Of a stretch of DNA of 64,000 nt, positions 1 to 64,000 are shown piece after piece. A program made the translations under genes and the position numbers. Position 1 is the first letter of the stretch. Every line of letters starts with the position of its first letter. Under the pieces are notes generated by a model. The model was not told where the DNA came from. It saw only the letters and a program-made list of their open reading frames with translations, and ran no database searches. The stretch comes from Pelagomonas calceolata (lineage: Eukaryota; Sar; Pelagophyceae; Pelagomonadales; Pelagomonadaceae), in assembly GCA_918797485.1 (NCBI GenBank), contig CAKKNE010000003.1:2170001-2234000 (forward strand), written 5' to 3'.

Positions 1-28
1 CCCAACACACTGGTTGATGTCCACACAG
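1..28 (-). mobile_element. Introner element IE1 (partial)
   Basis: Only one terminus is inside the window: CTGTGTGGACATCAA on the minus strand (one mismatch to the 15-bp consensus) followed by CCAGTGTG. The adjacent target copy is 29-36, GTATTTGT in gene sense, which provides the GT 5' splice site of the LCB2 intron (phase 2). The second target copy is outside the window. Confidence 0.85.
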
Positions 29-977
29 ACAAATACGCCTTGTACTTCTTCGCCACTTTCGAGATGTTCTTCAGGTCGCAGATCTCGCCCTCCATGCTAT
101 AAATGCCCTCGACCATGACGAGGATCTTGCGCCACGGCCGCCGCGTCCGAGGTCTCCCGTACGCGATGGCCTCGCGCAGCACCTCTTCGAGCGCTTTCGC
201 GTCGTTGTGCTTGAAGGACCGGATCAAGGCGCCGGAGGCCCGACACCCAGCGACGATCGACGAGTGGTTGAGCTCATCACTGACGATCAGGTCACCTCTT
301 CCCACCAGCGCCGGTACGGTCGTCGAATTCGTGCCGTAGCCCATGTTGAACACGACCGCGTCCTCCTTGCCCACGAACTTCGCGACTTTCGCTTCGAGCT
401 TCCTGTGGAGGGGTGTCGTGCCCACGCCCGTCCTCGTGCCTCCACAACTCGTCGGCCACTCTCGCGCCGCTTTGAGTACGGGTTCTCCACAAGTGTTCAT
501 CCAGTCGTCGGCAAATCCTAAATAGTTGTAGGAGCCCAGGTTCAAACACCTACGTTCCTTGCCCGTCTGGATGAGCTCCGACGTCTCCGGGTGCGGCGCG
601 CGCTCCTGCACCGTGATCCAGGCCGACGGCGACGAGCAGATGGGCCGGTTGAAGACGTCGATGATGCGATCATACAAACGACGTGTGTAGAAGTTCTCCC
701 ACGACTTGAGGAGCGGCGCGAGCTTCGTCTGTGGTTTCGACTTGAGCGTGGCGAAGCGCGTCCGTCCCGTCAAGCGCCCCCAGAAGTCCCGCAGGTGGCC
801 GACGGCGATGAGCAACGTGTAGGCGAAGTACGTCGTGAATTCCGTGAAAAAGGACATATCGACGTCCTCCGCGGGCACGATCGCGGGCCGCTCGCCGCGC
901 GCGTTGCTCGGCGTGAAGGGCGCGGGCTTGGGCCGGCGCGGGGGCGTGCCCGGCGCGGCTTTGCCGTTCGTCGCCAT
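1..977 (-). CDS. SPTLC2: Serine palmitoyltransferase subunit 2 (LCB2/SPTLC2), 3' part outside window
   Basis: Known role of the family: PLP-dependent condensation of serine with palmitoyl-CoA in the ER, the first step of sphingolipid synthesis. The ATG is at 977 on the minus strand and exon 1 runs to 37 (313 codons plus two bases). Seen: a hydrophobic segment near residues 45-65, then the LCB2 hallmarks LNLGSYNYLGFA (about residue 147), TGVGTTPLHRKLE where most homologues have GNLDIH-like sequence, SDELNHSSIVAG, and VEGIYSMEGEICDL. Exon 1 ends KKYKA and is cut by an introner whose target duplication begins GTATTTGT; joining there predicts KYKAYLY, as in LCB2 proteins just before VDEAHS. The PLP-binding lysine region lies left of the window. 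The frame is open throughout, so this is a normal gene cut by the window edge. Confidence 0.9.
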   Translation of the reverse strand, partial: MATNGKAAPGTPPRRPKPAPFTPSNARGERPAIVPAEDVDMSFFTEFTTYFAYTLLIAVGHLRDFWGRLTGRTRFATLKSKPQTKLAPLLKSWENFYTRRLYDRIIDVFNRPICSSPSAWITVQERAPHPETSELIQTGKERRCLNLGSYNYLGFADDWMNTCGEPVLKAAREWPTSCGGTRTGVGTTPLHRKLEAKVAKFVGKEDAVVFNMGYGTNSTTVPALVGRGDLIVSDELNHSSIVAGCRASGALIRSFKHNDAKALEEVLREAIAYGRPRTRRPWRKILVMVEGIYSMEGEICDLKNISKVAKKYKAYLSVWTSTSVL

Positions 978-1277
978 GGCTGCGGTCGCGTCGCCTTTTT
1001 GGCTGCGCTGAGGTCAAAACCAGTACCTCGCTGGCAAGCGGTGCTAGTTGCCGCCGGGCGGCGAGGCTGTTTGCCGCTTGCAACTGGGGCTGTGGCTTTT
1101 GCAAAACCACTGTATCGCGTGCTGCTAGGGCTTTTGGACGGGAGTATAGCCCGCCAGGCAAGCCGTCGAGCTTTAGCTTGCTAGTGTGTTACATGCCGCT
1201 AGCTCTCCGGTTTTGCTTTAAATTTGGCAGCCTTGGGCAGCCCAAAATGCAAGAACAGACGTGTCGTTGATGGAACC
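978..1277. promoter_or_regulatory. Divergent intergenic region, LCB2 / sulfotransferase
   Basis: About 300 bases separate the two start codons. The region holds one copy of the CTAGTG...CGCTAGC palindrome (1181-1203) and repeated TTGC/TGCAAC words; no gene is seen. Confidence 0.5.
1181..1203 (+). promoter_or_regulatory. Dispersed palindromic promoter motif, copy a
   Basis: CTAGTGTGTTACAT followed by GCCGCTAGC. It lies 75-97 bp upstream of the sulfotransferase ATG and about 205 bp upstream of the LCB2 ATG. Confidence 0.6.
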
Positions 1278-2198
1278 ATGATGCTCGATACGACGACGGA
1301 GGAGCGGCGGGCGGCGCGGCGCCGGCGGCGCGAGCGCCTCGCGTCGCAGGACCGCGACGTTAATGTGAGGGGCATCGTCGCCGCCGGCGTCGCGGCGATG
1401 GCATTACTAGGATTGAGCCACCACCTCCTGCTGCCCGATACCGCCGACGCGGGGAGCCACCACTTGCGACGACCGATGGAGCAGGAGGCGCCGTTCCCGC
1501 GGCTCACGCGGAAGCAGCGCGACGCCTTCGGCCACCACGTCTTCGTGGACCACACGCATGGGCTGGTGCTCTGCGCCATCCCCAAGGTTGGTTCTACTGA
1601 ATTAGCACGATTGATTCTACGAATGGGCAACTCGAGCCACTGGCGGCGCGACCCGCAGCGGTCGGCGCTCGCGGTGGCGGATCGTGATAAGCATCTCGTC
1701 TCGAAGCTGAGCCTGCAGAAGGCCCAAGCACTTGTGGATGATCGGCGCTACACGTGGGCCGTCTTCTTCCGGGATCCCGCGCAGCGGCTGCTGTCGGCCT
1801 ACCGCAACCGCATCCTCGGCAGAGGAGAAAACGTCACATTTGGGGAATTCGTCTCACGCATCCGTTTAGACAGAAAAGCGGACCCGCACTGGCGGCCGCA
1901 GCGGTACCTGTGCAACAACGAGATGTTGTTGGAGCGCTATGATTTTGTAGGGCAGTTTACACGAATCCAGGCCGACGCGCGGCGCCTGCTCGAGTCGCTG
2001 GGCGCCTGGGACCGCTACGGCGAGAAGGGCTGGGGCGCCCACAAGTCGCGGGCCTCGATCTTCGCGGGCGCGCAACTCCGCGCGAAGGCCGCCTCCGAGG
2101 CCTTCTCGATGCATTACACGCCCTCTCTCTTGACCCGCGTGCGGAAGATGTACGCGATGGACTACGCCCTGCTCCGCAAGGTCGACGCGATGGAGTAA
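1278..2198 (+). CDS. Golgi-type sulfotransferase (sulfotransferase family 2-like)
   Basis: Family role: transfer of sulfate from PAPS to glycans in the Golgi lumen. The 306-residue protein is read from the first ATG (1278), since the frame upstream has no ATG. Seen: a basic cytosolic N-terminus, one membrane segment (about residues 33-50, GIVAAGVAAMALLGL), then a lumenal domain with the PAPS 5'-phosphosulfate loop IPKVGSTELARLIL (about residues 100-113) and the 3'-phosphate motif FFRDPAQRLLSAYRN (about residues 160-175). LCNNEMLLERYDFVGQFTRI matches the C-terminal part of carbohydrate sulfotransferases. A type II topology is inferred. The acceptor sugar cannot be told from the sequence; sulfated cell-wall polysaccharide is a reasonable guess in a marine alga. 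No intron is needed. Confidence 0.8.
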   Translation: MMLDTTTEERRAARRRRRERLASQDRDVNVRGIVAAGVAAMALLGLSHHLLLPDTADAGSHHLRRPMEQEAPFPRLTRKQRDAFGHHVFVDHTHGLVLCAIPKVGSTELARLILRMGNSSHWRRDPQRSALAVADRDKHLVSKLSLQKAQALVDDRRYTWAVFFRDPAQRLLSAYRNRILGRGENVTFGEFVSRIRLDRKADPHWRPQRYLCNNEMLLERYDFVGQFTRIQADARRLLESLGAWDRYGEKGWGAHKSRASIFAGAQLRAKAASEAFSMHYTPSLLTRVRKMYAMDYALLRKVDAME

Positions 2199-2257
2199 CT
2201 GTGTATGTGTTAAGTATTAGCTACAGAATCAGAATTACTCACAGCACAGCGCCGCAC

Positions 2258-3448
2258 TCACTTTCGCTTCGAGCCCTTCTTCTTTTTCGACCCCGCCGAC
2301 TTCTTCTTGCGCGTCGGCGTCGCCGCCGCCGCGGGCAGGAACGAATCGCGCGCGGCGGCCTCGGCTTCGAGCCTGGCCTGCGCCAGCTGCTCGGCCAACT
2401 TGGCCTCCTCGCGTTTCTTTGCGAGCTCGGCCTGCCTTATCTCCTCGCGGAGCCGCTCGCGTTTGGCTTGCCGCTCCTTGCAGAAGGCGCGGTGGTCCGG
2501 CCAGGCGGCCTTCTGGCACGTGCGGGAGCAGTAGAACGCGTGCTCGCAGTCGGTGCACCGGTGCAAGCGCGTCGGACCGTCGCGGTGCCGCGCGCCGCAC
2601 ATGTCGCAGGTGCGACCCGCGGCGGACTTTTCGTTGAACTCGACTTGACCGCCGGTGCCGCCGGGCTGGACGAATTTTCCTCCCATCCCCTCAGCCATCT
2701 GCTGTCCAAAGTACGCCTTAAATGCTTCGAGCAAACCGAGCTCGCGCCACTGCGTGCTGAGCCAGGTGACGCCAGGACAATCGTCGTGGTCGTAACCAGG
2801 CAACGACGCCGTGAGCACCGCCGGGAGCAGCTCGGCAACGCTCAACTCGACCGTCTCATTGCCGCGCAGCACCTCGCACGACAAGGTCCCAGCAATCGCC
2901 GCAAAACACGGCTCGCAGACCAATCGCGGCATGATGGTCATATGCAGTTTCTTCTGTATCCGCTGCGTCCTGCCGCAAAGGATCGCCTTGCCTTCTCGAA
3001 AAAGGGGCATCCAAAGCAACATGTACGTCTTGACGTCCGATTCAACGTGCCGCGCGCCGCAGTGCGGGCACTGTTCGGACACTTCGGGCCCCGGCCACTC
3101 TTTAGTCAGTTCAAAGAGTTCAAAGTTCTTGCGGGATTTGGCAATGTCGCCAGCTTGTAGGACACACCGGCCGCCGACGGCGATAATCGGTGAAAGCATG
3201 CCGTTGGCCGGCTCCTCCGTCGGAACCGGGTGCAAACAGACGACGTGGCCTCCCGCGCAGTCCATCTCTCTCTCGCGTGTGACTTTCAACGTCTGCGGCT
3301 GCAGGGCCGCTACGGAGGCACAGTGCTCGACGCCAGGCGCGAAGCGCAGGGACATACCGAGGCTGCGCATGCCTTCAGTCTCGTCGCCGCCCCATAATAT
3401 TTCATCCGGCTTGCAAATATCTTCCCCAACCAAGCGATCAACGCTCAT
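2258..3448 (-). CDS. MYND-type zinc finger protein
   Basis: 396 residues from the first ATG (3448; an upstream in-frame TTG is not used). The MYND finger is near residues 280-320 with the expected Cys/His spacing: CDMCGARH ... CTDCEHAFYC ... CQKAAWPDHRAFC. It is followed by a charged helical region (KRERLREEIRQAELAKKREE) and a Lys-rich tail (TRKKKSAGSKKKKGSKRK) that could serve as a nuclear signal. The N-terminal 250 residues contain CPHCGARH and CEPCFAAIAG and are not recognised. MYND fingers usually bind proline-rich partners; the specific job is unknown. The gene converges with the sulfotransferase gene (59 bp between stops). Confidence 0.75.
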   Translation of the reverse strand: MSVDRLVGEDICKPDEILWGGDETEGMRSLGMSLRFAPGVEHCASVAALQPQTLKVTREREMDCAGGHVVCLHPVPTEEPANGMLSPIIAVGGRCVLQAGDIAKSRKNFELFELTKEWPGPEVSEQCPHCGARHVESDVKTYMLLWMPLFREGKAILCGRTQRIQKKLHMTIMPRLVCEPCFAAIAGTLSCEVLRGNETVELSVAELLPAVLTASLPGYDHDDCPGVTWLSTQWRELGLLEAFKAYFGQQMAEGMGGKFVQPGGTGGQVEFNEKSAAGRTCDMCGARHRDGPTRLHRCTDCEHAFYCSRTCQKAAWPDHRAFCKERQAKRERLREEIRQAELAKKREEAKLAEQLAQARLEAEAAARDSFLPAAAATPTRKKKSAGSKKKKGSKRK

Positions 3449-3912
3449 CGTGCCGCCCAAGGCGTCTCACAATTGCGCTCACAATTGACCTCTCACAGAG
3501 CTCTAGAGTCTCACTGCTGGGGGTCGGTTTTCATCGATTCTATATATTCCCTCGGAGACTCCACCATTGCTCTAGCAGGCGCTCGCGACGCAAAAATATC
3601 TCTCCTTCCGCTCAGGTAAACTTGCTTGTTTCGGCACCATCACCACCTCTCTCGCAAAGCGCATACGCGCCCGCCGATTACGGGTCCCAGCTTGGCGCTG
3701 CAGCCACGGCGCCACTGCTGCGCAAGGGCTGCTAGCACGGTATCCATCGCTATAGCCAAGGGCAGCATCACAGCATCACACATCACAACCAACACCTTGA
3801 TACAGCATACCATTATCTCGCGCGCGCGCCAAAGATCGACGTCGCCATCCCGCCGACACAAGCTCGGGACCACCAACGCATTGGCCCGTAGGCCAAAAAG
3901 CGAAACGCCAGG
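3449..3912. promoter_or_regulatory. Divergent intergenic region, MYND / transporter
   Basis: About 460 bases between divergent starts, with a TATATATTCC stretch near 3541 and no palindrome copy. Short open frames here have no recognisable content. Confidence 0.4.
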
Positions 3913-5232
3913 ATGGCGGACGACGACGTCAACGCCACATTGGCAGACGACACGTACGACCTCGAGGTCGGCCTCGGCGCTTTCGTGAATGATTTGAGCT
4001 GGACGAAGACGCTCATCGCCCTCGGCCTCCTAATGCTGCTCCTGGGCAGCTACACCCACGAACTAGGACAAATGGAGGTCTCGGACGCGACTTTAGGACT
4101 CAAGACGAACCAGCCCATATCTAAGACGCACGACACGCAGAGCAAGGAAGCGCTGGCATTAGCGTTAGGTATGTTCGGCTGGTCGGCGGCGATCGTCTAC
4201 GTGAACGCTTATATTCTCGATGATTTATGTCCGCTGCCCGCAACAATCACGGCCGTGCAACAATTTGCCTGCTTTGTGGTAGCTTACGTCTGTACGCACG
4301 TCCTGCAGATGACGCGGCCCCTCGACATCTCATGGCGGATCTACGTCAAGTGGCTCGTCCCGCTGGCCGCGACCTTTGCGATCTACCTCTGGGCCGGGAA
4401 TTTATCTTATGTGTACCTGGCGCCGGGGTACGTCCAGATGCTCAAGCCCGTGGCCGGGCCCATCATCTACGGGTTGAGTGTTGTGAACGACCCTTCACTC
4501 TTGTCAAAGTACAAGGCCCTGAATTTTTTGATCGTGTTCGGGAGCGTCGCGCTGACGGCGTCGACGTCGGACGACGATGCGTCCACCCACGCTTTGCGGG
4601 GTGTTTTTTGTATTCTGGCCGCATCGGTCGCGAACGCCGTCTACGCCGTCGGGCTCCAGGTGATCCAAGCTCGGGATTTCGAAGAAGTTAGGTTTAACCC
4701 CCTGACGACGATGCTCTACGTCATGCCGTGTTCCGCGGTGTTTTTATTTGTCATCGCGGCGGTGACCGAGTGGACACCTATTGATTCTTTGTCGTCCTGT
4801 GTAGCGTCGTTGCCGTGGTGGCTGTTGCTGCTGGACTGCGCTTGTAGCGTCGGATTCAATCTGACGATGCTCCGATTCATCGGTACACTGTCGGCGGTGA
4901 ACTACGCGCTCTACTCTCTGCTCAAAGATATTGCTTTGCTCACGATCGCCTTCCTCTTTTTCAGCGAGGAGTTGTACGCGTCGCGAATAGAGGGCTGGGC
5001 TGTGACGATCTGCGGCTGCTGCGTCTGGCACTGTGTGGAAATCAACCAGTGAGTTAGGTTATCCGACGTGGCCATGGGGACAATGTCGCGTCGATGGCGT
5101 GGAATCACCACGCCATCGCGTAGACGCAGCTATGGAAAGCACGTCGCGTCGATGGCGTGGGGCGCCCGAAATTTGATTTCCACACAGGTCTGGCAACACA
5201 GGAAGTTGAGAGAGAGGCGTAATCTACAATAA
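3913..5232 (+). CDS. Drug/metabolite-type transporter (SLC35 / triose-phosphate translocator family)
   Basis: Family role: exchange of nucleotide sugars or sugar phosphates across Golgi, ER or plastid membranes. Two exons, 3913-5022 and 5188-5232, give 384 residues. About ten hydrophobic segments are visible, with family-like stretches such as LAPGYVQMLKPVAGP, NYALYSLLKDIALL and FFSEELYA. The intron is introner IE2. Unspliced reading would end in the element as WHCVEINQ; splicing from the GT of the duplication GTCTGGCA to the terminal CAG restores CGCCVWQHRKLRERRNLQ and a TAA at 5230. The true C-terminus is therefore a short basic tail. Its stop lies within a few bases of the stop of the convergent gene on the other strand. 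Substrate unknown. Confidence 0.8.
5031..5187 (+). mobile_element. Introner element IE2 (157 bp)
   Basis: Perfect 15-bp terminal inverted repeats (CTGTGTGGAAATCAA / TTGATTTCCACACAG) and a perfect 8-bp target duplication GTCTGGCA at 5023-5030 and 5188-5195. It contains the internal core GCGTCGATGGCGTGG twice and its inverted copy CCACGCCATCG once. Intron 5023-5187, phase 0. Element and gene have the same orientation. Confidence 0.95.
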
Positions 5233-6138
5233 TAAAATTAGGAGAGATAGGAGGGACGGCGCCAGCGCGCCCGCGCGGCTGTTGCCTGGAATGTAGTCCT
5301 GTTGTTGCATGTTCGCGAGCGTCGAGTAGCGGTAGACGTAGCAGGCCATCGTCTTTGATAAAGTGACCGTCGCGACGGATCGGGGCTCGGGCATGCACGT
5401 CTCCTCGATCGGCGGGCACGGGATGGCCTGGCAGAGGCGCTGGTAGTCGAGGGAGTTCGCGCACTGGATCGCGACCTGGACGCAGAACGGCCGGCACGGC
5501 GCCACGAGGATCACACCCTTCGACGAGCAGTGGTTCTCGCTCGACTGGTCGACGCCCTCCGAGCCCCACCAGAGGCACATGTACTCATTGACCAATCTTC
5601 GGCAGAGGTCGTTGTCCCGGAAGGTCTTCGACGGGCCGAAGACGTCCAAGTTGGCTACGCGCCGGTCGATGTCGTCACACGAACCAGTGACAGATTGCTC
5701 GGACGGGTAGTACTTGTCCTCGACCAGGTACCCGGCCATGCGCCAGCATGTTTGTAAATCATTTTTACATAAAGAACAGCAGATGTCCGCGGCCTCGCAG
5801 CGGTTCTCTTCTAGCCTCCTACGACGTGTCGCGTTGGTCACCATGAACCGGGGGTCGTGCTCCCTGGGATCGAACATGCCGTCGTCGACCCAGCCGGCCT
5901 CCCAGAAGTACTTCTTGCCGTCCTCGCGCGAGCCCCAGTGGGCACCATCATACTTATTTTGTGTGGTTTTGGCGGGCCAATATCGTTGTACCGTCTGGTG
6001 GAATTTCAGGCGGTAATGATCAAAACGGTGCCAGTGGTTCGAGGGGTAGCCCCCCTCGTGGACCTGGCCTCCCCTAATATGGAAGCGCTGCGGCTCCTGG
6101 GCGGCGCCGACGGCCGTGATGGCGAGGAGTCTGATCAT
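5224..6138 (-). CDS. Secreted or GPI-anchored cysteine-rich protein (Frizzled-like CRD)
   Basis: 304 residues from the ATG at 6138. Seen: a short hydrophobic N-terminus (MIRLLAITAVGAA), a middle region rich in Trp/His/Tyr (SNHWHRFDHYRLKFHQ), then about 18 cysteines between residues 110 and 270 (CEAADICCSLC, CWRMAGYLVEDKYYPSE, LVNEYMCLWWG, CRPFCVQVAIQC, LCQAIPCPPIEETC). The last group resembles the CxxFC/CxxVQ spacing of Frizzled-type cysteine-rich domains. The C-terminus is a hydrophobic stretch (LAPSLLSLLILLL) as in GPI-anchored proteins. Inference: an extracellular surface protein. The stop overlaps the 3' end of the opposite transporter gene. Function unknown. Confidence 0.65.
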   Translation of the reverse strand: MIRLLAITAVGAAQEPQRFHIRGGQVHEGGYPSNHWHRFDHYRLKFHQTVQRYWPAKTTQNKYDGAHWGSREDGKKYFWEAGWVDDGMFDPREHDPRFMVTNATRRRRLEENRCEAADICCSLCKNDLQTCWRMAGYLVEDKYYPSEQSVTGSCDDIDRRVANLDVFGPSKTFRDNDLCRRLVNEYMCLWWGSEGVDQSSENHCSSKGVILVAPCRPFCVQVAIQCANSLDYQRLCQAIPCPPIEETCMPEPRSVATVTLSKTMACYVYRYSTLANMQQQDYIPGNSRAGALAPSLLSLLILLL

Positions 6139-6525
6139 TTTGCCTCAGGGGGCTGCCCTCGATTCGTGGGTGCGCACGGGCAGACAAGTTGCGGGTCAAG
6201 GCGCGCGTCGGCGGTCCCGGGGCCGCGCGACGCGTCCGTGGCGCGCGGGCGTCGCAGAGAGAGCCGGAGGCTGTGTCCAGCGGACCAGCGCCCCGATCGA
6301 CGAACCCGCACGCACCGGTCTCTGGTCGGACCGAGGACTGCCGCAGTGATGGGGACTCGTAGTGGCCTGACAGAGGGATTCTGAAGGATGAGCCTCGGAG
6401 AGGCAGCAACGCGCGCGCTGTGTTCGAGAGCAAAACGCCAGAGAGGCAGCTACGAAGCGTAGGAACGCACGTCTCCGCCGGCGACGCGAGCACGGGATGC
6501 CTATCGTCAACGGGGCAGCCTGAGC
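6139..6525. promoter_or_regulatory. Divergent intergenic region
   Basis: 390 bases between the Cys-rich gene and the cyclase-like gene. Open frames on both strands appear to be GC-rich chance frames. No palindrome copy is seen. Confidence 0.35.
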
Positions 6526-7755
6526 ATGGCCTTCCGCCTCTTCATTGAAAGCAGCCAGGGCAGGCGCCGGGGCCGCCGGCCGCGGCCGCAGCGCATCGAT
6601 GACTACGCGGCGCACTTCCACCACCACCCCTGGCAGGATGCGCAACTCGCCCTCACGCCGCGGCTGCTGAAGCGGTTGGGTGAGGGCGTCGGCGGCACGG
6701 CGGACGACGGCGACGAGAGCAGTGAAGCGGACGCGGAGCGCGCCATCGCGTCGAACGACTATGTTGGAAGTGTAAGCGAGGCCCCGCGGTGCGTTGTTTT
6801 GATCGACGCCAGGGGTTGTGTGGAAGAAGCCCTGAAAAATTGTGATGTGGGAGCGGCCCGTCGCGTCATTCTGAGAATGAGACGTATTTGTGACGACGCG
6901 AAGCTTGGGGAGACGGCCTTGGACGCGCACTGGGAGGCGGACCAGCTCCGGTGTTCCTTCGGGCGGTGTGGCATCGCGCTCGCGTTTTGTGCGCGCGTCG
7001 TCGCCACCGTCGGGCCGGGCTGTCGGGCGGCGCTGCACTTTAGTAGTGATGCCGTCGCGACGGAGTACCCGTCGGGGCGGCCCCATGGTGACTCATGGAA
7101 CGTGTTATGTGAGCTCGTCGAATGCGTCGCAGCGGACGAGCCGCGGTGTTGCGTTTCGGACGCGTTTCATGATAGACTGAAGCGGGAAGGCCTCGATGAC
7201 GACGGCGAGGCCTGGACGCGCATCGAAGGAGGTTATTTAAGGGCGCCCTGGCCCTCGTTGTCGCTGCCTCGCGATTCGTGCGACGTGGTTCTCTCAGAAC
7301 CAATTGATAGGGTCGTGGTCGTGGCGATGGTGTACTTCGACGCGTCCTTGAGAAGTACGAGTCGCCTCTACGTCGAGCGGCGCCGGGCGTTAGATGTCCT
7401 GGAAGAGGTGCTGACCTCGAAAGGAGGCAGGCGCGCGGCGGGGTCGGACACGCTGTATATTTTCGACGCGTGCGTGTCTCGAGCCTTGGACGCGGTGCTG
7501 GCCTCTCGCAAAGCGCTGGAGGGGATCAAGGTGGGCTTCGGCGTCGCGTGCGGCCCGGTCTACGAGGGGGTCGTGGCCGGCTCATGTGTGGGTGTGGCCG
7601 CGCGGCTCTGCGCCCAGCACGGCGTCCTTCTCTCTAAATCCGCCGCGGAGGCGTTGGATCCCGACCATGTTTCTCATCTGCGGACGGTGCCCGTCTTCCT
7701 CCAGGGCTCAGATTCTTCGGGCGGCCTGGAGGAGTTCTGCCAGGTCCTCCTGTGA
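6526..7755 (+). CDS. Protein with two degenerate class III nucleotidyl-cyclase-like domains
   Basis: 409 residues, intronless. The second half resembles a class III adenylyl/guanylyl cyclase fold: VVVVAMVYFDASL (about residue 263), then VGFGVACGPVYEGVVAG and CVGVAARLCAQHGVLLS (about residues 333-370), comparable to the GxxxGxVxxGxxG...NxAARL region of cyclases. The first half has a similar but weaker arrangement (GRCGIALAFCARVVATVGPG ... SWNVLCELVECV). The Asn/Arg transition-state residues and a clear pair of metal-binding aspartates are not evident, so an inactive or regulatory cyclase-like protein is more likely than an enzyme. An upstream exon cannot be excluded. Confidence 0.5.
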   Translation: MAFRLFIESSQGRRRGRRPRPQRIDDYAAHFHHHPWQDAQLALTPRLLKRLGEGVGGTADDGDESSEADAERAIASNDYVGSVSEAPRCVVLIDARGCVEEALKNCDVGAARRVILRMRRICDDAKLGETALDAHWEADQLRCSFGRCGIALAFCARVVATVGPGCRAALHFSSDAVATEYPSGRPHGDSWNVLCELVECVAADEPRCCVSDAFHDRLKREGLDDDGEAWTRIEGGYLRAPWPSLSLPRDSCDVVLSEPIDRVVVVAMVYFDASLRSTSRLYVERRRALDVLEEVLTSKGGRRAAGSDTLYIFDACVSRALDAVLASRKALEGIKVGFGVACGPVYEGVVAGSCVGVAARLCAQHGVLLSKSAAEALDPDHVSHLRTVPVFLQGSDSSGGLEEFCQVLL

Positions 7756-8002
7756 TAGTTTAAGTCTGTTTTGTTGTGTGCTCGGACTCCTCTGGGCTTT
7801 GAGAGAGCACTTAAGCGGTCACGAACGCGAGACTAACTCATGCGTCGGCGTCGAGCGCGATCCCAAAATTTGACTCTCCGGGTTCTCGAGGCTGAACCTC
7901 CGAAGGGGCGCCTCGACCACCTCGACGTCGCCCGCGGGGGGCGACGAGCTCGCATGACGGGGGGATGTCAGTACTTAAACCGCGTAATAAACGCGCGCAT
8001 GC
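7756..8002. repeat. Intergenic region with a partial duplication of the neighbouring gene's 3' end
   Basis: The 50 bp at 7885-7934 are identical to 8009-8058, the last codons of the minus-strand gene at 8003-8509 without its stop. Spacing is 124 bp. The copy is not part of a recognisable reading frame. Confidence 0.8.
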
Positions 8003-8509
8003 TCAGTACTCGAGGCTGAACCTCCGAAGGGGCGCCTCGACCACCTCGACGTCGCCCGTCCTGGGCGCGGGGAGCGTGTCGTCGTGCGCCGGGTACTCCT
8101 TGGCGGGCGTCTTCCCCGTGCCCTGCGTGATCTCGGCCGCCGGCCGGCTCTTCTTCGCCTTCGCGGAGTCGTCGATGCGCTTCTTCGCCGCGTCGTAGCG
8201 CTCCTGGCCGGACGACTCCTGCGACGCCACGACGCAATCCCACTCGGGCGCCTCGAGGTGGGCCTTGACCGCGCCCGCGATCTGCTCGACGGTCGCGGCG
8301 CCGGGCTTCATGACTCCCACGAGGTCCGCGCCCCTTTTTGCTATGGCTCGCGCCGCGGTCTTGGCGTCCTCCTGGGACGGCGCCGCGCCACCCGCGTGGC
8401 CGGTCGGCGCCTGCTGATTAGCACTCCTGCTTGCCAAAAAAGCTTTGGTGGCCTTTTCCGAGGTCGCGCGCACCACTGCACTGTCGGGAGGGCTTGGCTC
8501 TTCCCTCAT
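8003..8509 (-). CDS. Small unknown protein, possibly dynein-light-chain-like
   Basis: 168 residues from ATG 8509. The middle (about residues 65-100) contains ATVEQIAGAVKAHLEAPEWDC followed by VVASQES, which loosely follows the pattern of dynein light chain LC8 (helix, then PTWHCIVG). The flanks are Ala/Lys/Pro-rich. This match is weak and by eye only. The last 17 codons are duplicated immediately downstream (7885-7934). The start codon is only about 100 bp from the divergent membrane-protein gene. Confidence 0.45.
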   Translation of the reverse strand: MREEPSPPDSAVVRATSEKATKAFLASRSANQQAPTGHAGGAAPSQEDAKTAARAIAKRGADLVGVMKPGAATVEQIAGAVKAHLEAPEWDCVVASQESSGQERYDAAKKRIDDSAKAKKSRPAAEITQGTGKTPAKEYPAHDDTLPAPRTGDVEVVEAPLRRFSLEY

Positions 8510-8607
8510 CTTCGAAACGACGACCGCTTTCGACGTAGCGCGCGTGTAAAGGCGCGGAAAACCCGTCTCTTAAAAAAAGTGGGAGCAGTGATTTATATAT
8601 TACGACA

Positions 8608-9753
8608 ATGGTTCAGGTGAGACTCGGCGACGGCCACGGCTACGTGCAGGCCAATCGCGAGGCCGACATCGAGAAGTTCTTCCGCGAACATCCACCTCTG
8701 GACGACCAGGGCAACGCAATCGAGTGGGACGAGGTCGAGCTGAACCACTCGGTAGTAATCGCCCTGGACTACCGCAAGCAGGCCATCGCGCTCATGGAGA
8801 AGGTGACGGACGGCTTCATGGGCGTCGGCATCAGCTCGCGCGCGTCCGCGTCGAAAACGTTGATCCGCCGCCTGCCGGCTCGCGCCGCGCGTTTCGATTT
8901 CGCGTCACGTCCACGTCCGCGCAGGTGGCACTGCTGCCGCACCAACATCTTCCACGACCTCCCCTGGCTCATCATGATCTGGTGCTTCTTCCTCGTCCTC
9001 GGCAATCTCACTTATGTGTGTCAATTATTTACGCTCGTCTTCACCGTGGCGTTCCACCCGAACCTGCGCGAGCTCCGCAAGATCATGGGCCTCGTCTGGG
9101 CCCACCGGGAGCACTCGTTGGCGCATCAGCAGCTCAAAAGCTTGATTGCTGAGGCCTGTGCCCATTTCACGACTTATCATCTTAGTGATCGCAAGGTCAA
9201 GTTGCCGTTCTATCCCTTCGCTCTGGTGCTCATTGAAGCCGGTCTGCTTCAACAGGTAGGTGCTTTATGCTGCTTTGATGGGTCGATCATCATTTTGACG
9301 AATTGGCTCTACGAGAAGATGCCCTTCTACAGGTCTGATTGTCGCCTCACTGTTGCCGTGGTCATCATCATCGTGTTCAATATAGTAATTGGTGCTACCA
9401 TCATCTTCTGCTGCGTGCCCGTCGTCATCTGGAGCTCGTGTTTCTGGGGAAGTAACTCCCAGAGCATGGCGTCGCTGTACGGCGCCCTCCTCCCTTCGTT
9501 CTGCCTGCTGACCTACAAGATGCCGCACATCATGGTCGCCGCAAACGCCGTCCTCGCCGCCTACCCCGGCCCGCCGCCCCCCGCCGACCTCAAGATCCTC
9601 ACGGATTTCGCCGCGTCGGGCGAGATCCAGAGAGTCGTCGCCGTCGGCTACGACGTCGAGCGGATCAAGGCCGCGGAGGCCAAGAACCACTCGCACCTCG
9701 CCGACTTCCGCAAGGGCCTCGCGCGCCTCTGGCGCAAGATGAAGTGGGACTAG
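8608..9753 (+). CDS. Multi-pass membrane protein of unknown function
   Basis: 381 residues as one open frame. Four to five hydrophobic segments are visible: LIMIWCFFLVLGNLTYV (about residue 130), PFYPFALVLIEAGLLQQVG, LTVAVVIIIVFNIVIGATII, FCCVPVVIWSSCFWG and a weaker one near SLYGALLPSFCLLT. The C-terminus is hydrophilic and basic. The low-quality Arg/Ala stretch between residues 78 and 106 may be an 81-base intron (8844-8924, GT...CGCGCAG); since its length is a multiple of three and has no stop, the sequence alone cannot decide. No family recognised. Confidence 0.6.
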   Translation: MVQVRLGDGHGYVQANREADIEKFFREHPPLDDQGNAIEWDEVELNHSVVIALDYRKQAIALMEKVTDGFMGVGISSRASASKTLIRRLPARAARFDFASRPRPRRWHCCRTNIFHDLPWLIMIWCFFLVLGNLTYVCQLFTLVFTVAFHPNLRELRKIMGLVWAHREHSLAHQQLKSLIAEACAHFTTYHLSDRKVKLPFYPFALVLIEAGLLQQVGALCCFDGSIIILTNWLYEKMPFYRSDCRLTVAVVIIIVFNIVIGATIIFCCVPVVIWSSCFWGSNSQSMASLYGALLPSFCLLTYKMPHIMVAANAVLAAYPGPPPPADLKILTDFAASGEIQRVVAVGYDVERIKAAEAKNHSHLADFRKGLARLWRKMKWD

Positions 9754-10848
9754 GCATATAATCTGATTACTTGAGCTCATCCTCTCTCGGGGCGCCACGG
9801 CGTGGACGCGTGGCATCGCTTCCTGCCCGGCGCGGGCGCGTCCATCGCACGCGCGCACGCGCATCAACGCCGCCTTCGATGGCGGTACGTCTCGCACAGT
9901 AGCCCTTGAACACTGGTGCGGGGCGCGTCCGGCGCCGACTCACCGCGATCGATACCGTAGATGCAGTCCTTGTTGAATCCAACGCAGTCGCGTTCAAAAT
10001 GACGGCTCCGCGGCGTTGAAATCATGCCTCGCCCGCGGCGACGTCCTCGTCCTCGCGGAGTGGCCGCGGGGAGCTGTAGCGCGAAGCCGCGGCTGGATTT
10101 TGAGGGCGCCGCCGCACAGCGCGTCGTCGCCAGCAACGCGTCCCCGCAGAGCGAGGTCTCGCATTGATAGATTGGCGTATCGAGGGAACCCGTGGTCGAC
10201 GTGGCGAGCCTGTGACGTTCCCGAACGTCTAGGAGGCTCTCGAGACGCCCTGAGCCGGCAAAAGCGTCGCGCGCCTGAGGTCGAGGACTGCGCGAGATGA
10301 TCTCGACGCTGACGACGGCCGTGGTGCATGTGCGCGATCGCGCCCGACGCTCGGCACGGCGGAGGCGTGGCCGCTTTTTGACTCACGCGCCTGTATAGAG
10401 CCGACGTCGCCTGTAGGCCCAGCGGTTCGGCGGCGAAGGTCTAGACCGTTGCAGCAGAGCGATGCAAGGCGTGCCCTGGATGTGTTCCCCGTCACCGAGA
10501 ATTACGTATCCGTAGTACGTGCTGCCCGTACCTGCCGCAGCGGCAGGTCGCGATCGCGAGGACCCGGCGTTTGATCAGCGCGCCGGCGAGCGGAAAGTGC
10601 GGCGCTACGTGGCGAACTGGTGCGGCCGAGGTATGCGATCGCTCCGCGCGTAGCGAACGCGGCCAAGCCGACTCACGCTTTGCTGCAGCCGGCAGCTGGG
10701 ACTTTCCCCCAGTGCCACGGCGCGAGAGAGTCGTCAGCGATGGCGCAGACGTGCTCACGATGTCGCGATGGCGCGGTGTTCGAGCGCTGTGCGTGTGCTG
10801 CGCTGTGCACCGCTCGCAGGAGAGCTTGCAGTCGCGTGAGCTTTGCTG

Positions 10849-10872
10849 GCTAGTGTCTTACAGGCCGCTAGC
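10849..10872 (+). promoter_or_regulatory. Dispersed palindromic promoter motif, copy b
   Basis: GCTAGTGTCTTACAG followed by GCCGCTAGC, the exact consensus. This is the only copy not close to a confidently called start codon. Confidence 0.6.
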
Positions 10873-10922
10873 TAGATGTCGTATCCGCGGCTCCGCTACA
10901 GCATCACCGGGACGCGCCACGC

Positions 10923-10994
10923 GGTCTACGGGTGAAGGTGCCGCTCGGTCTACGTGCGGACGCGTCGCTAGGTCTACACGCGGACGCGCGCGGG
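10923..10994. repeat. Three tandem 24-bp units
   Basis: Units begin GGTCTACG/GGTCTACG/GGTCTACA at 10923, 10947 and 10971 and are diverged in their second halves. Confidence 0.6.
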
Positions 10995-11800
10995 TGCGCA
11001 ATGGCATGATGTGTAGGGCGTTTCTGGGCCACTCCGGGAGTAATTTTTTCCGATGCCGCCGGTACCCTCTGGCGGAAGTTTGAGACATGTGACATATCCT
11101 CAGACACTAATGGGACAAATGGGACAATGAGATTCCCAGGCCCACAGAGGTATGTCTTGGGGGCCTTTGAGGCGAGGCCTAGACGGCTCACGTCACTGCT
11201 ACCGGCGCTCGTGCGACGGCAAGGGGATCCCGAGATACGCCTCGGATGCGATTTTTGGCCGGACGGCCATGCCCAGCCCAAACTGGGCATGGGTTGACAT
11301 CCAATTGACAACAAGACACTTTCATAATAGCGTCCCGGGGAAGCTGGGGAGCTGTACGGCACTTCGCGTACTCGTGCCTGTGGGGGTATATCAAGTGATG
11401 AAAATCACGAGAGAGTCGGAGAGATAGAGTCAATACAATATATGGGTTCTACTCTCGGTTCGGGCTGCTATCTCGCTGACAGGCCCTCGGACTTGTCATG
11501 GAGACCTCCGGGCAATTTCCACCCCGCCGGGCTGCGGGGCGTGTTTTTGCTGCTGCCGCCCACGCCCCCGCGGGAAGCCTAGGGAGGCGGCCTTGATTTG
11601 ACTTCATGTCTTGCGTGAGGCTCGGAGACCTCCCTAGCCGTTCCGACGTTATTTTGGAGGGCGCCCGGGCCAAAACAGAAAATCGACAAAACCCGATTTT
11701 TGCAGCCTGCGCTCGGCGCAAGCGCGGCGCGTAGCCAGTGCGTCGCGCAAGACGCTCTAAGGATCATCGTATACGCGCAATTGCAAGCATCCATCCAGCC

Positions 11801-12796
11801 ATGCACTGCTTCGCCATCCCTGTTACGGAGCAGGAGCACAACCAGTTCTCCCAGCTGGAGGTCGCGCGCGCGGCGACGCAGACGTACACCGTCGTAGCCG
11901 TGGAACACGCGACGGAAGGACAGCCGCTCGATGTCGCGCAACTAGAACATCTGCAGTCGTTCGCCTCGAGCGCCGCGGGCTGGATGCCGCCGTCTGATCC
12001 CGCCGAACCCATCAAGGCCGTGCTCTTCCACGGCGCGACGTGGGACGACTCCGCGTGCCTCCAGCGCGTCCAAGCGCTCGTCGCCGGGCGCACGGACTTG
12101 GTCGTCGTCACTCAAACGTTCTCGCGCGAGTTCATGCTGAACCGGTGCGAGGCGCGAACCGGCTACCGCGCCAAGGGCGCGTGGTGGTCGTGCGAGACGC
12201 CCCACGACGAGGCCATGCTGGCGGCGCAGACGGGCCGCTGCGACTGGAAGGGGCCGATCGTCTTCTACGTCGACTACATCAACTCGCAAATGGTGCCCGA
12301 GGAGGGTCCGAAGCGCGGCGTGCGCGCCTACGCCCTGGCGACGCAGGCCGAGCTCGCGAAGCCGGGCCGCCGGTCGGCCGAGGGCGTCGAGCGCGTCATG
12401 AGATCGTCGCTCGGGCTGTTGCACCTCGTCGGCATCATGGCGGGCGACGGGCGGCTCTTCGCCGGCGAGCCGCTCGAGGACATCGACGTGACGTTGGTGT
12501 CCCGTGCCGTCGATTGCACACTGCGCGAGGACCCCTGGTCGCTCATGGGTCGGTTGACGTTTGCTATTATTTTGGTCGAGCTGGACCCCGTCGCGCTGAT
12601 GTTCGGCCACAAGATCGTCGTCGATTTTGAAGTCGTCCAGCGGCCGCCGCTCGATGAGGCGCCGCTGCAGTGTCCGATCATCATTTCCGTTTTTTTTTGG
12701 TTGAACGTTGTATTTGACATAGGACAAAACGAACATTGGCCTGCCGACGAGCATGCCTTCGACGCTCGTCGACGTCCAGTCGGTCTTGCTGCGTAG
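11801..12796 (+). CDS. Unknown protein (may be the first exon of the next gene)
   Basis: 331 residues from ATG 11801 (MHCFAIPVTEQEHNQFSQLE). The fold looks globular (AVLFHGATWDDSACLQRVQAL, GPIVFYVDYINSQMV), with a hydrophobic stretch near residues 245-260 (LTFAIILVELDPVALMFG), but no family is recognised. The last 50 residues look non-coding. A GT at 12793 and a TTCTCGCAG ending at 12883 would splice in frame to the next gene, and the 91-base gap contains the introner core CCACGCCATCGACGCGAC. A single 754-residue protein is thus a real alternative. Confidence 0.55.
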   Translation: MHCFAIPVTEQEHNQFSQLEVARAATQTYTVVAVEHATEGQPLDVAQLEHLQSFASSAAGWMPPSDPAEPIKAVLFHGATWDDSACLQRVQALVAGRTDLVVVTQTFSREFMLNRCEARTGYRAKGAWWSCETPHDEAMLAAQTGRCDWKGPIVFYVDYINSQMVPEEGPKRGVRAYALATQAELAKPGRRSAEGVERVMRSSLGLLHLVGIMAGDGRLFAGEPLEDIDVTLVSRAVDCTLREDPWSLMGRLTFAIILVELDPVALMFGHKIVVDFEVVQRPPLDEAPLQCPIIISVFFWLNVVFDIGQNEHWPADEHAFDARRRPVGLAA

Positions 12797-12893
12797 AATC
12801 CAACCCACCACCACGCCATCGACGCGACGACGGCGGCGTTTCCCACGTCCAAAAAAGTAGCCAAAACGACCGCATTCTCGCAGAGATAGAGAG

Positions 12894-14156
12894 ATGTGCG
12901 GGATCGCGACGAAGCCGTCGTCTCTACGCAGGTTGATGGTGAACCAGAGCTGCCCGCCGGGCGTCCTCGACGTGCCCCTCGACTTCGCCGTGGACGACCC
13001 GCGCGCGGTCGACGTGAACGCCTTCCCGGCCGTCCAGGGCTACAAAGACGCCCTCGAGCGCGACGAGGCCGAGCTGCTGCGCGAGATCGCGGAGGCGCTC
13101 GCGGAAAGGAAGGAACGGGACGAGCTGCGCGCCGTCTGGCGGTCGGAGGCCGCCGAGAAGGGCTTGATTACGTGCGGTTTTGTGGCGGTCATCTGTGACC
13201 AATCGGGCTACGGTGGCATCTCGAGTATATGGGGCGGCGACGAAGCTCTAAGCGACGAGCATCGCGAGGCGCTGGCGGACAATCTCTCCAAAATGGGAAT
13301 GTTCACCGTGTCGAGACTAGACGGCGACGTCTTCGAGAACGTCTTCGGCGGTACTTATAGAAGCGAGTTTTTGCCGCCACACGTCATCGGCATTTTCCCG
13401 CACGGGACGAGCTTTCCCAGTAAAACGACTCTCATTCGACCGACAGGGTCATTAACATGCCTCGCCAAAGGTGCCCGCTTGTTTAGTGAGTCGGGTGCAG
13501 TAGCTTTAGTGTTAGCTGCTGGAATGGTGCCGACGCGCGTCCCGCGGGAGGACGGAGGCCTTTCTGCGGTGTCCGAGGCCGCGGATGCGTTCATGGCGAC
13601 GATCGGAGGCGTGGGCGACGGCCTCTGCCTGCTCGGCCACGAGGATTATCATGACCCTTTTGTGAACGCGTTTGCTGCTTATTTACCGAATGTAGAGTGG
13701 AAGCACAATAATGACCCGTTGGTCATTGTGAATCCAGTTCACGAGAAAAGGAGCCGGGCCACGACTACGCGAGAGGCGACTGAAATGAAGCAGCTTGAAC
13801 CGTCACGTCTTTCGCTGGTGCAAATGCGAAGCCTGGACGATGTGGTCTTCACGGTGGAGAGCGTGAAAACGCCCGAGACGCAGCTGGTCTTGATAAAAAA
13901 GTTTGAGACGTTCTTAAAAGATGTGACGGCCGACCCTTCGACGAAGTTCCCTTTAGCTGGTTCGAGGGTCGACGCGCACGGCGCTCGCAATGAGATGAAA
14001 GTGGTCGCAGACTTCCTAAAGACCGGCAAGAGGGGCAACAAGAAGAAGAAGGCCGAGGACATGCTCGACAAGCTCTACACGCTGCGGAAATTGCCGCGGA
14101 AGTACTTCATCGAGAAGGCCGCGGCCGAGGCGGCGGCGGCGGCGGCGTCGCCCTAG
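12894..14156 (+). CDS. Unknown conserved-looking protein
   Basis: 420 residues from ATG 12894. It has a hydrophobic central part (GIFPHGTSFPSKTT, GAVALVLAAGMVPTRVP, LCLLGHEDYHDPFVNAF) and a charged helical C-terminus ending in an Ala run with Lys-rich segments (KRGNKKKKAEDMLDKLY). No domain is recognised. The gene may begin further upstream if joined to the preceding reading frame by the intron 12793-12883; the in-frame codons just before this ATG (A-D-R-E) would then be coding. Confidence 0.65.
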   Translation: MCGIATKPSSLRRLMVNQSCPPGVLDVPLDFAVDDPRAVDVNAFPAVQGYKDALERDEAELLREIAEALAERKERDELRAVWRSEAAEKGLITCGFVAVICDQSGYGGISSIWGGDEALSDEHREALADNLSKMGMFTVSRLDGDVFENVFGGTYRSEFLPPHVIGIFPHGTSFPSKTTLIRPTGSLTCLAKGARLFSESGAVALVLAAGMVPTRVPREDGGLSAVSEAADAFMATIGGVGDGLCLLGHEDYHDPFVNAFAAYLPNVEWKHNNDPLVIVNPVHEKRSRATTTREATEMKQLEPSRLSLVQMRSLDDVVFTVESVKTPETQLVLIKKFETFLKDVTADPSTKFPLAGSRVDAHGARNEMKVVADFLKTGKRGNKKKKAEDMLDKLYTLRKLPRKYFIEKAAAEAAAAAASP

Positions 14157-14242
14157 GCTGTTGTGTGCTAAGTAGTTCAACTAGTATTACGACTGGGGTT
14201 CGACAGGGTGGTTTCGATTCGAATTTTGACGTCCACAGGACA

Positions 14243-16292
14243 TCAGGCCGCGCTTTCGCGCGGCCGCGGCCGGACCAGCGTGCCCGTCGGGTCCAGTTCG
14301 ACGAGGCGCGAGTGCTTCAGGACGCGCGCCAGCGACGCCACGTCGGCGCCCATGGCCGCCAGGTTCGGAAAGGCCGCGAGCGCCGCGAGGTCCACGTAGC
14401 CCCCCGTCGCCTCCTGGAGGCCCCGCAGATATTCGTCGTCCGCAAGGTTCGCCGGGCTCAGATAATGATGCACCTGCTGCACGAGCGCCACGCCGCGCGC
14501 TAATTCGTCGTCCGCGACGGCCGCCGCGTCGCTCTCGGGCAGCTCGGCCAGCGCCAGAACCAGCGCGTCGGCGTCGACGGCGGCGCGCCCCGCGACGATG
14601 GCGCACTGCGTGGCGCCGGGCTGCATCGCCGCCTGGGCCACGGCCTTGGCGACGCGCGCGCGCCTCCCGCACCTCGCCTGCTCGTCCACGGAGCAGTCGC
14701 CGACGCACACCAACACGCTCCGCGGAAGCGAGGGCGGCGAGCCGACGACCGGGCTCGCCTCGCCGGGCTTCTCGCAGTCGCAAGCCTCGTCGCCGCAGTC
14801 GCCGCAGTCGACGGGCCGCGACGGCGCCGGCGGCCGCGCGTCGCCGCAGTCGCAATTCTCGCCGCAAGAATTGGACTCGACGGGCCGCGGCGCCGCCGCC
14901 GGCCGCGCGTCGCCGCAGTCGCAGGCCTCGCCGCAACCCGACGATGGTTCGGCCGGCGGCTCGACGGGCCGCGGCGCCGCCGCCGGCCGCGCCGGCCGCC
15001 GCGCGCGCCACCGTTGCGCGCAGCGCGCCGCCTGTACCGCTGCCGAGCCTCGCGTCGCGAAGGCGATGGAACAGCCCGTTTCGCGAATGGGCGGCGCCCG
15101 CAGCGCCTGTGTGGAAATCAAATTACAGGCGCCCCACGCCATCGACGCGATGTTGTTCCCGTGACCGCGTCGGCTCGATGGCATGAAGGCTCACGAAGGT
15201 AAACCTAACTCACTGGTTGATTTCCACACAGCGCAGCGCATCGTCGACCGCCGCCTTCCGCGGGCAGAGGGCTACCTCGTTGCACTCGAGGCAGGCCGCG
15301 CAGTTTGCCGCGTCGTGCAACGCCGCCTGTGTGGAAATCAGAATTTTACGGCGCGTTGCTTGAATCATCGCGTCGTCCTCCGCGCCATCGACGCGACGAC
15401 GCACTGATTGATTTCCACACAGAGCACCACCTGCGGGACTTCTTCAATATCTGGCAATTCCTCTGTGGCGTAAGCACAACCAACCTCCGCGTGCGAGTTG
15501 AGTATCGAGCGCATCACGTACGCCGACGGGTTGCGCACGGCGTCGCCCTTCCGCCTTAGGTTGTCGAGGATGCGGTCCGCCTCTTTTTCAGGGAGGTTGG
15601 CTAGTGCCGCGGACGCCTTGGGGTCGAGCGCGTCGCAGGGGTCCTTCTGCTCGCCGTCGTCCGTGGCGTCGGACTCGTCCCCGCCGGACGGGGGCGGGGG
15701 CTGGACTCCGGGCGCCTCATAGGGCACCCCCTGGGGCACGAAGGCCGGGGCCGCGGGCGACGGCGCGAAACCCTCAAAGCCCGGCGGGCTCTCATTTAGA
15801 GGCGGCGGCGGCCCGTAGTTGTAGTACGGTACCTGTTTTGAAATCAAATTTCGCGGCGCATCTCCGATGGCGTGGCGGGGCGCGTCTCTCACCGCTCGGT
15901 CAGCAGGATCGCGTTGATTTCCACACAGTACGGTACGTAGTACACGGCCCCCGGCGGCGGCTGCGGGCGCAGGGATCCGCCGCCGTGGCAGTGCGCGTTC
16001 TCGACCGACCGGACCTGTGTGGAAATCAACCAGTGAGTTAGGTTAGGACAACGGTGTCGACGGCGTGAGACGCCTGAATTTTGATTTCCACACAGGACCG
16101 GACCACGTAGGCCGACGGGTTGCGAACGTTGCCTCCTTTGTTCCTTAATTTGGTGAGGATCGAGGCGGCCTTCTGCGGCGGCAGCGTCGCAAGCGCGGCG
16201 ACGGCGAGGTCGTCGAGACCATCGTGCCCGGCCTCGTAATCTGCGCGCGGCGGCGAGGCCGGGGGCGACGCCTCGTGGCCGCGCCAGGCCAT
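14243..16292 (-). CDS. hnRNP-Q-acidic-domain-like repeat protein split by four introners
   Basis: Five exons (16292-16104, 16014-15937, 15832-15431, 15326-15240, 15106-14243) join to a continuous 539-residue frame; all four introns are introners in phase 0. Residues about 30-64 and 175-215 are two copies of a motif: AALATLPPQKAASILTKL with GGNVRNPSAYVVRS, and AALANLPEKEADRILDNL with GDAVRNPSAYVMRS, resembling the acidic N-terminal domain of hnRNP Q/R. Between them is a Pro-rich linker; then a Cys-containing stretch (CAACLECNEVALC), three repeats of CGxxCDCGDARP (about residues 280-350), and a helical C-terminus. RNA binding is only inferred. The 5' end could extend upstream, since 16292 is merely the first ATG of the exon. 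Confidence 0.7.
15107..15231 (-). mobile_element. Introner element IE3 (125 bp)
   Basis: Perfect 15-bp terminal inverted repeats and a perfect 8-bp duplication (15099-15106 and 15232-15239), reading GCGCTGCG in gene sense. The intron 15239-15107 is of GC-AG type, phase 0. Same orientation as the gene. Confidence 0.93.
15327..15422 (-). mobile_element. Introner element IE4 (96 bp)
   Basis: Termini CTGTGTGGAAATCAG and TTGATTTCCACACAG. The flanks 15319-15326 and 15423-15430 match at 5 of 8 positions, all differences being A/G transitions, so this looks older. Gene-sense 5' flank GTGGTGCT; phase 0; same orientation as the gene. Confidence 0.87.
15833..15928 (-). mobile_element. Introner element IE5 (96 bp)
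   Basis: Termini CTGTTTTGAAATCAA and TTGATTTCCACACAG with a perfect duplication TACGGTAC (15825-15832 and 15929-15936), GTACCGTA in gene sense. Intron 15936-15833, phase 0; same orientation as the gene. Confidence 0.92.
16015..16095 (+). mobile_element. Introner element IE6 (81 bp)
   Basis: Perfect terminal repeats; perfect duplication GACCGGAC (16007-16014 and 16096-16103), GTCCGGTC in gene sense. The element is in the opposite orientation to the host gene, yet still yields a GT-AG intron (16103-16015, phase 0). Confidence 0.94.
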
Positions 16293-16540
16293 CGCGCGCG
16301 GTTCCCTCAGTATCTGCGGTTTCCTGCAGTCCCTCCCACAAAACGAGGTTGGGGCTCGTTAAAGCTGTTGCGGCCGGGGCCCTGCGCAGCGTAGGCGTGG
16401 CTGGCGCTGCAGCGATGCACCCTAAATGCAATCGCCGGGCCCAGCTGGCGCGCGCGGGCGGTTGTTTCTTTGCCTCAACGCGAGCCCCGTTAATCGATCG
16501 GATCTAGCGCACACATAGTCTCTAGCTCCGTACGGGTGCT

Positions 16541-16564
16541 CACTAGTTCTAGCACCGTAACAAT
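16541..16564 (+). repeat. Dispersed repeat 2, copy 1
   Basis: CACTAGTTCTAGCACCGTAA continuing CAAT; 24 of 24 bases match the reverse complement of 36571-36594. Confidence 0.7.
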
Positions 16565-16621
16565 AGCGGTGGGTACGGGGAACCCGCGACGTAACTAGCC
16601 TGAGCCTGAGCCACCGTCGAA

Positions 16622-16644
16622 CCACTAGTTCTAGCACGTTACAC
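16622..16644 (+). repeat. Dispersed repeat 2, diverged copy
   Basis: CCACTAGTTCTAGCACGTTA, sharing CACTAGTTCTAGCAC with copies at 16541 and 36571. Confidence 0.6.
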
Positions 16645-16688
16645 GTCTTTCACTTGAATACAGTCGTAATAAATAGTTGAACTACTCC

Positions 16689-17192
16689 CTACGGCACTAC
16701 GGGGTCCCAGGTGATCACGAAGACGAAGAGGCACGCGATGATCGCGCAGGCCTTGATCGTGTTCGAGCGCTCGAAGTCCGAGATCCGCTTCTCCGTCGCG
16801 CCCGTCGGGTCGTCGTCGATGTACGCCTGCAGGAGCGGCGACCGCCGCTGGCCGAAGCCCGCCTGCTGGATATTTTCCGGTCGCCGCTGTCGCTGTTCGA
16901 CGACGCCTTTCGAGTTCGCCGCCGCGTCGAGGACGAACTTGTCCGGATCGAGGAGGTACCGCGCGTACTCGAGCTCGGCGTCGCGCGTGCTCAGGCGCTT
17001 TTGCTTCGCATACTTGGCGACGGTGTCCTCGAACTCCGCCCGATTCGTGGCCTTTTGGAGCGAAACCATGGCCTCGGGAGATAGGATGTTGAGAGACGTC
17101 GACGGGCGGCGGCCGTTTCGCAGGGCCTTGGCCGGCAGCAATGCGTTCACGCACGGCAGAAAAGCGGCGAGGAGAGCGAGACGCGTCATCAT
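16689..17192 (-). CDS. Probable plastid-targeted single-pass membrane protein
   Basis: 167 residues. The N-terminus MMTRLALLAAFLPCVNALLP is a signal-peptide-like segment followed by a basic region (AKALRNGRRPSTSLN), the bipartite pattern of plastid proteins in stramenopiles. The middle is hydrophilic (AELEYARYLLDPDKFVLDAA). A single membrane segment lies near the C-terminus (NTIKACAIIACLFVFVITW). Such small single-pass plastid proteins are often photosystem or assembly factors, but no family is recognised. A palindrome copy lies about 200 bp upstream. Confidence 0.65.
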   Translation of the reverse strand: MMTRLALLAAFLPCVNALLPAKALRNGRRPSTSLNILSPEAMVSLQKATNRAEFEDTVAKYAKQKRLSTRDAELEYARYLLDPDKFVLDAAANSKGVVEQRQRRPENIQQAGFGQRRSPLLQAYIDDDPTGATEKRISDFERSNTIKACAIIACLFVFVITWDPVVP

Positions 17193-17488
17193 TGTTGCTT
17201 TGCTGCAGCGTCTGGGCTTTGCACAGATATGCTCTCTCAGGAGCTTAAGTATCTCTATACGTCAGCAGGGTTGCCGTGGTTTCAACCCGAGTGAGAGCTG
17301 TACTCAGAGAAGCTTTCCTGAAGGCGGCGGCAGCGATGCTCAGCTAGAGACGGAGACAAAGCTGCTCCAAAGACGAGCTTTTGGCTTGCTAGTGTCTTAC
17401 AGCGCTAGCTGAAACTACGAACTCGTCACAACGTTGTATGGAAAATTTTACACCAACACACAGATAAATAAAACGGCCCAGGAGGAGG
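17193..17488. other. Intergenic region
   Basis: Upstream of the plastid-type gene and downstream of the transporter gene; holds palindrome copy c (17388-17409) and a CTGCAGCG-rich stretch. Confidence 0.4.
17388..17409 (+). promoter_or_regulatory. Dispersed palindromic promoter motif, copy c
   Basis: GCTAGTGTCTTACAG followed by CGCTAGC; two bases shorter in the spacer than the consensus. About 200 bp upstream of the ATG at 17192. Confidence 0.6.
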
Positions 17489-18541
17489 TCATCTCGACGA
17501 CGGCGGCGGCGTCTCGTCAACGACGACGGCCGACTCCGTGGCGGCCGACTCCGCGTCGCCCTCCACCTCCTCCCTGCCCTTCTCCTGCCAGTTCCACAAT
17601 AACACCGAGTGAACAGACGCGTCCGGCGGCGCCAGCAACCAGCCCGCCTTCCACATTCCAACCAAATACAGACCAATAAACACGGCCTCGATGAACCCAT
17701 AATACAACGGCACGCCGACGGCGCGCGACGCTTTATCTCCATCAAACATCGACAGCGCCACGACCGTCGCGATACCAGGATTCTGATAAGCACATTCCAC
17801 AGCGACGGTCGCCCGCGCCGGCTTTGTTAATGAAGCCGCCGCCGCGAGTACTGTTGATAACGCCAGGCCCACCAGACAAGGTAAAGCTACCGCCACATAA
17901 AAGCCCGCGTGCTTGTCCCAGACCGGCTCGTCGCGCGACGATACCAAAAACGCGACGGCTATTAAAGCTACGCCAGACAACTGGCCGAGCGCGTTGAAGA
18001 AGGCTCTGGCTTTTGTACCTTTACTACTCTTCTGTTTCCTGGGAGCGTCCCCCACGGGTTCCTCGGCCGAGCCGAAGGCCACGCCGGCGGCCAATCCTAA
18101 CAAAATAGCTGCTAATACGACACCGATGGAGAGAAACAAGCCGCTCCACCGCAGATGCCTGTCGGCTCTAGTACCATAGGCCGCCGTGACCCAAATAATC
18201 AAATTGAGTGGAAGTAATCCGAGAGATAAAATGGTCGAGGCCGTCGTCATGGCCACGCTCAGCGCCAGGTCCGCGTTTAAGAGCGAGCACCACCAGTTGC
18301 TGTAGGAGCCGCCGGGCGACGACGTCACAACTAATAAAGTGACGCCATAAACCTCGCCCAGATCAAAGATCTTCACCACGCAAAACCCGAGGAACGGCAA
18401 TAACACGAATTGGCACAGCAGGCCACAAACAACGCCTCTCCCAAACCTTTTCCGCTCGACCCAGGCCTGGCGCACGTCGACGGACGCGCTCAGTCCAAAA
18501 ACTAATAGAAAGAGGGGCACGAAGTAGGCGATCTGCTGCAT
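17489..18541 (-). CDS. SBF/BASS-family (SLC10-like) sodium-coupled transporter
   Basis: 350 residues, intronless, with about nine hydrophobic segments from the very N-terminus. Family signatures are clear: SSPGGSYSNWWCSLLNADLA (about residues 94-113) and AVECAYQNPGIATVVALSMF (about residues 248-267), the two conserved repeats that form the sodium/substrate site of bile acid:sodium symporters. The C-terminus is acidic (EVEGDAESAATESAVVVDE). Plant and algal BASS members carry organic anions such as pyruvate across the plastid envelope; no plastid presequence is visible here, so a plasma-membrane or vacuolar site is also possible. Confidence 0.85.
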   Translation of the reverse strand: MQQIAYFVPLFLLVFGLSASVDVRQAWVERKRFGRGVVCGLLCQFVLLPFLGFCVVKIFDLGEVYGVTLLVVTSSPGGSYSNWWCSLLNADLALSVAMTTASTILSLGLLPLNLIIWVTAAYGTRADRHLRWSGLFLSIGVVLAAILLGLAAGVAFGSAEEPVGDAPRKQKSSKGTKARAFFNALGQLSGVALIAVAFLVSSRDEPVWDKHAGFYVAVALPCLVGLALSTVLAAAASLTKPARATVAVECAYQNPGIATVVALSMFDGDKASRAVGVPLYYGFIEAVFIGLYLVGMWKAGWLLAPPDASVHSVLLWNWQEKGREEVEGDAESAATESAVVVDETPPPSSR

Positions 18542-18922
18542 GGCTCGTTACCGCGGCCTCTTTGTATATTTGTCGGCGCGATATTGGCCGCGGTGTATTT
18601 TCTTGCAGATCTGCGGCGACGGCGTGCGATCACAGCCCAGCGTTTCGGCCGCAGCAGGATGTAGATTATTGACCCTGCTGGGGCGCTGCTTTGGCTGCGG
18701 TCGCTGCTGCTCGCACTGTTCGCGCGAACGTCTAAGAGAAGCAACGGGTCCCCTTACAGCCTCGAATTGCAACAAATGGCCAGATAATGGCTCACGTGTG
18801 CGCTAAAAACCAGGCCGGGCTAGCGGTGTGAAGACACTAGAAATCAGGAGTCCGTGCGTTTGGGCTTGCGAAAACCAGGTAACACGCCGTCGACGACGAC
18901 GCCTATTCAAAATACGTTATAT
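18542..18922. other. Intergenic region
   Basis: Upstream of the SBF transporter; contains palindrome copy d. No gene is seen. Confidence 0.4.
18819..18840 (-). promoter_or_regulatory. Dispersed palindromic promoter motif, copy d
   Basis: On the minus strand CTAGTGTCTTCACAC then CGCTAGC; about 280 bp upstream of the transporter ATG at 18541. Confidence 0.55.
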
Positions 18923-19582
18923 TTAATAGCCGTCGTCGTACGCGTACGGCGCGGGCCGTTGCTTCGGCTCGGGCCGCGTCGGCGCGAGCGGCCCGGCCCA
19001 GGGCGCGGGCGACGGTTTTGGGGCTTCATGAAAGACTGGCCGCGTCTCCCAGGAGATGTGGCACTCGTGCTGCTTCGACGCGTTCCGGCCGCGCGCGTTG
19101 TACGACGCCGCGTAGGCGTCGTTCCTCGTGGCCGCTTCTGCTGGCCGCGTGCGCTCGAACGACTCGGGAGAGAAGGGAGGCTTCTGCTTCTGCAGGAAGG
19201 GGTCGGGACATTGCGTCTTGGGATACGACGGGTCGAGCTTGACGATCGTCGAGGGATAGTTCGCTTGCAGGTGGCACGATCGCAGCGACGGATAGTGGAT
19301 CTCCGTGGCGTGCTGCTTCGCCGCCGCCTCGTCGAAGGCGCGCGTGTGCGGGTTCACCGGCTTGGCGCGGATGCCCAGGTGCGACGTCGAGATCTGCGAG
19401 GTGCTGACGCCAAACCCGTTCGGCGTCTTCTTCGTTAATGGACGGGCGCAGTCCGGGTAGGGGAACGGCGTGTCGATGAAAGGTTTGGTGAGCGTGAAGG
19501 GCTCCTGGGGGATGGGCGGCGGGCTCCGCGGCGTGGCGAGCTTCTCCTTGAGCTGGGACTCGGTGAGCATTCCAGTCGCCAT
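18923..19582 (-). CDS. Proline-rich protein of unknown function
   Basis: 219 residues from ATG 19582. The sequence is hydrophilic and Pro-rich (RSPPPIPQEPFTLTKPF, DTPFPYPDCARPLTKKTP, KPSPAPWAGPLAPTRPEP) with several aromatic-Pro spaced motifs and no membrane segment. Such compositions occur in axonemal microtubule-associated proteins, but this is only a resemblance in style. The three-base periodicity and lack of stops over 220 codons support real coding. No intron. Confidence 0.6.
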   Translation of the reverse strand: MATGMLTESQLKEKLATPRSPPPIPQEPFTLTKPFIDTPFPYPDCARPLTKKTPNGFGVSTSQISTSHLGIRAKPVNPHTRAFDEAAAKQHATEIHYPSLRSCHLQANYPSTIVKLDPSYPKTQCPDPFLQKQKPPFSPESFERTRPAEAATRNDAYAASYNARGRNASKQHECHISWETRPVFHEAPKPSPAPWAGPLAPTRPEPKQRPAPYAYDDGY

Positions 19583-20137
19583 CCTTCTGGCGCGCGCTGC
19601 TTGCCGCGGTTCGGTCGTTCGTTCGAGGCGCTCCCTGGCGCTGCCCGGAGCTTATTGGGCAGCTGTTTTGGCCTGTTTTTACTGAGTCTCGGCGCTGCAG
19701 TGATTTTTGGGTGCGGGTTCTCCTGTTTCGTCGAGATGAATCTTGTGTCCAACGTAGGCATGCGAGGGCAGGACGTGTGCTAGCCCGAGCCGAGCCGCTG
19801 CTCTTGCTGCCCAAGCTATCAAAGCTAGCTGCAGCAGAGCATCATAGCTTGATCGGCGCGCTGTGGCCGTCGGTGCGGCGCGACGGTTGGCATTCATTCG
19901 CTGCGTTATAACTCATCGCATCTGAACCTGCATCATAGCTTGATCGGCGCGCTGTGGCCGTCGGTGCGGCGCGACGGTTGGCATTCATTCGCTGCGTTAT
20001 AACTCATCGCATCTGAACCTGCGCGTCCCGAAACTCGAAGCGGAGGGAGAGAGCAACCCTACGCTCAGAGCGCTGTAAGCTTGGGACGCGATACGCGTGC
20101 CGCTAGAGCTGCAGGAACGCGCACGTAGTGCCGCATC
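19583..20137. other. Intergenic region with 91-bp tandem duplication
   Basis: Divergent between the Pro-rich gene and the lipoyl-domain gene. About a third of it is a perfect 91-bp tandem duplication. No gene is seen. Confidence 0.5.
19840..20021. repeat. Perfect 91-bp tandem duplication
   Basis: Copies 19840-19930 and 19931-20021 begin CATCATAGCTTGATCGGCGC and end ATCGCATCTGAACCTG; no mismatch found by eye. It lies 117 bp upstream of the start at 20138, so the promoter of the lipoyl-domain gene is partly doubled. Confidence 0.92.
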
Positions 20138-20536
20138 ATGGCAATGCAAGCGCTCCTCCGCCGCGCGCCGCGCCTCGCCATGCGCGCACGAAGAGCCGCG
20201 CCATTCGCCACCTTCGACGAGTCCGGCCAGCAGCAGCCAACCAAAAACGCCAACGAGACCTTCGTGCGGACACCCTTTATTGGAGACGGCTATTTTAATG
20301 ATGAGATGGGCGAGCTCTTCGAGTACACGGTACAAGTAGGCGACAGCGTCGCGGCCGACGACACCGTGGCCGTCGTGGACACCCACAAGGCGTCGGTGGA
20401 TATAAGGACGCCGGTCGCCGGGACGGTCTCGCGGCTGCTCTCCACCCCAGGAGACAAGATGTGGGAGATCCAGCCGATCCTCACGCTGATATCGGACGTG
20501 CCGAGCTCGTCGCCGCGCGTGAAGATGAAGAAGTAG
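20138..20536 (+). CDS. Mitochondrial stand-alone lipoyl/biotinyl-domain protein
   Basis: 132 residues. N-terminal MAMQALLRRAPRLAMRARRAAPFAT is Arg-rich and lacks acidic residues, as in mitochondrial presequences. Residues about 40-118 are a complete lipoyl domain: FIGDGYFNDEMGELFEYTVQ, VGDSVAADDTVAVVDTHKAS, VDIRTPVAGTVSRLLSTPGD. The attachment-type lysine is in DTHKAS, where dehydrogenase E2 proteins usually have ETDKA. There is no catalytic E2 domain, so this is a separate carrier-type protein, GcvH-like in size but not in sequence. Its partner enzyme is unknown. Confidence 0.75.
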   Translation: MAMQALLRRAPRLAMRARRAAPFATFDESGQQQPTKNANETFVRTPFIGDGYFNDEMGELFEYTVQVGDSVAADDTVAVVDTHKASVDIRTPVAGTVSRLLSTPGDKMWEIQPILTLISDVPSSSPRVKMKK

Positions 20537-20822
20537 GTCGATCGGTCGGGGGTCTAAGGTCACCCGTCGACTTTGTTCGGGGCGCGCGCGCCGTCGACGG
20601 GTCACGTAAGCTAGCGGTCCGTAAAGACACTAGCAACCGAGGGAAGCAGCGCCGCGATCCAGGGCGCACCGTGCGGCACTGCTCGTCCAACCGGCGCGTG
20701 GAACTGTGTTTTGCTATCTGGGTGCCTGTGCGCCGGCGTACAGCGAGACTTGCCTGCTGCAAATAGCTTGCTGCGATCTGTTGCTTGCAACACCGCACCG
20801 GCCATCGACCTAGCGCTGCGAA
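20537..20822. promoter_or_regulatory. Intergenic region upstream of the CRAL-TRIO gene
   Basis: 286 bases with palindrome copy e and TTGCTGC-type words; no gene. Confidence 0.4.
20610..20634 (-). promoter_or_regulatory. Dispersed palindromic promoter motif, copy e
   Basis: Minus-strand reading GCTAGTGTCTTTACGG then ACCGCTAGC; about 190 bp upstream of the ATG at 20823. Confidence 0.6.
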
Positions 20823-21743
20823 ATGATGCCGTTGCGATGGTTGGCCTTGGCCACGTGCGCCTCCGCACTCATCGCTCCGCTTGCGCCGAAACCACGCGTG
20901 ACGCTGCAAGCCACCGTCGCCGAGGCCACCGGCGGCGCGAACGCGGCCCTCATCGACGACCTCGCCGCGCGAACAAAGGACGCGCGGTCATTAGCCGACG
21001 ACCTGATTCCTTGTGGAGACGACACCGACCTCAAAACGTGGCTCGCCCGGTTTCTTGGCGACGACGGTGATGTGGATGCGGCCGAAGCGAAGGTACGAGA
21101 AAGTATAGAATGGCGTACTGGTGAAGGCAAGAAGATCTGCGAGGCGGCGAGAGATGCGGTCAACGAAGCCACTTCTGAAGGCGCCTGGACCAATAAACCC
21201 GTGCAGGAGAAGGCGCCGCACGGTAGTAAAATAAACGCGTTTTTTGAGGGAGGAAGGGTCATGAACCTGAGGAATAAGCAGGGAGACGGCCTCATCTACG
21301 CGATTCGCGCGGGCGACATCGACGACAAGGCCCTCATGAGTGCTGTTACTGTAGAAGAACTTGCTGACTTTTTTTTGTATGCGAAGGCAATTAACGAAAG
21401 GGCCTGCGCCTCTCTATCAAAGCGGACGGGCGCGCTGGCGACCGTCACGACGGTCAACGATCTAGCTGGAGTGGATCTACTCGGAGACGCGTCCTTCCGC
21501 AACGCTTTATCGGCGGCGTCGAAGCAGGGCGACGCGTATTTTCCGGGCCTGTCGGGCCCGACCGTCCTCCTAAACCTGCCGCGGCTGCTCGGGGCCTTGG
21601 TGAAGTTGTTTACGCCGCTCTTTCCCGAAAGTGTGCGGGCGAAGCTGCGGTTCGAGCGCCACGAGCTGGGGGAGGCGGGCGCTTTGGGTACGGAAAGTGG
21701 ACGGGCGAATTTGTCGGACTACATCGCGGACCTGCTCGGCTAG
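20823..21743 (+). CDS. CRAL-TRIO (Sec14-like) lipid-binding domain protein, probably plastid-targeted
   Basis: 306 residues. N-terminus MMPLRWLALATCASALIAPL is a signal-like stretch followed by KPRVTLQATVAEA, a typical bipartite plastid presequence. It is followed by a helical CRAL-TRIO N-region (WLARFLGDDGDVDAAEAKVRES) and the Sec14 core (INAFFEGGRVMNLRNKQGDG, then VDLLGDASFRNALSAAS), ending with YFPGLSGPTVLLNLPRLLGA and LFPESVRAKLRF, the usual YPEx..NAP...KPFL...KI region in diverged form. Role: transfer or sensing of a hydrophobic ligand; ligand unknown. Confidence 0.75.
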   Translation: MMPLRWLALATCASALIAPLAPKPRVTLQATVAEATGGANAALIDDLAARTKDARSLADDLIPCGDDTDLKTWLARFLGDDGDVDAAEAKVRESIEWRTGEGKKICEAARDAVNEATSEGAWTNKPVQEKAPHGSKINAFFEGGRVMNLRNKQGDGLIYAIRAGDIDDKALMSAVTVEELADFFLYAKAINERACASLSKRTGALATVTTVNDLAGVDLLGDASFRNALSAASKQGDAYFPGLSGPTVLLNLPRLLGALVKLFTPLFPESVRAKLRFERHELGEAGALGTESGRANLSDYIADLLG

Positions 21744-22090
21744 GAGTGTGCGTAAAGGTCGGTGCGTCGTCCTTTTTTTGTCCAGCGGAGGTCAACCAGA
21801 GCCCACTTGATGCCAGGGCTGGGAGAATCATTTAAGCTGACGGCGCCGGCCCCCGCAGCCCCGCCGCGCGCCACCGGACGCGCCAGGCACCGCTTGCAGC
21901 CCAAACTTGCTCGCCGCTGGCCCGGGCAGCCCCCGCGGCTGCTGCTTGCATTGCCGACCAAAAGACCGACTTGCACTGCCCGGCTTGCCGCGCGCGCCGA
22001 CGCCCGCCGCGCCAAGGCAGCTCGCAGCCAACCGCGCTGCCCGACGCTGGGCGATAGGAACGCAGCCGCATCCGCCTTGCACGTGCAAAG
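21744..22090. other. Intergenic region
   Basis: 347 bases upstream of the PLAC8 gene, rich in TTGCAGC/CTTGCTC words; nothing else recognised. Confidence 0.35.
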
Positions 22091-23099
22091 ATGGCCGTCG
22101 AGGGCACGGTCGTCGAGGTCAAGCGGGGCGAGCCCGTGCCCGCGCACGTCGGCGTCGGCGACGTCGTCGTCGTCCAGCCGGACCACGGCGGGCCCAGGTT
22201 CGGCATGCCGCACGCCGAGGTGACCGTGAGCGCCCTGAGCTCCGAGTGGCCCTTCCCCATGTGCTGCTCTGTGTGGAAATCAACCAGTGTGTCGGGTGCT
22301 CGGCGATGGCGCGGCCGTCCTGGCTCGATCGAGCGGTGAGGAACCGGCATCGCCACGCTATCGAGCAGGCGTCGCGTCGATGGCGTGGAGGTCGACGCGC
22401 GAACGCGCCGTAAAATGTTGATTTCCACACAGGTGCTGCTCGTGCGTGCTGCCGGACCGCTGCACGCTGGACCAGGGCCTCTGCTGCTACGCCTGCTGGT
22501 GCGCCGTCTGCGCCCACGCGGAGGTCGCCGAGCAGAACGGCATCCGCGGCCTCTGTCGCCAGAAGGAGTGGTACAAGCAGTGCGGCATCATCGTCGGCGT
22601 GTATCTTCTTGCCGGTTATTTTATCATGCCACTCATATCTTGTCTCTTCGTGCCCTGGATCATGACGGCGTACGGCACCCAGGTCCGCGACGGCGTCAAG
22701 CGCAAGTGGGGCCTGCCCGACGACGAGTGCTGCGGACCGACCTGCACGACGTACCTCCCCGGCTACCTCGGAATCGCAACCTGCGTGCCGGTCTTATTCC
22801 CGCATCAGGGCCAGTGCGCGGCGTACCAGATGCTCTACTTTATGAAGAAACGGGGCGCCCCGGCCCCCGTGTGCCCGTGCTACAAGCACGTCTGCGTCCA
22901 CTGCTCGCCCCCGGTCGACGGCGCGGAGGAAGACAAGTACCAGCGGATTTCCCGGAATATGGGAGAGACATTGCGCGAGGCCGACCAGCACATATTGGAA
23001 GATTTAACCGACAACCTTCATAAGGACGTAGCGGAAGGTGACCCGTTTAAAAACCAAAATACGAAGGACGAAACGGTCACCACGACGCAGCCGACCTAG
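22091..23099 (+). CDS. PLAC8-family cysteine-rich membrane protein
   Basis: Exons 22091-22260 and 22433-23099 give 278 residues. The intron is introner IE7 and falls inside the PLAC8 signature: splicing yields PMCCSCVLPDRCTLDQGLCC then YACWCAVCAHAEVAEQNG, the CxxC-rich PLAC8 motif (about residues 57-95). Two hydrophobic segments follow (IIVGVYLLAGYFIMPLISCL, CLFVPWIMTAYGT), then a second Cys-rich part (DECCGPTCTTYLPGYLGIATC, then CPCYKHVCVHCSPP) and a hydrophilic tail. PLAC8 members act in metal (cadmium, zinc) resistance or organ-size control in plants; the substrate here is unknown. Confidence 0.82.
22269..22432 (+). mobile_element. Introner element IE7 (164 bp)
   Basis: Perfect 15-bp terminal repeats; perfect duplication GTGCTGCT at 22261-22268 and 22433-22440. 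Internal cores near 22306 and 22375. Intron 22261-22432, phase 2; same orientation as the gene. Confidence 0.95.
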
Positions 23100-23195
23100 C
23101 GGGTCGCCCGTCCCCCAATTCGCGCTTTGCTTAGAGCTACGCCGACGAGCCGCGGACCGCCGCTCGCCCCCAATTCGTAACCACACCTAAATAAG

Positions 23196-25791
23196 TTACC
23201 CACCCCCTTCAGCCTTCGCCAGGAGCGCCTTCGTCTCGGCGTCGGGCGGCGGCCGCGTAGCGATCCAGTAGAGCAGCGCCGCCTTCGACGCGCCGCCGTC
23301 GACGACCTGGAGGGCCATCATCTCCTTCCAGGCGCGCTCCGGGTCGAGCACGGCGCGCTCGCAGACGACGAGCGACGACCACGAGTCGTCGACCGCGGCG
23401 TCGTGCGCGAGGACGACGTCGAGGAACGCCAGGTCCTCGGCGATGAACGAGGGCGGCTTCAAGAGATCCTCCGTCGCCGGCGTCACGGGCAGGATCTGGA
23501 TGCCGTGCGCGTAGATGGGCGACGGCCCGAACCAGGTCTGCGCGCCCGTCGAGAGCGCGCCGAGCACACCGACCATTCTGTTGTGGTCCGCGAACCTCGC
23601 CGGGTAGACCTCGCCGCCGACCGGCATGTGGTAGTAGTACCGCGCGGCGCGCACCTCCATGGCCAGGAGCGTGCGGCACCAGTCCGCCAGCGCGACGTCA
23701 CCCAGGCTCAGGGCCAGGAGGTACGCCCCATAATAAGCGTTCGCCGCCTCGCTCGAACTTTCCTGGGCCTTGCCCTGGCCCATGAAGAAGATGCCGCTCG
23801 CCCACGAGTGCCCCGCGTAGAAGTCCTTGTGCCGCGCGCGCGGGAAGGCCCGCGCGTCGACATCCACACTATCGAGAGAGTGCCCGCTCCCGGGCGACGC
23901 CACGTCGTACAGCAGCGCGAAGAGCGCTCTTCTATGTTTCGCGGCGAAGCCCGCATCATTTTTCACAGCCACCGCGGCCGCGTGCAGCAGGTAGCCGTAG
24001 TGGAAGTGGTGGTCGTTGTAGTAGCCATTTCCAAAATCCGCGTCGTGGTCGTAGAGACCCTTCTCCGTCACGAGCCCGCCGTACGTCGCGTCGTAGACGA
24101 GGGGGTCCCCGTTCCTAGCTTCGAGCCACAATTCTAAGATACTTCGCATCTGGGCGACCGCGCTCGTGAAGGACGCGTCGTCACCCACTTCTTGCGCGAC
24201 GAGCGCCAGGCCCGCGAGCCGCGCGGCCTCCTTGCCGTTCCAGTACGCGTTGCCGAACCAGTCGTCGAAGCAAATCCACGCCGCATCTTTGTCGGTCTCG
24301 CCGGCCGGCCGCATGACGTCGGACTTCACCTGTTTTTTTATGGCATCGACATGTTTCTGCTCCTTGAGGGGCCGCGGCGCCGTGAAGCCTATTTTGGTCA
24401 AAGGCTCCGCGAGGCGCCAACTGCTCCCGAGGACGGCCCTACAGATGCCCTTGAGGCCGCCTCTGTAACGTAGTATGTCCAGGAAACCTATCGACGCGTC
24501 CGCCACCAAGGCGTCGACGTGATGAGGTAAAGCAAGCATCAGCAGCGCCGGCTCCAATTCATCTCTAGGTATGGACGATCCTAAATAAGCGACCTGCCAG
24601 TCGAAGGCCACAATTCCAACATCGGGATCCTTGGCTCGATCGACGGTCACCCTTACCGAACCGGCGGTCGCGTAGGCCTCGGCGTGGGCATCCAACATCA
24701 GCGCGTCTTTTGTGGAATTCGACGGCACGACGGCTGCGCGCATGACTCCTTGAAAGGAATGGGTGGTGTGCGCGCCGGTCGAGTCCCAGGTCAGTGTCAC
24801 TGGAGAAGAGAAGTAGAGGCGCCACGCCTGGCCGTTCGACAACGCAACAGAGAAGACCTCGCCCGTCTGAGCGCCCAAAGAACCGCTACAGCACGGGTGC
24901 TTTACACCACTCGGCTGCGGGCAGCAGTCTCCCTTCATGCTCGCTAGTATACAGCTCGGGTACGCCGCGCACGCTTTCGGCATCGTCTCGTTCGTAACGG
25001 CGTCGACGGCTTGGAGATCCGTAAACAGCGCGTCGGATTTCAGAGACGGGACGCCGTCGACGCGGAACGTGACGTAGGGACTGCCCCGCGCGAACAAGGC
25101 GTCGATCTGCCCCTTGTCTGCAGAACAACGCATCGTCATCGTCAGGTCGTCATAAGCGACGACTTCTCGCTTCTCCAGACCGCCCTTGAGGCTTACGATG
25201 AGGTCCTGCGACCTGCGTGGAAATCAACCAGTGAGTTAGGTTATCCACCTGAACGCCATCGCCTCGCGTCGATGGCGTGGAATCTACACACCATCGAGCA
25301 GATGCAGTTGCGAAATTTGATTTCCACGCAGCTTGCGACGTCGCCAGCGTCAGCGAGTCGTTCGTCGCGAGGACCTCGCCGTAACCTAGTACGACGCCTT
25401 TGTCGGGCAACACGGAAACCGTATACGGCGTCGCGAAGGCCGTGCCGAGGCCGTCGCCACTCGAAGAGGGCCCGCCGACGACCAAATTCGTCCACCACGC
25501 TCCGGTCGGGAAGGGCCGCTTCACGTTACCCCAGAGCTTCGTCGGCGTGTCGGGATGCGTTCGCGCTTCGAAGGGGACCCACTCGGCGGTCGCGCCCTTG
25601 AGCTTCGTGCTTTCTTTGATTGCTTGCCGCTTGAAGACGTCGCCGTAGCCCTTGACCGCGGCGCGGCCCTCCCACCGTCGGCGCGCGATGACCTTGGCGT
25701 AGACGGTTGCTGCTATTAACAGTATCGGTGCTATTATTAATACTCCTTTGCGCAGGAGGCGCTTCGCGCGGGGTGGGGGTTCGTCTTGCAT
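23196..25791 (-). CDS. Glycoside hydrolase family 81 endo-1,3-beta-glucanase, membrane-anchored
   Basis: Family role: hydrolysis of internal beta-1,3 linkages of laminarin/callose. Exons 25791-25340 and 25212-23196 give 822 residues; 25791 is the first ATG (an upstream TTG extends the frame). A basic N-terminus and one membrane segment (KGVLIIAPILLIAATVYA, about residues 14-31) suggest a type II protein. GH81 motifs: PTGAWWTNLVVG near residue 90, FDDWFGNAYWNGKEAARLAG, DHDADFGNGYYNDHHFHYGY (carrying the catalytic Asp region), GHSWASGIFFMGQGKAQESS with SSEAANAYYGAYL (catalytic Glu region). Intron = introner IE8; splicing restores LATSQDLIVSLKGGLEK. It is divergent from a KRE6/SKN1-type gene, suggesting a beta-glucan gene pair. 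Confidence 0.9.
25213..25331 (+). mobile_element. Introner element IE8 (119 bp)
   Basis: Termini CTGCGTGGAAATCAA and TTGATTTCCACGCAG: both carry the same T-to-C change in inverted form. Target copies 25205-25212 and 25332-25339 match 7 of 8; gene-sense 5' flank GTCGCAAG. Intron 25339-25213, phase 2; orientation opposite to the gene. Confidence 0.92.
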
Positions 25792-26199
25792 CGCGTCTGA
25801 GATGCTTGTTCGCTGCTGGGCCGCTGTGGCTGCCAAAGAGATGCAGTGCTGCAGCTATGCTGGCGCGGGCGTTGCTGCCGAGCTGTCCAGCCCTGCAACC
25901 TGTACTGCACCTGCAGCTGCAACTATGCGACCAGGAGCTGGCGAATTCAGAGAGATGGTCTCGACTATATTTTTGAGCTAGCATAACAGCACTAGGAACG
26001 ATTACGCAACAAGGCAAAGTGGAGCGATGCTCACGTTCGTGCCCGCGAGAGCGGCGATGGATCGCCGCATTTATTAAGCGAAGTGGTCGCAGCGCACCTG
26101 CGCGAACGGTGCCGCGCTTGGCGCGCCGTGGGCGCCACACATCGAGATCCTCTCTCTGAGCGTCAGTGAGGCGACGCGCAGCGTGCGGGCGTAGACACG
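25792..26199. promoter_or_regulatory. Shared divergent promoter region of the two beta-glucan genes
   Basis: About 400 bases between the GH81 and KRE6/SKN1 starts, with palindrome copy k and clustered CTGCAGC/GCAACTATGC words. Confidence 0.5.
25977..25995 (-). promoter_or_regulatory. Dispersed palindromic promoter motif, copy k (variant)
   Basis: Minus-strand reading CTAGTGCTGTTATGCTAGC; shorter spacer than other copies. 182-200 bp upstream of the GH81 ATG and about 205 bp upstream of the glucan-synthesis gene. Confidence 0.45.
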
Positions 26200-28002
26200 A
26201 TGCGCGCCCTCGCGCTGCGCTGCGCGCTCTGCGTCGCGTGCGCACGAGCCGGCTGGATCGACGCCGACACGCCACACAATGAGCGGACGATCCGGAGCTA
26301 CGGCGACAACAGTAAACATACGCTCGTCATGAGCGACGAGTTCGAGACGCCGCACCGCTCCTTCAAGGACGGCGAGGACCCGCGCTGGACGGCCATTAAC
26401 AAGAACGACTACACCAATAAAGCGCTGCAGTACTACTCTGAAACTCACGCGACGACGTTCAACGGCACTTTGCGACTCACCACCACTGATGAAGACACGG
26501 AGTTCATGTCTCATCAAGTGAAGAACAAGGAGAAGGTCACGGTGAAGGTAAGAAAGCATTTCCGGTCGGCGATGCTCCAAGGATGGGACAAATTTTGTTT
26601 CCGGGGCGGCGTGCTGGAGATCCGGGCCAAACTACCGGGCCGCTGGGACGTGGGCGGGCTCTGGCCGGGTTTGTGGATGATGGGCAACCTCGCGCGAGCG
26701 ACGTATGTCGCCTCGTCGCAGCGCATGTGGCCCTTTTCGCATGAGCCCTGCGATCGATCGAATCAGCGGAAGCAGGAGGTCTCGGGCTGTGCGATCCGGC
26801 CCCATTTTGGTTTGAATTCAAGGCAGGGTCGGGGCGCCCCGGAGATCGACTTGCTCGAGGTGATGCCTGGTGCGGACTCGGCGTGAAAAATATGAGCTTG
26901 AACGTGACGCCGTCGCCTCGACGCCGCCGCCTCGACGCCGTCGCCTCGACGCCGTCGACGCGGCCGCATGAGATCGTTCCCCGCAGGCGACGGCTGGATG
27001 CCCATGCCCGTGCCGCCCTACTACTTGCTGAAACCCTACTATTCCACCTCCTTGCAATTAGCCCCGGCGGCAAAGGTGCGGCCCTGGAACGGCGCGCAGC
27101 CGGCACCCGGCACGTGGTACGAGGGTATGAAATATGGTCCCAACACGTCCCAAAATGTGTTTTTTTATGGGATGGAGCTCAAGTCGCCCATCGGTGACCC
27201 GGAGGAGTCGTACTGGGCCGACGCTGTTTCTGCCAATACTCCTATTGGCAGTTCCGAGTTTGAAGAGTTTCATACATATCGCTTGGAGTGGACGCCTCGA
27301 CAAAGGTTGGCGTGGTACAAGGACGGTGAATTTTTATATGAAATTAACCAGCAATCATTGACGAACTTGACGCGAGGGCTGCAGATCCCTGACGAGCCGA
27401 CCTACCTCCTCTTAAACACGGCCATGTCGTCGACGTGGGGCTTCCCGGCGCCCTGCCCGGCGGGCTGCGCCTGCGATTGTTTTGATTGCAAGAAGGAGGC
27501 CTGCAAATGCGCCATCGCCGAGGGCTTCTGCGATTCGCTGCCGGCGCACTTCCTGATCGACTACGTGCGGCTGTATCAAAATGAAAAACATTCCGTGGGC
27601 TGCGACCCGCCGTCGCACCCTACAAAAAAATTCATCCAGGCGCATCTAGATCGGTATCTGGACCCCGACGCGCCGCGGATGCGGCGGGCGCTCGAGCCGG
27701 TGCCGCGCGGCGGGGGGGCGTGTGTTCATGGGAGGGAGTGCGGGAGTGGTGGGGAGTGTGTGCGACGGCGGTGTCGCTGCGGTGATACCAGGACGGGCCC
27801 TATGTGCCAGGCACCCCGAGGTTTCGACGACGAGATCGGCGCGGCGGGCTCTGAGCCCCGGCTCGACCTGGCCGGTTTTGTGGTACCGCCGCAGCTCGCA
27901 GTCGCGCTGGCCTGTGTGGTGCTCGCGCATATCATGTTCTGTCGGCGGTCGCTCACGCGTATCCGGCACGAGCGGCGAGTCATGCGCGAGCGCGTTAGTT
28001 AG
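26200..28002 (+). CDS. KRE6/SKN1-type beta-glucan synthesis-associated protein (GH16-like)
   Basis: Family role in yeast: beta-1,6-glucan assembly; in stramenopiles these proteins are implicated in beta-1,3/1,6-glucan (chrysolaminarin) branching. Exons 26200-26869 and 26987-28002 give 561 residues. Seen: signal peptide (MRALALRCALCVACARAGWI), HTLVMSDEFETPHRSFKDGE, then GGVLEIRAKLPGRWDVGGLW, the GH16 catalytic motif APEIDLLEVMPG, PTYLLLNTAMSSTWGFP, and near the C-terminus an EGF-like Cys module (CVHGRECGSGGECVRRRCRC) followed by a membrane segment (LAVALACVVLAHIMF). The 117-base intron has no introner termini but holds about four 14-bp GACGCCGTCGCCTC units. Divergent from the GH81 gene. Confidence 0.88.
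26870..26986 (+). other. Intron with 14-bp minisatellite
   Basis: GT at 26870 and CCCCGCAG ending at 26986 join ...VMPG to DGWMPMP in frame. About 26910-26962 are four units of GACGCCGTCGCCTC with small changes. Confidence 0.8.
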
Positions 28003-28023
28003 CTAATCTAAAATGAATATGAA

Positions 28024-29247
28024 TTACCCGGGAGCACACGGATTGAGCTCCGCGAGCGCGCGGTTGACGATGCGGTGCGGCTTCGGCAGCACGATCGGGA
28101 AACCACGGCTCGAGGAGATGTTGCCGTAGATGTGGTCGTAGAGCATCCCCCGCACGCTGTTGAACTGGAACTTGAAGCGCGCGTTGACGAACTCGTCCGA
28201 GAAGAGGTTTTTGCTTATCGTGCACGTCGGGCCCGCCCAGTCGTTGAGCTCGTGCGTGAGACTTTTGTCGTCGGCCTTCGCCGCAAGAGTATGGAGCAGC
28301 ATCGAGTCGGCCATGGCGAACGCTTGCTGGATGCGCAGCGGCACCGCGGACTTACAAGACGACTGGATCTGCACGTAGATCTCGTTGTACGTGTCCACCG
28401 TCTTCGACGAGAGCGCGCCCCGCTCGAGGTCGTCCATGAACTCAGATCCTGGTGGAGTGGCCGGGTCGCCCGTCGCCTCGGTCGCGGGCTTCTTGCCTCG
28501 GTCCGTGATGTCGTTGATTTGCTTGAATTCGAGCTGGTCGAGCACCTGCTTCAGGTCGAGCACGGCAGAGGCATGCATGTCGCCGCGGCCTCCGAAATTG
28601 AGCCGGTCGTTGATGGTCTGAATGAACGTCGCCACGAGCGAGAGGAGGCCGACGAGCACCGTGAGGACCGTTGCCGTGTTCGAGCCGATCAGCTCGGACG
28701 TGGCGAGGAACGCCAATATGCCGCTCACCATCGTGAGCAGCGCCGCGGGCAGAAACAGGAACCAGAAGTGCCAGAACTTGAGGTGCGCCGCGGCGAGGCG
28801 GTGCATCTGGTGCTCGCGCGCGACCTTGACCTTGAGCGCCGCGAGTTGCTGGTCCTGGTGCTGGTTCTGCGCCGCCTCGGAGAAACTCGGCGCGGCGTCG
28901 TGAATCTGCTGCTTCCAGTACGGGACATCGGCGCGGAAGTGCTCGAGCTGTTCCGGCGTCCGCCAGCCGCCGTCGACGGTGTTTCGCGCCTTGGCCGTGG
29001 TCTCGTAGGAATGGAGGGCGGCCTCCAGCTTCTTCAGCCGGCGCGTCGCCTTGAGGAACGTGTTCTTATCGACGATCTCGAAATCCTCGCCGAGCGCCTC
29101 GAGGGCCGCGTGCGCCTTCTCGACGTCGAAGAACCGTCGCGGCTCGTCGCCGGCCACGCCCGCGTCGAGCTTGCGCCGCAACGCGTCGAGGCGCGCCGTA
29201 CACTTTTTGCGCACGTCCGCGTCCGCCCCCGCGAGCTGCTCGTGCAT
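28024..29247 (-). CDS. Two-TM protein, SLATT-like
   Basis: 407 residues from ATG 29247 (an in-frame GTG five codons upstream and open codons before it leave room for an extra 5' exon). The N-terminal 150 residues are charged and helical (RRLKKLEAALHSYETTAKAR). Then FWHFWFLFLPAALLTMVSGI LAFLATS and NTATVLTVLVGLLSLVATFI form a close two-helix membrane hairpin (about residues 160-215), followed by QTINDRLNFGGRGDMHASAV and helical sequence. The hairpin plus following helix resembles SLATT-domain proteins known from bacterial defence-like loci and from algal/giant-virus genomes. The resemblance is by eye; function unknown. Confidence 0.55.
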   Translation of the reverse strand: MHEQLAGADADVRKKCTARLDALRRKLDAGVAGDEPRRFFDVEKAHAALEALGEDFEIVDKNTFLKATRRLKKLEAALHSYETTAKARNTVDGGWRTPEQLEHFRADVPYWKQQIHDAAPSFSEAAQNQHQDQQLAALKVKVAREHQMHRLAAAHLKFWHFWFLFLPAALLTMVSGILAFLATSELIGSNTATVLTVLVGLLSLVATFIQTINDRLNFGGRGDMHASAVLDLKQVLDQLEFKQINDITDRGKKPATEATGDPATPPGSEFMDDLERGALSSKTVDTYNEIYVQIQSSCKSAVPLRIQQAFAMADSMLLHTLAAKADDKSLTHELNDWAGPTCTISKNLFSDEFVNARFKFQFNSVRGMLYDHIYGNISSSRGFPIVLPKPHRIVNRALAELNPCAPG

Positions 29248-29678
29248 ATCGTCGATGCCCACCTTAAGAGACTCGTAGGTCTGGTAGTCCTTGATCTCTA
29301 CTTAAAGGCTTCTTCAGGACAGACCGTGGCGAATATTGGACGCCCCTGACTGACACACGTTATTTTGATTCGGCAACATGTTTGAAAGGCCTATTTACGT
29401 ATGGTGATACGTGCCACGTCCTAGAAGAACGCAGCAACGGCGCGTATATTGGCCCACGATGCTACGCCGGCGAAGACAAAACACCGTGCTGATCGGACCG
29501 AAAGGCCCAAAACGCAGCGCCAGCCCCCGCGACGAAGCGCGGTCCCCCTACATACGCGAACGCCCGGGAAAAAATCAATCAAAAAAACACAGAACAAAAT
29601 TCCGCGTGCAGTTCCTCCCTCTCGCTGGCGCCGCCCTGACTGTTATATAACTGCGTTATTCACGTTACAAAAACACAA
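29248..29678. other. Intergenic region
   Basis: About 430 bases, AT-richer than its surroundings (AAAAATCAATCAAAAAAACA near 29570), no gene or palindrome copy seen. Confidence 0.4.
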
Positions 29679-31322
29679 TTACGCAAGCAATAGGGACAGG
29701 TAGTACAGCACCATCCCAACAGCAAGCGGCAACACCGCGAGCGCCGCCGCCCGCCGCGACACCACCATGGGCTCCGCGGACACGTCCACGCCGCGCCGCC
29801 GCAGCGCCGCGAGCGCGTCGCGCAGCGCGGGCCGGTTCGCCGCGTCGGCGGCGAGCGTCACGCGGACCACCGCGCCGTCGACGTGCCACCGGTGCGCCGC
29901 GGTGATCCTCACGTCGAAGCGCGCCCCCACTAACCGCTCGTCGAAGGGCACGAGCACCTTGACGTAGCGCTTCGTGTGGGCGACGAGCCGCTTGCCGCCG
30001 TCCGCCACTTCCCCGCACGACGCGCACGCCTCCACCACCCCAACTAATTCACTATATGGTCGGAACGTCGCCGCGAGCTGGGTCAAACGCCGCGACCGCG
30101 CTTTCACGTCCTTCGTCGGCACGCGCTTCATCTTCGCCGCGGGCGTGCCCGGCCTACTATAAAACTGCGAGATGTTCATCAAGTGAAAAGAATGCCTTTC
30201 TACGAGCTGATACGTCTCTTCGAAGTCCTCCTCCGTCTCGCCCGGAAAACCGCAGATGACGTCGGTCATGATGGTCACGCCACCGTCCACTTTCTCCTGT
30301 AGACGGTTCACGACTTTCTCAAAATCTTGCACCGTGTACTCGCGGTTCATTCTCGTGGCGCCGAGTACCTCATTGCTACCGGACTGCACGGGCACGTGCA
30401 AAAACGCGTAGATCTGCGGGTGCTCCATGACCTCCGCCAGCGTGTCCAGCTGGTCCAGGACGTAGGGCGGGTTCGTCATGCCGACCCTCAAAGATGCGAA
30501 GGGCCTTTTTTCAAGTACGGGGATCAATCGCAACAATAAAGCAGATAAAGACGTTTGTAGATCAATCCCGTAGGCGCCCGTGTCCTCAGAGCTCAGCCAG
30601 ACCTCGGCGACGCCCTCGTCGAGCGCGTTTGCGATGCGCTTCTCTATAGCCTCCGGCGCGTACGAGCCGAGCTTGCCCCGCGCGTGTCTCGTCTTGCAGT
30701 ACGTGCACGCGCCCAAACACCCCGTCGACAGGGGCACGATCTCTACTAGAGCTTCTTTTCGCTGCTTCGGCAGTTCCAGGGAAGGGAGGGGGCCCTGGCC
30801 CAGCGCGTGGAAGACCTCGCCTCGTAACGAAGCCGCGACGGCCTCGCCGACCCTCCCGAGCTGCTTGACGCCGATGGACGAGACGCCATCCAACAAAGGA
30901 GGCGCCTTCCCGGGCTTGCGCTTCACGAGGCCGCGGTCGCCCTGCGGCACGCAGCCGGCCACGACGACGCCCTTGCCCTCGGCCATGGCCTGGCGCGCCT
31001 CCTTCACGAAGGCTGCTTGCGACGGGTCCTTGACCGTGCAGCTGTTGATGACCCAGGCGTCCGCGCTCGCCGCGTCATTAGAGTTGGCCGACACATCATA
31101 CCCTTCCGCCGCCAAGACGCCGGCCATGTACTCGGAGTCGGACGCGTTGTGGGCGCACCCAAACGTGCGCACGTAGACGCGCTTCGTCTCGGGGAGGAAA
31201 CTCGGTGCGTTGCATTCGGTTCGTGGTTTAAACCGCGCGGTGCGCTTGTGCTTGGGGACGACCTCGTCGTCGCAGCGCGGGCCCCTCGTCAGGTCCGGGG
31301 GTTTGAGGTCTTCGATGTCCAT
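29679..31322 (-). CDS. CDKAL1: CDKAL1-type threonylcarbamoyladenosine tRNA methylthiotransferase
   Basis: Family role: radical-SAM conversion of t6A37 to ms2t6A37 in tRNA-Lys. 547 residues from ATG 31322 (MDIEDLKPPDL), chosen because it fits the family start; 52 upstream in-frame codons look non-coding. Domains: N-terminal UPF0004 cluster-binding part (VRTFGCAHNASDSEYMAGVL, INSCTVKDPS, VVVAGCVPQGD; three cluster cysteines), radical-SAM motif STGCLGACTYCKTRHARGKL (CxxxCxxC, about residues 210-222), TRAM-like part near residue 440, and a C-terminal hydrophobic tail (LAVLPLAVGMVLYYLSLLLA) as in the ER tail-anchored human protein. Intronless. Confidence 0.92.
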   Translation of the reverse strand: MDIEDLKPPDLTRGPRCDDEVVPKHKRTARFKPRTECNAPSFLPETKRVYVRTFGCAHNASDSEYMAGVLAAEGYDVSANSNDAASADAWVINSCTVKDPSQAAFVKEARQAMAEGKGVVVAGCVPQGDRGLVKRKPGKAPPLLDGVSSIGVKQLGRVGEAVAASLRGEVFHALGQGPLPSLELPKQRKEALVEIVPLSTGCLGACTYCKTRHARGKLGSYAPEAIEKRIANALDEGVAEVWLSSEDTGAYGIDLQTSLSALLLRLIPVLEKRPFASLRVGMTNPPYVLDQLDTLAEVMEHPQIYAFLHVPVQSGSNEVLGATRMNREYTVQDFEKVVNRLQEKVDGGVTIMTDVICGFPGETEEDFEETYQLVERHSFHLMNISQFYSRPGTPAAKMKRVPTKDVKARSRRLTQLAATFRPYSELVGVVEACASCGEVADGGKRLVAHTKRYVKVLVPFDERLVGARFDVRITAAHRWHVDGAVVRVTLAADAANRPALRDALAALRRRGVDVSAEPMVVSRRAAALAVLPLAVGMVLYYLSLLLA

Positions 31323-31846
31323 GTTGTCCGCTCGACGGCGTGAGGCTGTCAGCAGCAGCAGTGGCTGCAGCTGCAATGCGGGCAGACTTAGTGGTGAAAC
31401 CGCTGATCTGCGGCACCGCAGCAACCAAGAGATCAAAAAATACGAGTTGTATGTTGCCAAGCTGCACCCTCGCTGCAAAAAAAGTTGGCTTGCTTGCTTG
31501 CTTGCTGGGATGCCTAGTGTCTTACAGGCCGCTAGCGTCGTCGACGATCCAGCCCCGCGACGCTTCGTCGTAGGCCAAGACTCGTCCTTTGTGTTCGAAA
31601 GATACTACCACTTCGTCCGCTCCAGCTCTGGAGATCATTGCCTTTGCACAGCCTGGCACTGGCGGCTAAAAGCGTGCTCCGCGTCATCGCTATTCGCAAA
31701 CAGACAGCATACGGAACACCATTTTTACGTACTTGTTTCGTTGCCTCGCCTGGAAACGCAGAACAACCGACTCAGCAACGTACAGAGCAGCAGGAGAGCA
31801 AGAGCACAAGTTACAGCGCTGCATAGCCAGCACGCCAGTCGCAGCG
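31323..31846. promoter_or_regulatory. Divergent intergenic region, CDKAL1 / SET gene
   Basis: 524 bases with palindrome copy f. A short TTGCTTGC run precedes it. No gene. Confidence 0.45.
31514..31536 (+). promoter_or_regulatory. Dispersed palindromic promoter motif, copy f
   Basis: CTAGTGTCTTACAG followed by GCCGCTAGC (exact consensus); about 190 bp upstream of the CDKAL1 ATG and 310 bp upstream of the SET gene. Confidence 0.6.
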
Positions 31847-33061
31847 ATGGCCAGAGCACTGGTGCTATTAGTCAGCACAGCCAGCGCTCTCAGTCTTAGC
31901 AGTCTGCAAGGCGTCGACGCTCCGAAATTGAAAATAGGCGACAACGCGCTAGGCGTCCGCGGCCTCATCGCGACCGACACCATAAAACAAGGCGAACAGC
32001 TCATCGCGGCGCCTAGAGCATCCGCTCTAGAGACCACGAGCCTCGAGGCAAAAAACGCCCCCCGCGAACTGAAACGCGCGGGCTATTGTGATGATGCAAG
32101 ATGGCAGCAAGCGGGCTGGCAGGGGCGCCTCGCGCTGCGGCTGCTGAAGGCGCGCAAGGACGAAGCGGAACTAAGCGGCTGGTTCGCCGCGCTGCCCGCG
32201 TCGTACGACGAGCTCCCGGTCGTCAGTTGGACCGACGCCGACCTGAACGACTGCGCGTACGCCCCCTTAAGGGAGGTCGTATCAGAGCAGAAGAAGCGTT
32301 GGAAGAAGGCCGAGGACGCGCTCTTACCTTCGAGTTCTTTCACGCAGAAGGATTTGCGGTGGGCGCTCGCGACGGTGCTGACGCGGTCGTTCAGCGGGCC
32401 GCTGGAGGCGTCGTCGCCGACGCAGCGGCTGGCGACGGTGGGCTTCGCGGCGTGGTTGGCTGGTGGGTATGTGGTCGGTGGCTACGGGCCCTGGGAGACG
32501 GCCCTCCAGGGGTTCCTCGCCGTCGCCCTCGCGACGCTGCTGAGCGACTACTTCGTCGCGAAGAACGACGATTTGAATCTAGAAAGGCACGTGTTGGCGC
32601 CGGGCGTGGACTTTCTGAACCACGCGGGCGTCGTCGAGGGCGGCGCGTCCTACGAGTACTTCGGGGACCAGTTCGCCGTGCGCGCGCACGACGATTTGCG
32701 ACAGGGCGACGAGGCCTTCGCGTCCTACGGTGCGAAATCCAACGCCTTGCTGCTGGCGAATTATGGGTTTGTGGAGAAAGACAACCCGCATGACGACTAC
32801 GTGTTCCCGGCGCAGTACCCGTTCCCTCCGTTACGGGGCGCGCGCGTGACGCGGACGGGCTTCGACGAGACCGTGGCGAAGGCTGCCGTGAGCTACAGTG
32901 GGAGTCAGGAAGCAGCGCGCGAGAACCTCGCGAAGGCGTGTCGCTCGCAGGCCGCCGCGCTGGAAAGCGCGGAGGGGCCCCTCGCGGAATTATCAAGGGA
33001 GCACGCGAAGGTGTTGTCCGCGCTAGCTGTTGTGACGGAGGCGAGCGGGGGGGGGCTGTAG
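31847..33061 (+). CDS. SET-domain protein methyltransferase (Rubisco-LSMT-like)
   Basis: 404 residues from ATG 31847. MARALVLLVSTASALSLSSL is a signal-like plastid presequence. SET hallmarks: GVRGLIATDTIKQGEQLIAA (N-SET strand), VLAPGVDFLNHAG (about residue 250, the NH motif), and GDEAFASYGAKSNALLLANY GF (about residues 285-305, the GxxxxxxYG..xN..LL..YGF motif of LSMT-type enzymes). A hydrophobic segment (VGFAAWLAGGYVVGGYGPWE then LQGFLAVALATLLSDYFVAK) lies between the SET halves, in the iSET position; this is unusual for the family and suggests membrane association. Substrate unknown. Confidence 0.78.
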   Translation: MARALVLLVSTASALSLSSLQGVDAPKLKIGDNALGVRGLIATDTIKQGEQLIAAPRASALETTSLEAKNAPRELKRAGYCDDARWQQAGWQGRLALRLLKARKDEAELSGWFAALPASYDELPVVSWTDADLNDCAYAPLREVVSEQKKRWKKAEDALLPSSSFTQKDLRWALATVLTRSFSGPLEASSPTQRLATVGFAAWLAGGYVVGGYGPWETALQGFLAVALATLLSDYFVAKNDDLNLERHVLAPGVDFLNHAGVVEGGASYEYFGDQFAVRAHDDLRQGDEAFASYGAKSNALLLANYGFVEKDNPHDDYVFPAQYPFPPLRGARVTRTGFDETVAKAAVSYSGSQEAARENLAKACRSQAAALESAEGPLAELSREHAKVLSALAVVTEASGGGL

Positions 33062-33110
33062 TAGTCTTGGGTAGGGATTGCTCTAGAGATATCTCTACAT
33101 CCTTATGGAT

Positions 33111-33225
33111 ATGCATTAGGGGATAAACTTGAGCGCGTAGGCCGCGACGTCAGTCTTTCCCTCGTCGACGAGCCGGAACAGGCTGAGGGATCTCAAGTTC
33201 CCGCCCGGGGTGTAACGGACTCTTC
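33111..33225 (-). pseudogene. Possible gene relic or isolated terminal exon
   Basis: On the minus strand, VRYTPGGNLRSLSLFRLVDE then GKTDVAAYALKFIP ends in a TAA; it reads like the end of a protein. No start or preceding exon was found. Confidence 0.3.
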
Positions 33226-33260
33226 TAGAATCAGAGCCAGTATCTCTAGTGCTCGATTGA

Positions 33261-33282
33261 GCTAGCGCAGTAACACACTAGC
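33261..33282 (-). promoter_or_regulatory. Dispersed palindromic promoter motif, copy g
   Basis: Minus-strand reading GCTAGTGTGTTACTG then CGCTAGC; about 300 bp upstream of the ATG at 33584. Confidence 0.55.
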
Positions 33283-33583
33283 ACAAGCCCAGGGATAAAC
33301 AAGCTCCGCGAAGCCAAAGCGCTGCAGTGTTGACGCGCTGAGGGCGTGTGCTGCCGCTAGAGTTTGCCGTCAATAGCGCTGACCACCTGCCGAATTGTTT
33401 CCTTGCGAAACCCAGCGCTGCTCCGTTTTTGAGCAGAGAAGGCCGAGCCAGGATATCGGCGCTAAAGCAACGCGCCGCCCCCAAAAAGCGACGCGGGAGG
33501 CCCGAACACAAACCAGCGCGCTACGCGGCGCCGTCGCCGAAAGCGCGGCAGAGAAACCGCCATAAAAAAAATAACCGGCCACG

Positions 33584-36455
33584 ATGGGTCTCCTCAACGC
33601 CGCGAGCTGGCTCAAAGGCACCATCGACGGCTGGCTCGACACGATAGAATCCCTCGACCCGTCCAAGAACCTGAAGGGCGTCGGGAAAGTAGCCGGCACG
33701 CTCAACAAGTTCAACCCGCTGCACCACCTCACGAAGACGCACGACGGCGAGAAGTATCAGGACCTGCGACCCTCCGAGGTCTTCGAGGATGTCTTGGTCG
33801 ATGCGCGGTTCCGGCCGGGCGCGCCCGTCGGGACCGTCGAGGTCGAAGTGATCTGTGCGGGCGGCTGGACTTCCGTTGGTGTGGGCGACGCCTTCTCAGC
33901 GGAGGACTGCTACGCTCTCGTAGTGCTGGACGGCGGCGTGGGCATCACCTCAATAAAAGACAACGCCAAGGTGCCGGCCTGGTCCGCGGACGAGCGCCGA
34001 GCTTTCAGATTCAGGATTGTCGATCCGGCGGCTACACTATATGTAGCGATCTTTGATGACGACCCTAACCCCTTACAATCCGACGATCCCATCGGCCGGT
34101 GCGCCGTCGGGCTGCGCAGTTTAGCGCCGAACGCGGCCTACGACGCGTGGTTTCCTTTAGTGTTTGCGGCGACCGAAGGCGAAGCTCTAGCTAATGCTGG
34201 AAGAGCATTGGTGGCAGATGAGCCGCTCGCGACGGCGGCGACGAACGCGGCGGGCAAGCACACGCAGAAGGACTCGCGCGGGGCCGTTAGATTACGAGTG
34301 AAGGTCACCTGGGACGACGGCGGCATGACGATGGCGAAGAGCGCGCTGACCGACCTGCTGGGCGAGGCCAAGCCCCAGTACGTGACGTTCCCGGCCACGA
34401 AGGGCGGCAAGGCCCTGCGCGAGAACGTCAGGTTTGCCATGTACGGCGAGGGCGCTTGTCCTCACGATGCGGTCAACGAGCCGTTCTCGATAGGGCGCGT
34501 GTCCGATCATGCTCATGAGTTGGTGGATGTCTTGCTAGGAGCCGTCTCGGGCCTCAAAGACCGCATCGTCGCACTAGTGATGTACCGCAACCCCGTGAGA
34601 TCTCTCGTAGCCCTCGTCGCGTGGCTCACGTCCGTCAGCAACGGCGCGCGCGCGGTGGCGTGGTTGTGGCTCATCGCGGCTCTGGATTTGCGGGACACGC
34701 TAGCCGGCGTGAGAGAAGACGACAAGGCGAAACAAGGCCACAACATCGTGCCTCGCGTCGCCCGGCCCCAGTTCCCGATGCTCGCCTGGGCCAAGGCCAT
34801 CGCGACGGGCACCAAGGCCGTCCAGCACCCGACGTCCGACGAGGAGTTCCAGGCCGCCAAAAAATCAGCGCGCGGCGACGCCGAGTCCGTCGCGATCGAG
34901 CTGATGCTCGAGGAGTGGCGCGCCTCCGGTAAAGTGAAAGTCGTGGAAGAGGAGGACGAGGAGGAGGACGTCGTCGACGAGGACGACTACAAGTCGAAGA
35001 AGCGCGACGCGGCGTCCTCGATTGATCTGCTCGACGGCGTATGGGGCGCCCTCTGAGAGTCACGTCCACCTCCACGCCATCGACGCGACGTCTGCTCACG
35101 CCGTCCGCGCGACGCGCTGATCGACGTCCTACGCAGGCCCATGAAACGCTTCCGCTCCATTCACATCCTCAAACCTTTCTTAGAACCTGTCCAGAGACTG
35201 CTGCTGGGTCTGCTGTTGCCTTTGAGGGCGCTGAACGCCTTGGCGACTGGTAGGGCCGATCCCGTGGCCACGGCTACTTTGGCGGCCGCTTGTTTGGCGA
35301 TCGGTCTCGGCACGATGTTCTATGCGCATTTCATTCATTCGTATGTGATGTGGTTGCTGGGGTGGTTCTTCACAATCCTACTATACATCATCGGCGTCGC
35401 TCTATTTGGGCCTCAGAATTATTTCCTCGTCAAAGCGCATGTGAAAAAGAAGCGGGAGCGCCAGCGCCTGCGCGCTCTCGCGGGCTTCGATCCCAACGGC
35501 CACGCGGCGCTGCAGATCCAGGACTTTTACCGTGCGATTCCCGCGTCCGCGATTCCTTGTCCGACGCTGTCGACGCGACACTGTGCGACGCAGGCAAGTA
35601 TACCAAGAAGCTCAAGAACCTAGCTGCAGAGGCGAAGAAGCGCGCCCACGACGAGAAGTTGGCCGAGAAGAACAGAATCGCGGAAGAAGCGAAGGCGAAA
35701 GCTGAACAAGAAAAATTATTCCAGGAGGCGCAAGCCCGGAGGGCTGCCGTCGCGAAAGCCGATAGAGCCCACTTACAGGCGTTACACGCGCGCCAGGAGG
35801 ACAAGGCGCTAGGTCCCATCAAGGCCAAGAAGAACAGCCACGCTTTGTCCCGATCTGCGTGGAAATCAAGCAGTGAGTTAGGTTGATGTCGCGTCGATGG
35901 CGTAGGCCGGCTGAAATTTGATTTCCACGCAGGTCCCGGCACACCGTCAAGTATCTACGTATCTCAGAGGACAACCGGACCTTCATCTACGAAGATCCTC
36001 CGAACAAGGGGGGCTTCGGCAGCCACGAGTCGAAGTCCGTGCATCTCAAGAACGTGACGAGCGTCGCGCCCTACGATGCGTCCAAGCCGCAGATGTTGAA
36101 ATTTAAGGCGGGCCACAAGGAGTACGAGTTCAATTGTGAGTCGCAGCACGAGCGCACGTTACTAGCCTTGGGGCTGCGCGCTGCGACCGCGCGACTCGCG
36201 AAGCACCCGTCGATGGTCGGCAAGGGCGGCCTGCTGCGCCTCGCCGTGCCCGCCAAGCCCTTAGGGTTCCTCAACGCGGCGCTGACGGAGCGCAACGTGG
36301 CGTTCCCCGAGCCCTTCCGCAGCCGCATCCTCCCGGAGAGCAAGGAGCTCGTTGCGCAGGAGGAGTCCACGAGGGGCGCCACGGGCGCGCCGCCGGCCCC
36401 CGACGCCGGGGACGCGTCGCCGGCGGGCACGCCCTGCACGTGCGAGGTCGCCTGA
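33584..36455 (+). CDS. MCTP-like protein: C2 domain, two-part membrane region, coiled coil, PH-like tail
   Basis: Four exons: 33584 to about 35013, 35137-35531, 35594-35846, 35933-36455. Residues about 75-200 are a C2 domain (VGTVEVEVICAGGWTSVGVG, LYVAIFDDDPNPLQSDDPIG). Then VMYRNPVRSLVALVAWLTSV and, in exon 2, GRADPVATATLAAACLAIGL with VMWLLGWFFTILLYIIGVAL reproduce the two-part C-terminal membrane region of MCTP/plant C2-phosphoribosyltransferase proteins, supporting one gene. Exon 3 is a Lys/Glu/Ala coiled coil (KKLKNLAAEAKKRAHDEKLA); exon 4 has a PH-like stretch (YLRISEDNRTFIYEDPPNKG ... LKFKAGHKEYEFNC). The 5' splice site of intron 1 must be in phase 2; GTCC at 35014 is the best guess, with 34993 (GT) and 35002 (GC) as alternatives. 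Intron 3 is introner IE9. Inference: membrane tethering or lipid contact sites. Confidence 0.65.
35014..35136 (+). other. Intron with introner core (decayed introner?)
   Basis: Contains CCACGCCATCGACGCGACG (35073 onward) and ends CCTACGCAG. No terminal inverted repeats. The 5' site is uncertain; GTCCTCGA against the downstream flank GCCCATGA matches 5 of 8. Confidence 0.5.
35532..35593 (+). other. Intron, decayed introner candidate
   Basis: 62 bases, GTGCGATT...GCGACGCAG; contains CGCTGTCGACGCGAC, two changes from the core CGCCATCGACGCGAC. Splicing joins QDFYR to KYTKKL in frame. Confidence 0.7.
35855..35932 (+). mobile_element. Introner element IE9 (78 bp)
   Basis: Termini CTGCGTGGAAATCAA and TTGATTTCCACGCAG (paired C variant as in IE8). 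Target copies GTCCCGAT (35847-35854) and GTCCCGGC (35933-35940), 6 of 8. Intron 35847-35932, phase 2; same orientation as the gene. Confidence 0.9.
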
Positions 36456-36844
36456 GCGCTCCCCACAAGAATTCGAAGACGAGACGAGCCCGCCACCCGC
36501 GGCGCCGGCGAGGGGCTCTGTGCTAATGATGTCAAAAACAGACTCTGGTCACTGGCATGGTTGCCTGGTAATTGTTACGGTGCTAGAACTAGTGGGCGGA
36601 GCCCCTGGGGGGAGACACCGCGCGTCGCCGATTCATCGGTTGCCTACTACTACTAGTAGTACTTACTACCTAGTAGTGCTAGTATAGGGGTATTTTAAAC
36701 GCGCACCGGGAACTATAACTGCGGGCACCAGCAACGGAACTATTACACCGAAGATAGGAACCGGTATTATATTTGTGGTCGACCGACTTGACGATTTTTA
36801 AAATATCCCGCAAGCTGCGCGAGCCGGCTAGATGTCAAAAACAA
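36456..36844. other. Intergenic region
   Basis: Contains dispersed repeat 2 (36571-36594) and a short palindrome ACTACTACTAGTAGT near 36647. No gene. Confidence 0.45.
36571..36594 (-). repeat. Dispersed repeat 2, copy 2
   Basis: Exact reverse complement of 16541-16564 (ATTGTTACGGTGCTAGAACT continuing AGTG), 20 kb away. Confidence 0.7.
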
Positions 36845-37816
36845 TTAAACTCGTGTTAGGCGCAAATTGTGCGAGTACATCACCAGCGGTTTGTCGAAAG
36901 CTTCTTCAAAACCAAAGCCGCCGGGGACCGCGTACACGGCCGTCAACACATTACATCGCGCGCCGTCGCCGTCGCGCCGCCAGGTCCAGAAGTGCTGGTA
37001 CTCGCCGATGACCACGCGCGGCGTCGTTGGGTTCTGCAACGTCGGTGGACCCATCGTCATCTGTCTGATGCTCTCAGAATTCAGGAAGATGTCGCCCTCA
37101 AGCGCCTCCGAGCGCCGCGAGTTGACGAAGATCTCGATGCGCTCGCCGTTGCGCCCGCCTTCCTTCAGAGACATCGTCATCCTGTTGGGATTTGCCGCAT
37201 CCCACGCGACATTTTTAACCAGGTCGGGCTTATCGACGTGGGCAGCCAAGGCATTCGCGACGTTATTGCCGTAGTCCTCGATGACCTTGCCGCCGCGTCT
37301 GACGAAGTTTAGATCGAATTCCGTCTTTTCGCGGCCCACGTCGCCGAAGCGTGCGATTGAGAGTTTGGTAAAGCCTGGCAAGTCCGTCTCGGCGACGACG
37401 CGCTGCTTCGATATCTTCTCATTCGGGAACTGGAAGCCCTGGAAGGTGGCGCTGCAGCGCCATCGTCCTTCCAACCAGTCCGGGAACGTAGTAGGCCCCG
37501 GTGGCACATTGTAGAACGGTTTCGTCAACCTGTTCGCGTCGCGTGCTGCCAGAGCGTCGCGCAGCGACTCCGCCGCCGACGCCGGCGCCGCGCAGAATGC
37601 GGCGAGTGCGAGGAGGCCACGCCTCGGCAGCGCGTGCTGGACATCATCGCCAGCGGTATTCCGGCGATGCGTAGACGTCGTTTGGCCATCGCTGCGACGC
37701 GTTACGTGCGGCTGCACGCCAGCGTGGTGCTGTGCAAGTTGTGAAACGCGCGCAGTTGGCGGCGACAGGGCCGCAGCGATGGAGAGCCAGCACAATGCGA
37801 CACGTTGATGAGTCAT
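36845..37816 (-). CDS. DUF6816-like thylakoid-lumen protein
   Basis: 323 residues from ATG 37816. The presequence is tripartite in look: a signal-like start (RVALCWLSIAAALSPPTA), a basic transit region, then PRRGLLALAAFCAAPASAAE (about residues 65-84), a twin-arginine-type lumen signal with an AxA cleavage site. The mature part holds PDWLEGRWRCSATFQGFQFP, RFGDVGREKTEFDLNFV and VVIGEYQHFWTWRRDGDGA, features I associate with the cyanobacterial/plastid DUF6816 family. Function of that family is not established. The gene is divergent from the small-ORF/JmjC pair. Confidence 0.72.
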   Translation of the reverse strand: MTHQRVALCWLSIAAALSPPTARVSQLAQHHAGVQPHVTRRSDGQTTSTHRRNTAGDDVQHALPRRGLLALAAFCAAPASAAESLRDALAARDANRLTKPFYNVPPGPTTFPDWLEGRWRCSATFQGFQFPNEKISKQRVVAETDLPGFTKLSIARFGDVGREKTEFDLNFVRRGGKVIEDYGNNVANALAAHVDKPDLVKNVAWDAANPNRMTMSLKEGGRNGERIEIFVNSRRSEALEGDIFLNSESIRQMTMGPPTLQNPTTPRVVIGEYQHFWTWRRDGDGARCNVLTAVYAVPGGFGFEEAFDKPLVMYSHNLRLTRV

Positions 37817-37952
37817 GCTAGCTCTCGCTGCTCATTGGTCTGAATTAGCAGACGTTTTTTACGGAGAGCAAAAAACAGGGGGATGCAGCCTGATCGCAAA
37901 GGCTGAGGCCAAACGCGTCAAAAATCAGGCCAGTATCGCTGCTGCGGACAAA

Positions 37953-38084
37953 ATGGGTCTCAAATTCAACTTCAAACGCATCCCCTTGCACTGGAGACTG
38001 CTCATAGGGGTACAGTTTGGGCTAAGTGGCGCCATCTTGGCCTACCGGCAACGCGTGCTCAAGGCCAAGCAGCAGCAAGAATGA
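37953..38084 (+). CDS. Small single-pass membrane protein, overlapping the next gene by ATGA
   Basis: 43 residues: MGLKFNFKRIPLHWRLLIGV followed by QFGLSGAILAYRQRVLKAKQ and QQE. One central hydrophobic segment flanked by basic residues resembles small mitochondrial inner-membrane proteins. The frame is open upstream to 37815 (an in-frame ATG there would give 89 residues), but the Lys/Phe-rich start at 37953 looks more natural. Its TGA (38082-38084) overlaps the ATG (38081) of the JmjC gene, so both would lie on one transcript unless alternative starts or splicing separate them. Confidence 0.5.
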   Translation: MGLKFNFKRIPLHWRLLIGVQFGLSGAILAYRQRVLKAKQQQE

Positions 38085-39172
38085 ACGTGGAGGACGCAAT
38101 AACCTTCGCCAGGCAAGACGCTGCGAACGCGTCGGACGCGTACGAGGCCGCCGCGCACGCGCGCGCGGCCGTCGCGGCGATGCCGGACAAGCAAAGAGCG
38201 CTGCGCCACGCGCGCGCGGCCTGCGCGGCGGCCCTCGGCCCGCTGCGGTCCGTCGCGGCCTGGGACGCGGCGACGTACTGGGACAACGTGCCCGAGGGCT
38301 TCCAGGCCGCGCACGCGGCCGCGGCCGTGCTCTGGGCGGCGCTCGACGACTGCGCCGGCGCGCGTTTGCATGTTGACGTGGCCACGATCTGCGCGTCGTC
38401 GGCGCGTCGTTCCGGGCCCGCGCGAGAGAAAAGGCTGGCGGCGCTCCGGTCGGTCCGCGGCGCCGGCGGCAATTCCGTAGCGCACGTCGCGCCCTGGAGC
38501 CACGCCAGCGACGTCATCCGGCCTCCGCAAAAGAAGCGGCGGGTGGTGGAGCCGCTGGTCGACTCCATGGAGGTTGTCGCCGCGCGCGCCTTCCGGCCCG
38601 GCCTGGCGCCGAAACGGATCCGTGATGCTCTATGTGATAGCACCCTGTGGCCCTCCGTCGCCGAGCTCGTCAAAGGCTTCGAGGACCGGCACGTGCCGGC
38701 GGAACGAGGCCAGGGCGCGGACCGGCGCCAGGAGGTCGTGACCCTGGGCGCGCTGCGCGACGGCATGCAGGGTGATGCTGATGCGCCCTACGTCGCGCAG
38801 CACCGGCTCTTCGACCAGATTCCTGAGTTACGGGACGGCCTGGGCGCGGCGTTTCTGGGTCTCGCGCCGCGGGACGCCGTGGCGGCGATCTGGGCGGGGC
38901 CGGGCGGGACGGCGACGCCGTGTCACTACGACCCCGTCGACAACGTCGTGGGCCAGTTTTGTGGAAGCAAGCGCTGGCGGCTCTGGCGGCCGTCGAGCGG
39001 CGAGCCGACGGGCCCTCCGGACTACGACGTCGTCGTGGCGCCGGGCGACGCGCTCTTCGTGCCGCGCGGCTGGTGGCACCGCGTCGATTCCTTGCCCTGT
39101 GAGGGCGGCGCCGTGTCCGTGTCGCTGTGGTTCGATGAGTCTGGAGAGCTGCCGGCGTTCTCGAACCGGTAA
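38081..39172 (+). CDS. JmjC/cupin_8 2-oxoglutarate oxygenase
   Basis: 363 residues. Family role: Fe(II)/2-oxoglutarate-dependent hydroxylation of protein or tRNA. The N-terminal 150 residues are Ala-rich and helical. The C-terminal domain carries AIWAGPGGTATPCHYDPVDN with VVGQFCGSKRWRLWRPSSGE, and VVVAPGDALFVPRGWWHRVD, giving the HxD iron ligands (H-Y-D), the distal His (GWWHRV) and the strand Lys/Arg near the 2OG site, as in KDM8/TYW5/FIH-type proteins. The start is the ATG that overlaps the upstream small ORF stop; no other in-frame ATG precedes it. Confidence 0.8.
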   Translation: MNVEDAITFARQDAANASDAYEAAAHARAAVAAMPDKQRALRHARAACAAALGPLRSVAAWDAATYWDNVPEGFQAAHAAAAVLWAALDDCAGARLHVDVATICASSARRSGPAREKRLAALRSVRGAGGNSVAHVAPWSHASDVIRPPQKKRRVVEPLVDSMEVVAARAFRPGLAPKRIRDALCDSTLWPSVAELVKGFEDRHVPAERGQGADRRQEVVTLGALRDGMQGDADAPYVAQHRLFDQIPELRDGLGAAFLGLAPRDAVAAIWAGPGGTATPCHYDPVDNVVGQFCGSKRWRLWRPSSGEPTGPPDYDVVVAPGDALFVPRGWWHRVDSLPCEGGAVSVSLWFDESGELPAFSNR

Positions 39173-39246
39173 CGTGTGGTTGTTTCGTCACAATAAAATT
39201 CTTAACGAGCGGGGCGGGAAAAATGGTACAGGAGGTGTCGCGGCGC

Positions 39247-40281
39247 CTAGGCCGCCAGCAGCCCCTCGAACGCGCGGAACGCGTGCGTCATGCGGCCCTT
39301 GGACGTCGTGGCGGCGCGGAGGCGCTGGAGATTAAACGCGGCGTCCTCGCGGCCGTGTTCGGCGGCCGCCTGGTACCACATCTTGGCCGCCGCGAGGTCC
39401 GTCGGGAACGCCTTGGCGTAGGAGAAGCGGCCCTCGTAGAGCATGCCCAGATTCGCCATGGCGATCGAAAAGCCGTCTTCCGCGGCCTGCCGCCAGTGCC
39501 CCGCGGCGACGAAGGGGTCCGTCGCGAGGCGGCCCAAGGCGTTCTCGGCCCACGGCGCCCAGGGGCCCTTAGTTTTTGAGAGCGCGTCGAACAGCGCCGC
39601 CGCGCGGGCCTCGTCTCTCGGGCAGCCGTCGCCGTCGGCTAACATGAGTCCTAAATGGACGACGGCCTTGGCGTCGCCGAGCTCGACGGCGCGCTCGTAG
39701 AGCGCGACCGCCCGCGGCGAATCGATCTCGAGGCCGAGGTCGCCGCGGCGGTAGCACGAACCTAACTGGCAGACGGCCGCGGCGCTGTCCTTCGCGGCCC
39801 AGTGCTCGAGCTTCGCGAGCTCGTCGGCCGGCGACATCGGCTCGGCGCGGCAGAACGGGCAGAGGTCCTGCCCACGGATCTCCATCTGCACGTCGCACGC
39901 CTGGCAGATCGTCTTCTGGCTGCGTGGAAATCAACCAGTGAGACGACAACGCGTCGATGGCGTGGGGCGCGAAAGTTGATTTCCACACAGGCGACCACCA
40001 GCAGACCTTGAGGACGCGCATCGACTCCGGGCCCCAGGCCTCGTAGCAGAGCGGGCCTGCGACGCGGTGGCGGGTCGTTGGTGCACGTTGGCGCGCGGGG
40101 CGGACGACGCGACCGTCGCGGCGGGGTCGGGTCAGCCCTCTTCTGGCCCGAATCTGTAGCGACAGCGGACGCGCGGCCCCGGGGCGGCACGCGGGTGCAA
40201 CGGGCGCTCGCGGCGTGGCGTGCGCAGTTCCGCGGTCGCGCGCGGACCACGCTTGCCCCGATTTGGGTCGAAGTGGGGCAT
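39247..40281 (-). CDS. RING-like zinc finger plus Sel1 repeats
   Basis: Three exons, 40281-40164, 40056-39999 and 39919-39247, give a 282-residue frame whose length and motif both fit. Splicing assembles CPLCYEAWGPESMRVLKVCC then QKTICQACDVQM...LCPFCR, a RING-type C-x2-C...C-C...C-x2-C...C-x2-C arrangement that no single open frame contains. It is followed by at least four Sel1-like repeats (AVCQLGSCYRRGDLGLEIDS; AVVHLGLMLADGDGCPRDEA; AENALGRLATDPFVAAGHWR; AMANLGMLYEGRFSYAKAFP). RING-Sel1 proteins of this kind are, to my knowledge, a large family in pelagophytes. Intron 2 is introner IE10. Exon 1 (MPHFDPNRGKRG...) is the least certain part. Confidence 0.7.
39920..39990 (+). mobile_element. 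Introner element IE10 (71 bp)
   Basis: Termini CTGCGTGGAAATCAA and TTGATTTCCACACAG: only one end has the C variant. Core GCGTCGATGGCGTGG present. Flanks in gene sense are GTGGTCGC and CCAGAAGA, so no duplication is detectable. Intron 39998-39920, phase 2; orientation opposite to the gene. Confidence 0.85.
40057..40163 (-). other. Predicted intron of the RING-Sel1 gene
   Basis: GT at 40163 and GTCGCAG ending at 40057 create the first RING cysteine codon (T + GC). No introner core seen. Confidence 0.5.
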
Positions 40282-40546
40282 GGGGTGATTTCGCAGCCCA
40301 TAGGTCGTATGCGTGCGTGCAAAGTGCTGCAGTGGTGTACTGGGGACGCTGGTACACACAGGAGTCATTTTCCAAGTGCGGCATGCTGAATTGGATGCGT
40401 AATGGACTTGGTCTCCGTCGTTTGCGAGAGCGTCGATAATTGTTTTTTAGCAGCCAGCCTGACCCAGCCAGACTGCGACCCAAGACGGGTGCATTCGATG
40501 AATCCGGGCGCGCATGCGGCGTCAAGAACACATAAACTAACCAAGC

Positions 40547-41518
40547 TTAGGCACCATACACCCGAAAGCTCGCCGCGACCTGGCGGAAGAGTGCCTCCCG
40601 GTCGCGCCAGTCCTCCTCGCCGCATAACACCGTGAGCGTGAAGAGCTCGTCGCCGCCGCGCACCGACGCGACAGCTAGGTTATGAAGGATGCGCCCCTCG
40701 ACGCCGTCGCGGCGCTGCGGCAACTGCAGACAGTACTCGAACGCGTAGCTCCCGTCCGCGCGCTCCGTCGCGGCCAATAGAGTCGTTTTTTTGCCGGACT
40801 CGGGCGGCGCTACCGCCGTGTCCAGCAGCCTCTGGGCGAACTCCGTCGGCGTACCCAGGTTTCTCAGCTTCAAACCTGCCATCACCGGCGACCGAAACAC
40901 GCTCAAATTCTCGAACTTGCCGCCGCCGGGCGGCCCGAAGCCCGCCAGAGCCGCGGGCCCCTTTTGTTTTCTAGATCGTAGGAGTGCTTCCGCGTCGACG
41001 GCGCCGGCGCCGGTCCGGGCCTGCATGCGGCTCACGTAGATCGCCTGGTCCGCGAGCCACATCTCGGGGTAGCGGACCTCAAATCCGTACTCGTCGTCGA
41101 TATACCGCTTGAAGTCGCCGATGGGGTAGTACGTGTCCAGCCGCGCGCGCCGGGCCGCGTCCTGCACGCCACCCGGCGCGATTCGTAATAACGTCGACGT
41201 CAGCCGGAAGAGGTCGCCGGCCAGCGCTATAAACAGTCCAAGCAACCCAAAGAGCGCCAGTCGCCGCGGGCTCGTGCCCATGCGCGCCATGTCGCCCTGC
41301 AGCTCGCCGGGCTTGCCGAAGACGTACGTCATCGCGTCGACCTTCTCCTCAGCTGGCGGCTCCGCTGGCGCGTCTGCTGCTGCCTCGGCGGCGTCCGGCG
41401 GCGCCTCGTCGGCAAAGCGTACGTGCCTCTGGCGTCCTAAAGGAGCTCTTTGCAGCGATGGTGGCTGCAAGGCTGCTGCTGCTCTCACAGCTAGGAGAGC
41501 AACCAGGCATACGTGCAT
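40547..41518 (-). CDS. PsbP-domain protein, plastid-targeted
   Basis: 323 residues. Signal-like start MHVCLVALLAVRAAAALQPP, then a basic transit-like region and a hydrophobic stretch (LALFGLLGLFIALAGDLFRL, about residues 86-105) that could be a lumen-targeting or anchor segment. The PsbP fold follows: YIDDEYGFEVRYPEMWLADQ, GKFENLSVFRSPVM, GTPTEFAQRLLDTAV, then YAFEYCLQLPQRRDGVEGRI with HNLAVASVRGGDELFTLTVL CGEEDW. PsbP proteins are thylakoid-lumen subunits or assembly factors of photosystem II or NDH; which paralogue this is cannot be decided here. Intronless. Confidence 0.85.
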   Translation of the reverse strand: MHVCLVALLAVRAAAALQPPSLQRAPLGRQRHVRFADEAPPDAAEAAADAPAEPPAEEKVDAMTYVFGKPGELQGDMARMGTSPRRLALFGLLGLFIALAGDLFRLTSTLLRIAPGGVQDAARRARLDTYYPIGDFKRYIDDEYGFEVRYPEMWLADQAIYVSRMQARTGAGAVDAEALLRSRKQKGPAALAGFGPPGGGKFENLSVFRSPVMAGLKLRNLGTPTEFAQRLLDTAVAPPESGKKTTLLAATERADGSYAFEYCLQLPQRRDGVEGRILHNLAVASVRGGDELFTLTVLCGEEDWRDREALFRQVAASFRVYGA

Positions 41519-41693
41519 CGTTGCGCAGCTTGCTCGTTCGCAGTGATGCTTTCGCGATGCGTTTGCGTTGCCAGCGATCGCTGCGGTTGAATTGCAAGCG
41601 GCCAGTGTGGTTTGCCGGCCGCACGCGCAGCCAACTTGCAGCCAAGGCGGGTTTTGTCGACAAAATAGCCACAGAAGGTTAAGTACGAGGCGC

Positions 41694-42188
41694 CTAGAAG
41701 TCGTCGTCCATGGTGAAGGACGGCGCGGCCGCCGCGACGGGCTGGGGCGCGTTCTCCTTGCCCGCGAGCGCCTCGTTGATGCCGTCGGCCGTCGCCTTCA
41801 AAGCGCTGCCGCAGAAGAGCGTCGTGCCGTCGGCCCCGATGATGACGAGGTGCGGCACACTATTAAAACCGAAGGCGGCCTTGGCCTTCTCCTTCGTCTC
41901 CAAATCCATGCCGCCGTGCGTGATGTGGTCCCAGTCGTGCTCATCCACCAGTTCCTGGGCGAAGTCCGGATCATCTAAACATAATGCGGCGAAGACGACC
42001 TTGTCCCCCAAGGCCTCGGCGATCTTGTCGAGCTTGTCCAAACACGCCGGGCAGCGCTCGCACCGCGTCGTCCAGAAGTCGATGATGAGCGGCTTGCCGG
42101 CGCGCAGCTTCGTTAACGATGACGCGGTGCTGTCGTCATCAAAAAGGGTCAGCGGCAGGTCCGGCGCGGCCGCGGCGAGGGCGGACAT
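41694..42188 (-). CDS. Thioredoxin-fold protein with CxxC
   Basis: 164 residues. AGKPLIIDFWTTRCERCPAC LDKLDKIAE contains CERCPAC, with the CPAC pair in the position of a thioredoxin active site after the DFW strand (about residues 37-48). VVFAALCLDDPDFAQELVDE and FGFNSVPHLVIIGADGTTLF (cis-Pro VPH) complete the fold, as in TlpA/ResA-like or nucleoredoxin-type proteins. No targeting signal is visible, so a cytosolic redox role is likely. Confidence 0.75.
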   Translation of the reverse strand: MSALAAAAPDLPLTLFDDDSTASSLTKLRAGKPLIIDFWTTRCERCPACLDKLDKIAEALGDKVVFAALCLDDPDFAQELVDEHDWDHITHGGMDLETKEKAKAAFGFNSVPHLVIIGADGTTLFCGSALKATADGINEALAGKENAPQPVAAAAPSFTMDDDF

Positions 42189-42772
42189 GGCTCTGGCTGT
42201 GCAAAAAGCGGTGTTACCGGTCGTTTTTCGGCGTCGCTGTTACGAGGCACGCAGTAATTGATCAAAAGCTGTCAGTGAGCAGCGCGTCGCGTTTCAGAGG
42301 CAAAATCTATGCACGATTTGGAGCAGGCTTGTTTGAAACGAGCGGCGGACGCGGGTTTTCTCGCCCAGCCGTCGCGGGCTCGCGGGCGACTCGAAGAGGC
42401 CATGGAGCGCCTCGAGCAGCGCAGCGGCCCCTATCCACCCGACGATGGCCCGTTTCCAGGCTGCCCAGCCAGGCTGCCCCGAGCCATGAAAGAAACGGGA
42501 CGCTCGCCCAGGAGCCGTGCGCGCGAGCCCTCCCGAGGGCCCGGGCGCGGCGCCGAAGGCCCGCAAGGGCACGTCAACTCGGCACCTGCTCTACTAGCCT
42601 CTGCAACGCCGAGGAGAGGCCCAGCGACAAGCCCAGTAAAGACGCGCCAAGCGCGCGACGACTGACTCGGCTGCCCTCCGCCGCCGCAGCGGAGGCCGTG
42701 TCGCAGTGCCCACAGCGCGCTGCCGCGGCACCGGCACGGAAACAGGCGGCGTTACGTCACCAGGAGACCATC
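42189..42772. other. Intergenic region
   Basis: 584 bases. The frame of the downstream EF-hand gene stays open here, but the sequence is Arg/Ala/Pro-rich without domain character and is taken as 5' untranslated DNA. Confidence 0.45.
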
Positions 42773-44809
42773 ATGCCACCCCGCGCCTTCGCCGGGCCCC
42801 TCGGCGTGAACCAGGGCGAGGGCATCCCGCCGCCCCGCGACTTGATCACTTCCGACACGCCTCCAGGAACTCCTCGAGATGACGACGACGACATTACTGT
42901 AGCGTCGGTATGTAACATCGGCATGCGGGGCAACAAGAAGGCCATGGCCGGCGCCGTCCAGGTCATGGACGAGTCCATGACGCCGGAGCAGGGTCTGTTG
43001 AATTTGAGGAGGAAGATCGCCCTACAACTCAAGGGCGGCTCGCATGGTCTGATGCGGTGCTGGGTGCTGTTTAGGAACAGGTCTGGCTCCACGAAGCAAG
43101 GCATTACGTTTGCGGAGTTCAAACGTGGACTAAAATCCTACGCTATCGACGCCCCGGAACGAGTGGCGAGGGAGATGTTCAATAGGATGGACGCTTCCGG
43201 AGATGATCATATTCAGATCAAGGAATTTATCGACCACGTCATGGGCCGCTGGGACCCGTCGGCGAACGTGCTCGGGGGCCACAAGTCGGCGGCGGAGATC
43301 GCGAGGATCGGCAGAATGGCTAAAAATGTGATGGTCAAGGACGCAGTTGATGATACGCTCACGGTGGAGCGGGGTCTCGTGATGCTGCGGCAGAAGATCG
43401 GCCAACGACTCGCTTCGGGTCCCGGTGGGTTGCTGCGGTGCTGGGTCAACTTCCGGCAGCGCGCCGGTGCCTCCAAGGAGGGCATCACGGCGTCCGAGTG
43501 GGAGCGCGGCCTCAAGATGTACGGCGTGCCCTTGAATAAGGCTCGAGCTCGCGAATTGTTCGACAGGATGGACGCTTCTGGAGATGGGTATATTCAAATC
43601 AAAGAATTTATTGATCAGGTCATGGGGCGATGGACGGCCGAGGCCAATATGCATACCGGAGGGAAATCTGAGGACGAGGTTAGAGGTAAGGACGGCGAAG
43701 GCAAACGGCGCGCGTCGCTCATGGTCAAGGACAAGGTCGACCCGTATATGACTGTTGAGGACGGGAAGCTCGCCCTGCGACGGGTCATCGGCCAGCGGTT
43801 GAAGTCCGGTCCCAATGGTCTCATGAGATGCTGGGTCGAGTTCCGGAATCGCGCCGGGTCGTCGAAGGAAGGTATTTCTCGGAGCGAGTTCAAACGTGGA
43901 TTGAAGCTCTATGGCATCCCGCTGCACCCGTCCAAAACTGATGAACTATTTGATCGGATGGACGCGTCGGGCGACGGCTACATTCAGATCAAGGAATTCA
44001 TCGACCAGATCATGGGCCGCTGGGACGCTTCCGTGAACGCGGGCGGCATGGAGTCGGCCGGTACTGATGGGTTAGGTAATAGACTTACGGAAGGCAGGAA
44101 ACGCGCCTTGGAAGCCGAGCAGCGGGCGTCCAAAAAGACGTTAGCTATAGATGCCGACGGCGCTCTCACTATTTTACGGGCCAAGGTGTCGCAACGACTA
44201 AAACCGGGCGGCCACGGCTTGCAAAGGGCGTGGCGCGCGTTCCGCAATTCAGGCGGCGGCGACCACGAGGGCATTCCTCGCTCGGGTTTGGATCGCGCTT
44301 TGCATGCTTTTGGATTACCATTAGATAAACCCACAACAGACGAAATTTTCGCGCGGCTCGACGTTAATGGTGATGGCTTTATCCACGAGCACGAGTTCGT
44401 GCGGGTCATCATGGGGCGATCGAAGCTCAAAGCGAGACCTAGGAAGGAGCCTGAGAAGCCTCCTATTGTCCTGAAGAAGCCTCCCGTGCCGAAGAAGAAG
44501 GCTCCTCCACCAGAGCCCGAACCGCTCCCCGAGCCGGAACTGCCTCCCTTGGAGCGACCTAGAACCGCCGACGACACGCCTAGAAGGCGGAAGTCGCCTC
44601 TGAAGAGGCCTGGTAGCGGTACGTCGCCGTACAAGCCCCAGGAACTGGCGCGGCCATCCACAAGCTCCTTGACGGGCCGCTTCCAGTCCAAGGGCAAGCA
44701 GCCCGGAGCGGTGTTGAGAGAAAGGATTCAAGCATCGCTGGGCAAGCGCGGGCAGTTCCGCCGGCGCAACCCGGACCTCGCGGCGTTACAAGCGTACGAC
44801 ATGCAATGA
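42773..44809 (+). CDS. Protein of four tandem EF-hand repeats
   Basis: 678 residues from ATG 42773 (MPPRAFAGPLGVNQGEGIPP). After an acidic linker there are four repeats of about 130-150 residues, each with a helical module (MTPEQGLLNLRRKIALQLKG, LMRCWVLFRNRSGSTKQGIT) and an EF-hand: FNRMDASGDDHIQIKEFIDH, FDRMDASGDGYIQIKEFIDQ (twice) and FARLDVNGDGFIHEHEFVRV. The loops DASGDGYIQIKE keep all calcium ligands. The last 130 residues are Pro/Lys/Arg-rich. Repeats 2 and 3 are closest, suggesting recent internal duplication. Inference: cytosolic or axonemal calcium sensor. Confidence 0.82.
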   Translation: MPPRAFAGPLGVNQGEGIPPPRDLITSDTPPGTPRDDDDDITVASVCNIGMRGNKKAMAGAVQVMDESMTPEQGLLNLRRKIALQLKGGSHGLMRCWVLFRNRSGSTKQGITFAEFKRGLKSYAIDAPERVAREMFNRMDASGDDHIQIKEFIDHVMGRWDPSANVLGGHKSAAEIARIGRMAKNVMVKDAVDDTLTVERGLVMLRQKIGQRLASGPGGLLRCWVNFRQRAGASKEGITASEWERGLKMYGVPLNKARARELFDRMDASGDGYIQIKEFIDQVMGRWTAEANMHTGGKSEDEVRGKDGEGKRRASLMVKDKVDPYMTVEDGKLALRRVIGQRLKSGPNGLMRCWVEFRNRAGSSKEGISRSEFKRGLKLYGIPLHPSKTDELFDRMDASGDGYIQIKEFIDQIMGRWDASVNAGGMESAGTDGLGNRLTEGRKRALEAEQRASKKTLAIDADGALTILRAKVSQRLKPGGHGLQRAWRAFRNSGGGDHEGIPRSGLDRALHAFGLPLDKPTTDEIFARLDVNGDGFIHEHEFVRVIMGRSKLKARPRKEPEKPPIVLKKPPVPKKKAPPPEPEPLPEPELPPLERPRTADDTPRRRKSPLKRPGSGTSPYKPQELARPSTSSLTGRFQSKGKQPGAVLRERIQASLGKRGQFRRRNPDLAALQAYDMQ

Positions 44810-45400
44810 CCAAGACCCATGACCATCCCCGCGCACGACTCTGTTGCCTACCTGCCCGCGCGGCCCCGCTTAGCCCTTTTGCGTAAGGAAGCGGACCAAT
44901 TGAATATGTGCCTACCCTACCCTACCCTGCGACTTGTGTTTCCGCGGCCGCGCGGCCGCGCGATTTGCCGCGTGGCGGATCGGGGCGCGCCATACCCGTC
45001 TCCCGTTCCAAGACTTAATGCGGCTTGTGTTTGACGCTTGCCCGCGGCGGCGGGTTCGAGGCCTGCGTGTCCACACAAAGTGAAACAAGGGCAAACTCAC
45101 CAGCCACTCGCGCGACTCCGCGTCCGGCGATATATCAGACCGATCGTACACTTCTAACCGCCAAGCGACATAAGGGAGCAAAAGAAACCGCGACCAATGA
45201 GACGGTCGCGCTCATTAATTGCTGCCTTGCAAAAAAATTGCTCGCACTCGGCGGCGACGCGTCCGCCGGCACGAATCAGTTTGATCCGCGCGGCGCCGCA
45301 ACCGCGCCGTCTCGGCCAGCTGCGTGCGGCGACGACCTTACGACAATTAAGTGACGCCCCGCGGTTCGCGAACGGCGCGCCGCTCGCAGACAGCAACAAA
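44810..45400. other. Intergenic region
   Basis: 591 bases, no gene recognised; contains a short CCTAC run (44911-44926). Confidence 0.4.
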
Positions 45401-46055
45401 ATGGGTGCCGCCGCGTCCTGCGTAGGAAGCAAGGAGGACCCGATCACGTCGGGCGACGTCGAGGTGGCCCAGGAGGCCTGGGCCAAGGGCATCGTCGACA
45501 TCGGCAAGGTCTACCAGGACAAGGGCGACTAGCGGGCCGCGGCGTCCACTCTACCAGGCTTTTTTCACGAGAGCGCGGCTCGCGACGGTTTCGCGACGGT
45601 TTCGTTCCTCGCAGCAAAGCCAAGGCCGAGGAGGTCATCACGGAGCTCTACGGCTTCAAGGAGGAGGGCATGGAGGTGCTCTTCAAGCCGACGAAGGCGA
45701 GCGAGGTGCCGATCCGCCACGACTACGACCAGGCCGTGTCCTACTTCGTGGGCGCCGCGGCGGCGGGCGACGACATTGGGATCAAGGAGGACAAGGGCTT
45801 CGCCATCAACCCCTGGACGGTACGGTGCGGCGTCGAAACACGTATCCGCGCCTCACGGTGCGCGCGCAGGCGGTGCGCTTCGAGAACAGCAAGACGATCC
45901 TGAATGCCGATTCTGCCACAGCGATGGGCGAATATTACTTCACGACGCTCGAGGGCACGGTCGCGAAGGTCGAGTACACGTTCCAGTACAAGCGCGGCGC
46001 GGACGGCAACCTCAAGATCGTCGTCCACCACTCGTCCCTGCCGTACTCGCCCTGA
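45401..46055 (+). CDS. SnoaL / CaMKII-association-domain-like protein
   Basis: Exons 45401-45531, 45615-45819 and 45870-46055 give 173 residues. The reconstructed protein reads GDVEVAQEAWAKGIVDIGKV, ELYGFKEEGMEVLFKPTKAS, YFVGAAAAGDDIGIKEDKGF AINPW, VRFENSKTILNADSATAMGE YYFTTLEG and VEYTFQYKRGADGNLKIVVH HSSLPYSP, a pattern I know from stramenopile proteins often labelled phosphoribosyl-AMP cyclohydrolase; the fold looks like the SnoaL/CaMKII-AD alpha-beta barrel. MGAAASC at the N-terminus suggests N-myristoylation/palmitoylation. Intron 1 is GC-AG (45532-45614); intron 2 is a 50-base GT-AG intron. Confidence 0.72.
45532..45614 (+). other. GC-AG intron
   Basis: Starts GCGGGCCG and ends CCTCGCAG; the join GACTA + CAAAGCC keeps the frame (DYKAKAEE). 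No introner termini. Confidence 0.7.
45820..45869 (+). other. Short GT-AG intron (50 bases)
   Basis: GTACGGTG...GCGCGCAG joins INPWT to AVRFEN in frame. Confidence 0.7.
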
Positions 46056-46102
46056 GCGGGTCACCTGTACAAAGTAGGTATTCACAAAAAATCTTATGCA
46101 CA

Positions 46103-48159
46103 CTACTCGTCCGCCCGGAACCCGTTGTATTCGGCGCCCTGCGGCGGGCACCAGCCCCGATGCTTGAAGTCAACAATGCCCGCGGTGTAGGGCTTGAAGG
46201 AGCCGTAGTCGCGATCGTGCGTATAGGACACGCAGCGCGGGTCGGGCGGACCGCCTTCTTTTTCATACGCCATCTGGTGCGCCATCGCACCCTCACTTTC
46301 CCTCCACGCCAGGCCATGGTTCCAGATGACGAGGTTGAGGCGCTCGCCACTCGTAATGTGATCCGCGCCGTGGCGCCTCGCGCCCAGATGTACCACGCAC
46401 GCGCCCACGCGATGGTGGTACGTGTGCTTGTGGCACCGGTGGTCCGCCGCGCCGATCATCCCACAGAAGACCAACCCACACCCCTCGAAGTCCCGCCCGA
46501 GACAGACGTTGAACGTCACTGCGAGGGGACGTGGAGGTTCGCGCCATCGACGCGACGTAGAACTCAAATTTCAACGCCGAGTCACCGACCGTCCGAGTCG
46601 TCCGTGTGGACGTCCAGGTGACTGTCCTCGTCGGCCCGATATTTGACAACAAACGCGTGCGTCGAGTCGAAGCCAGTGGCTGGGTCGCCCCGGTCTGACG
46701 AGGAGAACAGCTCCCGCGCGAGCGGGAGCAGCACGAGGCGCTGCAGTGCTACCATGAGCGGCTCGAGGCCGATGTCGTTGACGATGATGCCTGTGTGAAC
46801 GATTCTGACCGCATGCGTCGATGGCGTGGAGGCTGACGCCGTCGCTGCACCGTAGTTGTTCATGCTGTTCGGTCGCGCCGCCGGTAGTTTGCTCGCGTAG
46901 AAGTAGTCGACTTCGGCCAAGAGCGCCGTCGTGAACTCTGCGGAAAACAAATCAAAGGCATACACGCCCTCGCAGACCTCCTCGACGCAGCGCCGCAGGT
47001 CTCCCGCCTCAATCGCCTCGACCAGCCGCGGTGCGAGGGCGCTCTTTGGTAGTAGTACAGGCGGCGCGAACGGTCCGGGCGTAGACACGGCCGTGGCCAG
47101 CGCCGACGCCTCGTCGATATCTCCGAAAAGGCCGATCTTGTGCGCCGGCCACTCGTTTCTGTAGGCGTCGATCACTCGCCTTCTTCGGGAGTGGTCGCTC
47201 GCCGCGTGGCGCCACCGATCCGAACCGTCGTCCTCAAGCGCCGCCCGTAGGCCCTCGACGACCGCCTCGAGTCCGAAGGGCTCGTCGCTCCGGGAGGCGA
47301 GGAGGGCGTAGAACTGGAGGCCAGCGCGACGCCCGTGGTGGTCCGCGTCGTCGTCGACGACGATTGTGCGGCCGAGCGACGCCTGGCGGATGCGCGGCGG
47401 GCCTTCCCGCGAGGCGTACACCAGCCTAAACCACACGCCGGCCTCGTAGGGCCGGTCACCTCGCACGACCACGTCCACATAAAACGGTGCTTTGCCGTCG
47501 CGGACCGCCTTGCCCGTCGTCGACAAATTGACGCCCGGGCAGCGCCGCGGCGGCGTGATCGCGAGAACAGAACCCTGGACGCGCGCGATCGCGGCGTTGA
47601 GCTCGTACCCCAGGCCCGGCGCGACGGAGGCCTCGGCGTAGAACGGCTCGCGGCAGGATGCAATGACGGCATCCACCAAATCGCCCGGAAGTGATGCGCG
47701 CAGTTGTTCCGCCTCGGCGTCGCGCTGGGCCTCGGCCTCAAATTTTTGACGCCTTTGAGCCGCTGCGTGCAGCCGCCTTATCTCGTCCCGGGCCTCCCTA
47801 TTTTGCGGGTCGAGCTGCGCGGCCCTTCGCAAGTCTTCGTAGGCCGCGCCGAAGTGCCCGAGCTTCCTTCGCGCGCAACCGCGCCGTACCAACGACGGGG
47901 CGCAGACGCCCAGGTCGAGCGCTCGCGTGGCCGCCTCTTCGGCTTCGGTTAAATCACCGTTCAAAACATAGGTACGTGACTGCGCCAATAGCGCGGCCTT
48001 CCGCTTGTCGGGCGAGCCCGCGACCGCTAATGCTTTTCCGTAGAAGTGCAGCGCGGCTGTCAGGTCGCCGGCGTCGCGTTCTTTGTCGCCTTGCTTAAGC
48101 AGGTCGTCGCTGGCGTCGCTCTCGTCTGCCTTGGCGCCGCCGCGGAACCAGTCCATCAT
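46103..48159 (-). CDS. TPR protein fused to a prolyl-4-hydroxylase-like 2OG-Fe(II) oxygenase
   Basis: Exons 48159-46851, 46790-46590 and 46518-46103 give 641 residues (first ATG 48159). Residues about 18-135 are three TPR units (GDLTAALHFYGKALAVAGSP; GDLTEAEEAATRALDLG; GHFGAAYEDLRRAAQLDPQN). After an unrecognised middle, RPNSMNNYGIIVNDIGLEPL and HAFVVKYRADEDSHLDVHTD then DSDVTFNVCLGRDFEGCGLV form the oxygenase: HTD iron ligands, a distal His (GARRHGADHI) and Arg (SGERLNLVIWNHG). Both short introns interrupt this domain and both are decayed-introner-like. A TPR plus hydroxylase arrangement recalls prolyl-hydroxylase-type proteins; substrate unknown. Confidence 0.78.
46519..46589 (-). other. 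Intron with introner core
   Basis: Starts GTCGGTGA, contains TTGAAATTTGA and GCGTCGATGGCG, ends CCCTCGCAG. Joins TDDSD to VTFNVCLG. Confidence 0.8.
46791..46850 (-). other. Intron with introner core and one terminus-like end
   Basis: 60 bases (a multiple of three without a stop, so easily missed). Contains CCTCCACGCCATCGACGC and ends TTCACACAG, like the introner 3' end. Joins SMNNYG to IIVNDIG. Confidence 0.78.
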
Positions 48160-48518
48160 CGTCACGATCTCGTCTCGTGTTATGTCTGGCCCTGCCCGAC
48201 GATCTCTTTCGACGCGTTAGCGCCGCACGGCCTTTAAAACCGTTCGCAGAGCAGTGAGTGTTGGGGCACTTGTGGAGCCGTCGCGGCGTCTCACAGAGCC
48301 CAGCGATGCTCCGCGCGACTGTGACGATCTGTTTGACTGCACGCGTTGCTTTGCACCTCGCAGAAACGCGCAGGCAGGCAGCAATCAGCCCGAGCTCTGG
48401 ATGCTCTGCTGCAGGCAGAGCAGTCACAATTTAGCTCGAAGGCCTGCCACAGCGCGAAAGGGGTTCCGGCTGGCTACGACATCTGTGCAGCTGTGCACTG
48501 CGATACACAGAGCGAGTC
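48160..48518. promoter_or_regulatory. Divergent intergenic region
   Basis: About 360 bases between the TPR-oxygenase gene and the small plastid-protein gene; no palindrome copy. Confidence 0.4.
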
Positions 48519-48761
48519 ATGCGACGCGTGGTGGCAGCCATCCTGGCACTCAGTGCGACTGCTTTTGTAGCACCGATTCAGCCGCCCGCTGCACCGAAAC
48601 CCCAGCAGCTCGTCGTCCTGCGCGGTGCGAACGATGAGTCCATCTTCAGCTCAGAGAAAATTGGAAAAGCAGCGTTCATCATGATCCCGTTTATGTGGGG
48701 CGTGATCGACTGGGCGCACCCGCCGTGGTACGACGTCGTGCTCGACGCGTTCCGAGGATGA
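48519..48761 (+). CDS. Small plastid-targeted membrane protein, overlapping the next gene by ATGA
   Basis: 80 residues. MRRVVAAILALSATAFVAPI shows a signal peptide ending in ATAFVAP, the ASAFAP-type cleavage motif of red-lineage secondary plastids. The mature part has one membrane segment (IGKAAFIMIPFMWGVIDWAH) followed by PPWYDVVLDAFRG, like small thylakoid proteins. No family is assigned. Its TGA (48759-48761) overlaps the ATG (48758) of the following fusion gene, whose product also starts with a plastid signal. Confidence 0.65.
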   Translation: MRRVVAAILALSATAFVAPIQPPAAPKPQQLVVLRGANDESIFSSEKIGKAAFIMIPFMWGVIDWAHPPWYDVVLDAFRG

Positions 48762-50299
48762 GGTTCCTACTCGTATCCACAGCGGCGGCTCTGAGCGTGC
48801 CGGGCACCCATAAGCGGCAGATCCGCATCGCGCCCGGCCTGGAGGTCACCGTGCTCGAGGCCGACGAGGGCAAGCCGGGCGGCGTCCACACGGGCACCGT
48901 CACGTGGAGCGGCGGCCGCGCGCTTGCAGGCTATCTCTCAGAGAACGCACATCTCGTGCGCGGCAAGCGGGTCGCCGAGATCGGCTGCGGCTGCGGCCTC
49001 GTCTCGCTGACGTGCTGCGCGCTCGGGGCGGACGCGGTGCTCGCCACAGACGTCGAAGACGACGCTCTGGCGCGCGTCGCGGGCGCACCCGACGGCGCGA
49101 AGCTATCTACATCCATATTTGACATCTTCAGCGAGTCACCTCTACCGCCTTGCGACGTGCTGGTGGCCTCCGACGTGGGCTACACGGAGAAACTCGCCTT
49201 GGGCTTTGCGCGCCGCGCCGCCGAGGCCGTCGCGGCAGGCGCCACCGTCGTGACCTCGGACTCGACGAAGCTTCGCTGGACCGAGTTCCTCGCCGACGCG
49301 TCGCGGCTGACGGGACGCGACGTGCGGGCCTTCAGCTGGCGCGACAAATCGAACCCGTACGTAAGGCCCGCGAGTGTAGCCGTGCTACGACCGTTCCGGA
49401 TCGGCAGCCGGCCGTCGAAGCTCGCCATCGTGCAGGCGGAGAGGGTCCGGAGCGCTCTCAACGTCTCTTCTGCGCTTATGCCTATCGACGCGGCGGGTGA
49501 TATACAAGGAAGCAAGGAGGACGCGCCGCTCGCGCGGAAAGGGGTCGATTTCACGGGATCGCTCGACGACGCTCTCTTAGATGGCACGATCGACGCAGCG
49601 GTCCATAGCTGCAAGGACATCCCTCCGCAGAATCGGTGGCGCGCGGGCCTGACCATAGCCGCGTGCCTACCCCGCGCTGACGTGCAAGACGTCCTGGTCG
49701 GGCCCTACGCGTCCTTGCAGGATCTGCCAGCCGGCGCTAGGGTAGGATCGGCGTCGATGCGGCGGCAGGCGCAACTCTTAGCGCGGCGGCCGGACGCGCA
49801 AGTTGTGAACATCCGCGGCAATGTATTGGAAAGACTGGCTGCACTCGATGCTGGTGAAGTAGACGCCCTGATTCTGGCCAAGGCCGGGCTTGACCGGCTC
49901 GCAGAGGCTCGGGCAGATGTCCATCCGATACCGCTGGATGACATGTTGCCCGGCGCGGCGCAAGGAATTATCGCCGTCGTGTGCCGCGCCGACGACGCGG
50001 CGACGGCGGCGATTCTAGACAACATAGACGACCGCGCGGCGCGTCGTTGCGTGGCCGCCGAACGGGCGCTGCTCGACGTCGTTGATGAGAGCCTGCGACG
50101 AAAGTGGCCGGGCAGACCACCGGTCGCCGCCTACTGCTGCGGAAGCGTCCTGCGGGGCAAATTGGCGACGCCGGACGGCTCGGCCGTCGTCGAGGTGTCG
50201 GAAGCCCTCCACGACGGCGAGTCGTTCGAGGACCTCGGGCGGCGCGTGGGGCACGCGCTGGTCGAGCAGGGCGGGAGCGCGTTCCTTTCCGGCTACTAG
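48758..50299 (+). CDS. Fusion of a class I SAM methyltransferase with hydroxymethylbilane synthase (HMBS) domain
   Basis: 513 residues. MRFLLVSTAAALSVPG is signal-like. Residues about 20-210 are a METTL21-type methyltransferase (VAEIGCGCGLVSLTCCALGA, ATDVEDDAL, LVASDVGYTEKLALGFARRA). Residues about 213-513 are HMBS (porphobilinogen deaminase, tetrapyrrole synthesis in the plastid): IGSRPSKLAIVQAERVRSAL, IDAAVHSCKDIPP (catalytic Asp in KD), ARVGSASMRRQAQLLARRPD, VNIRGNVLERLAALDAGEVD and LPGAAQGIIAVVCRADD. The region that normally has GGC, whose Cys binds the dipyrromethane cofactor, reads KWPGRPPVAAYCC (about residue 448); that Cys is absent, though Cys occurs eight residues on. Activity is therefore doubtful. 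No intron. Confidence 0.8.
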   Translation: MRFLLVSTAAALSVPGTHKRQIRIAPGLEVTVLEADEGKPGGVHTGTVTWSGGRALAGYLSENAHLVRGKRVAEIGCGCGLVSLTCCALGADAVLATDVEDDALARVAGAPDGAKLSTSIFDIFSESPLPPCDVLVASDVGYTEKLALGFARRAAEAVAAGATVVTSDSTKLRWTEFLADASRLTGRDVRAFSWRDKSNPYVRPASVAVLRPFRIGSRPSKLAIVQAERVRSALNVSSALMPIDAAGDIQGSKEDAPLARKGVDFTGSLDDALLDGTIDAAVHSCKDIPPQNRWRAGLTIAACLPRADVQDVLVGPYASLQDLPAGARVGSASMRRQAQLLARRPDAQVVNIRGNVLERLAALDAGEVDALILAKAGLDRLAEARADVHPIPLDDMLPGAAQGIIAVVCRADDAATAAILDNIDDRAARRCVAAERALLDVVDESLRRKWPGRPPVAAYCCGSVLRGKLATPDGSAVVEVSEALHDGESFEDLGRRVGHALVEQGGSAFLSGY

Positions 50300-50364
50300 C
50301 CCGCGATAAATTAGAATAATAACCCACAAGTTTACGGCCTCCACACGCCGTCGACGCGACACGC

Positions 50365-50937
50365 TCAGAGCCCCACCGAACTCAGATAGGCGTCGAGTGA
50401 TACCAGAGACGCGTCGTAGGCCGCCGCCGCGTCGGTCTTCTTCTTCTTCTTGAGCAATGCCGCACAGGCGTCCGCGTCCTTTTTAAAGGCCTTGAACTTC
50501 TGCACTTGGACGATCTTGTCCGGGTTTTGGGTCGAGTTGATGCGGAACGCGTTCGCGAGCAGGAAGCCGGCGGCCTCGAGGTCGTCCAGCGCGCCGTCCT
50601 TCTCGGCGAAGAGCGCCGCGATGTCCGTCGATTTCTTGTAGGCCTTGGCGCCCTCGGTTACTCTCGCATTATATCGCTCCTTCGCTCGTAGCAAATAGGC
50701 GCCGCCTGCCGTCGCGCCGCCCGACGCGTCGACCTCCGCTACTCGCGCGAAGGCCGTGACGGCCGCGGCGATCGATGCGGTGCCGAAGGTCTTTCTCGAG
50801 ACGGCTGCTGGCTTTTGAGCCATGGCTCTTCTTAGATTTGCGAGGGCGTCATCCGTTGCTGTGGGTGTTGTGGTTCGCTGAGCTACAAGGGCTGCAGCAG
50901 TGATGCATAGCGCTGCGAGAGCCGTGTGGCGCAGCAT
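50365..50937 (-). CDS. Thylakoid-lumen four-helix protein (PsbQ/Psb31-like)
   Basis: 190 residues. MLRHTALAALCITAAALVAQ is a signal; a second possible lumen-type segment is TFGTASIAAAVTAFARVAEV. The mature part is all helical (YLLRAKERYNARVTEGAKAY, FAEKDGALDDLEAAGFLLAN AFRINSTQ, KIVQVQKFKAFKKDADACAA, YDASLVSLDAYLSSVGL), as in the PSII extrinsic PsbQ and Psb31 proteins. Assignment to a named subunit is not possible. It converges with the HMBS fusion; the 65-base gap holds an introner-core-like CCACACGCCGTCGACGCGAC. Confidence 0.65.
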   Translation of the reverse strand: MLRHTALAALCITAAALVAQRTTTPTATDDALANLRRAMAQKPAAVSRKTFGTASIAAAVTAFARVAEVDASGGATAGGAYLLRAKERYNARVTEGAKAYKKSTDIAALFAEKDGALDDLEAAGFLLANAFRINSTQNPDKIVQVQKFKAFKKDADACAALLKKKKKTDAAAAYDASLVSLDAYLSSVGL

Positions 50938-51505
50938 TGCTCCGAATTCTTTGTTGGTTGCAGCGATGGGTCGGTAGAGATGCTACGGATGTCCTTCTGA
51001 GCACGATAATGCTCCTCGTGGTGCTATAATAAGGCTCAGAGCCAAGTTTGTGGTGTTGCAGTAAACCCGTGCGCACCGGAAAGCGCGGTTCTGGACCGAC
51101 GGAGGAGCGGTCGATACGCCTCGGGCAGCAAGCGTAGGCAACAGAGGGGTGCCTAGAGCTGGCGGAACTTGCGAGGGCAAACACAGAGCTCAGCTTTCGT
51201 ATTGAGTCTGAGCCAAACTCTGCGGCGCGGAGACGACGGCAGGGTTTGCGTACCGCATCGCATCCAAACGGCTGAGAGCCGCAACGTATCGAAACCTACG
51301 CCGCCGCCGCACAGTTTGAACGCGGCCAGCGAGGCAGAGCAGCCTTGACCTGACCCTTGCTCTTACGTGCGCGCGGGCCGTAGGGCGACCACGCGTCGTT
51401 AGCGCTACCTGCTGGTCTACTGCTACCTCCCTGCCTGCTGCCTGCGCGCCCAAGGCCCGCAGGACCCAGGAATAAAAGGAGGGGCGACGACCAGAACACG
51501 CGAAA
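50938..51505. promoter_or_regulatory. Divergent intergenic region
   Basis: 568 bases between the lumen-protein and MAP-kinase genes; no gene or palindrome copy seen. Confidence 0.4.
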
Positions 51506-53021
51506 ATGAGCGCACCCGCCGTGGCGCCCCAAGTCACCTCGGACTTCGGTTTGCTGTCCGATGACGATGAAAAAACGATAGAGACCTCCCTGCCACCTTC
51601 TCCGAGAAGCCCCGCGACACCACAACGCGGACTCACAAGAGAACTGAAGCGATATAATGTGATGGGCATCCGCTTCGACGTCGATGTCCGATACGACGTC
51701 CTCGACGTCGTGGGCCAGGGCGCCTACGGCGTCGTCTGCGCCGCGCACGACGCTGTGGCTGGGGAAGCGGTCGCAATCAAAAAAATTGCCAATGCATTTG
51801 AACATGCTACCTACACGAAACGGACGTTGCGCGAGATCCGGTTGTTGCGATTGTTAAGGCACGACAATATCGTGCGGCTGAAGACGTTGTTACCTCCGGT
51901 CAAGTCGGATGGATTTCGGGACCTGTATATCATTTCTGACTTACTGGAGACGGATTTATCCTCCGTGATCAAGAGCCCGCAACCTCTGTTCGACGAGCAC
52001 GTCCAGTTCTTCATCTACCAAGTGTTAAGAGGTGTGAAGTTCCTCCACACGTGTAGCCCACCGGTTACTCACCGTGACCTCAAGCCGCGCAATTTACTGG
52101 TGAACTCGAACTGCGACCTGAAGATCTGCGACTTCGGGCTGGCGCGCGTCGACGTGCAATCGTCGTCGTCGTCGGCGATGACCGATTATGTCGCTACTAG
52201 ATGGTACCGCGCGCCTGAAATTATCACTGGTATGTATGCAGTGTCCTTTTGAGGGCGTTCGGACTACGTCGCGTCGTAGCATCCATCGCGTCGATGGCGT
52301 CGAGGGCGGTCCCACGGCCTCCTGGCCGAGTTTCTGTCGGAGTGGCTGCGAGCGCGTCTCGAGACGGCTTCACAGCCTCAGAAAGCTCGCTTCCGCCCCC
52401 ACGCCATCGCCGCGACGCTTACGACACACAGGCTGGGTCGAGTACACGAAGGCCGTCGACGTCTGGGCCGCCGGCTGCATCTTGGCCGAATTGCTGGGAC
52501 GGAAGCCGCTCTGGCCGGGGAGCGACTCGCAACATCAACTGGAGCTCATCTGCCAGTGCGTCGGACGGCCGTCTATGGACACGATCGACAAGATCCAGAC
52601 GCCGGAGATCCGCGAGTTCGTCGCGCAGATCCCGGATTCACGACCGGTCGGCTTCCGGGCGTTGTATCCACAAGCGAACCCATTGGCGTGCGACTTGCTC
52701 GAGGATTTACTAGTGTTTGAGCCCTCAGATAGAATCGACGTCTGTCAGGCGCTGGCGCACCCCTACCTGGAGCAGCTCCACTACCCCGACGACGAGCCGA
52801 CCGGGCCCTCTATACCTGCTGATCAATTCGCGTTCGAGCGAAAGCGCATGTCCGCTTCTGAATTAAAAGCGGAGATCCTGCGCGAGATCTGGCACTACCA
52901 CTGGCCGCGCCACGGCAAGCGCCACCGGCGCGACCCGTCGGAGCCCTTCGCCGACCTCTCGGAGACGTACGCCGCGGACTCGCGCGACTCGCCCGTCGAG
53001 CCCGCGGCGAAGCACCGGTGA
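51506..53021 (+). CDS. Mitogen-activated protein kinase with TDY activation loop
   Basis: Exons 51506-52229 and 52432-53021 give 437 residues. Kinase motifs in order: GQGAYGVVCAAHD (Gly loop, about residue 72), VAIKKI (ATP Lys), HRDLKPRNLLVN (catalytic loop), ICDFGLARV (DFG), TDYVATRWYRAPEIITG (TxY phosphorylation site as Thr-Asp-Tyr), VEYTKAVDVWAAGCILAELL and GRKPLWPGSDSQHQLELICQ. The C-terminal YPDDEPTGP resembles the MAPK common docking motif. The 202-base intron falls inside subdomain VIII, after EIITG. TDY MAP kinases are typical of plants, algae and other protists. Confidence 0.92.
52230..52431 (+). other. Intron with two introner cores
   Basis: GTATGTAT...CGACACACAG; contains GCGTCGATGGCGTCGA near 52289 and CCACGCCATCGCCGCGAC near 52399, in inverted relation, as in full-length introners. 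Termini and target duplication are no longer recognisable apart from the 3' CACACAG-like end. Confidence 0.72.
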
Positions 53022-53211
53022 TCACTGGCTGCTGCCGCCATGCGGCCCTCTTTTGTGAAACGAAGTAACGTTACCCTGTATGAACTTCCTAGCTATCCTG
53101 TCGTATAGACAACGACTTCTCCGCAGACTCCGCTCCGAGAAATTAGGGAAACCCGAATTTACGTCGCCTAGACGCGTGAGCGACTCGGGAAGCGTGGTCT
53201 AAACGCGACAG

Positions 53212-55167
53212 CTAGCAATCCAGGAAGCGGACGAACTCGACGCGGCAGTCGTCGACGAAGCAGGCGCCGACGAGCGCCTCGCCGAGGACCGGGTAGCTCC
53301 TAAGCGTGGCGGGCTCGGTCCGGAGCCCTGCCTTTTCCGCGCGCGCGAGCTCCCCTGCGACGTCGTCGACGGAGATGGCGAGCGCGTTCGACGGCGTCGC
53401 GGCGGTCTTGGGCGTTGACGTCCACTCCATGACGATGCCTATGAACCCGTCGGACGGCAGCAGGGCGAGGCGGATGGACTCGATGCCGAGATCCCTGGGG
53501 AGGCCGAACGCCGGCAGCATATCGCGGTCCGGGGAGGTAATATCCACGAGCGTCTTGAAGCCGAGCGCCTCGAACGCGGCGTTGGCCCGCCGCGCGTCCG
53601 TGACGTTCAGCGTACAGGAGAACGGGTTCGCGTCCCGCGCGCCCTTCCACCAACCCATGAACCGCACGTAGAGCGATATCGCGCCGTGGAAGCTAATGAG
53701 GTAGACGCAGTACCCGTCGGGGTCGTGGAAGACTGCGGCCGTGCCCCCCTTGCCTCCCGGGGGGTGGATCGGGGTCAAGCGCTTGTCGGTGAGCCGTGAC
53801 AGCGCCTTGTCCAGGTCATCCACGTACAGACTCAGTCGCGACAGACCCGCCTCGTAGCAGGCGCCGCGCTGCGGCATGGCCGCGTCCTCGACGAGTAGCA
53901 GGAGCGGCCGCCAGATGGAACTCGCGCCCGGCTCGAGGAAGAGCATGCCGTCGGCGGCGGCGCCCACGCGCGTGTAACCGAACGCCTCGTACCACGGCGT
54001 CGACGCCGCGAGGGACCGGACGCGGATCGAGACGTGCGACACCACGCGGCTCTTCGGCGGCGACGGCCTCGTGAGCGCCGCGGGAGGCACGGCGACGCCC
54101 CCGAGCGCGTCCCACGCCCGGTCGCGCGTCTTGTCCGGCAGCGCCGCGAGGACGCGATAGATCGTCGGGATGGCCCCGCCCGTCGTGACGCGCGTCGGCG
54201 GGTCCGCGAGCACCAGGCACTCGAGCAGGGCCTTGACGGTGATCTGCGGGTCCTCCGCGACGTTCGGGATGTCGGTGTTCATCTTCTGAACTGTGGCCTC
54301 GGCCCAGGCGGCGCCGTAGGGGGCGCGGCGTGCGGCGGGCGCGGCGTCGTAGCCCTTCTTCCACGTGTCGCCGTAGGAGAGGGCGAGCGGCGTGCGCATG
54401 GTCCCCGGCTCGACGACGAAGACCTTGACGCCAAAAGGCTCCTCCTCGGCGCGCAAAATGTCGGAGTAGGCCTCGAGGGCGTGCTTCGACGCGGAGTATG
54501 CGGCGTTCGTCGGCGGCGCCGCGATGCCGCAGACGGACGAGACGTTGACGACGCGGCCCTTCGCGCGGCGCAGCGCCGGCCTGTGTGAGATTCAAATTTC
54601 AGACGCCCCTCGCCATCGACCCGACGTCGTCCCTAACTCACTGGTTGACTTCCACACAGGCACCGGCAGCAGCGCGTAGGTCACCGCGACGTGCGCGTGG
54701 AAGTTGAGCTTCATCGTATACTCGAAGGACACGGGCGGCGCCCAGCCGCAGTTGCCCGGGACGCAGCGGCCGGCGTTGTTCACGAGGCCGTAGAGGCCGC
54801 GCGCGCCGGCGACCTCCTTCGCCACGCGCGCGACCGCCTCGACGCCCTCGGGCGTCGCGAGGTCGGCCACGACCGTCGTCACCGTCGCCACGCCGCCGCC
54901 GGTCGCCTCAATCGCGGCCGCGCCGTCCGGGGTGTAGCACGCCGCGACGACTTCGAAGCCCTCGGCGAGGGCGGCTTCGACGAGGCCCCGGCCAAAGCCA
55001 CTGTCGCAGCCCGTTATCAATACGACACGTGCTCCCAGCGACGTCGCCGACGGCTCGCGCGCGCGGCCACTTGACAGGAGCTTTTTGGCAAGCAAAAGGC
55101 CTATAGCTCCACCCAGGACGAGGGGTGACGTTGAGGTACCGTTGAGTGCACTCGTGATGGCGTCCAT
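53212..55167 (-). CDS. Short-chain dehydrogenase fused to tandem VOC (glyoxalase-like) domains
   Basis: Exons 55167-54668 and 54580-53212 give 622 residues. Residues about 1-30 include a membrane segment (SPLVLGGAIGLLLAKKLL). The SDR part (about 45-330) has LITGCDSGFGRGLVEAALAE (NAD(P)-binding), LVNNAGRCV, RVVNVSSVCGIAAPPTNAAY SASKHALEAY (Ser-Tyr-Lys catalytic set), similar to retinol/hydroxysteroid dehydrogenases. Two VOC domains follow (VVSHVSIRVRSLAASTPWYE ... AVFHDPDGYCVYLISFHG, then NPFSCTLNVTDARRANAAFE onward to CRVEFVRFLDC). The intron is introner IE11 inside the SDR; splicing restores ALLPALRRAKGRVVNVSS. I do not know this fusion from other lineages. Confidence 0.82.
54581..54659 (-). 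mobile_element. Introner element IE11 (79 bp)
   Basis: Termini CTGTGTGAGATTCAA and TTGACTTCCACACAG; target copies GCGCCGGC (54573-54580) and GCACCGGC (54660-54667), 7 of 8. Gene-sense 5' flank GCCGGTGC gives a GC-AG intron (54667-54581), phase 2. Same orientation as the gene. Confidence 0.9.
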
Positions 55168-55338
55168 GTTCCAAACCCTTCGAAATTGTGATATGGCGGC
55201 CGCTGACGTCCGCTGAAACGCGGCGCGCGGCTTCAAGCTTGCCCTGGAAAACCCGTTTTCCTGCATTTCGTTTGTGCAGGACCCCCCAGTCGACACTGTG
55301 GGATAAATTTAACTTACTCAGTTTCCCTGCTGCTGCAA

Positions 55339-55715
55339 TTAAGCCTGGAGCCAGTCCGGCGGGCCGCCGGGCGCGGCCACGAGCTGCCGGTCGAACCAGC
55401 CGCGGGTGTTTCCGGAGGCGTATTCGTCGTAAAAGGCCACGAACTCGGGACTTTCGCGGGACGCGAATGCCTTCAGCTCGAGGCGGGCCCTGTTGGCGTT
55501 GACGGGCTCCGCGGCCTCTATGAGTGGATCGAGAAACGCGCGGACGTTCCTCGCGGCCGCCCTCGTCAGCTCGGGCCTATCCGGCGAGCGCGATCGACTT
55601 ACTCAAGGCGTCTGTGCGCGCGGCTAGGAGCGTCCCCACAAAGCCACTGTGTCTCAAGACAAGCAAGGCTTTCTCGCCCTTGTTGCCGGAGGTCCGCTGA
55701 CGAATGGTTTCCATG
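55339..55715 (-). pseudogene. Small gene interrupted by a frameshift
   Basis: From ATG 55715 the minus strand reads METIRQRTSGNKGEKALLVL, RHSGFVGTLLAARTDALSKS and then hits TAG. The next frame continues with PELTRAAARNVRAFLDPLIE, AAEPVNANRARLELKAFASR and ends WFDRQLVAAPGGPPDWLQA plus TAA at 55339. Both parts look coding. A one-base shift near 55590 joins them; a 26-base GTAAGT...ATAG intron would not give the right phase. Either a pseudogene or an assembly error. Palindrome copy h lies 32 bp upstream of the start. Confidence 0.5.
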
Positions 55716-55746
55716 GTTAATTGTCTCAAGTTTGCAAGATAGCAGG

Positions 55747-55770
55747 GCTAGCGGTCTGTAAGACACTAGC
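55747..55770 (-). promoter_or_regulatory. Dispersed palindromic promoter motif, copy h
   Basis: Minus-strand reading GCTAGTGTCTTACAG then ACCGCTAGC; 32 bp upstream of the broken gene's ATG at 55715. Confidence 0.6.
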
Positions 55771-56234
55771 AAATTCAAAGATACGCTTCGATAGCGTCAA
55801 AAGAATGACCCAAATTCAGAATACACCCTAGTCGTTCGCCGCGACCAAAAGTTTCAGAGTAGCGGCCCGGCAACATACCCTCGCGCCTCCCGGAAGGCAC
55901 CGCCCACGACATTCGCGGACGAGTCTTACGGCTCGCCAAAATACACCAGCGATTGAAGGTGCCTTCTACCGTCCAAATGGTACATTATATCAACTCCAGC
56001 CCAGTTTTCATACAAGTTCGACGGAACCGGAGCCGACGGCCCGCGCTCGGAGGGCGGGAAAAGAATTCTACTAGACAAATCCCGAGTTTATGTTCGTTTC
56101 CTTCCGTTTGTTAGTGGTAGAGTCCATCCTAGCCGCCTCGGCTCTACTGAGCTACATTAGATGGCCCGTTAAAGCCTCACGATTCTCCGACTTCGCACCT
56201 CCGCGTTTACCCCCACATGAGCTCAGAACCCAGA

Positions 56235-56610
56235 CCTGCGACTATCAGCGACGCCACCATCCAGATGGACCATAACGCCGTTGTTCTGTTCACAATCGGC
56301 CGACTTGCCCGTTCTCCGCGGACGGCGGTACGTTGACGGGGCACCGGAAAGGCCCCAGACCGGTGAGTTATAAAATAAATTTGCGTTTCAGGCGCTTTAG
56401 TTCTAGGACGGGCCAGCTAATCGGCCTGACTGCCGACTACATTGCTCCGAGATCCCAAGATGCTCGGCGCGGGTCGTCGGTCTTCGCGGGCCCACGATCT
56501 GGCTAATCGGGCAAAGTACCTGGACCTGCGAGCATCAGCGCGTGTACCATCACCATGGACCATAACGATCATTTGTTCCATGATCGACGGACTTACGCGA
56601 GCTCCAGATC
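56235..56610. repeat. Diverged direct repeat pair
   Basis: Segments starting near 56235 and 56523 share ordered blocks GACCTGCGA, ATCAGCG, ACCAT, ATGGACCATAACG and TCGxCGGACTT; spacing about 288 bp. Confidence 0.45.
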
Positions 56611-57230
56611 AAGATGTTCACGTCCCAAGCTTGGTCGGCCCAAAGTACCCTTCTCGTGGTGTAGATGTCATATATTTGTAATTGACTATCGGTGGGGTAG
56701 TATGGGGTCCGACGAGACCGCTACGGCGACTACTGGGGGCCCTCGGGTAATTGACGTTTTTGACGGGAACGGGGCGCCATCGGGTCCAAATTACACACTT
56801 TTTTCGGATGCAGATCGGCTCGCCGACTCCCTCTGGGGTAGGTCGGATAGCGGGTAGTCGCCTGTGCCGCATACGCCGTCGATGCGGCGGCCTAGCACTC
56901 TCGGAGAGCCCTGGAAGCAAACCTTGGCCAAAAGATGGCTAAACCGAGTGGTCTGCTGAGAGAAATCGGCCAAAAATGATTGAAGCGGCGGCGCATGCGG
57001 TGTAGGCGCTTGCACGTGTATAGTACCGACCCTAGGCGACCCCAGGGAGACCTGCTGGGCAGGGATTAACAGGATTCCATTGGCGCGGCCGCCATAGACC
57101 GTAGGGCGCCCTCGGCCGCGAATTAAAAAAATTCTTTTTGCGGCCCCCAGTACTTGTCCCATTGATCTCTTTGGACCATTACCTAACTGAATGATACTCA
57201 AACGACTGCATGCGCGTTCCGAGTTTGCTG

Positions 57231-57256
57231 GCTAGTGTCTTTAACAGGCCGCTAGC
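57231..57256 (+). promoter_or_regulatory. Dispersed palindromic promoter motif, copy i
   Basis: GCTAGTGTCTTTAACAG then GCCGCTAGC, spacer two bases longer than the consensus; about 250 bp upstream of the ATG at 57507. Confidence 0.6.
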
Positions 57257-57506
57257 TTAAATTCATGTCGACAGCCTTTGAACGTCGTGTACGCAGCTAG
57301 GTTGCAAACGTAGCAACTCCAGCTTTAGCTTTTGCACCACTGCACACGTTGCAGCAAAAGAGCCGAAGCGAAGCCACCAAAATCACCCTGCAGCTAAATT
57401 TACAGCAGCATAAAAAATTTGCAGTGCGCCGTCGGGGCAAGCAATACTGTCTTGACAGTACGCCGTCGTGCAAGCAATACTGGAGCAAGACACCAAAGCC
57501 ATCGAG

Positions 57507-58817
57507 ATGGCGGCGCGCAAAGTCAGTACTGGCGACGAGGAGGCCGAACCGTTCATCGAAGAAGAAGAAGAAGAAAAACTTCACAAGGGCATGGGCTGGA
57601 AGCGCGCCGCGTTCACCATGATGGCGGAGATCGTCGGGACTGGTGTGTTGGGCTTGTCACACGCGGCGGCGAAGGTGGGAGGCGGCCTCGCGCTCGCCTT
57701 CTTGGTAAGCTTCGGCCTCGCTTCGTTGTTCAGCTCATTACTCCTGGCGGCGGTGCGACGGGAGCACCCGAAGGTGGACAGCTTCCAGGCGTGCGCCGAT
57801 CTGCTCGGCGGCGAGCGAGCCCGGCGTTTGACGGCTTTATGCATCAACACGTCGTGGCTGTTCGTGCTGCCCTACTACCTCATGGCGTCGGCGCACGCCC
57901 TCAGTGTAGCCTTCTGGTGGACGGACACGTGCTACGCGACCTGGGCGTTGTTGTCCGTCGCGCTGATCGGCGTGCCGGCGCAGGTGCGCACCTTCGAAGG
58001 GATTAGTAGTTTATCAGCGCTCTCGGTGGCCTCCGTGGCCATCGCTCTATTGGTTATCGGCGTCGAACTCGTACGAGGCGGCCAGAAAGAAACAGACGCG
58101 TCATGGTCGAAACCCGAGGCGTCGTCGGTCTGGGACTGCTTCGACGCGATCTCGTCAACAACATTTGCCTATCAAGGGCAGTCCATGCTCTTAGAAATCG
58201 CCCACGAGATGGAGAACGCGCCGCGGGACTTTGGGAAAGCAATCACGGCGTCCTGCGGCGGGTTGCTGGCGTTGTATTCTATGGCGACGGGCCTGGGCTA
58301 CTACTACCGGGGCGCGCGCGTGGCCGGATTCCTGCCGGACGACCTCGAGGACAACGCGTCCAAGACGCTGGTGGGTCTGATGCTCTACTTCCACGTCGCC
58401 GTCACTTATTTAGTGAACAACCAGCCTTTATCAAAAAAGCTGTATGAGTTGAGATGGGGCGCCCTCGACAAGAGCCGGGTCGTAGCCTTGCGCTGGTTCG
58501 GGATTACGATGCTATTGCTGGCGTGGTCCTACGTGGTCGCGAACGCGATCCCGTGGTTCAGCGCGTTCCAGGCCCTGATGGGCTCGTTGCTGGGAGCGCC
58601 GATCATGTTCCTGTTTCCGGTGGCGTTTTATGTGTTGGATCCGCGGCAGGCCGCGAACGTAAAACATCTGCCGACGCGATGCGCGCTCGCGACGACCGGC
58701 GGGATCATCCTGCCTCTGACGCTGGGCGTCGGCTCGGTCGCGGCCGTCGTCGGCTTGTCGGAGGCGTGGGGCGACGGCGCGGCCTTCGCGTGCGTGCCGG
58801 GCGGGTACGACGGGTAA
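57507..58817 (+). CDS. Amino acid/auxin permease (AAAP, SLC32/36/38-like) transporter
   Basis: 436 residues from the first ATG (57507). An acidic cytosolic N-terminus (DEEAEPFIEEEEEEK) precedes about eleven hydrophobic segments. Family features: AAFTMMAEIVGTGVLGLSHA (TM1 with the unwound GTG-x-L region, about residues 35-55), FDAISSTTFAYQGQSMLLEI (TM6, FAYQGQ) with AHEMENAPRDFGKAI just after, and LYFHVAVTYLVNNQPLSKKL. This order is that of plant and fungal amino acid permeases (AVT-type). It probably acts at the vacuole or plasma membrane; substrate unknown. Palindrome copy i lies about 250 bp upstream. Confidence 0.87.
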   Translation: MAARKVSTGDEEAEPFIEEEEEEKLHKGMGWKRAAFTMMAEIVGTGVLGLSHAAAKVGGGLALAFLVSFGLASLFSSLLLAAVRREHPKVDSFQACADLLGGERARRLTALCINTSWLFVLPYYLMASAHALSVAFWWTDTCYATWALLSVALIGVPAQVRTFEGISSLSALSVASVAIALLVIGVELVRGGQKETDASWSKPEASSVWDCFDAISSTTFAYQGQSMLLEIAHEMENAPRDFGKAITASCGGLLALYSMATGLGYYYRGARVAGFLPDDLEDNASKTLVGLMLYFHVAVTYLVNNQPLSKKLYELRWGALDKSRVVALRWFGITMLLLAWSYVVANAIPWFSAFQALMGSLLGAPIMFLFPVAFYVLDPRQAANVKHLPTRCALATTGGIILPLTLGVGSVAAVVGLSEAWGDGAAFACVPGGYDG

Positions 58818-59000
58818 TTGTTTTGTGTGTCCTCTCTCGGCGTGGCGTTGGCGTTTGGCCTCGACGCTGTCGCCGCGACTGCTCTCTCAACGGGTATGAA
58901 ATAGGAGTGCCAGTGAGCCTGGCAGGCCTGCTAGCCCGACGGACGACCAGCGTCTTGCTACGGATGAATGATAATTACACACGCTCCTCTCTCTCTCAGA

Positions 59001-59390
59001 CTAGATAATTTCCGGGCCGCCGCCGCCGATGCCGTAGAGCCGTTCCGCGCGGTCGTGGAGCGACGCCTTCGGCGCTTCGGCCGCCTCGGACGGCAGGTTC
59101 AGCACGTCCTCGAAGCCGAGCGACTCGGCGTCGCCGCGGATCGTGTCGCGCAGGACGTGCGACGACTCGAGTCCCGGCAGGCGGGCGACCTCCGACGCCA
59201 TCGCGTCTTCTCCTGCTAAACGCATCGCGAGGCCGCTGCCGTACACCGCGCGTACCTCCTGCAGCTTCGCCGTGCGGCCGGCGTCGGGCTTCAGCCGCGC
59301 GGCGAGGGGGTGATTCGGGGCCGGGGGCGCGCTCGCTGCGATGGGCTCGTTCACCGCCCTGGCCGGCGCGGGGAACTCGAGAGAAGCCAT
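59001..59390 (-). CDS. UMP1: Proteasome maturation factor UMP1/POMP
   Basis: 129 residues. Family role: chaperone of 20S proteasome half-mer assembly, degraded on completion. The C-terminal half fits UMP1: VYGSGLAMRLAGEDAMASEV, then ARLPGLESSHVLRDTIRGDA and ESLGFEDVLNLPSEAAE, matching the conserved LPGLPSSxxxLDxLxGxxxxxxFEDxL signature (about residues 68-105), and AxNHPLAARL is the expected N-terminal HP motif. Length agrees with the family (about 130-150 residues). Palindrome copy j lies about 130 bp upstream, in the region shared with the divergent F-box-like gene. Confidence 0.75.
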   Translation of the reverse strand: MASLEFPAPARAVNEPIAASAPPAPNHPLAARLKPDAGRTAKLQEVRAVYGSGLAMRLAGEDAMASEVARLPGLESSHVLRDTIRGDAESLGFEDVLNLPSEAAEAPKASLHDRAERLYGIGGGGPEII

Positions 59391-59719
59391 GTGTCCGCTG
59401 CGGCGGATGCGGCGGGCTCACAGTGCTGCGGATGATCAAACGCGACACTCAGATGAGTTTGCGCTAGCTGTAGCCTCTTTTTTGGCCCGGGCGAGCTCGA
59501 GCTCGATGCCTTACTTTCCTAGTGCCTTACAGAACGCTAGCTCGATTATCGGACGCGAGAGCTGAATGCGAAGCTGGGCAACATACCACCTTCCTGGGAC
59601 GCCTGTAAGTGCGGAGCATTCTTCGGGCTCGCCGTTCAAGCCACCAGCCCCCCCGAGGTTCGAAACCGCAGTCGATACAAGTGGCAGCCTGCTGCCTCCA
59701 TAGCCAGAGCAGTAAGACG
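59391..59719. promoter_or_regulatory. Divergent intergenic region, UMP1 / F-box-like
   Basis: 329 bases with palindrome copy j; no gene. Confidence 0.45.
59519..59541 (+). promoter_or_regulatory. Dispersed palindromic promoter motif, copy j
   Basis: CTAGTGCCTTACAG then AACGCTAGC; about 130 bp upstream of the UMP1 ATG and 180 bp upstream of the F-box-like ATG. Confidence 0.55.
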
Positions 59720-61023
59720 ATGGCCGACCGGCCTAACACACCGGTGCCCACGATGGCTGACATAGAAAATCCGATTGAAGACGCGCAGTCCTCTGGAGAG
59801 CAGGCCGTCGACCTCGAAGCGATTGAACAGCAGGCCGTCGCCGCGGCGGCCGCCAAGCTGACGCGCCCCACGACGCGCCTCGCCAACGACGTGCTCCTAC
59901 TCATCGCGACGCGCGGGACGGCCAGAGACCTGGGCAAGGCCCAGGTCGTGAGCCGCGGTTGGCAGGCGGCCGCGCGCCGCGAGGTGACTCTGCGGACGGC
60001 CGGCCGCGTCCTGAACGTCTTCGCGGAGAAGCCCGCCTACCTGCGGAGTATAGAAATACTGGACGACGTCGTCGGGCCAAGACAGGAGGGCAGCTGGCGG
60101 GATAGGTGGCCGGAGTTGCAGTATGCCAAGTTCCTAAGGGTCGACGAATCCTTGGCCTTGCACGACCGCGAAACGGTGCTCCAGTTGTTTCGAGCCAATA
60201 TTCACGTCGTCGACAGTGCACAAATCACACTTTTGCTTCTCCACGCCATCGAGCGGGCGTCGCGTCGATGGCGTGGCAGACGGTTCTCTGACCGCGTGAC
60301 TTGGCCAGCACGGCCGCGTCATCGCCGCGAAATGATTTGGTGAAGAGTTATCGTACACACCCGACTCACTGGTTGATTTACGCGCAGGTCATCGAAGCCG
60401 AGCTCGCCAAGATCCGCGAGTCCATCGACTGGAAAGTGGAATCGGGCTGGCCGCGGACGCTGGCCGAGGACTATACGCTAATCATGACGCATTTCAAGGC
60501 GGCGCTGGGCGACAGCGTGAGCGAGGCGTCGCGGGACTTCGCCGCGGCGGTGCATTTGCTGAGAGATGCGTTGACGCTGCGGGCGCCGCTCGAGGCCGTG
60601 GCGCCCGACGCGTACACGGACCTCGACGGCACCTACGGGATGAAGACGAACGATGGCGCTTGGGCCGCGCTGACGCCGGACGCCGCGCCGGGCGTCTCCT
60701 TCGTGACGCACGCGCCCCTCGAGGCGAGCGCGCACCCCCGCTGCCTCTCGGACGCGGGCTTTTCCGCCGCGGTGGTCCTCAACACCGGGATCGACTACGC
60801 GCCGATGGACTCGGACATCGTGCGCTTCCGGTCGCGGGGCCGGGCGGGCGGCAAGCACCGGTCCCTCGTGCGCACCGCGGCGACGCCGTCGGAGCGGCAA
60901 TACGACCTACCGCCGCTGTCGCGCGTCACCCTGGAGCGCATCGACGAGGCCGGGAGCTGGACGGAGTTCGGAAGGATGCCGCACCGGCGGCTGTATACGG
61001 TCGTCGTGGAGTTCTTGGCGTAA
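59720..61023 (+). CDS. F-box-like protein of unknown function
   Basis: Exons 59720-60205 and 60388-61023 give 373 residues. Residues about 50-90 (LANDVLLLIATRGTARDLGK then AQVVSRGWQAAARREVTLR) fit the F-box pattern: LPxDVLxxI, a loss-of-contact loop, LxxxxxVSRxW. The rest (GVSFVTHAPLEASAHPRCLS, VVLNTGIDYAPMDSDIVRFR, RVTLERIDEAGSWTEFGRMP) is a beta-rich domain I do not recognise. The intron is introner IE12; splicing joins RANIH to VIEAELAKIRES. F-box proteins usually recruit substrates to SCF ubiquitin ligases; that role is inferred. Confidence 0.65.
60214..60387 (-). mobile_element. Introner element IE12 (174 bp, the longest)
   Basis: Diverged termini CAGTGCACAAATCAC and TTGATTTACGCGCAG; subterminal CTCACTGG well kept. 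Target copies GTCGTCGA (60206-60213) and GTCATCGA (60388-60395), 7 of 8. Cores CCACGCCATCGAGCG and GCGTCGATGGCGTGG near 60243-60276. Intron 60206-60387, phase 0; orientation opposite to the gene. Confidence 0.88.
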
Positions 61024-61638
61024 GGGATTTGTAGTGTAGTAGCATGTCTGGCGTGTTCGCGTACAACGCATGGCAAGCACAGGGCCGGCGGCGGGTTGTT
61101 ATTCTTTTCGCGTGGACGCCTCCGCGGTCAATGGCAGCTCTAGGGATTTTTCTCACGAGGAAAGTCGATTGCTAGAGGCCTTGTTCGCTAGGTGAGGCCA
61201 AGTTTGCCAGACAACAAACGCGGGCGCAACGCGCGGCTCAGCGCCCCACCAATCATTCAAAACTCGTCCCTCGCGTCACACCGGCGACGTTCAGAAGCTT
61301 TTCTGGTGCCCTAGGAGCGTTGGTGTAACCCCCGGCCTCCTGGGAATCCCTAGCATTTTCGATGCTCGCGGCGCGAAAGCCGTTCAACAAGAGCGCCGCG
61401 GACCCGCGGGACGAGGACGTCGCATTCTTCTACGCCGAAGAGGCGAACCACGACGCGGAGGAGGCGATCTTCCAGGAGCTCTACGGTACCTGAACGGCCA
61501 CTACCCCCACTCCCCCTTGCTCGCCCTAGAACCAAGTCTAGTAGTAACGCTTGAGCCTGAAGAAATCTACTAGTAGTATGGACCAGAGGCGGAGTACGCC
61601 ATCGCCGCGGCTAGTAGACTCGGAGCAACACTTTACTC
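61024..61638. other. Intergenic region between convergent genes
   Basis: 615 bases; holds one short coding-like frame (61362-61493) and nothing else recognisable. Confidence 0.4.
61362..61493 (+). CDS. Possible 43-residue protein or orphan first exon
   Basis: MLAARKPFNKSAADPRDEDV then AFFYAEEANHDAEEAIFQEL YGT and TGA. Charged and helical; codon use resembles neighbouring genes. A GT at 61485 (in CTACGGTACC) could be a donor, but no downstream exon is seen before the convergent gene. Confidence 0.3.
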   Translation: MLAARKPFNKSAADPRDEDVAFFYAEEANHDAEEAIFQELYGT

Positions 61639-64000
61639 CTAATCCGCAGGCTTCTTCGTCTTCGGCAGAAATGCGTGCGTGTCCGGCTTGGAGCCGAAGC
61701 GCGACGACGCGTCGGGCCGCCAGTTGCGCGAGCCGTCGCCGAGCGCCTTGACGAGCTCCTTCTCGCGTTTGCGGTCCTCGATGGCTTCTCGCTTCTGCCG
61801 CTCGATCGTCGCCTTGCTGAGCGCCTCGGCCCGTGTCTGCCGGAGATTCTCTCGGTACGCCTCGTCGGCGGCGAAGCGAGCATCTTCGTCCGCCTTGAGC
61901 TTGAGGGCTGCCTCTCGCCGACGGGCCCGCGCGGCGGCGGCGCGCTTGGCTCTCATTTCCGCCTCAGCACGCAGCCTCGCGCGCGCCTCGTCGCGCCGCC
62001 GCGCTTCCGCCGCCTGCCGTTTCGCGTCGGCCTCGGCGCGAGCCTTCCGAGCGGCGTCTCGGCGAGCATCTTCCTCGGACTTTCGCAAGCGCGCCGCTTC
62101 CTCCAATTCTGCCCTACGCTTCCTTGCCGCTTCTCTCCGTCGCGCGGCGGCCGCGTCGTCAAGGGCTTTCTGTTCCGCGAGCTTTCGTGCGTTTTCGGCG
62201 TCCGCGAGGGCCTTGGCGTGTTTCCGTTCGGCTTCCTCCTCCTTCTTGCGGGCCGCGGCAGCTTCACGCTCCCTCCTCAGGCGTTCCAGCTCCTCCTTCC
62301 GGCGAGCTTCATCTTCCAATCTCTTTCGTTCCTTCTCTTCGGCGAGGGCCTTGAGGCGAGCCTCCTCTTCGGCCGCCTTGCGGCGCGCCTCTTCATCCTT
62401 CGCTTTGCGGCGTGCCTCCGCTTCCTCGAGAGCCTTCCGTTTTCGCTCCGCTTCGTCGGCCAACCGTTGCTGTTCCGCGGCCTCGCGCTCCGCTTCCTGG
62501 GCCTTCCGCTTCGCGTCCTCGGCGGCCTTCGCCTCGGCTCTCGCTTTGGCGTCCAATTCAGCTTCGTGGCGTGTGGGATCGTGGCGCCACTGAATGATCA
62601 ATTCGACAGCGCCTTCAGCGCCCTCACCAGATAATTCGTACCATTTTTGCTCGGTCTTGCCCTGCAAGGGCATGAGATCGATGCTCACGGAGCCCATGGC
62701 ATCGTTGCTGGAAATGGTGTCGGCATCTTCACACTTGACCTCGAGCACGCAGGTGCCGCCGCAGTCCTCAGGCTTTAATGGAATGCTGTATTGCTCTTTC
62801 CAAATTGGATCTAAGGTGGTCTTCTGGGCCTTAGTCTTGCCTGTCCACGAGGCTTCGGCGGCCGTCGACAGCGCGAAGGTCAGCTTCGGATCGCTACTTC
62901 CGCCAGCGCTGAAGAGATTGCGGTCACGAATAGCGAGCTTCCTGCCACGGAACGCGGCGACCCGTAATTCGTTGACCGGGCCGTCCGACATGTTCTCGCG
63001 ATCGAACGGGTCCCAATCTAGGGACGCGTTGTACCGCCACAGGATAATCAGCTCGACGTCGCCGTGGACGTCGCCCTTGCACTTCTTCTTCGTGAGCGGA
63101 TCCTCGGGCTGCAGTGAATACCACTTTCTCGTGATCGTGTTCGGCTTGAGCTGCGACAGGTCGATGCCCTCAGTGCTCCCCATAAAGTCCGCCGCCGAGA
63201 TCTCGTCGACGTCCTCGACGCGGCAGTGCAGCGTCTCCCCGCCGTTCCCTGTTAGCGGCACGCACCAGGTTTCCCGCCACCGCGGATTGAGGGTCTTCTT
63301 GAGCGTCTCTGTCGTGTGCGAGAGCTTCACCGACGACCCGCCGACGACGTTCAGGATGGCTCGAGGGTCCGACGTGCCACCACTACTAAAGATATTCGAG
63401 TCTTTGATGACGAGATTTCGGCCTTGCGACACCACCACGCAGAGCTCATTGGGAGTCTTGGCCCGAGACGCCTCCTCGACTTCGTCGAAGGGGTCGAAGG
63501 CCAGCGCGGGATCATGGTACCACTGTAGAATTAACTCTACTTCTCCCTCGTCGAGTGCATACCACTTCTTCGAGACGGCCTGATTACGCAGCTCGGCCAG
63601 GTCTACTTCGAAGCTCCCCATCGAGTCATCCTTCGAGACAGCGTCACGGTCAAAGCACTCGACCCGCAGCTTCGGCAGCGGCTCGAGATCAGGTAATGGC
63701 TGTGTGAAGATCTCTCTCCAGACTGGATCGACGGTCTTGTTTTGCACCGTCGAGTGGAAGGTCACATTGGTTCCCGTGAGCGAGAACTTGCAGTACGGAT
63801 CGGAGGAGCCGCCCTTGGACCTGTGGGCAAATCAACCAGTGAGTCAAGAGCCGTAAAGTTTGATTTCGGCACCGCATGCGACAGCAAATTCTTGTCCTTG
63901 ACGGCCAGCTCGCGCCCCTGGCTCAATCCGACCCGCAATTCGTTCGGTGCTTTGTCGGGGAATTTCGGGGCGGCGAACGGCTTCCAGGCGTTCGTCGGCG
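61639..64000 (-). CDS. Multi-C2-domain protein with long coiled coil (5' end outside window)
   Basis: Exons 64000(+)-63883 and 63820-61639. Three C2-like units of about 165 residues: NELRVGLSQGRELAVKDKNL L + SKGGSSDPYCKFSL; NELCVVVSQGRNLVIKDSNI with GGTSDPRAILNVV; NELRVAAFRGRKLAIRDRNL with GGSSDPKLTFALS. Each keeps the first calcium-binding Asp (KD/RD) and SDP, and ends VELIIQWRHDP or similar. Then about 250 residues of Ala/Glu/Arg/Lys heptads (AKAAEDAKRKAQEAEREAAE...), a long coiled coil, and a short tail with SKPDTHAFLPKTKKPAD. Introner IE13 splits the first unit; splicing restores KNLLSKGGSSDPYC. Inference: calcium-dependent membrane-cytoskeleton linker. Confidence 0.8.
63821..63874 (+). 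mobile_element. Introner element IE13 (54 bp, shortest, diverged)
   Basis: Termini CTGTGGGCAAATCAA and TTGATTTCGGCACCG; subterminal CCAGTGAGT kept, core lost. Target copies in gene sense GTCGCATG and GTCCAAGG, 5 of 8. Intron 63882-63821, phase 2; orientation opposite to the gene. Confidence 0.83.

Follow-up and report, generated by a model that had tools for sequence, protein, structure and literature searches.

Short inverted-repeat elements spliced as introners in Pelagomonas calceolata: from a 64-kb window to the genome

Element copies in the window

The analysed stretch of Pelagomonas calceolata DNA (henceforth the window, 64 kb in total) contains 13 introner positions spread over 10 genes. 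An earlier note, made from the sequence alone, had claimed 13 copies of one element; all are present, and the one truncated at the window edge can be followed to its full length in the adjoining DNA. The coordinates, lengths (54-174 bp) and target-site duplications (TSDs) that the note gave within the window were likewise reproduced. On the strand of the gene, the introns are as follows.

1..28 (-): right end of the introner in the LCB2 gene, 202 bp in full, extending outside the window to G000:C3:2169827; perfect TSD ACAAATAC, donor TSD copy at 29-36, donor GTATTTGT on the gene strand
5023..5187 (+): TSD copy 5023-5030 and introner 5031-5187, subfamily B; TPT/EamA-like transporter gene; terminal inverted repeats (TIRs) exact, TSD 8/8, GT donor
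15107..15239 (-): introner 15107-15231 and donor TSD copy 15232-15239; La-domain gene; TSD 8/8, GC donor; junction as in protein P0001
15327..15430 (-): introner 15327-15422 and donor TSD copy; same La-domain gene; TSD 5/8, GT donor; junction as in P0001
15833..15936 (-): introner 15833-15928 and donor TSD copy; same La-domain gene; TSD 8/8, GT donor; junction as in P0001
16015..16103 (-): introner 16015-16095 and donor TSD copy; same La-domain gene, element inverted relative to it; TSD 8/8, GT donor; junction as in P0001
22261..22432 (+): donor TSD copy and introner 22269-22432, subfamily A; cysteine-rich protein gene, no Pfam match; TSD 8/8, GT donor, frame open over the junction
25213..25339 (-): introner 25213-25331 and donor TSD copy; GH81 gene, element inverted relative to it; TSD 7/8, open frame joined to GH81 domains
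35847..35932 (+): donor TSD copy and introner 35855-35932; TSD 6/8; strand and frame backed by a codon model, no Pfam match
39920..39998 (-): introner 39920-39990 and donor GTGGTCGC; Sel1-repeat gene, element inverted relative to it; TSD lost (2/8), GT donor retained
54581..54667 (-): introner 54581-54659 and donor TSD copy; SDR-glyoxalase gene; GC donor; junction within the adh_short match
60206..60387 (+): donor GTCGTCGA and introner 60214-60387, left TIR decayed, element inverted relative to the gene; TSD 7/8, frame open over the junction
63821..63882 (-): introner 63821-63874 (54 bp) and donor TSD copy; C2-domain gene, element inverted relative to it; junction within the C2 domain match

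The proposed 15-bp TIR stands out clearly: allowing ≤3 mismatches, the window has 25 occurrences of the terminus, where shuffled sequence gives an expectation of 0.62. Of the 12 copies that lie wholly within the window, only 4 have exact termini at both ends. Five copies (5031, 15107, 15833, 16015 and 22269) have a perfect 8-bp TSD, six (15327, 25213, 35855, 54581, 63821 and 60214) match at 5-7 of 8 positions and one (39920) at 2 of 8. Two further motifs had been named as shared marks, of which GCGTCGATGGCGTGG is well above chance in the window (49 vs 7), whereas CCAGTGAGTTAGG alone hardly exceeds it (15 vs 9.5 at 3 mismatches). Additional copies of the core that lack clear termini lie at 12811, 35072, 46539, 46815 and 52288 and are probably older. 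A search of the window against Rfam returned no match.

The window is rich in these elements. It holds 11 exact termini (172 per Mb), a density 3.6 times the genome-wide 48 per Mb, and other sampled blocks yielded only 5 elements in 200 kb, 20 kb of which had been picked for a hAT gene.

Splice junctions in proteins and across the genome

Removal of the element together with one TSD leaves an open frame in 13 of 13 window copies. An open frame is by itself weak evidence in such GC-rich DNA, where several elements can be read through at length on the opposite strand as well, or without splicing. Five junctions were compared with annotated proteins; the published P. calceolata annotation made use of transcripts. 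Four of the five, all in the La-domain gene, equal the P. calceolata protein P0001. For the fifth, in the SDR gene, a search with the spliced product returned no P. calceolata protein, so this gene may be annotated differently; at the same junction (54581..54667), 11 homologues align without a gap. The spliced LCB2 product likewise shows no gap at its junction against a solved relative, Arabidopsis LCB2a (7yjk_B). Judged from these proteins, six junctions (four in P0001, one in LCB2, one in SDR) are those predicted from exact removal of the element and one TSD, and the other seven are assigned on open frames and domains.

Among the protein families said to be restored by splicing, SDR, GH81 and C2 were recovered with Pfam and LCB2 with PDB sequences; the proteins named PLAC8 and RING gave no corresponding Pfam hit with E ≤ 0.001. 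The protein previously called RING (39920..39998) belongs to the gene with Sel1 repeats. In the GH81 gene (25213..25339), the splice junction falls outside the Pfam-matched stretches, and in the transporter gene (5023..5187) the TPT match lies slightly under the cut-off and the codon model chose the opposite strand.

Genome-wide, the exact 15-bp TIR occurs 1,562 times and its reversed control not at all. Splice-competent sequence (GY at -8 or RC at -2) adjoins 1,495 of these termini (95.7%), compared with ~30% by chance. This bears directly on the alternative of ordinary MITEs that insert anywhere, with the genic ones alone having been noticed in a rich window. The TIR and TSD anatomy would suit such elements, as would the 3.6-fold density of exact termini in the window. 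Against it stand the genome-wide signature and a calculation that allows for target preference, by which copies outside splice-competent sites amount to at most ~9%. The reading is largely refuted, and we give it practically no credence.

We further examined 81 elements, most of them picked by their termini: 21 from 20 loci picked for a CCAGTGAG end, 36 + 8 from an exact terminus on contig C1, and only 16 found irrespective of terminus (11 in the window, 5 in the blocks). Window copies 1-28 and 60214 fail the script criteria and are absent from this sample. TSD position 1 reads GY on at least one strand in 81/81 elements, compared with 10-34 of 81 at 12 shifted positions. The 8-bp TSD provides the 5' splice site, GT or GC, and the last two letters of an intact TIR are the AG of the 3' splice site. 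Strand and frame were also predicted with a codon model that ignores splice sites, for which ten long window ORFs, including two exons of scored genes, served as training set. Its strand matches in 78 elements and disagrees in 3; its spliced frame is the same on either side of the element in 66 and disagrees in 15. The TSD is perfect in 28/81 elements and matches at ≥7 of 8 positions in 54/81.

Among the 78 elements agreeing on strand, 35 lie in sense to the gene and 38 in antisense (5 undecided); both orientations are used equally as introns. Copying of introns via RNA, by reverse splicing into new sites, should prefer one orientation. That route would predict what is seen at nearly all exact termini, namely a splice-competent context, since reverse splicing acts on transcripts, but 15-bp TIRs and 8-bp duplications outside them speak against it, as does the orientation count. 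We consider it very improbable. The proposal that the elements lie inside genes and are exactly spliced introners of DNA-transposon type is instead supported, at the level of DNA and protein sequence, by frames, proteins and the genome-wide splice signature.

Unshortened copies measure ~203 bp and give introns of ~211 bp with the TSD. Compared with the consensus, the best 40 of 935 candidate 203-bp copies show 96-98% identity, without a single perfect match. The family had been described as active or recently active; recent activity is moderately supported by these identities and by one insertion polymorphism in a relative, deduced from protein: the family seems to be present in a metagenomic relative at a position where a 98%-identical protein has no insertion. 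The elements form one family with at least two subfamilies (A and B) in the P. calceolata nuclear genome, which also contains two large duplications >99% identical.

Proposed mechanism and the search for a transposase

These elements are very probably short, non-autonomous DNA transposons that act as introners. Observed features are their anatomy, their preference for certain targets, exact splicing as judged from proteins, use in both orientations and the splice-site signature across the genome. A transposase acting in trans would insert the ~203-bp element by a cut-and-paste step at the DNA level and duplicate 8 bp at a target with the symmetric preference GYNNNNRC. Where the duplicated target, read on the coding strand, opens with GT or GC, its copy would serve as 5' splice site. 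The terminal repeats, read outward, both end in TTGATTTCCACACAG and would thus supply a 3' splice site; because each TIR closes with an acceptor signal, the element would work in either orientation. The branch point is probably also supplied by the element. Splicing would leave the coding sequence just as it was before insertion, purifying selection would remove unspliceable insertions, and surviving copies would shrink by internal deletion with their splice signals kept.

A bolder proposal, which we put forward tentatively and regard as possible rather than probable, is that a GYNNNNRC target combined with symmetric, acceptor-bearing ends makes the transposon an orientation-independent, ready-made intron that exists almost only as introns. 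If so, insertion would be steered to transcribed coding DNA or copies elsewhere would be lost efficiently, in either case more than passive filtering within genes.

The sampled elements bear TIRs but, at 48-208 bp, are too short for a transposase gene. No full-length copy with a transposase between the same termini, as the earlier note had proposed to look for, was found among the terminus loci listed. These comprise 67 loci picked by terminus (L001-L008 minus L004, which overlaps L003, plus L073-L132). The script found no partner terminus at 6 of them. At L088, L119 and L124 an eroded partner is visible on reading, and at L096, L118 and L129 the terminus stays single, L129 having two same-direction termini. 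The 5 kb beyond L118 contain nothing but a weak same-direction match. A long element starting from L096 was considered and rejected: the opposite exact terminus ~3.4 kb away is one end of a separate 71-bp element that has a perfect TSD, GCGAGGAC. In the 2.76 kb before the end of this distant terminus, no frame of at least 140 codons looks transposase-like by eye. A viral vehicle was also rejected. The 15-mer occurs once each in 43 IMG/VR stretches with no partner ≤600 bp away at ≤3 mismatches in the sequence examined, so these matches are attributed to chance.

A profile search with PF05699 (hAT) detected one element with unrelated TIRs; control genomes gave no signal, so more hAT genes could be missed. 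Mobilisation of the introners by this single hAT transposon is an alternative that has several points in its favour. The introners have the 8-bp TSD of the hAT superfamily, although such duplications are made by other superfamilies too, and their GTNNNNAC-like choice of target is similar to that of some hAT elements. The detected element combines perfect TIRs and a perfect TSD with a 721-codon open frame and a hAT dimerisation domain. Its TIR (CAGGGCAGCAGAAGGGCAAG) is, however, unlike that of the introners, no pair of introner termini surrounds it within 20 kb, and termini common to introners and a hAT transposase gene were not found, the sole hAT match having other TIRs. Overall we judge this alternative unlikely. 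Relatives of the hAT element were not confirmed in viral contigs and not found among PDB sequences. Profiles for MULE and Merlin transposases (PF10551, PF12762) gave no match, with positive controls in 3 and 1 genomes, respectively; KDZ and P-element profiles (PF18758, PF21787) gave none either, but neither did their controls.

Significance and comparison with known introners

The origin of new introns is a long-standing question. Termini at ≤1 mismatch number 2,516 genome-wide, i.e., ~1,260 elements at two termini each. Available text of the genome paper gives 16,667 genes and 0.45 intron per gene (PMC9481584), so that the family would account for about one in six P. calceolata introns. It offers a genome-wide natural experiment, in two orientations, on the minimal needs of an intron, and its copies seem to form a gradation from 203 bp with the duplications still intact down to short introns that have eroded.

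The introner mechanism has already been published, and the P. calceolata intron peak has already been likened to introners; the present family represents a known but rarely seen route to new introns, here bidirectional and well characterised. Huff, Zilberman and Roy reportedly described the mechanism in 2016 in Aureococcus anophagefferens, like P. calceolata a pelagophyte, with one splice site in the element and the other from the duplication. The P. calceolata elements share this arrangement. According to available passages on Aureococcus introners, these further resemble the present family in direct repeats and TIRs that do not vary in length, in canonical splice motifs (PMC7789003) and in a length of ~210 bp (PMC9481584); available text also states that introners of different species lack homology except in recently diverged species (PMC9860276). 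Within P. calceolata itself, the genome paper gives a 210-bp intron-length peak, likened there to Aureococcus introners (PMC9481584), and the 203 + 8 = 211 bp of element plus TSD fit this peak. The text of that paper that was examined is silent on TIR, TSD, orientation and copy count of these introns.

The available text of Gozashti et al. 2022 (PMC9860276), in which Pelagomonas has 0 occurrences, includes one family with a 4-bp TSD (2B) and an Aureococcus sp. family whose TSD spans 8 bp (Fig. 2F), and its method permits copies in opposite orientation. In the Aureococcus sp. example given there (PMC9860276), the transcript is lengthened by 12 bp, whereas the P. calceolata elements add nothing. 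Amoebophrya introners, as described in available passages of PMC7789003, also occur as repeated introns that carry direct as well as inverted repeats, but their direct repeats measure 3-5 nt and many of their splice sites are non-canonical, in contrast to the 8-bp duplications and GT/GC-AG borders of P. calceolata.

Splicing of the introners in the window

The earlier note had counted 13 introner copies in the window, and each was found as stated. The copy cut by the window edge, once completed with neighbouring DNA, measures 202 bp and has a perfect target site duplication (TSD); with this copy counted whole, the TSD matches at at least five of eight bases in 12 of the 13 elements and at all eight in six. 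On one strand of every element, the first bases of the 8-bp duplication supply a GT or GC donor and the end of the opposite terminal inverted repeat (TIR) supplies the AG acceptor, and the frame stays open in 13/13 once the element and that duplication copy are removed. An open frame alone is weak evidence in this GC-rich DNA, in which unspliced readings and other strands also frequently stay open.

Comparison with proteins bears more directly on individual junctions. Removal of four elements from the La-domain gene yields a product with 100% identity over 539 aa to P0001, an annotated NCBI protein of P. calceolata. The homologous proteins P0002 (87% identity) and P0003 (83%) align to this product free of gaps at all four junctions, with a one-residue gap in P0003 three residues beyond one of them. 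The junction of the SDR gene is likewise gap-free in an alignment with 11 homologues; a search with the spliced SDR product matched no annotated P. calceolata protein, and the public gene model there may therefore differ. The spliced LCB2 product aligns to Arabidopsis LCB2a with no gap across the motif that the element interrupts, and the C2 junction falls within the Pfam match. Support is weaker for the GH81 and transporter genes, since their junctions do not fall within the Pfam match but beyond it or at its edge.

Further copies of the GCGTCGATGGCGTGG core that lack clear TIRs occur at window positions 12811, 35072, 46539, 46815 and 52288-52413. The copy at 52288 is probably an old, eroded introner, as it lies inside an apparent intron that starts with GTATGT and ends with CACACAG.

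Genome-wide splice signature and target preference

We scored a sample of 81 elements, most of them chosen by their termini, and applied to them a codon model that takes no account of splice sites. All 81 elements have GY at TSD position 1 on one strand or both, as compared with 10-34 of 81 (mean 24) when the position is shifted by 1 to 6 bases either way (12 positions). The gene strand picked by the codon model is a GY strand in 78 elements, including 56 of the 59 in which only one strand carries GY, and the same spliced frame is favoured on both flanks in 66/81.

The assembly scanned comprises 32,445,274 bp in 8 contigs; the RCC100 genome is described, in the part of its publication consulted (PMC9481584), as plastid, mitochondrion and six nuclear contigs of 32.4 Mb. 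A whole-genome pattern count returned 1,562 exact TIRs (790+772), with GY at -8 in 493+494, RC at -2 in 515+487, and both together in 258+236 (31.6%). RC at the splice-unconstrained end is thus about twice as frequent as the 16% expected, which argues for a symmetric target preference, GYNNNNRC. Once this preference is allowed for, 54% of termini would carry one or the other signal without selection; the observed union is 1,495/1,562. Even if all 67 exceptions are counted as free, at most about 9% of copies escape the splice constraint. If unspliceable insertions were lost from genes and neutral between them, a larger number of copies should lie between genes, unless the genome has hardly any intergenic DNA.

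Among the 78 strand-agreeing elements, 35 are sense, 38 antisense and 5 undecided, as called from which element end is closer to CCAGTGAGT. The TIR is symmetric, each end reading TTGATTTCCACACAG outwards, and this accounts for the orientation independence. Intron phases 0/1/2 are 32/13/33, and donors are GT in 58 and GC in 20, a GC share far above the few per cent normal in eukaryotes. The TIR also contains TTGAT, which we take to match a branch-point consensus; its A lies 12 nt from the splice site, making it a putative branch point. In the predicted fold of the consensus RNA the two TIRs are paired (z = -5.9 against 200 shuffles), and such pairing would draw the two splice sites together.

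Subfamilies, erosion and candidate mobilisers

Fourteen sampled copies measure at least 196 bp; 13 of them fall into subfamily A and show 89.5-97% identity to its 203-bp consensus, and the best 40 of 935 candidate copies genome-wide reach 96-98%. Subfamily B shares the TIR, the subterminal CCAGTG and the core and differs in its interior. The 81 elements divide into 40 A, 29 B and 12 of neither. As elements become shorter, their TSDs match less well (Spearman 0.34, p = 0.002) and their TIRs carry more mismatches (Spearman -0.43, p = 7e-5), as expected if insertions begin at about 203 bp and then erode while remaining spliceable. In two loci (L119, L124) one TIR is mostly gone, and the CACAG end is kept before a duplication remnant starting with GT.

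Outside the sample, a 71-bp introner (L134:2680-2750) has a left TIR short by one base and a perfect duplication, GCGAGGAC, and adjoins a kinesin-like frame that runs into it. Three loci (L096, L118, L129) carry at position 301 a lone exact terminus with no partner of its own and a CAGTGAG-like or similar subterminal sequence; an ATG 17 bases past the splice end of L096 suggests that this is possibly a 5' UTR intron.

Transposase profile searches of the genome (hAT, MULE, Merlin, KDZ, P-element) found no introner mobiliser. For MULE and Merlin, whose controls responded, nothing matched; for KDZ and P-element nothing matched either, and no control responded. The sole hAT match, from a search whose control was likewise silent, is a 3,651-bp transposon (C4:4499549-4503199, L053-L054) with a 721-codon open frame, a perfect 8-bp TSD, TTGCTCGC, and a perfect TIR that extends over 20 bp or more (0 errors in TSD and TIR, against 2 in the best of 30 shuffles). 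Its TIR is unrelated to that of the introners, and it is an unlikely candidate for their mobiliser. It is matched over 94% by one public cluster of 113 sequences (P0034), at 96% identity.

A metagenomic relative and known introners

P0012, a protein from JGI metagenomes, matches the protein P0006 at 423/430 positions (98.4% identity) apart from one in-frame 29-residue insert. Within the insert, HAIDAT agrees with the core, and VHKSNF is similar to the left TIR variant of the window element at 60214. A GTAC... duplication can be read at one end of the insert, and CGCAG ahead of the second copy at the other. Judged from the protein sequence, the insert seems to be an introner read through by the gene caller. 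The source, presumably a pelagophyte, has 45-48% identity to P. calceolata in the same protein; if this reading is right, the family occurs in a second species too, and close relatives differ in whether they carry it. Such read-through inserts could reveal introner polymorphisms in protein databases.

The P. calceolata introners share their mechanism with those of Huff et al. 2016, who reportedly described it. They also fit the class of introners of Gozashti et al. (PMC9860276). The consulted part of the P. calceolata genome paper likens a 210-bp intron-length peak to introners and refers to Supplementary Note 3 for details (PMC9481584); an element plus its TSD, at about 211 bp, matches this peak. 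Searches among open-licence papers found no other that treats P. calceolata introners in its title or opening abstract. To the published accounts, in the parts consulted, the present analysis adds the anatomy of the termini, the number of copies, the balance of orientations, the target preference and the upper limit on copies free of splice constraint.
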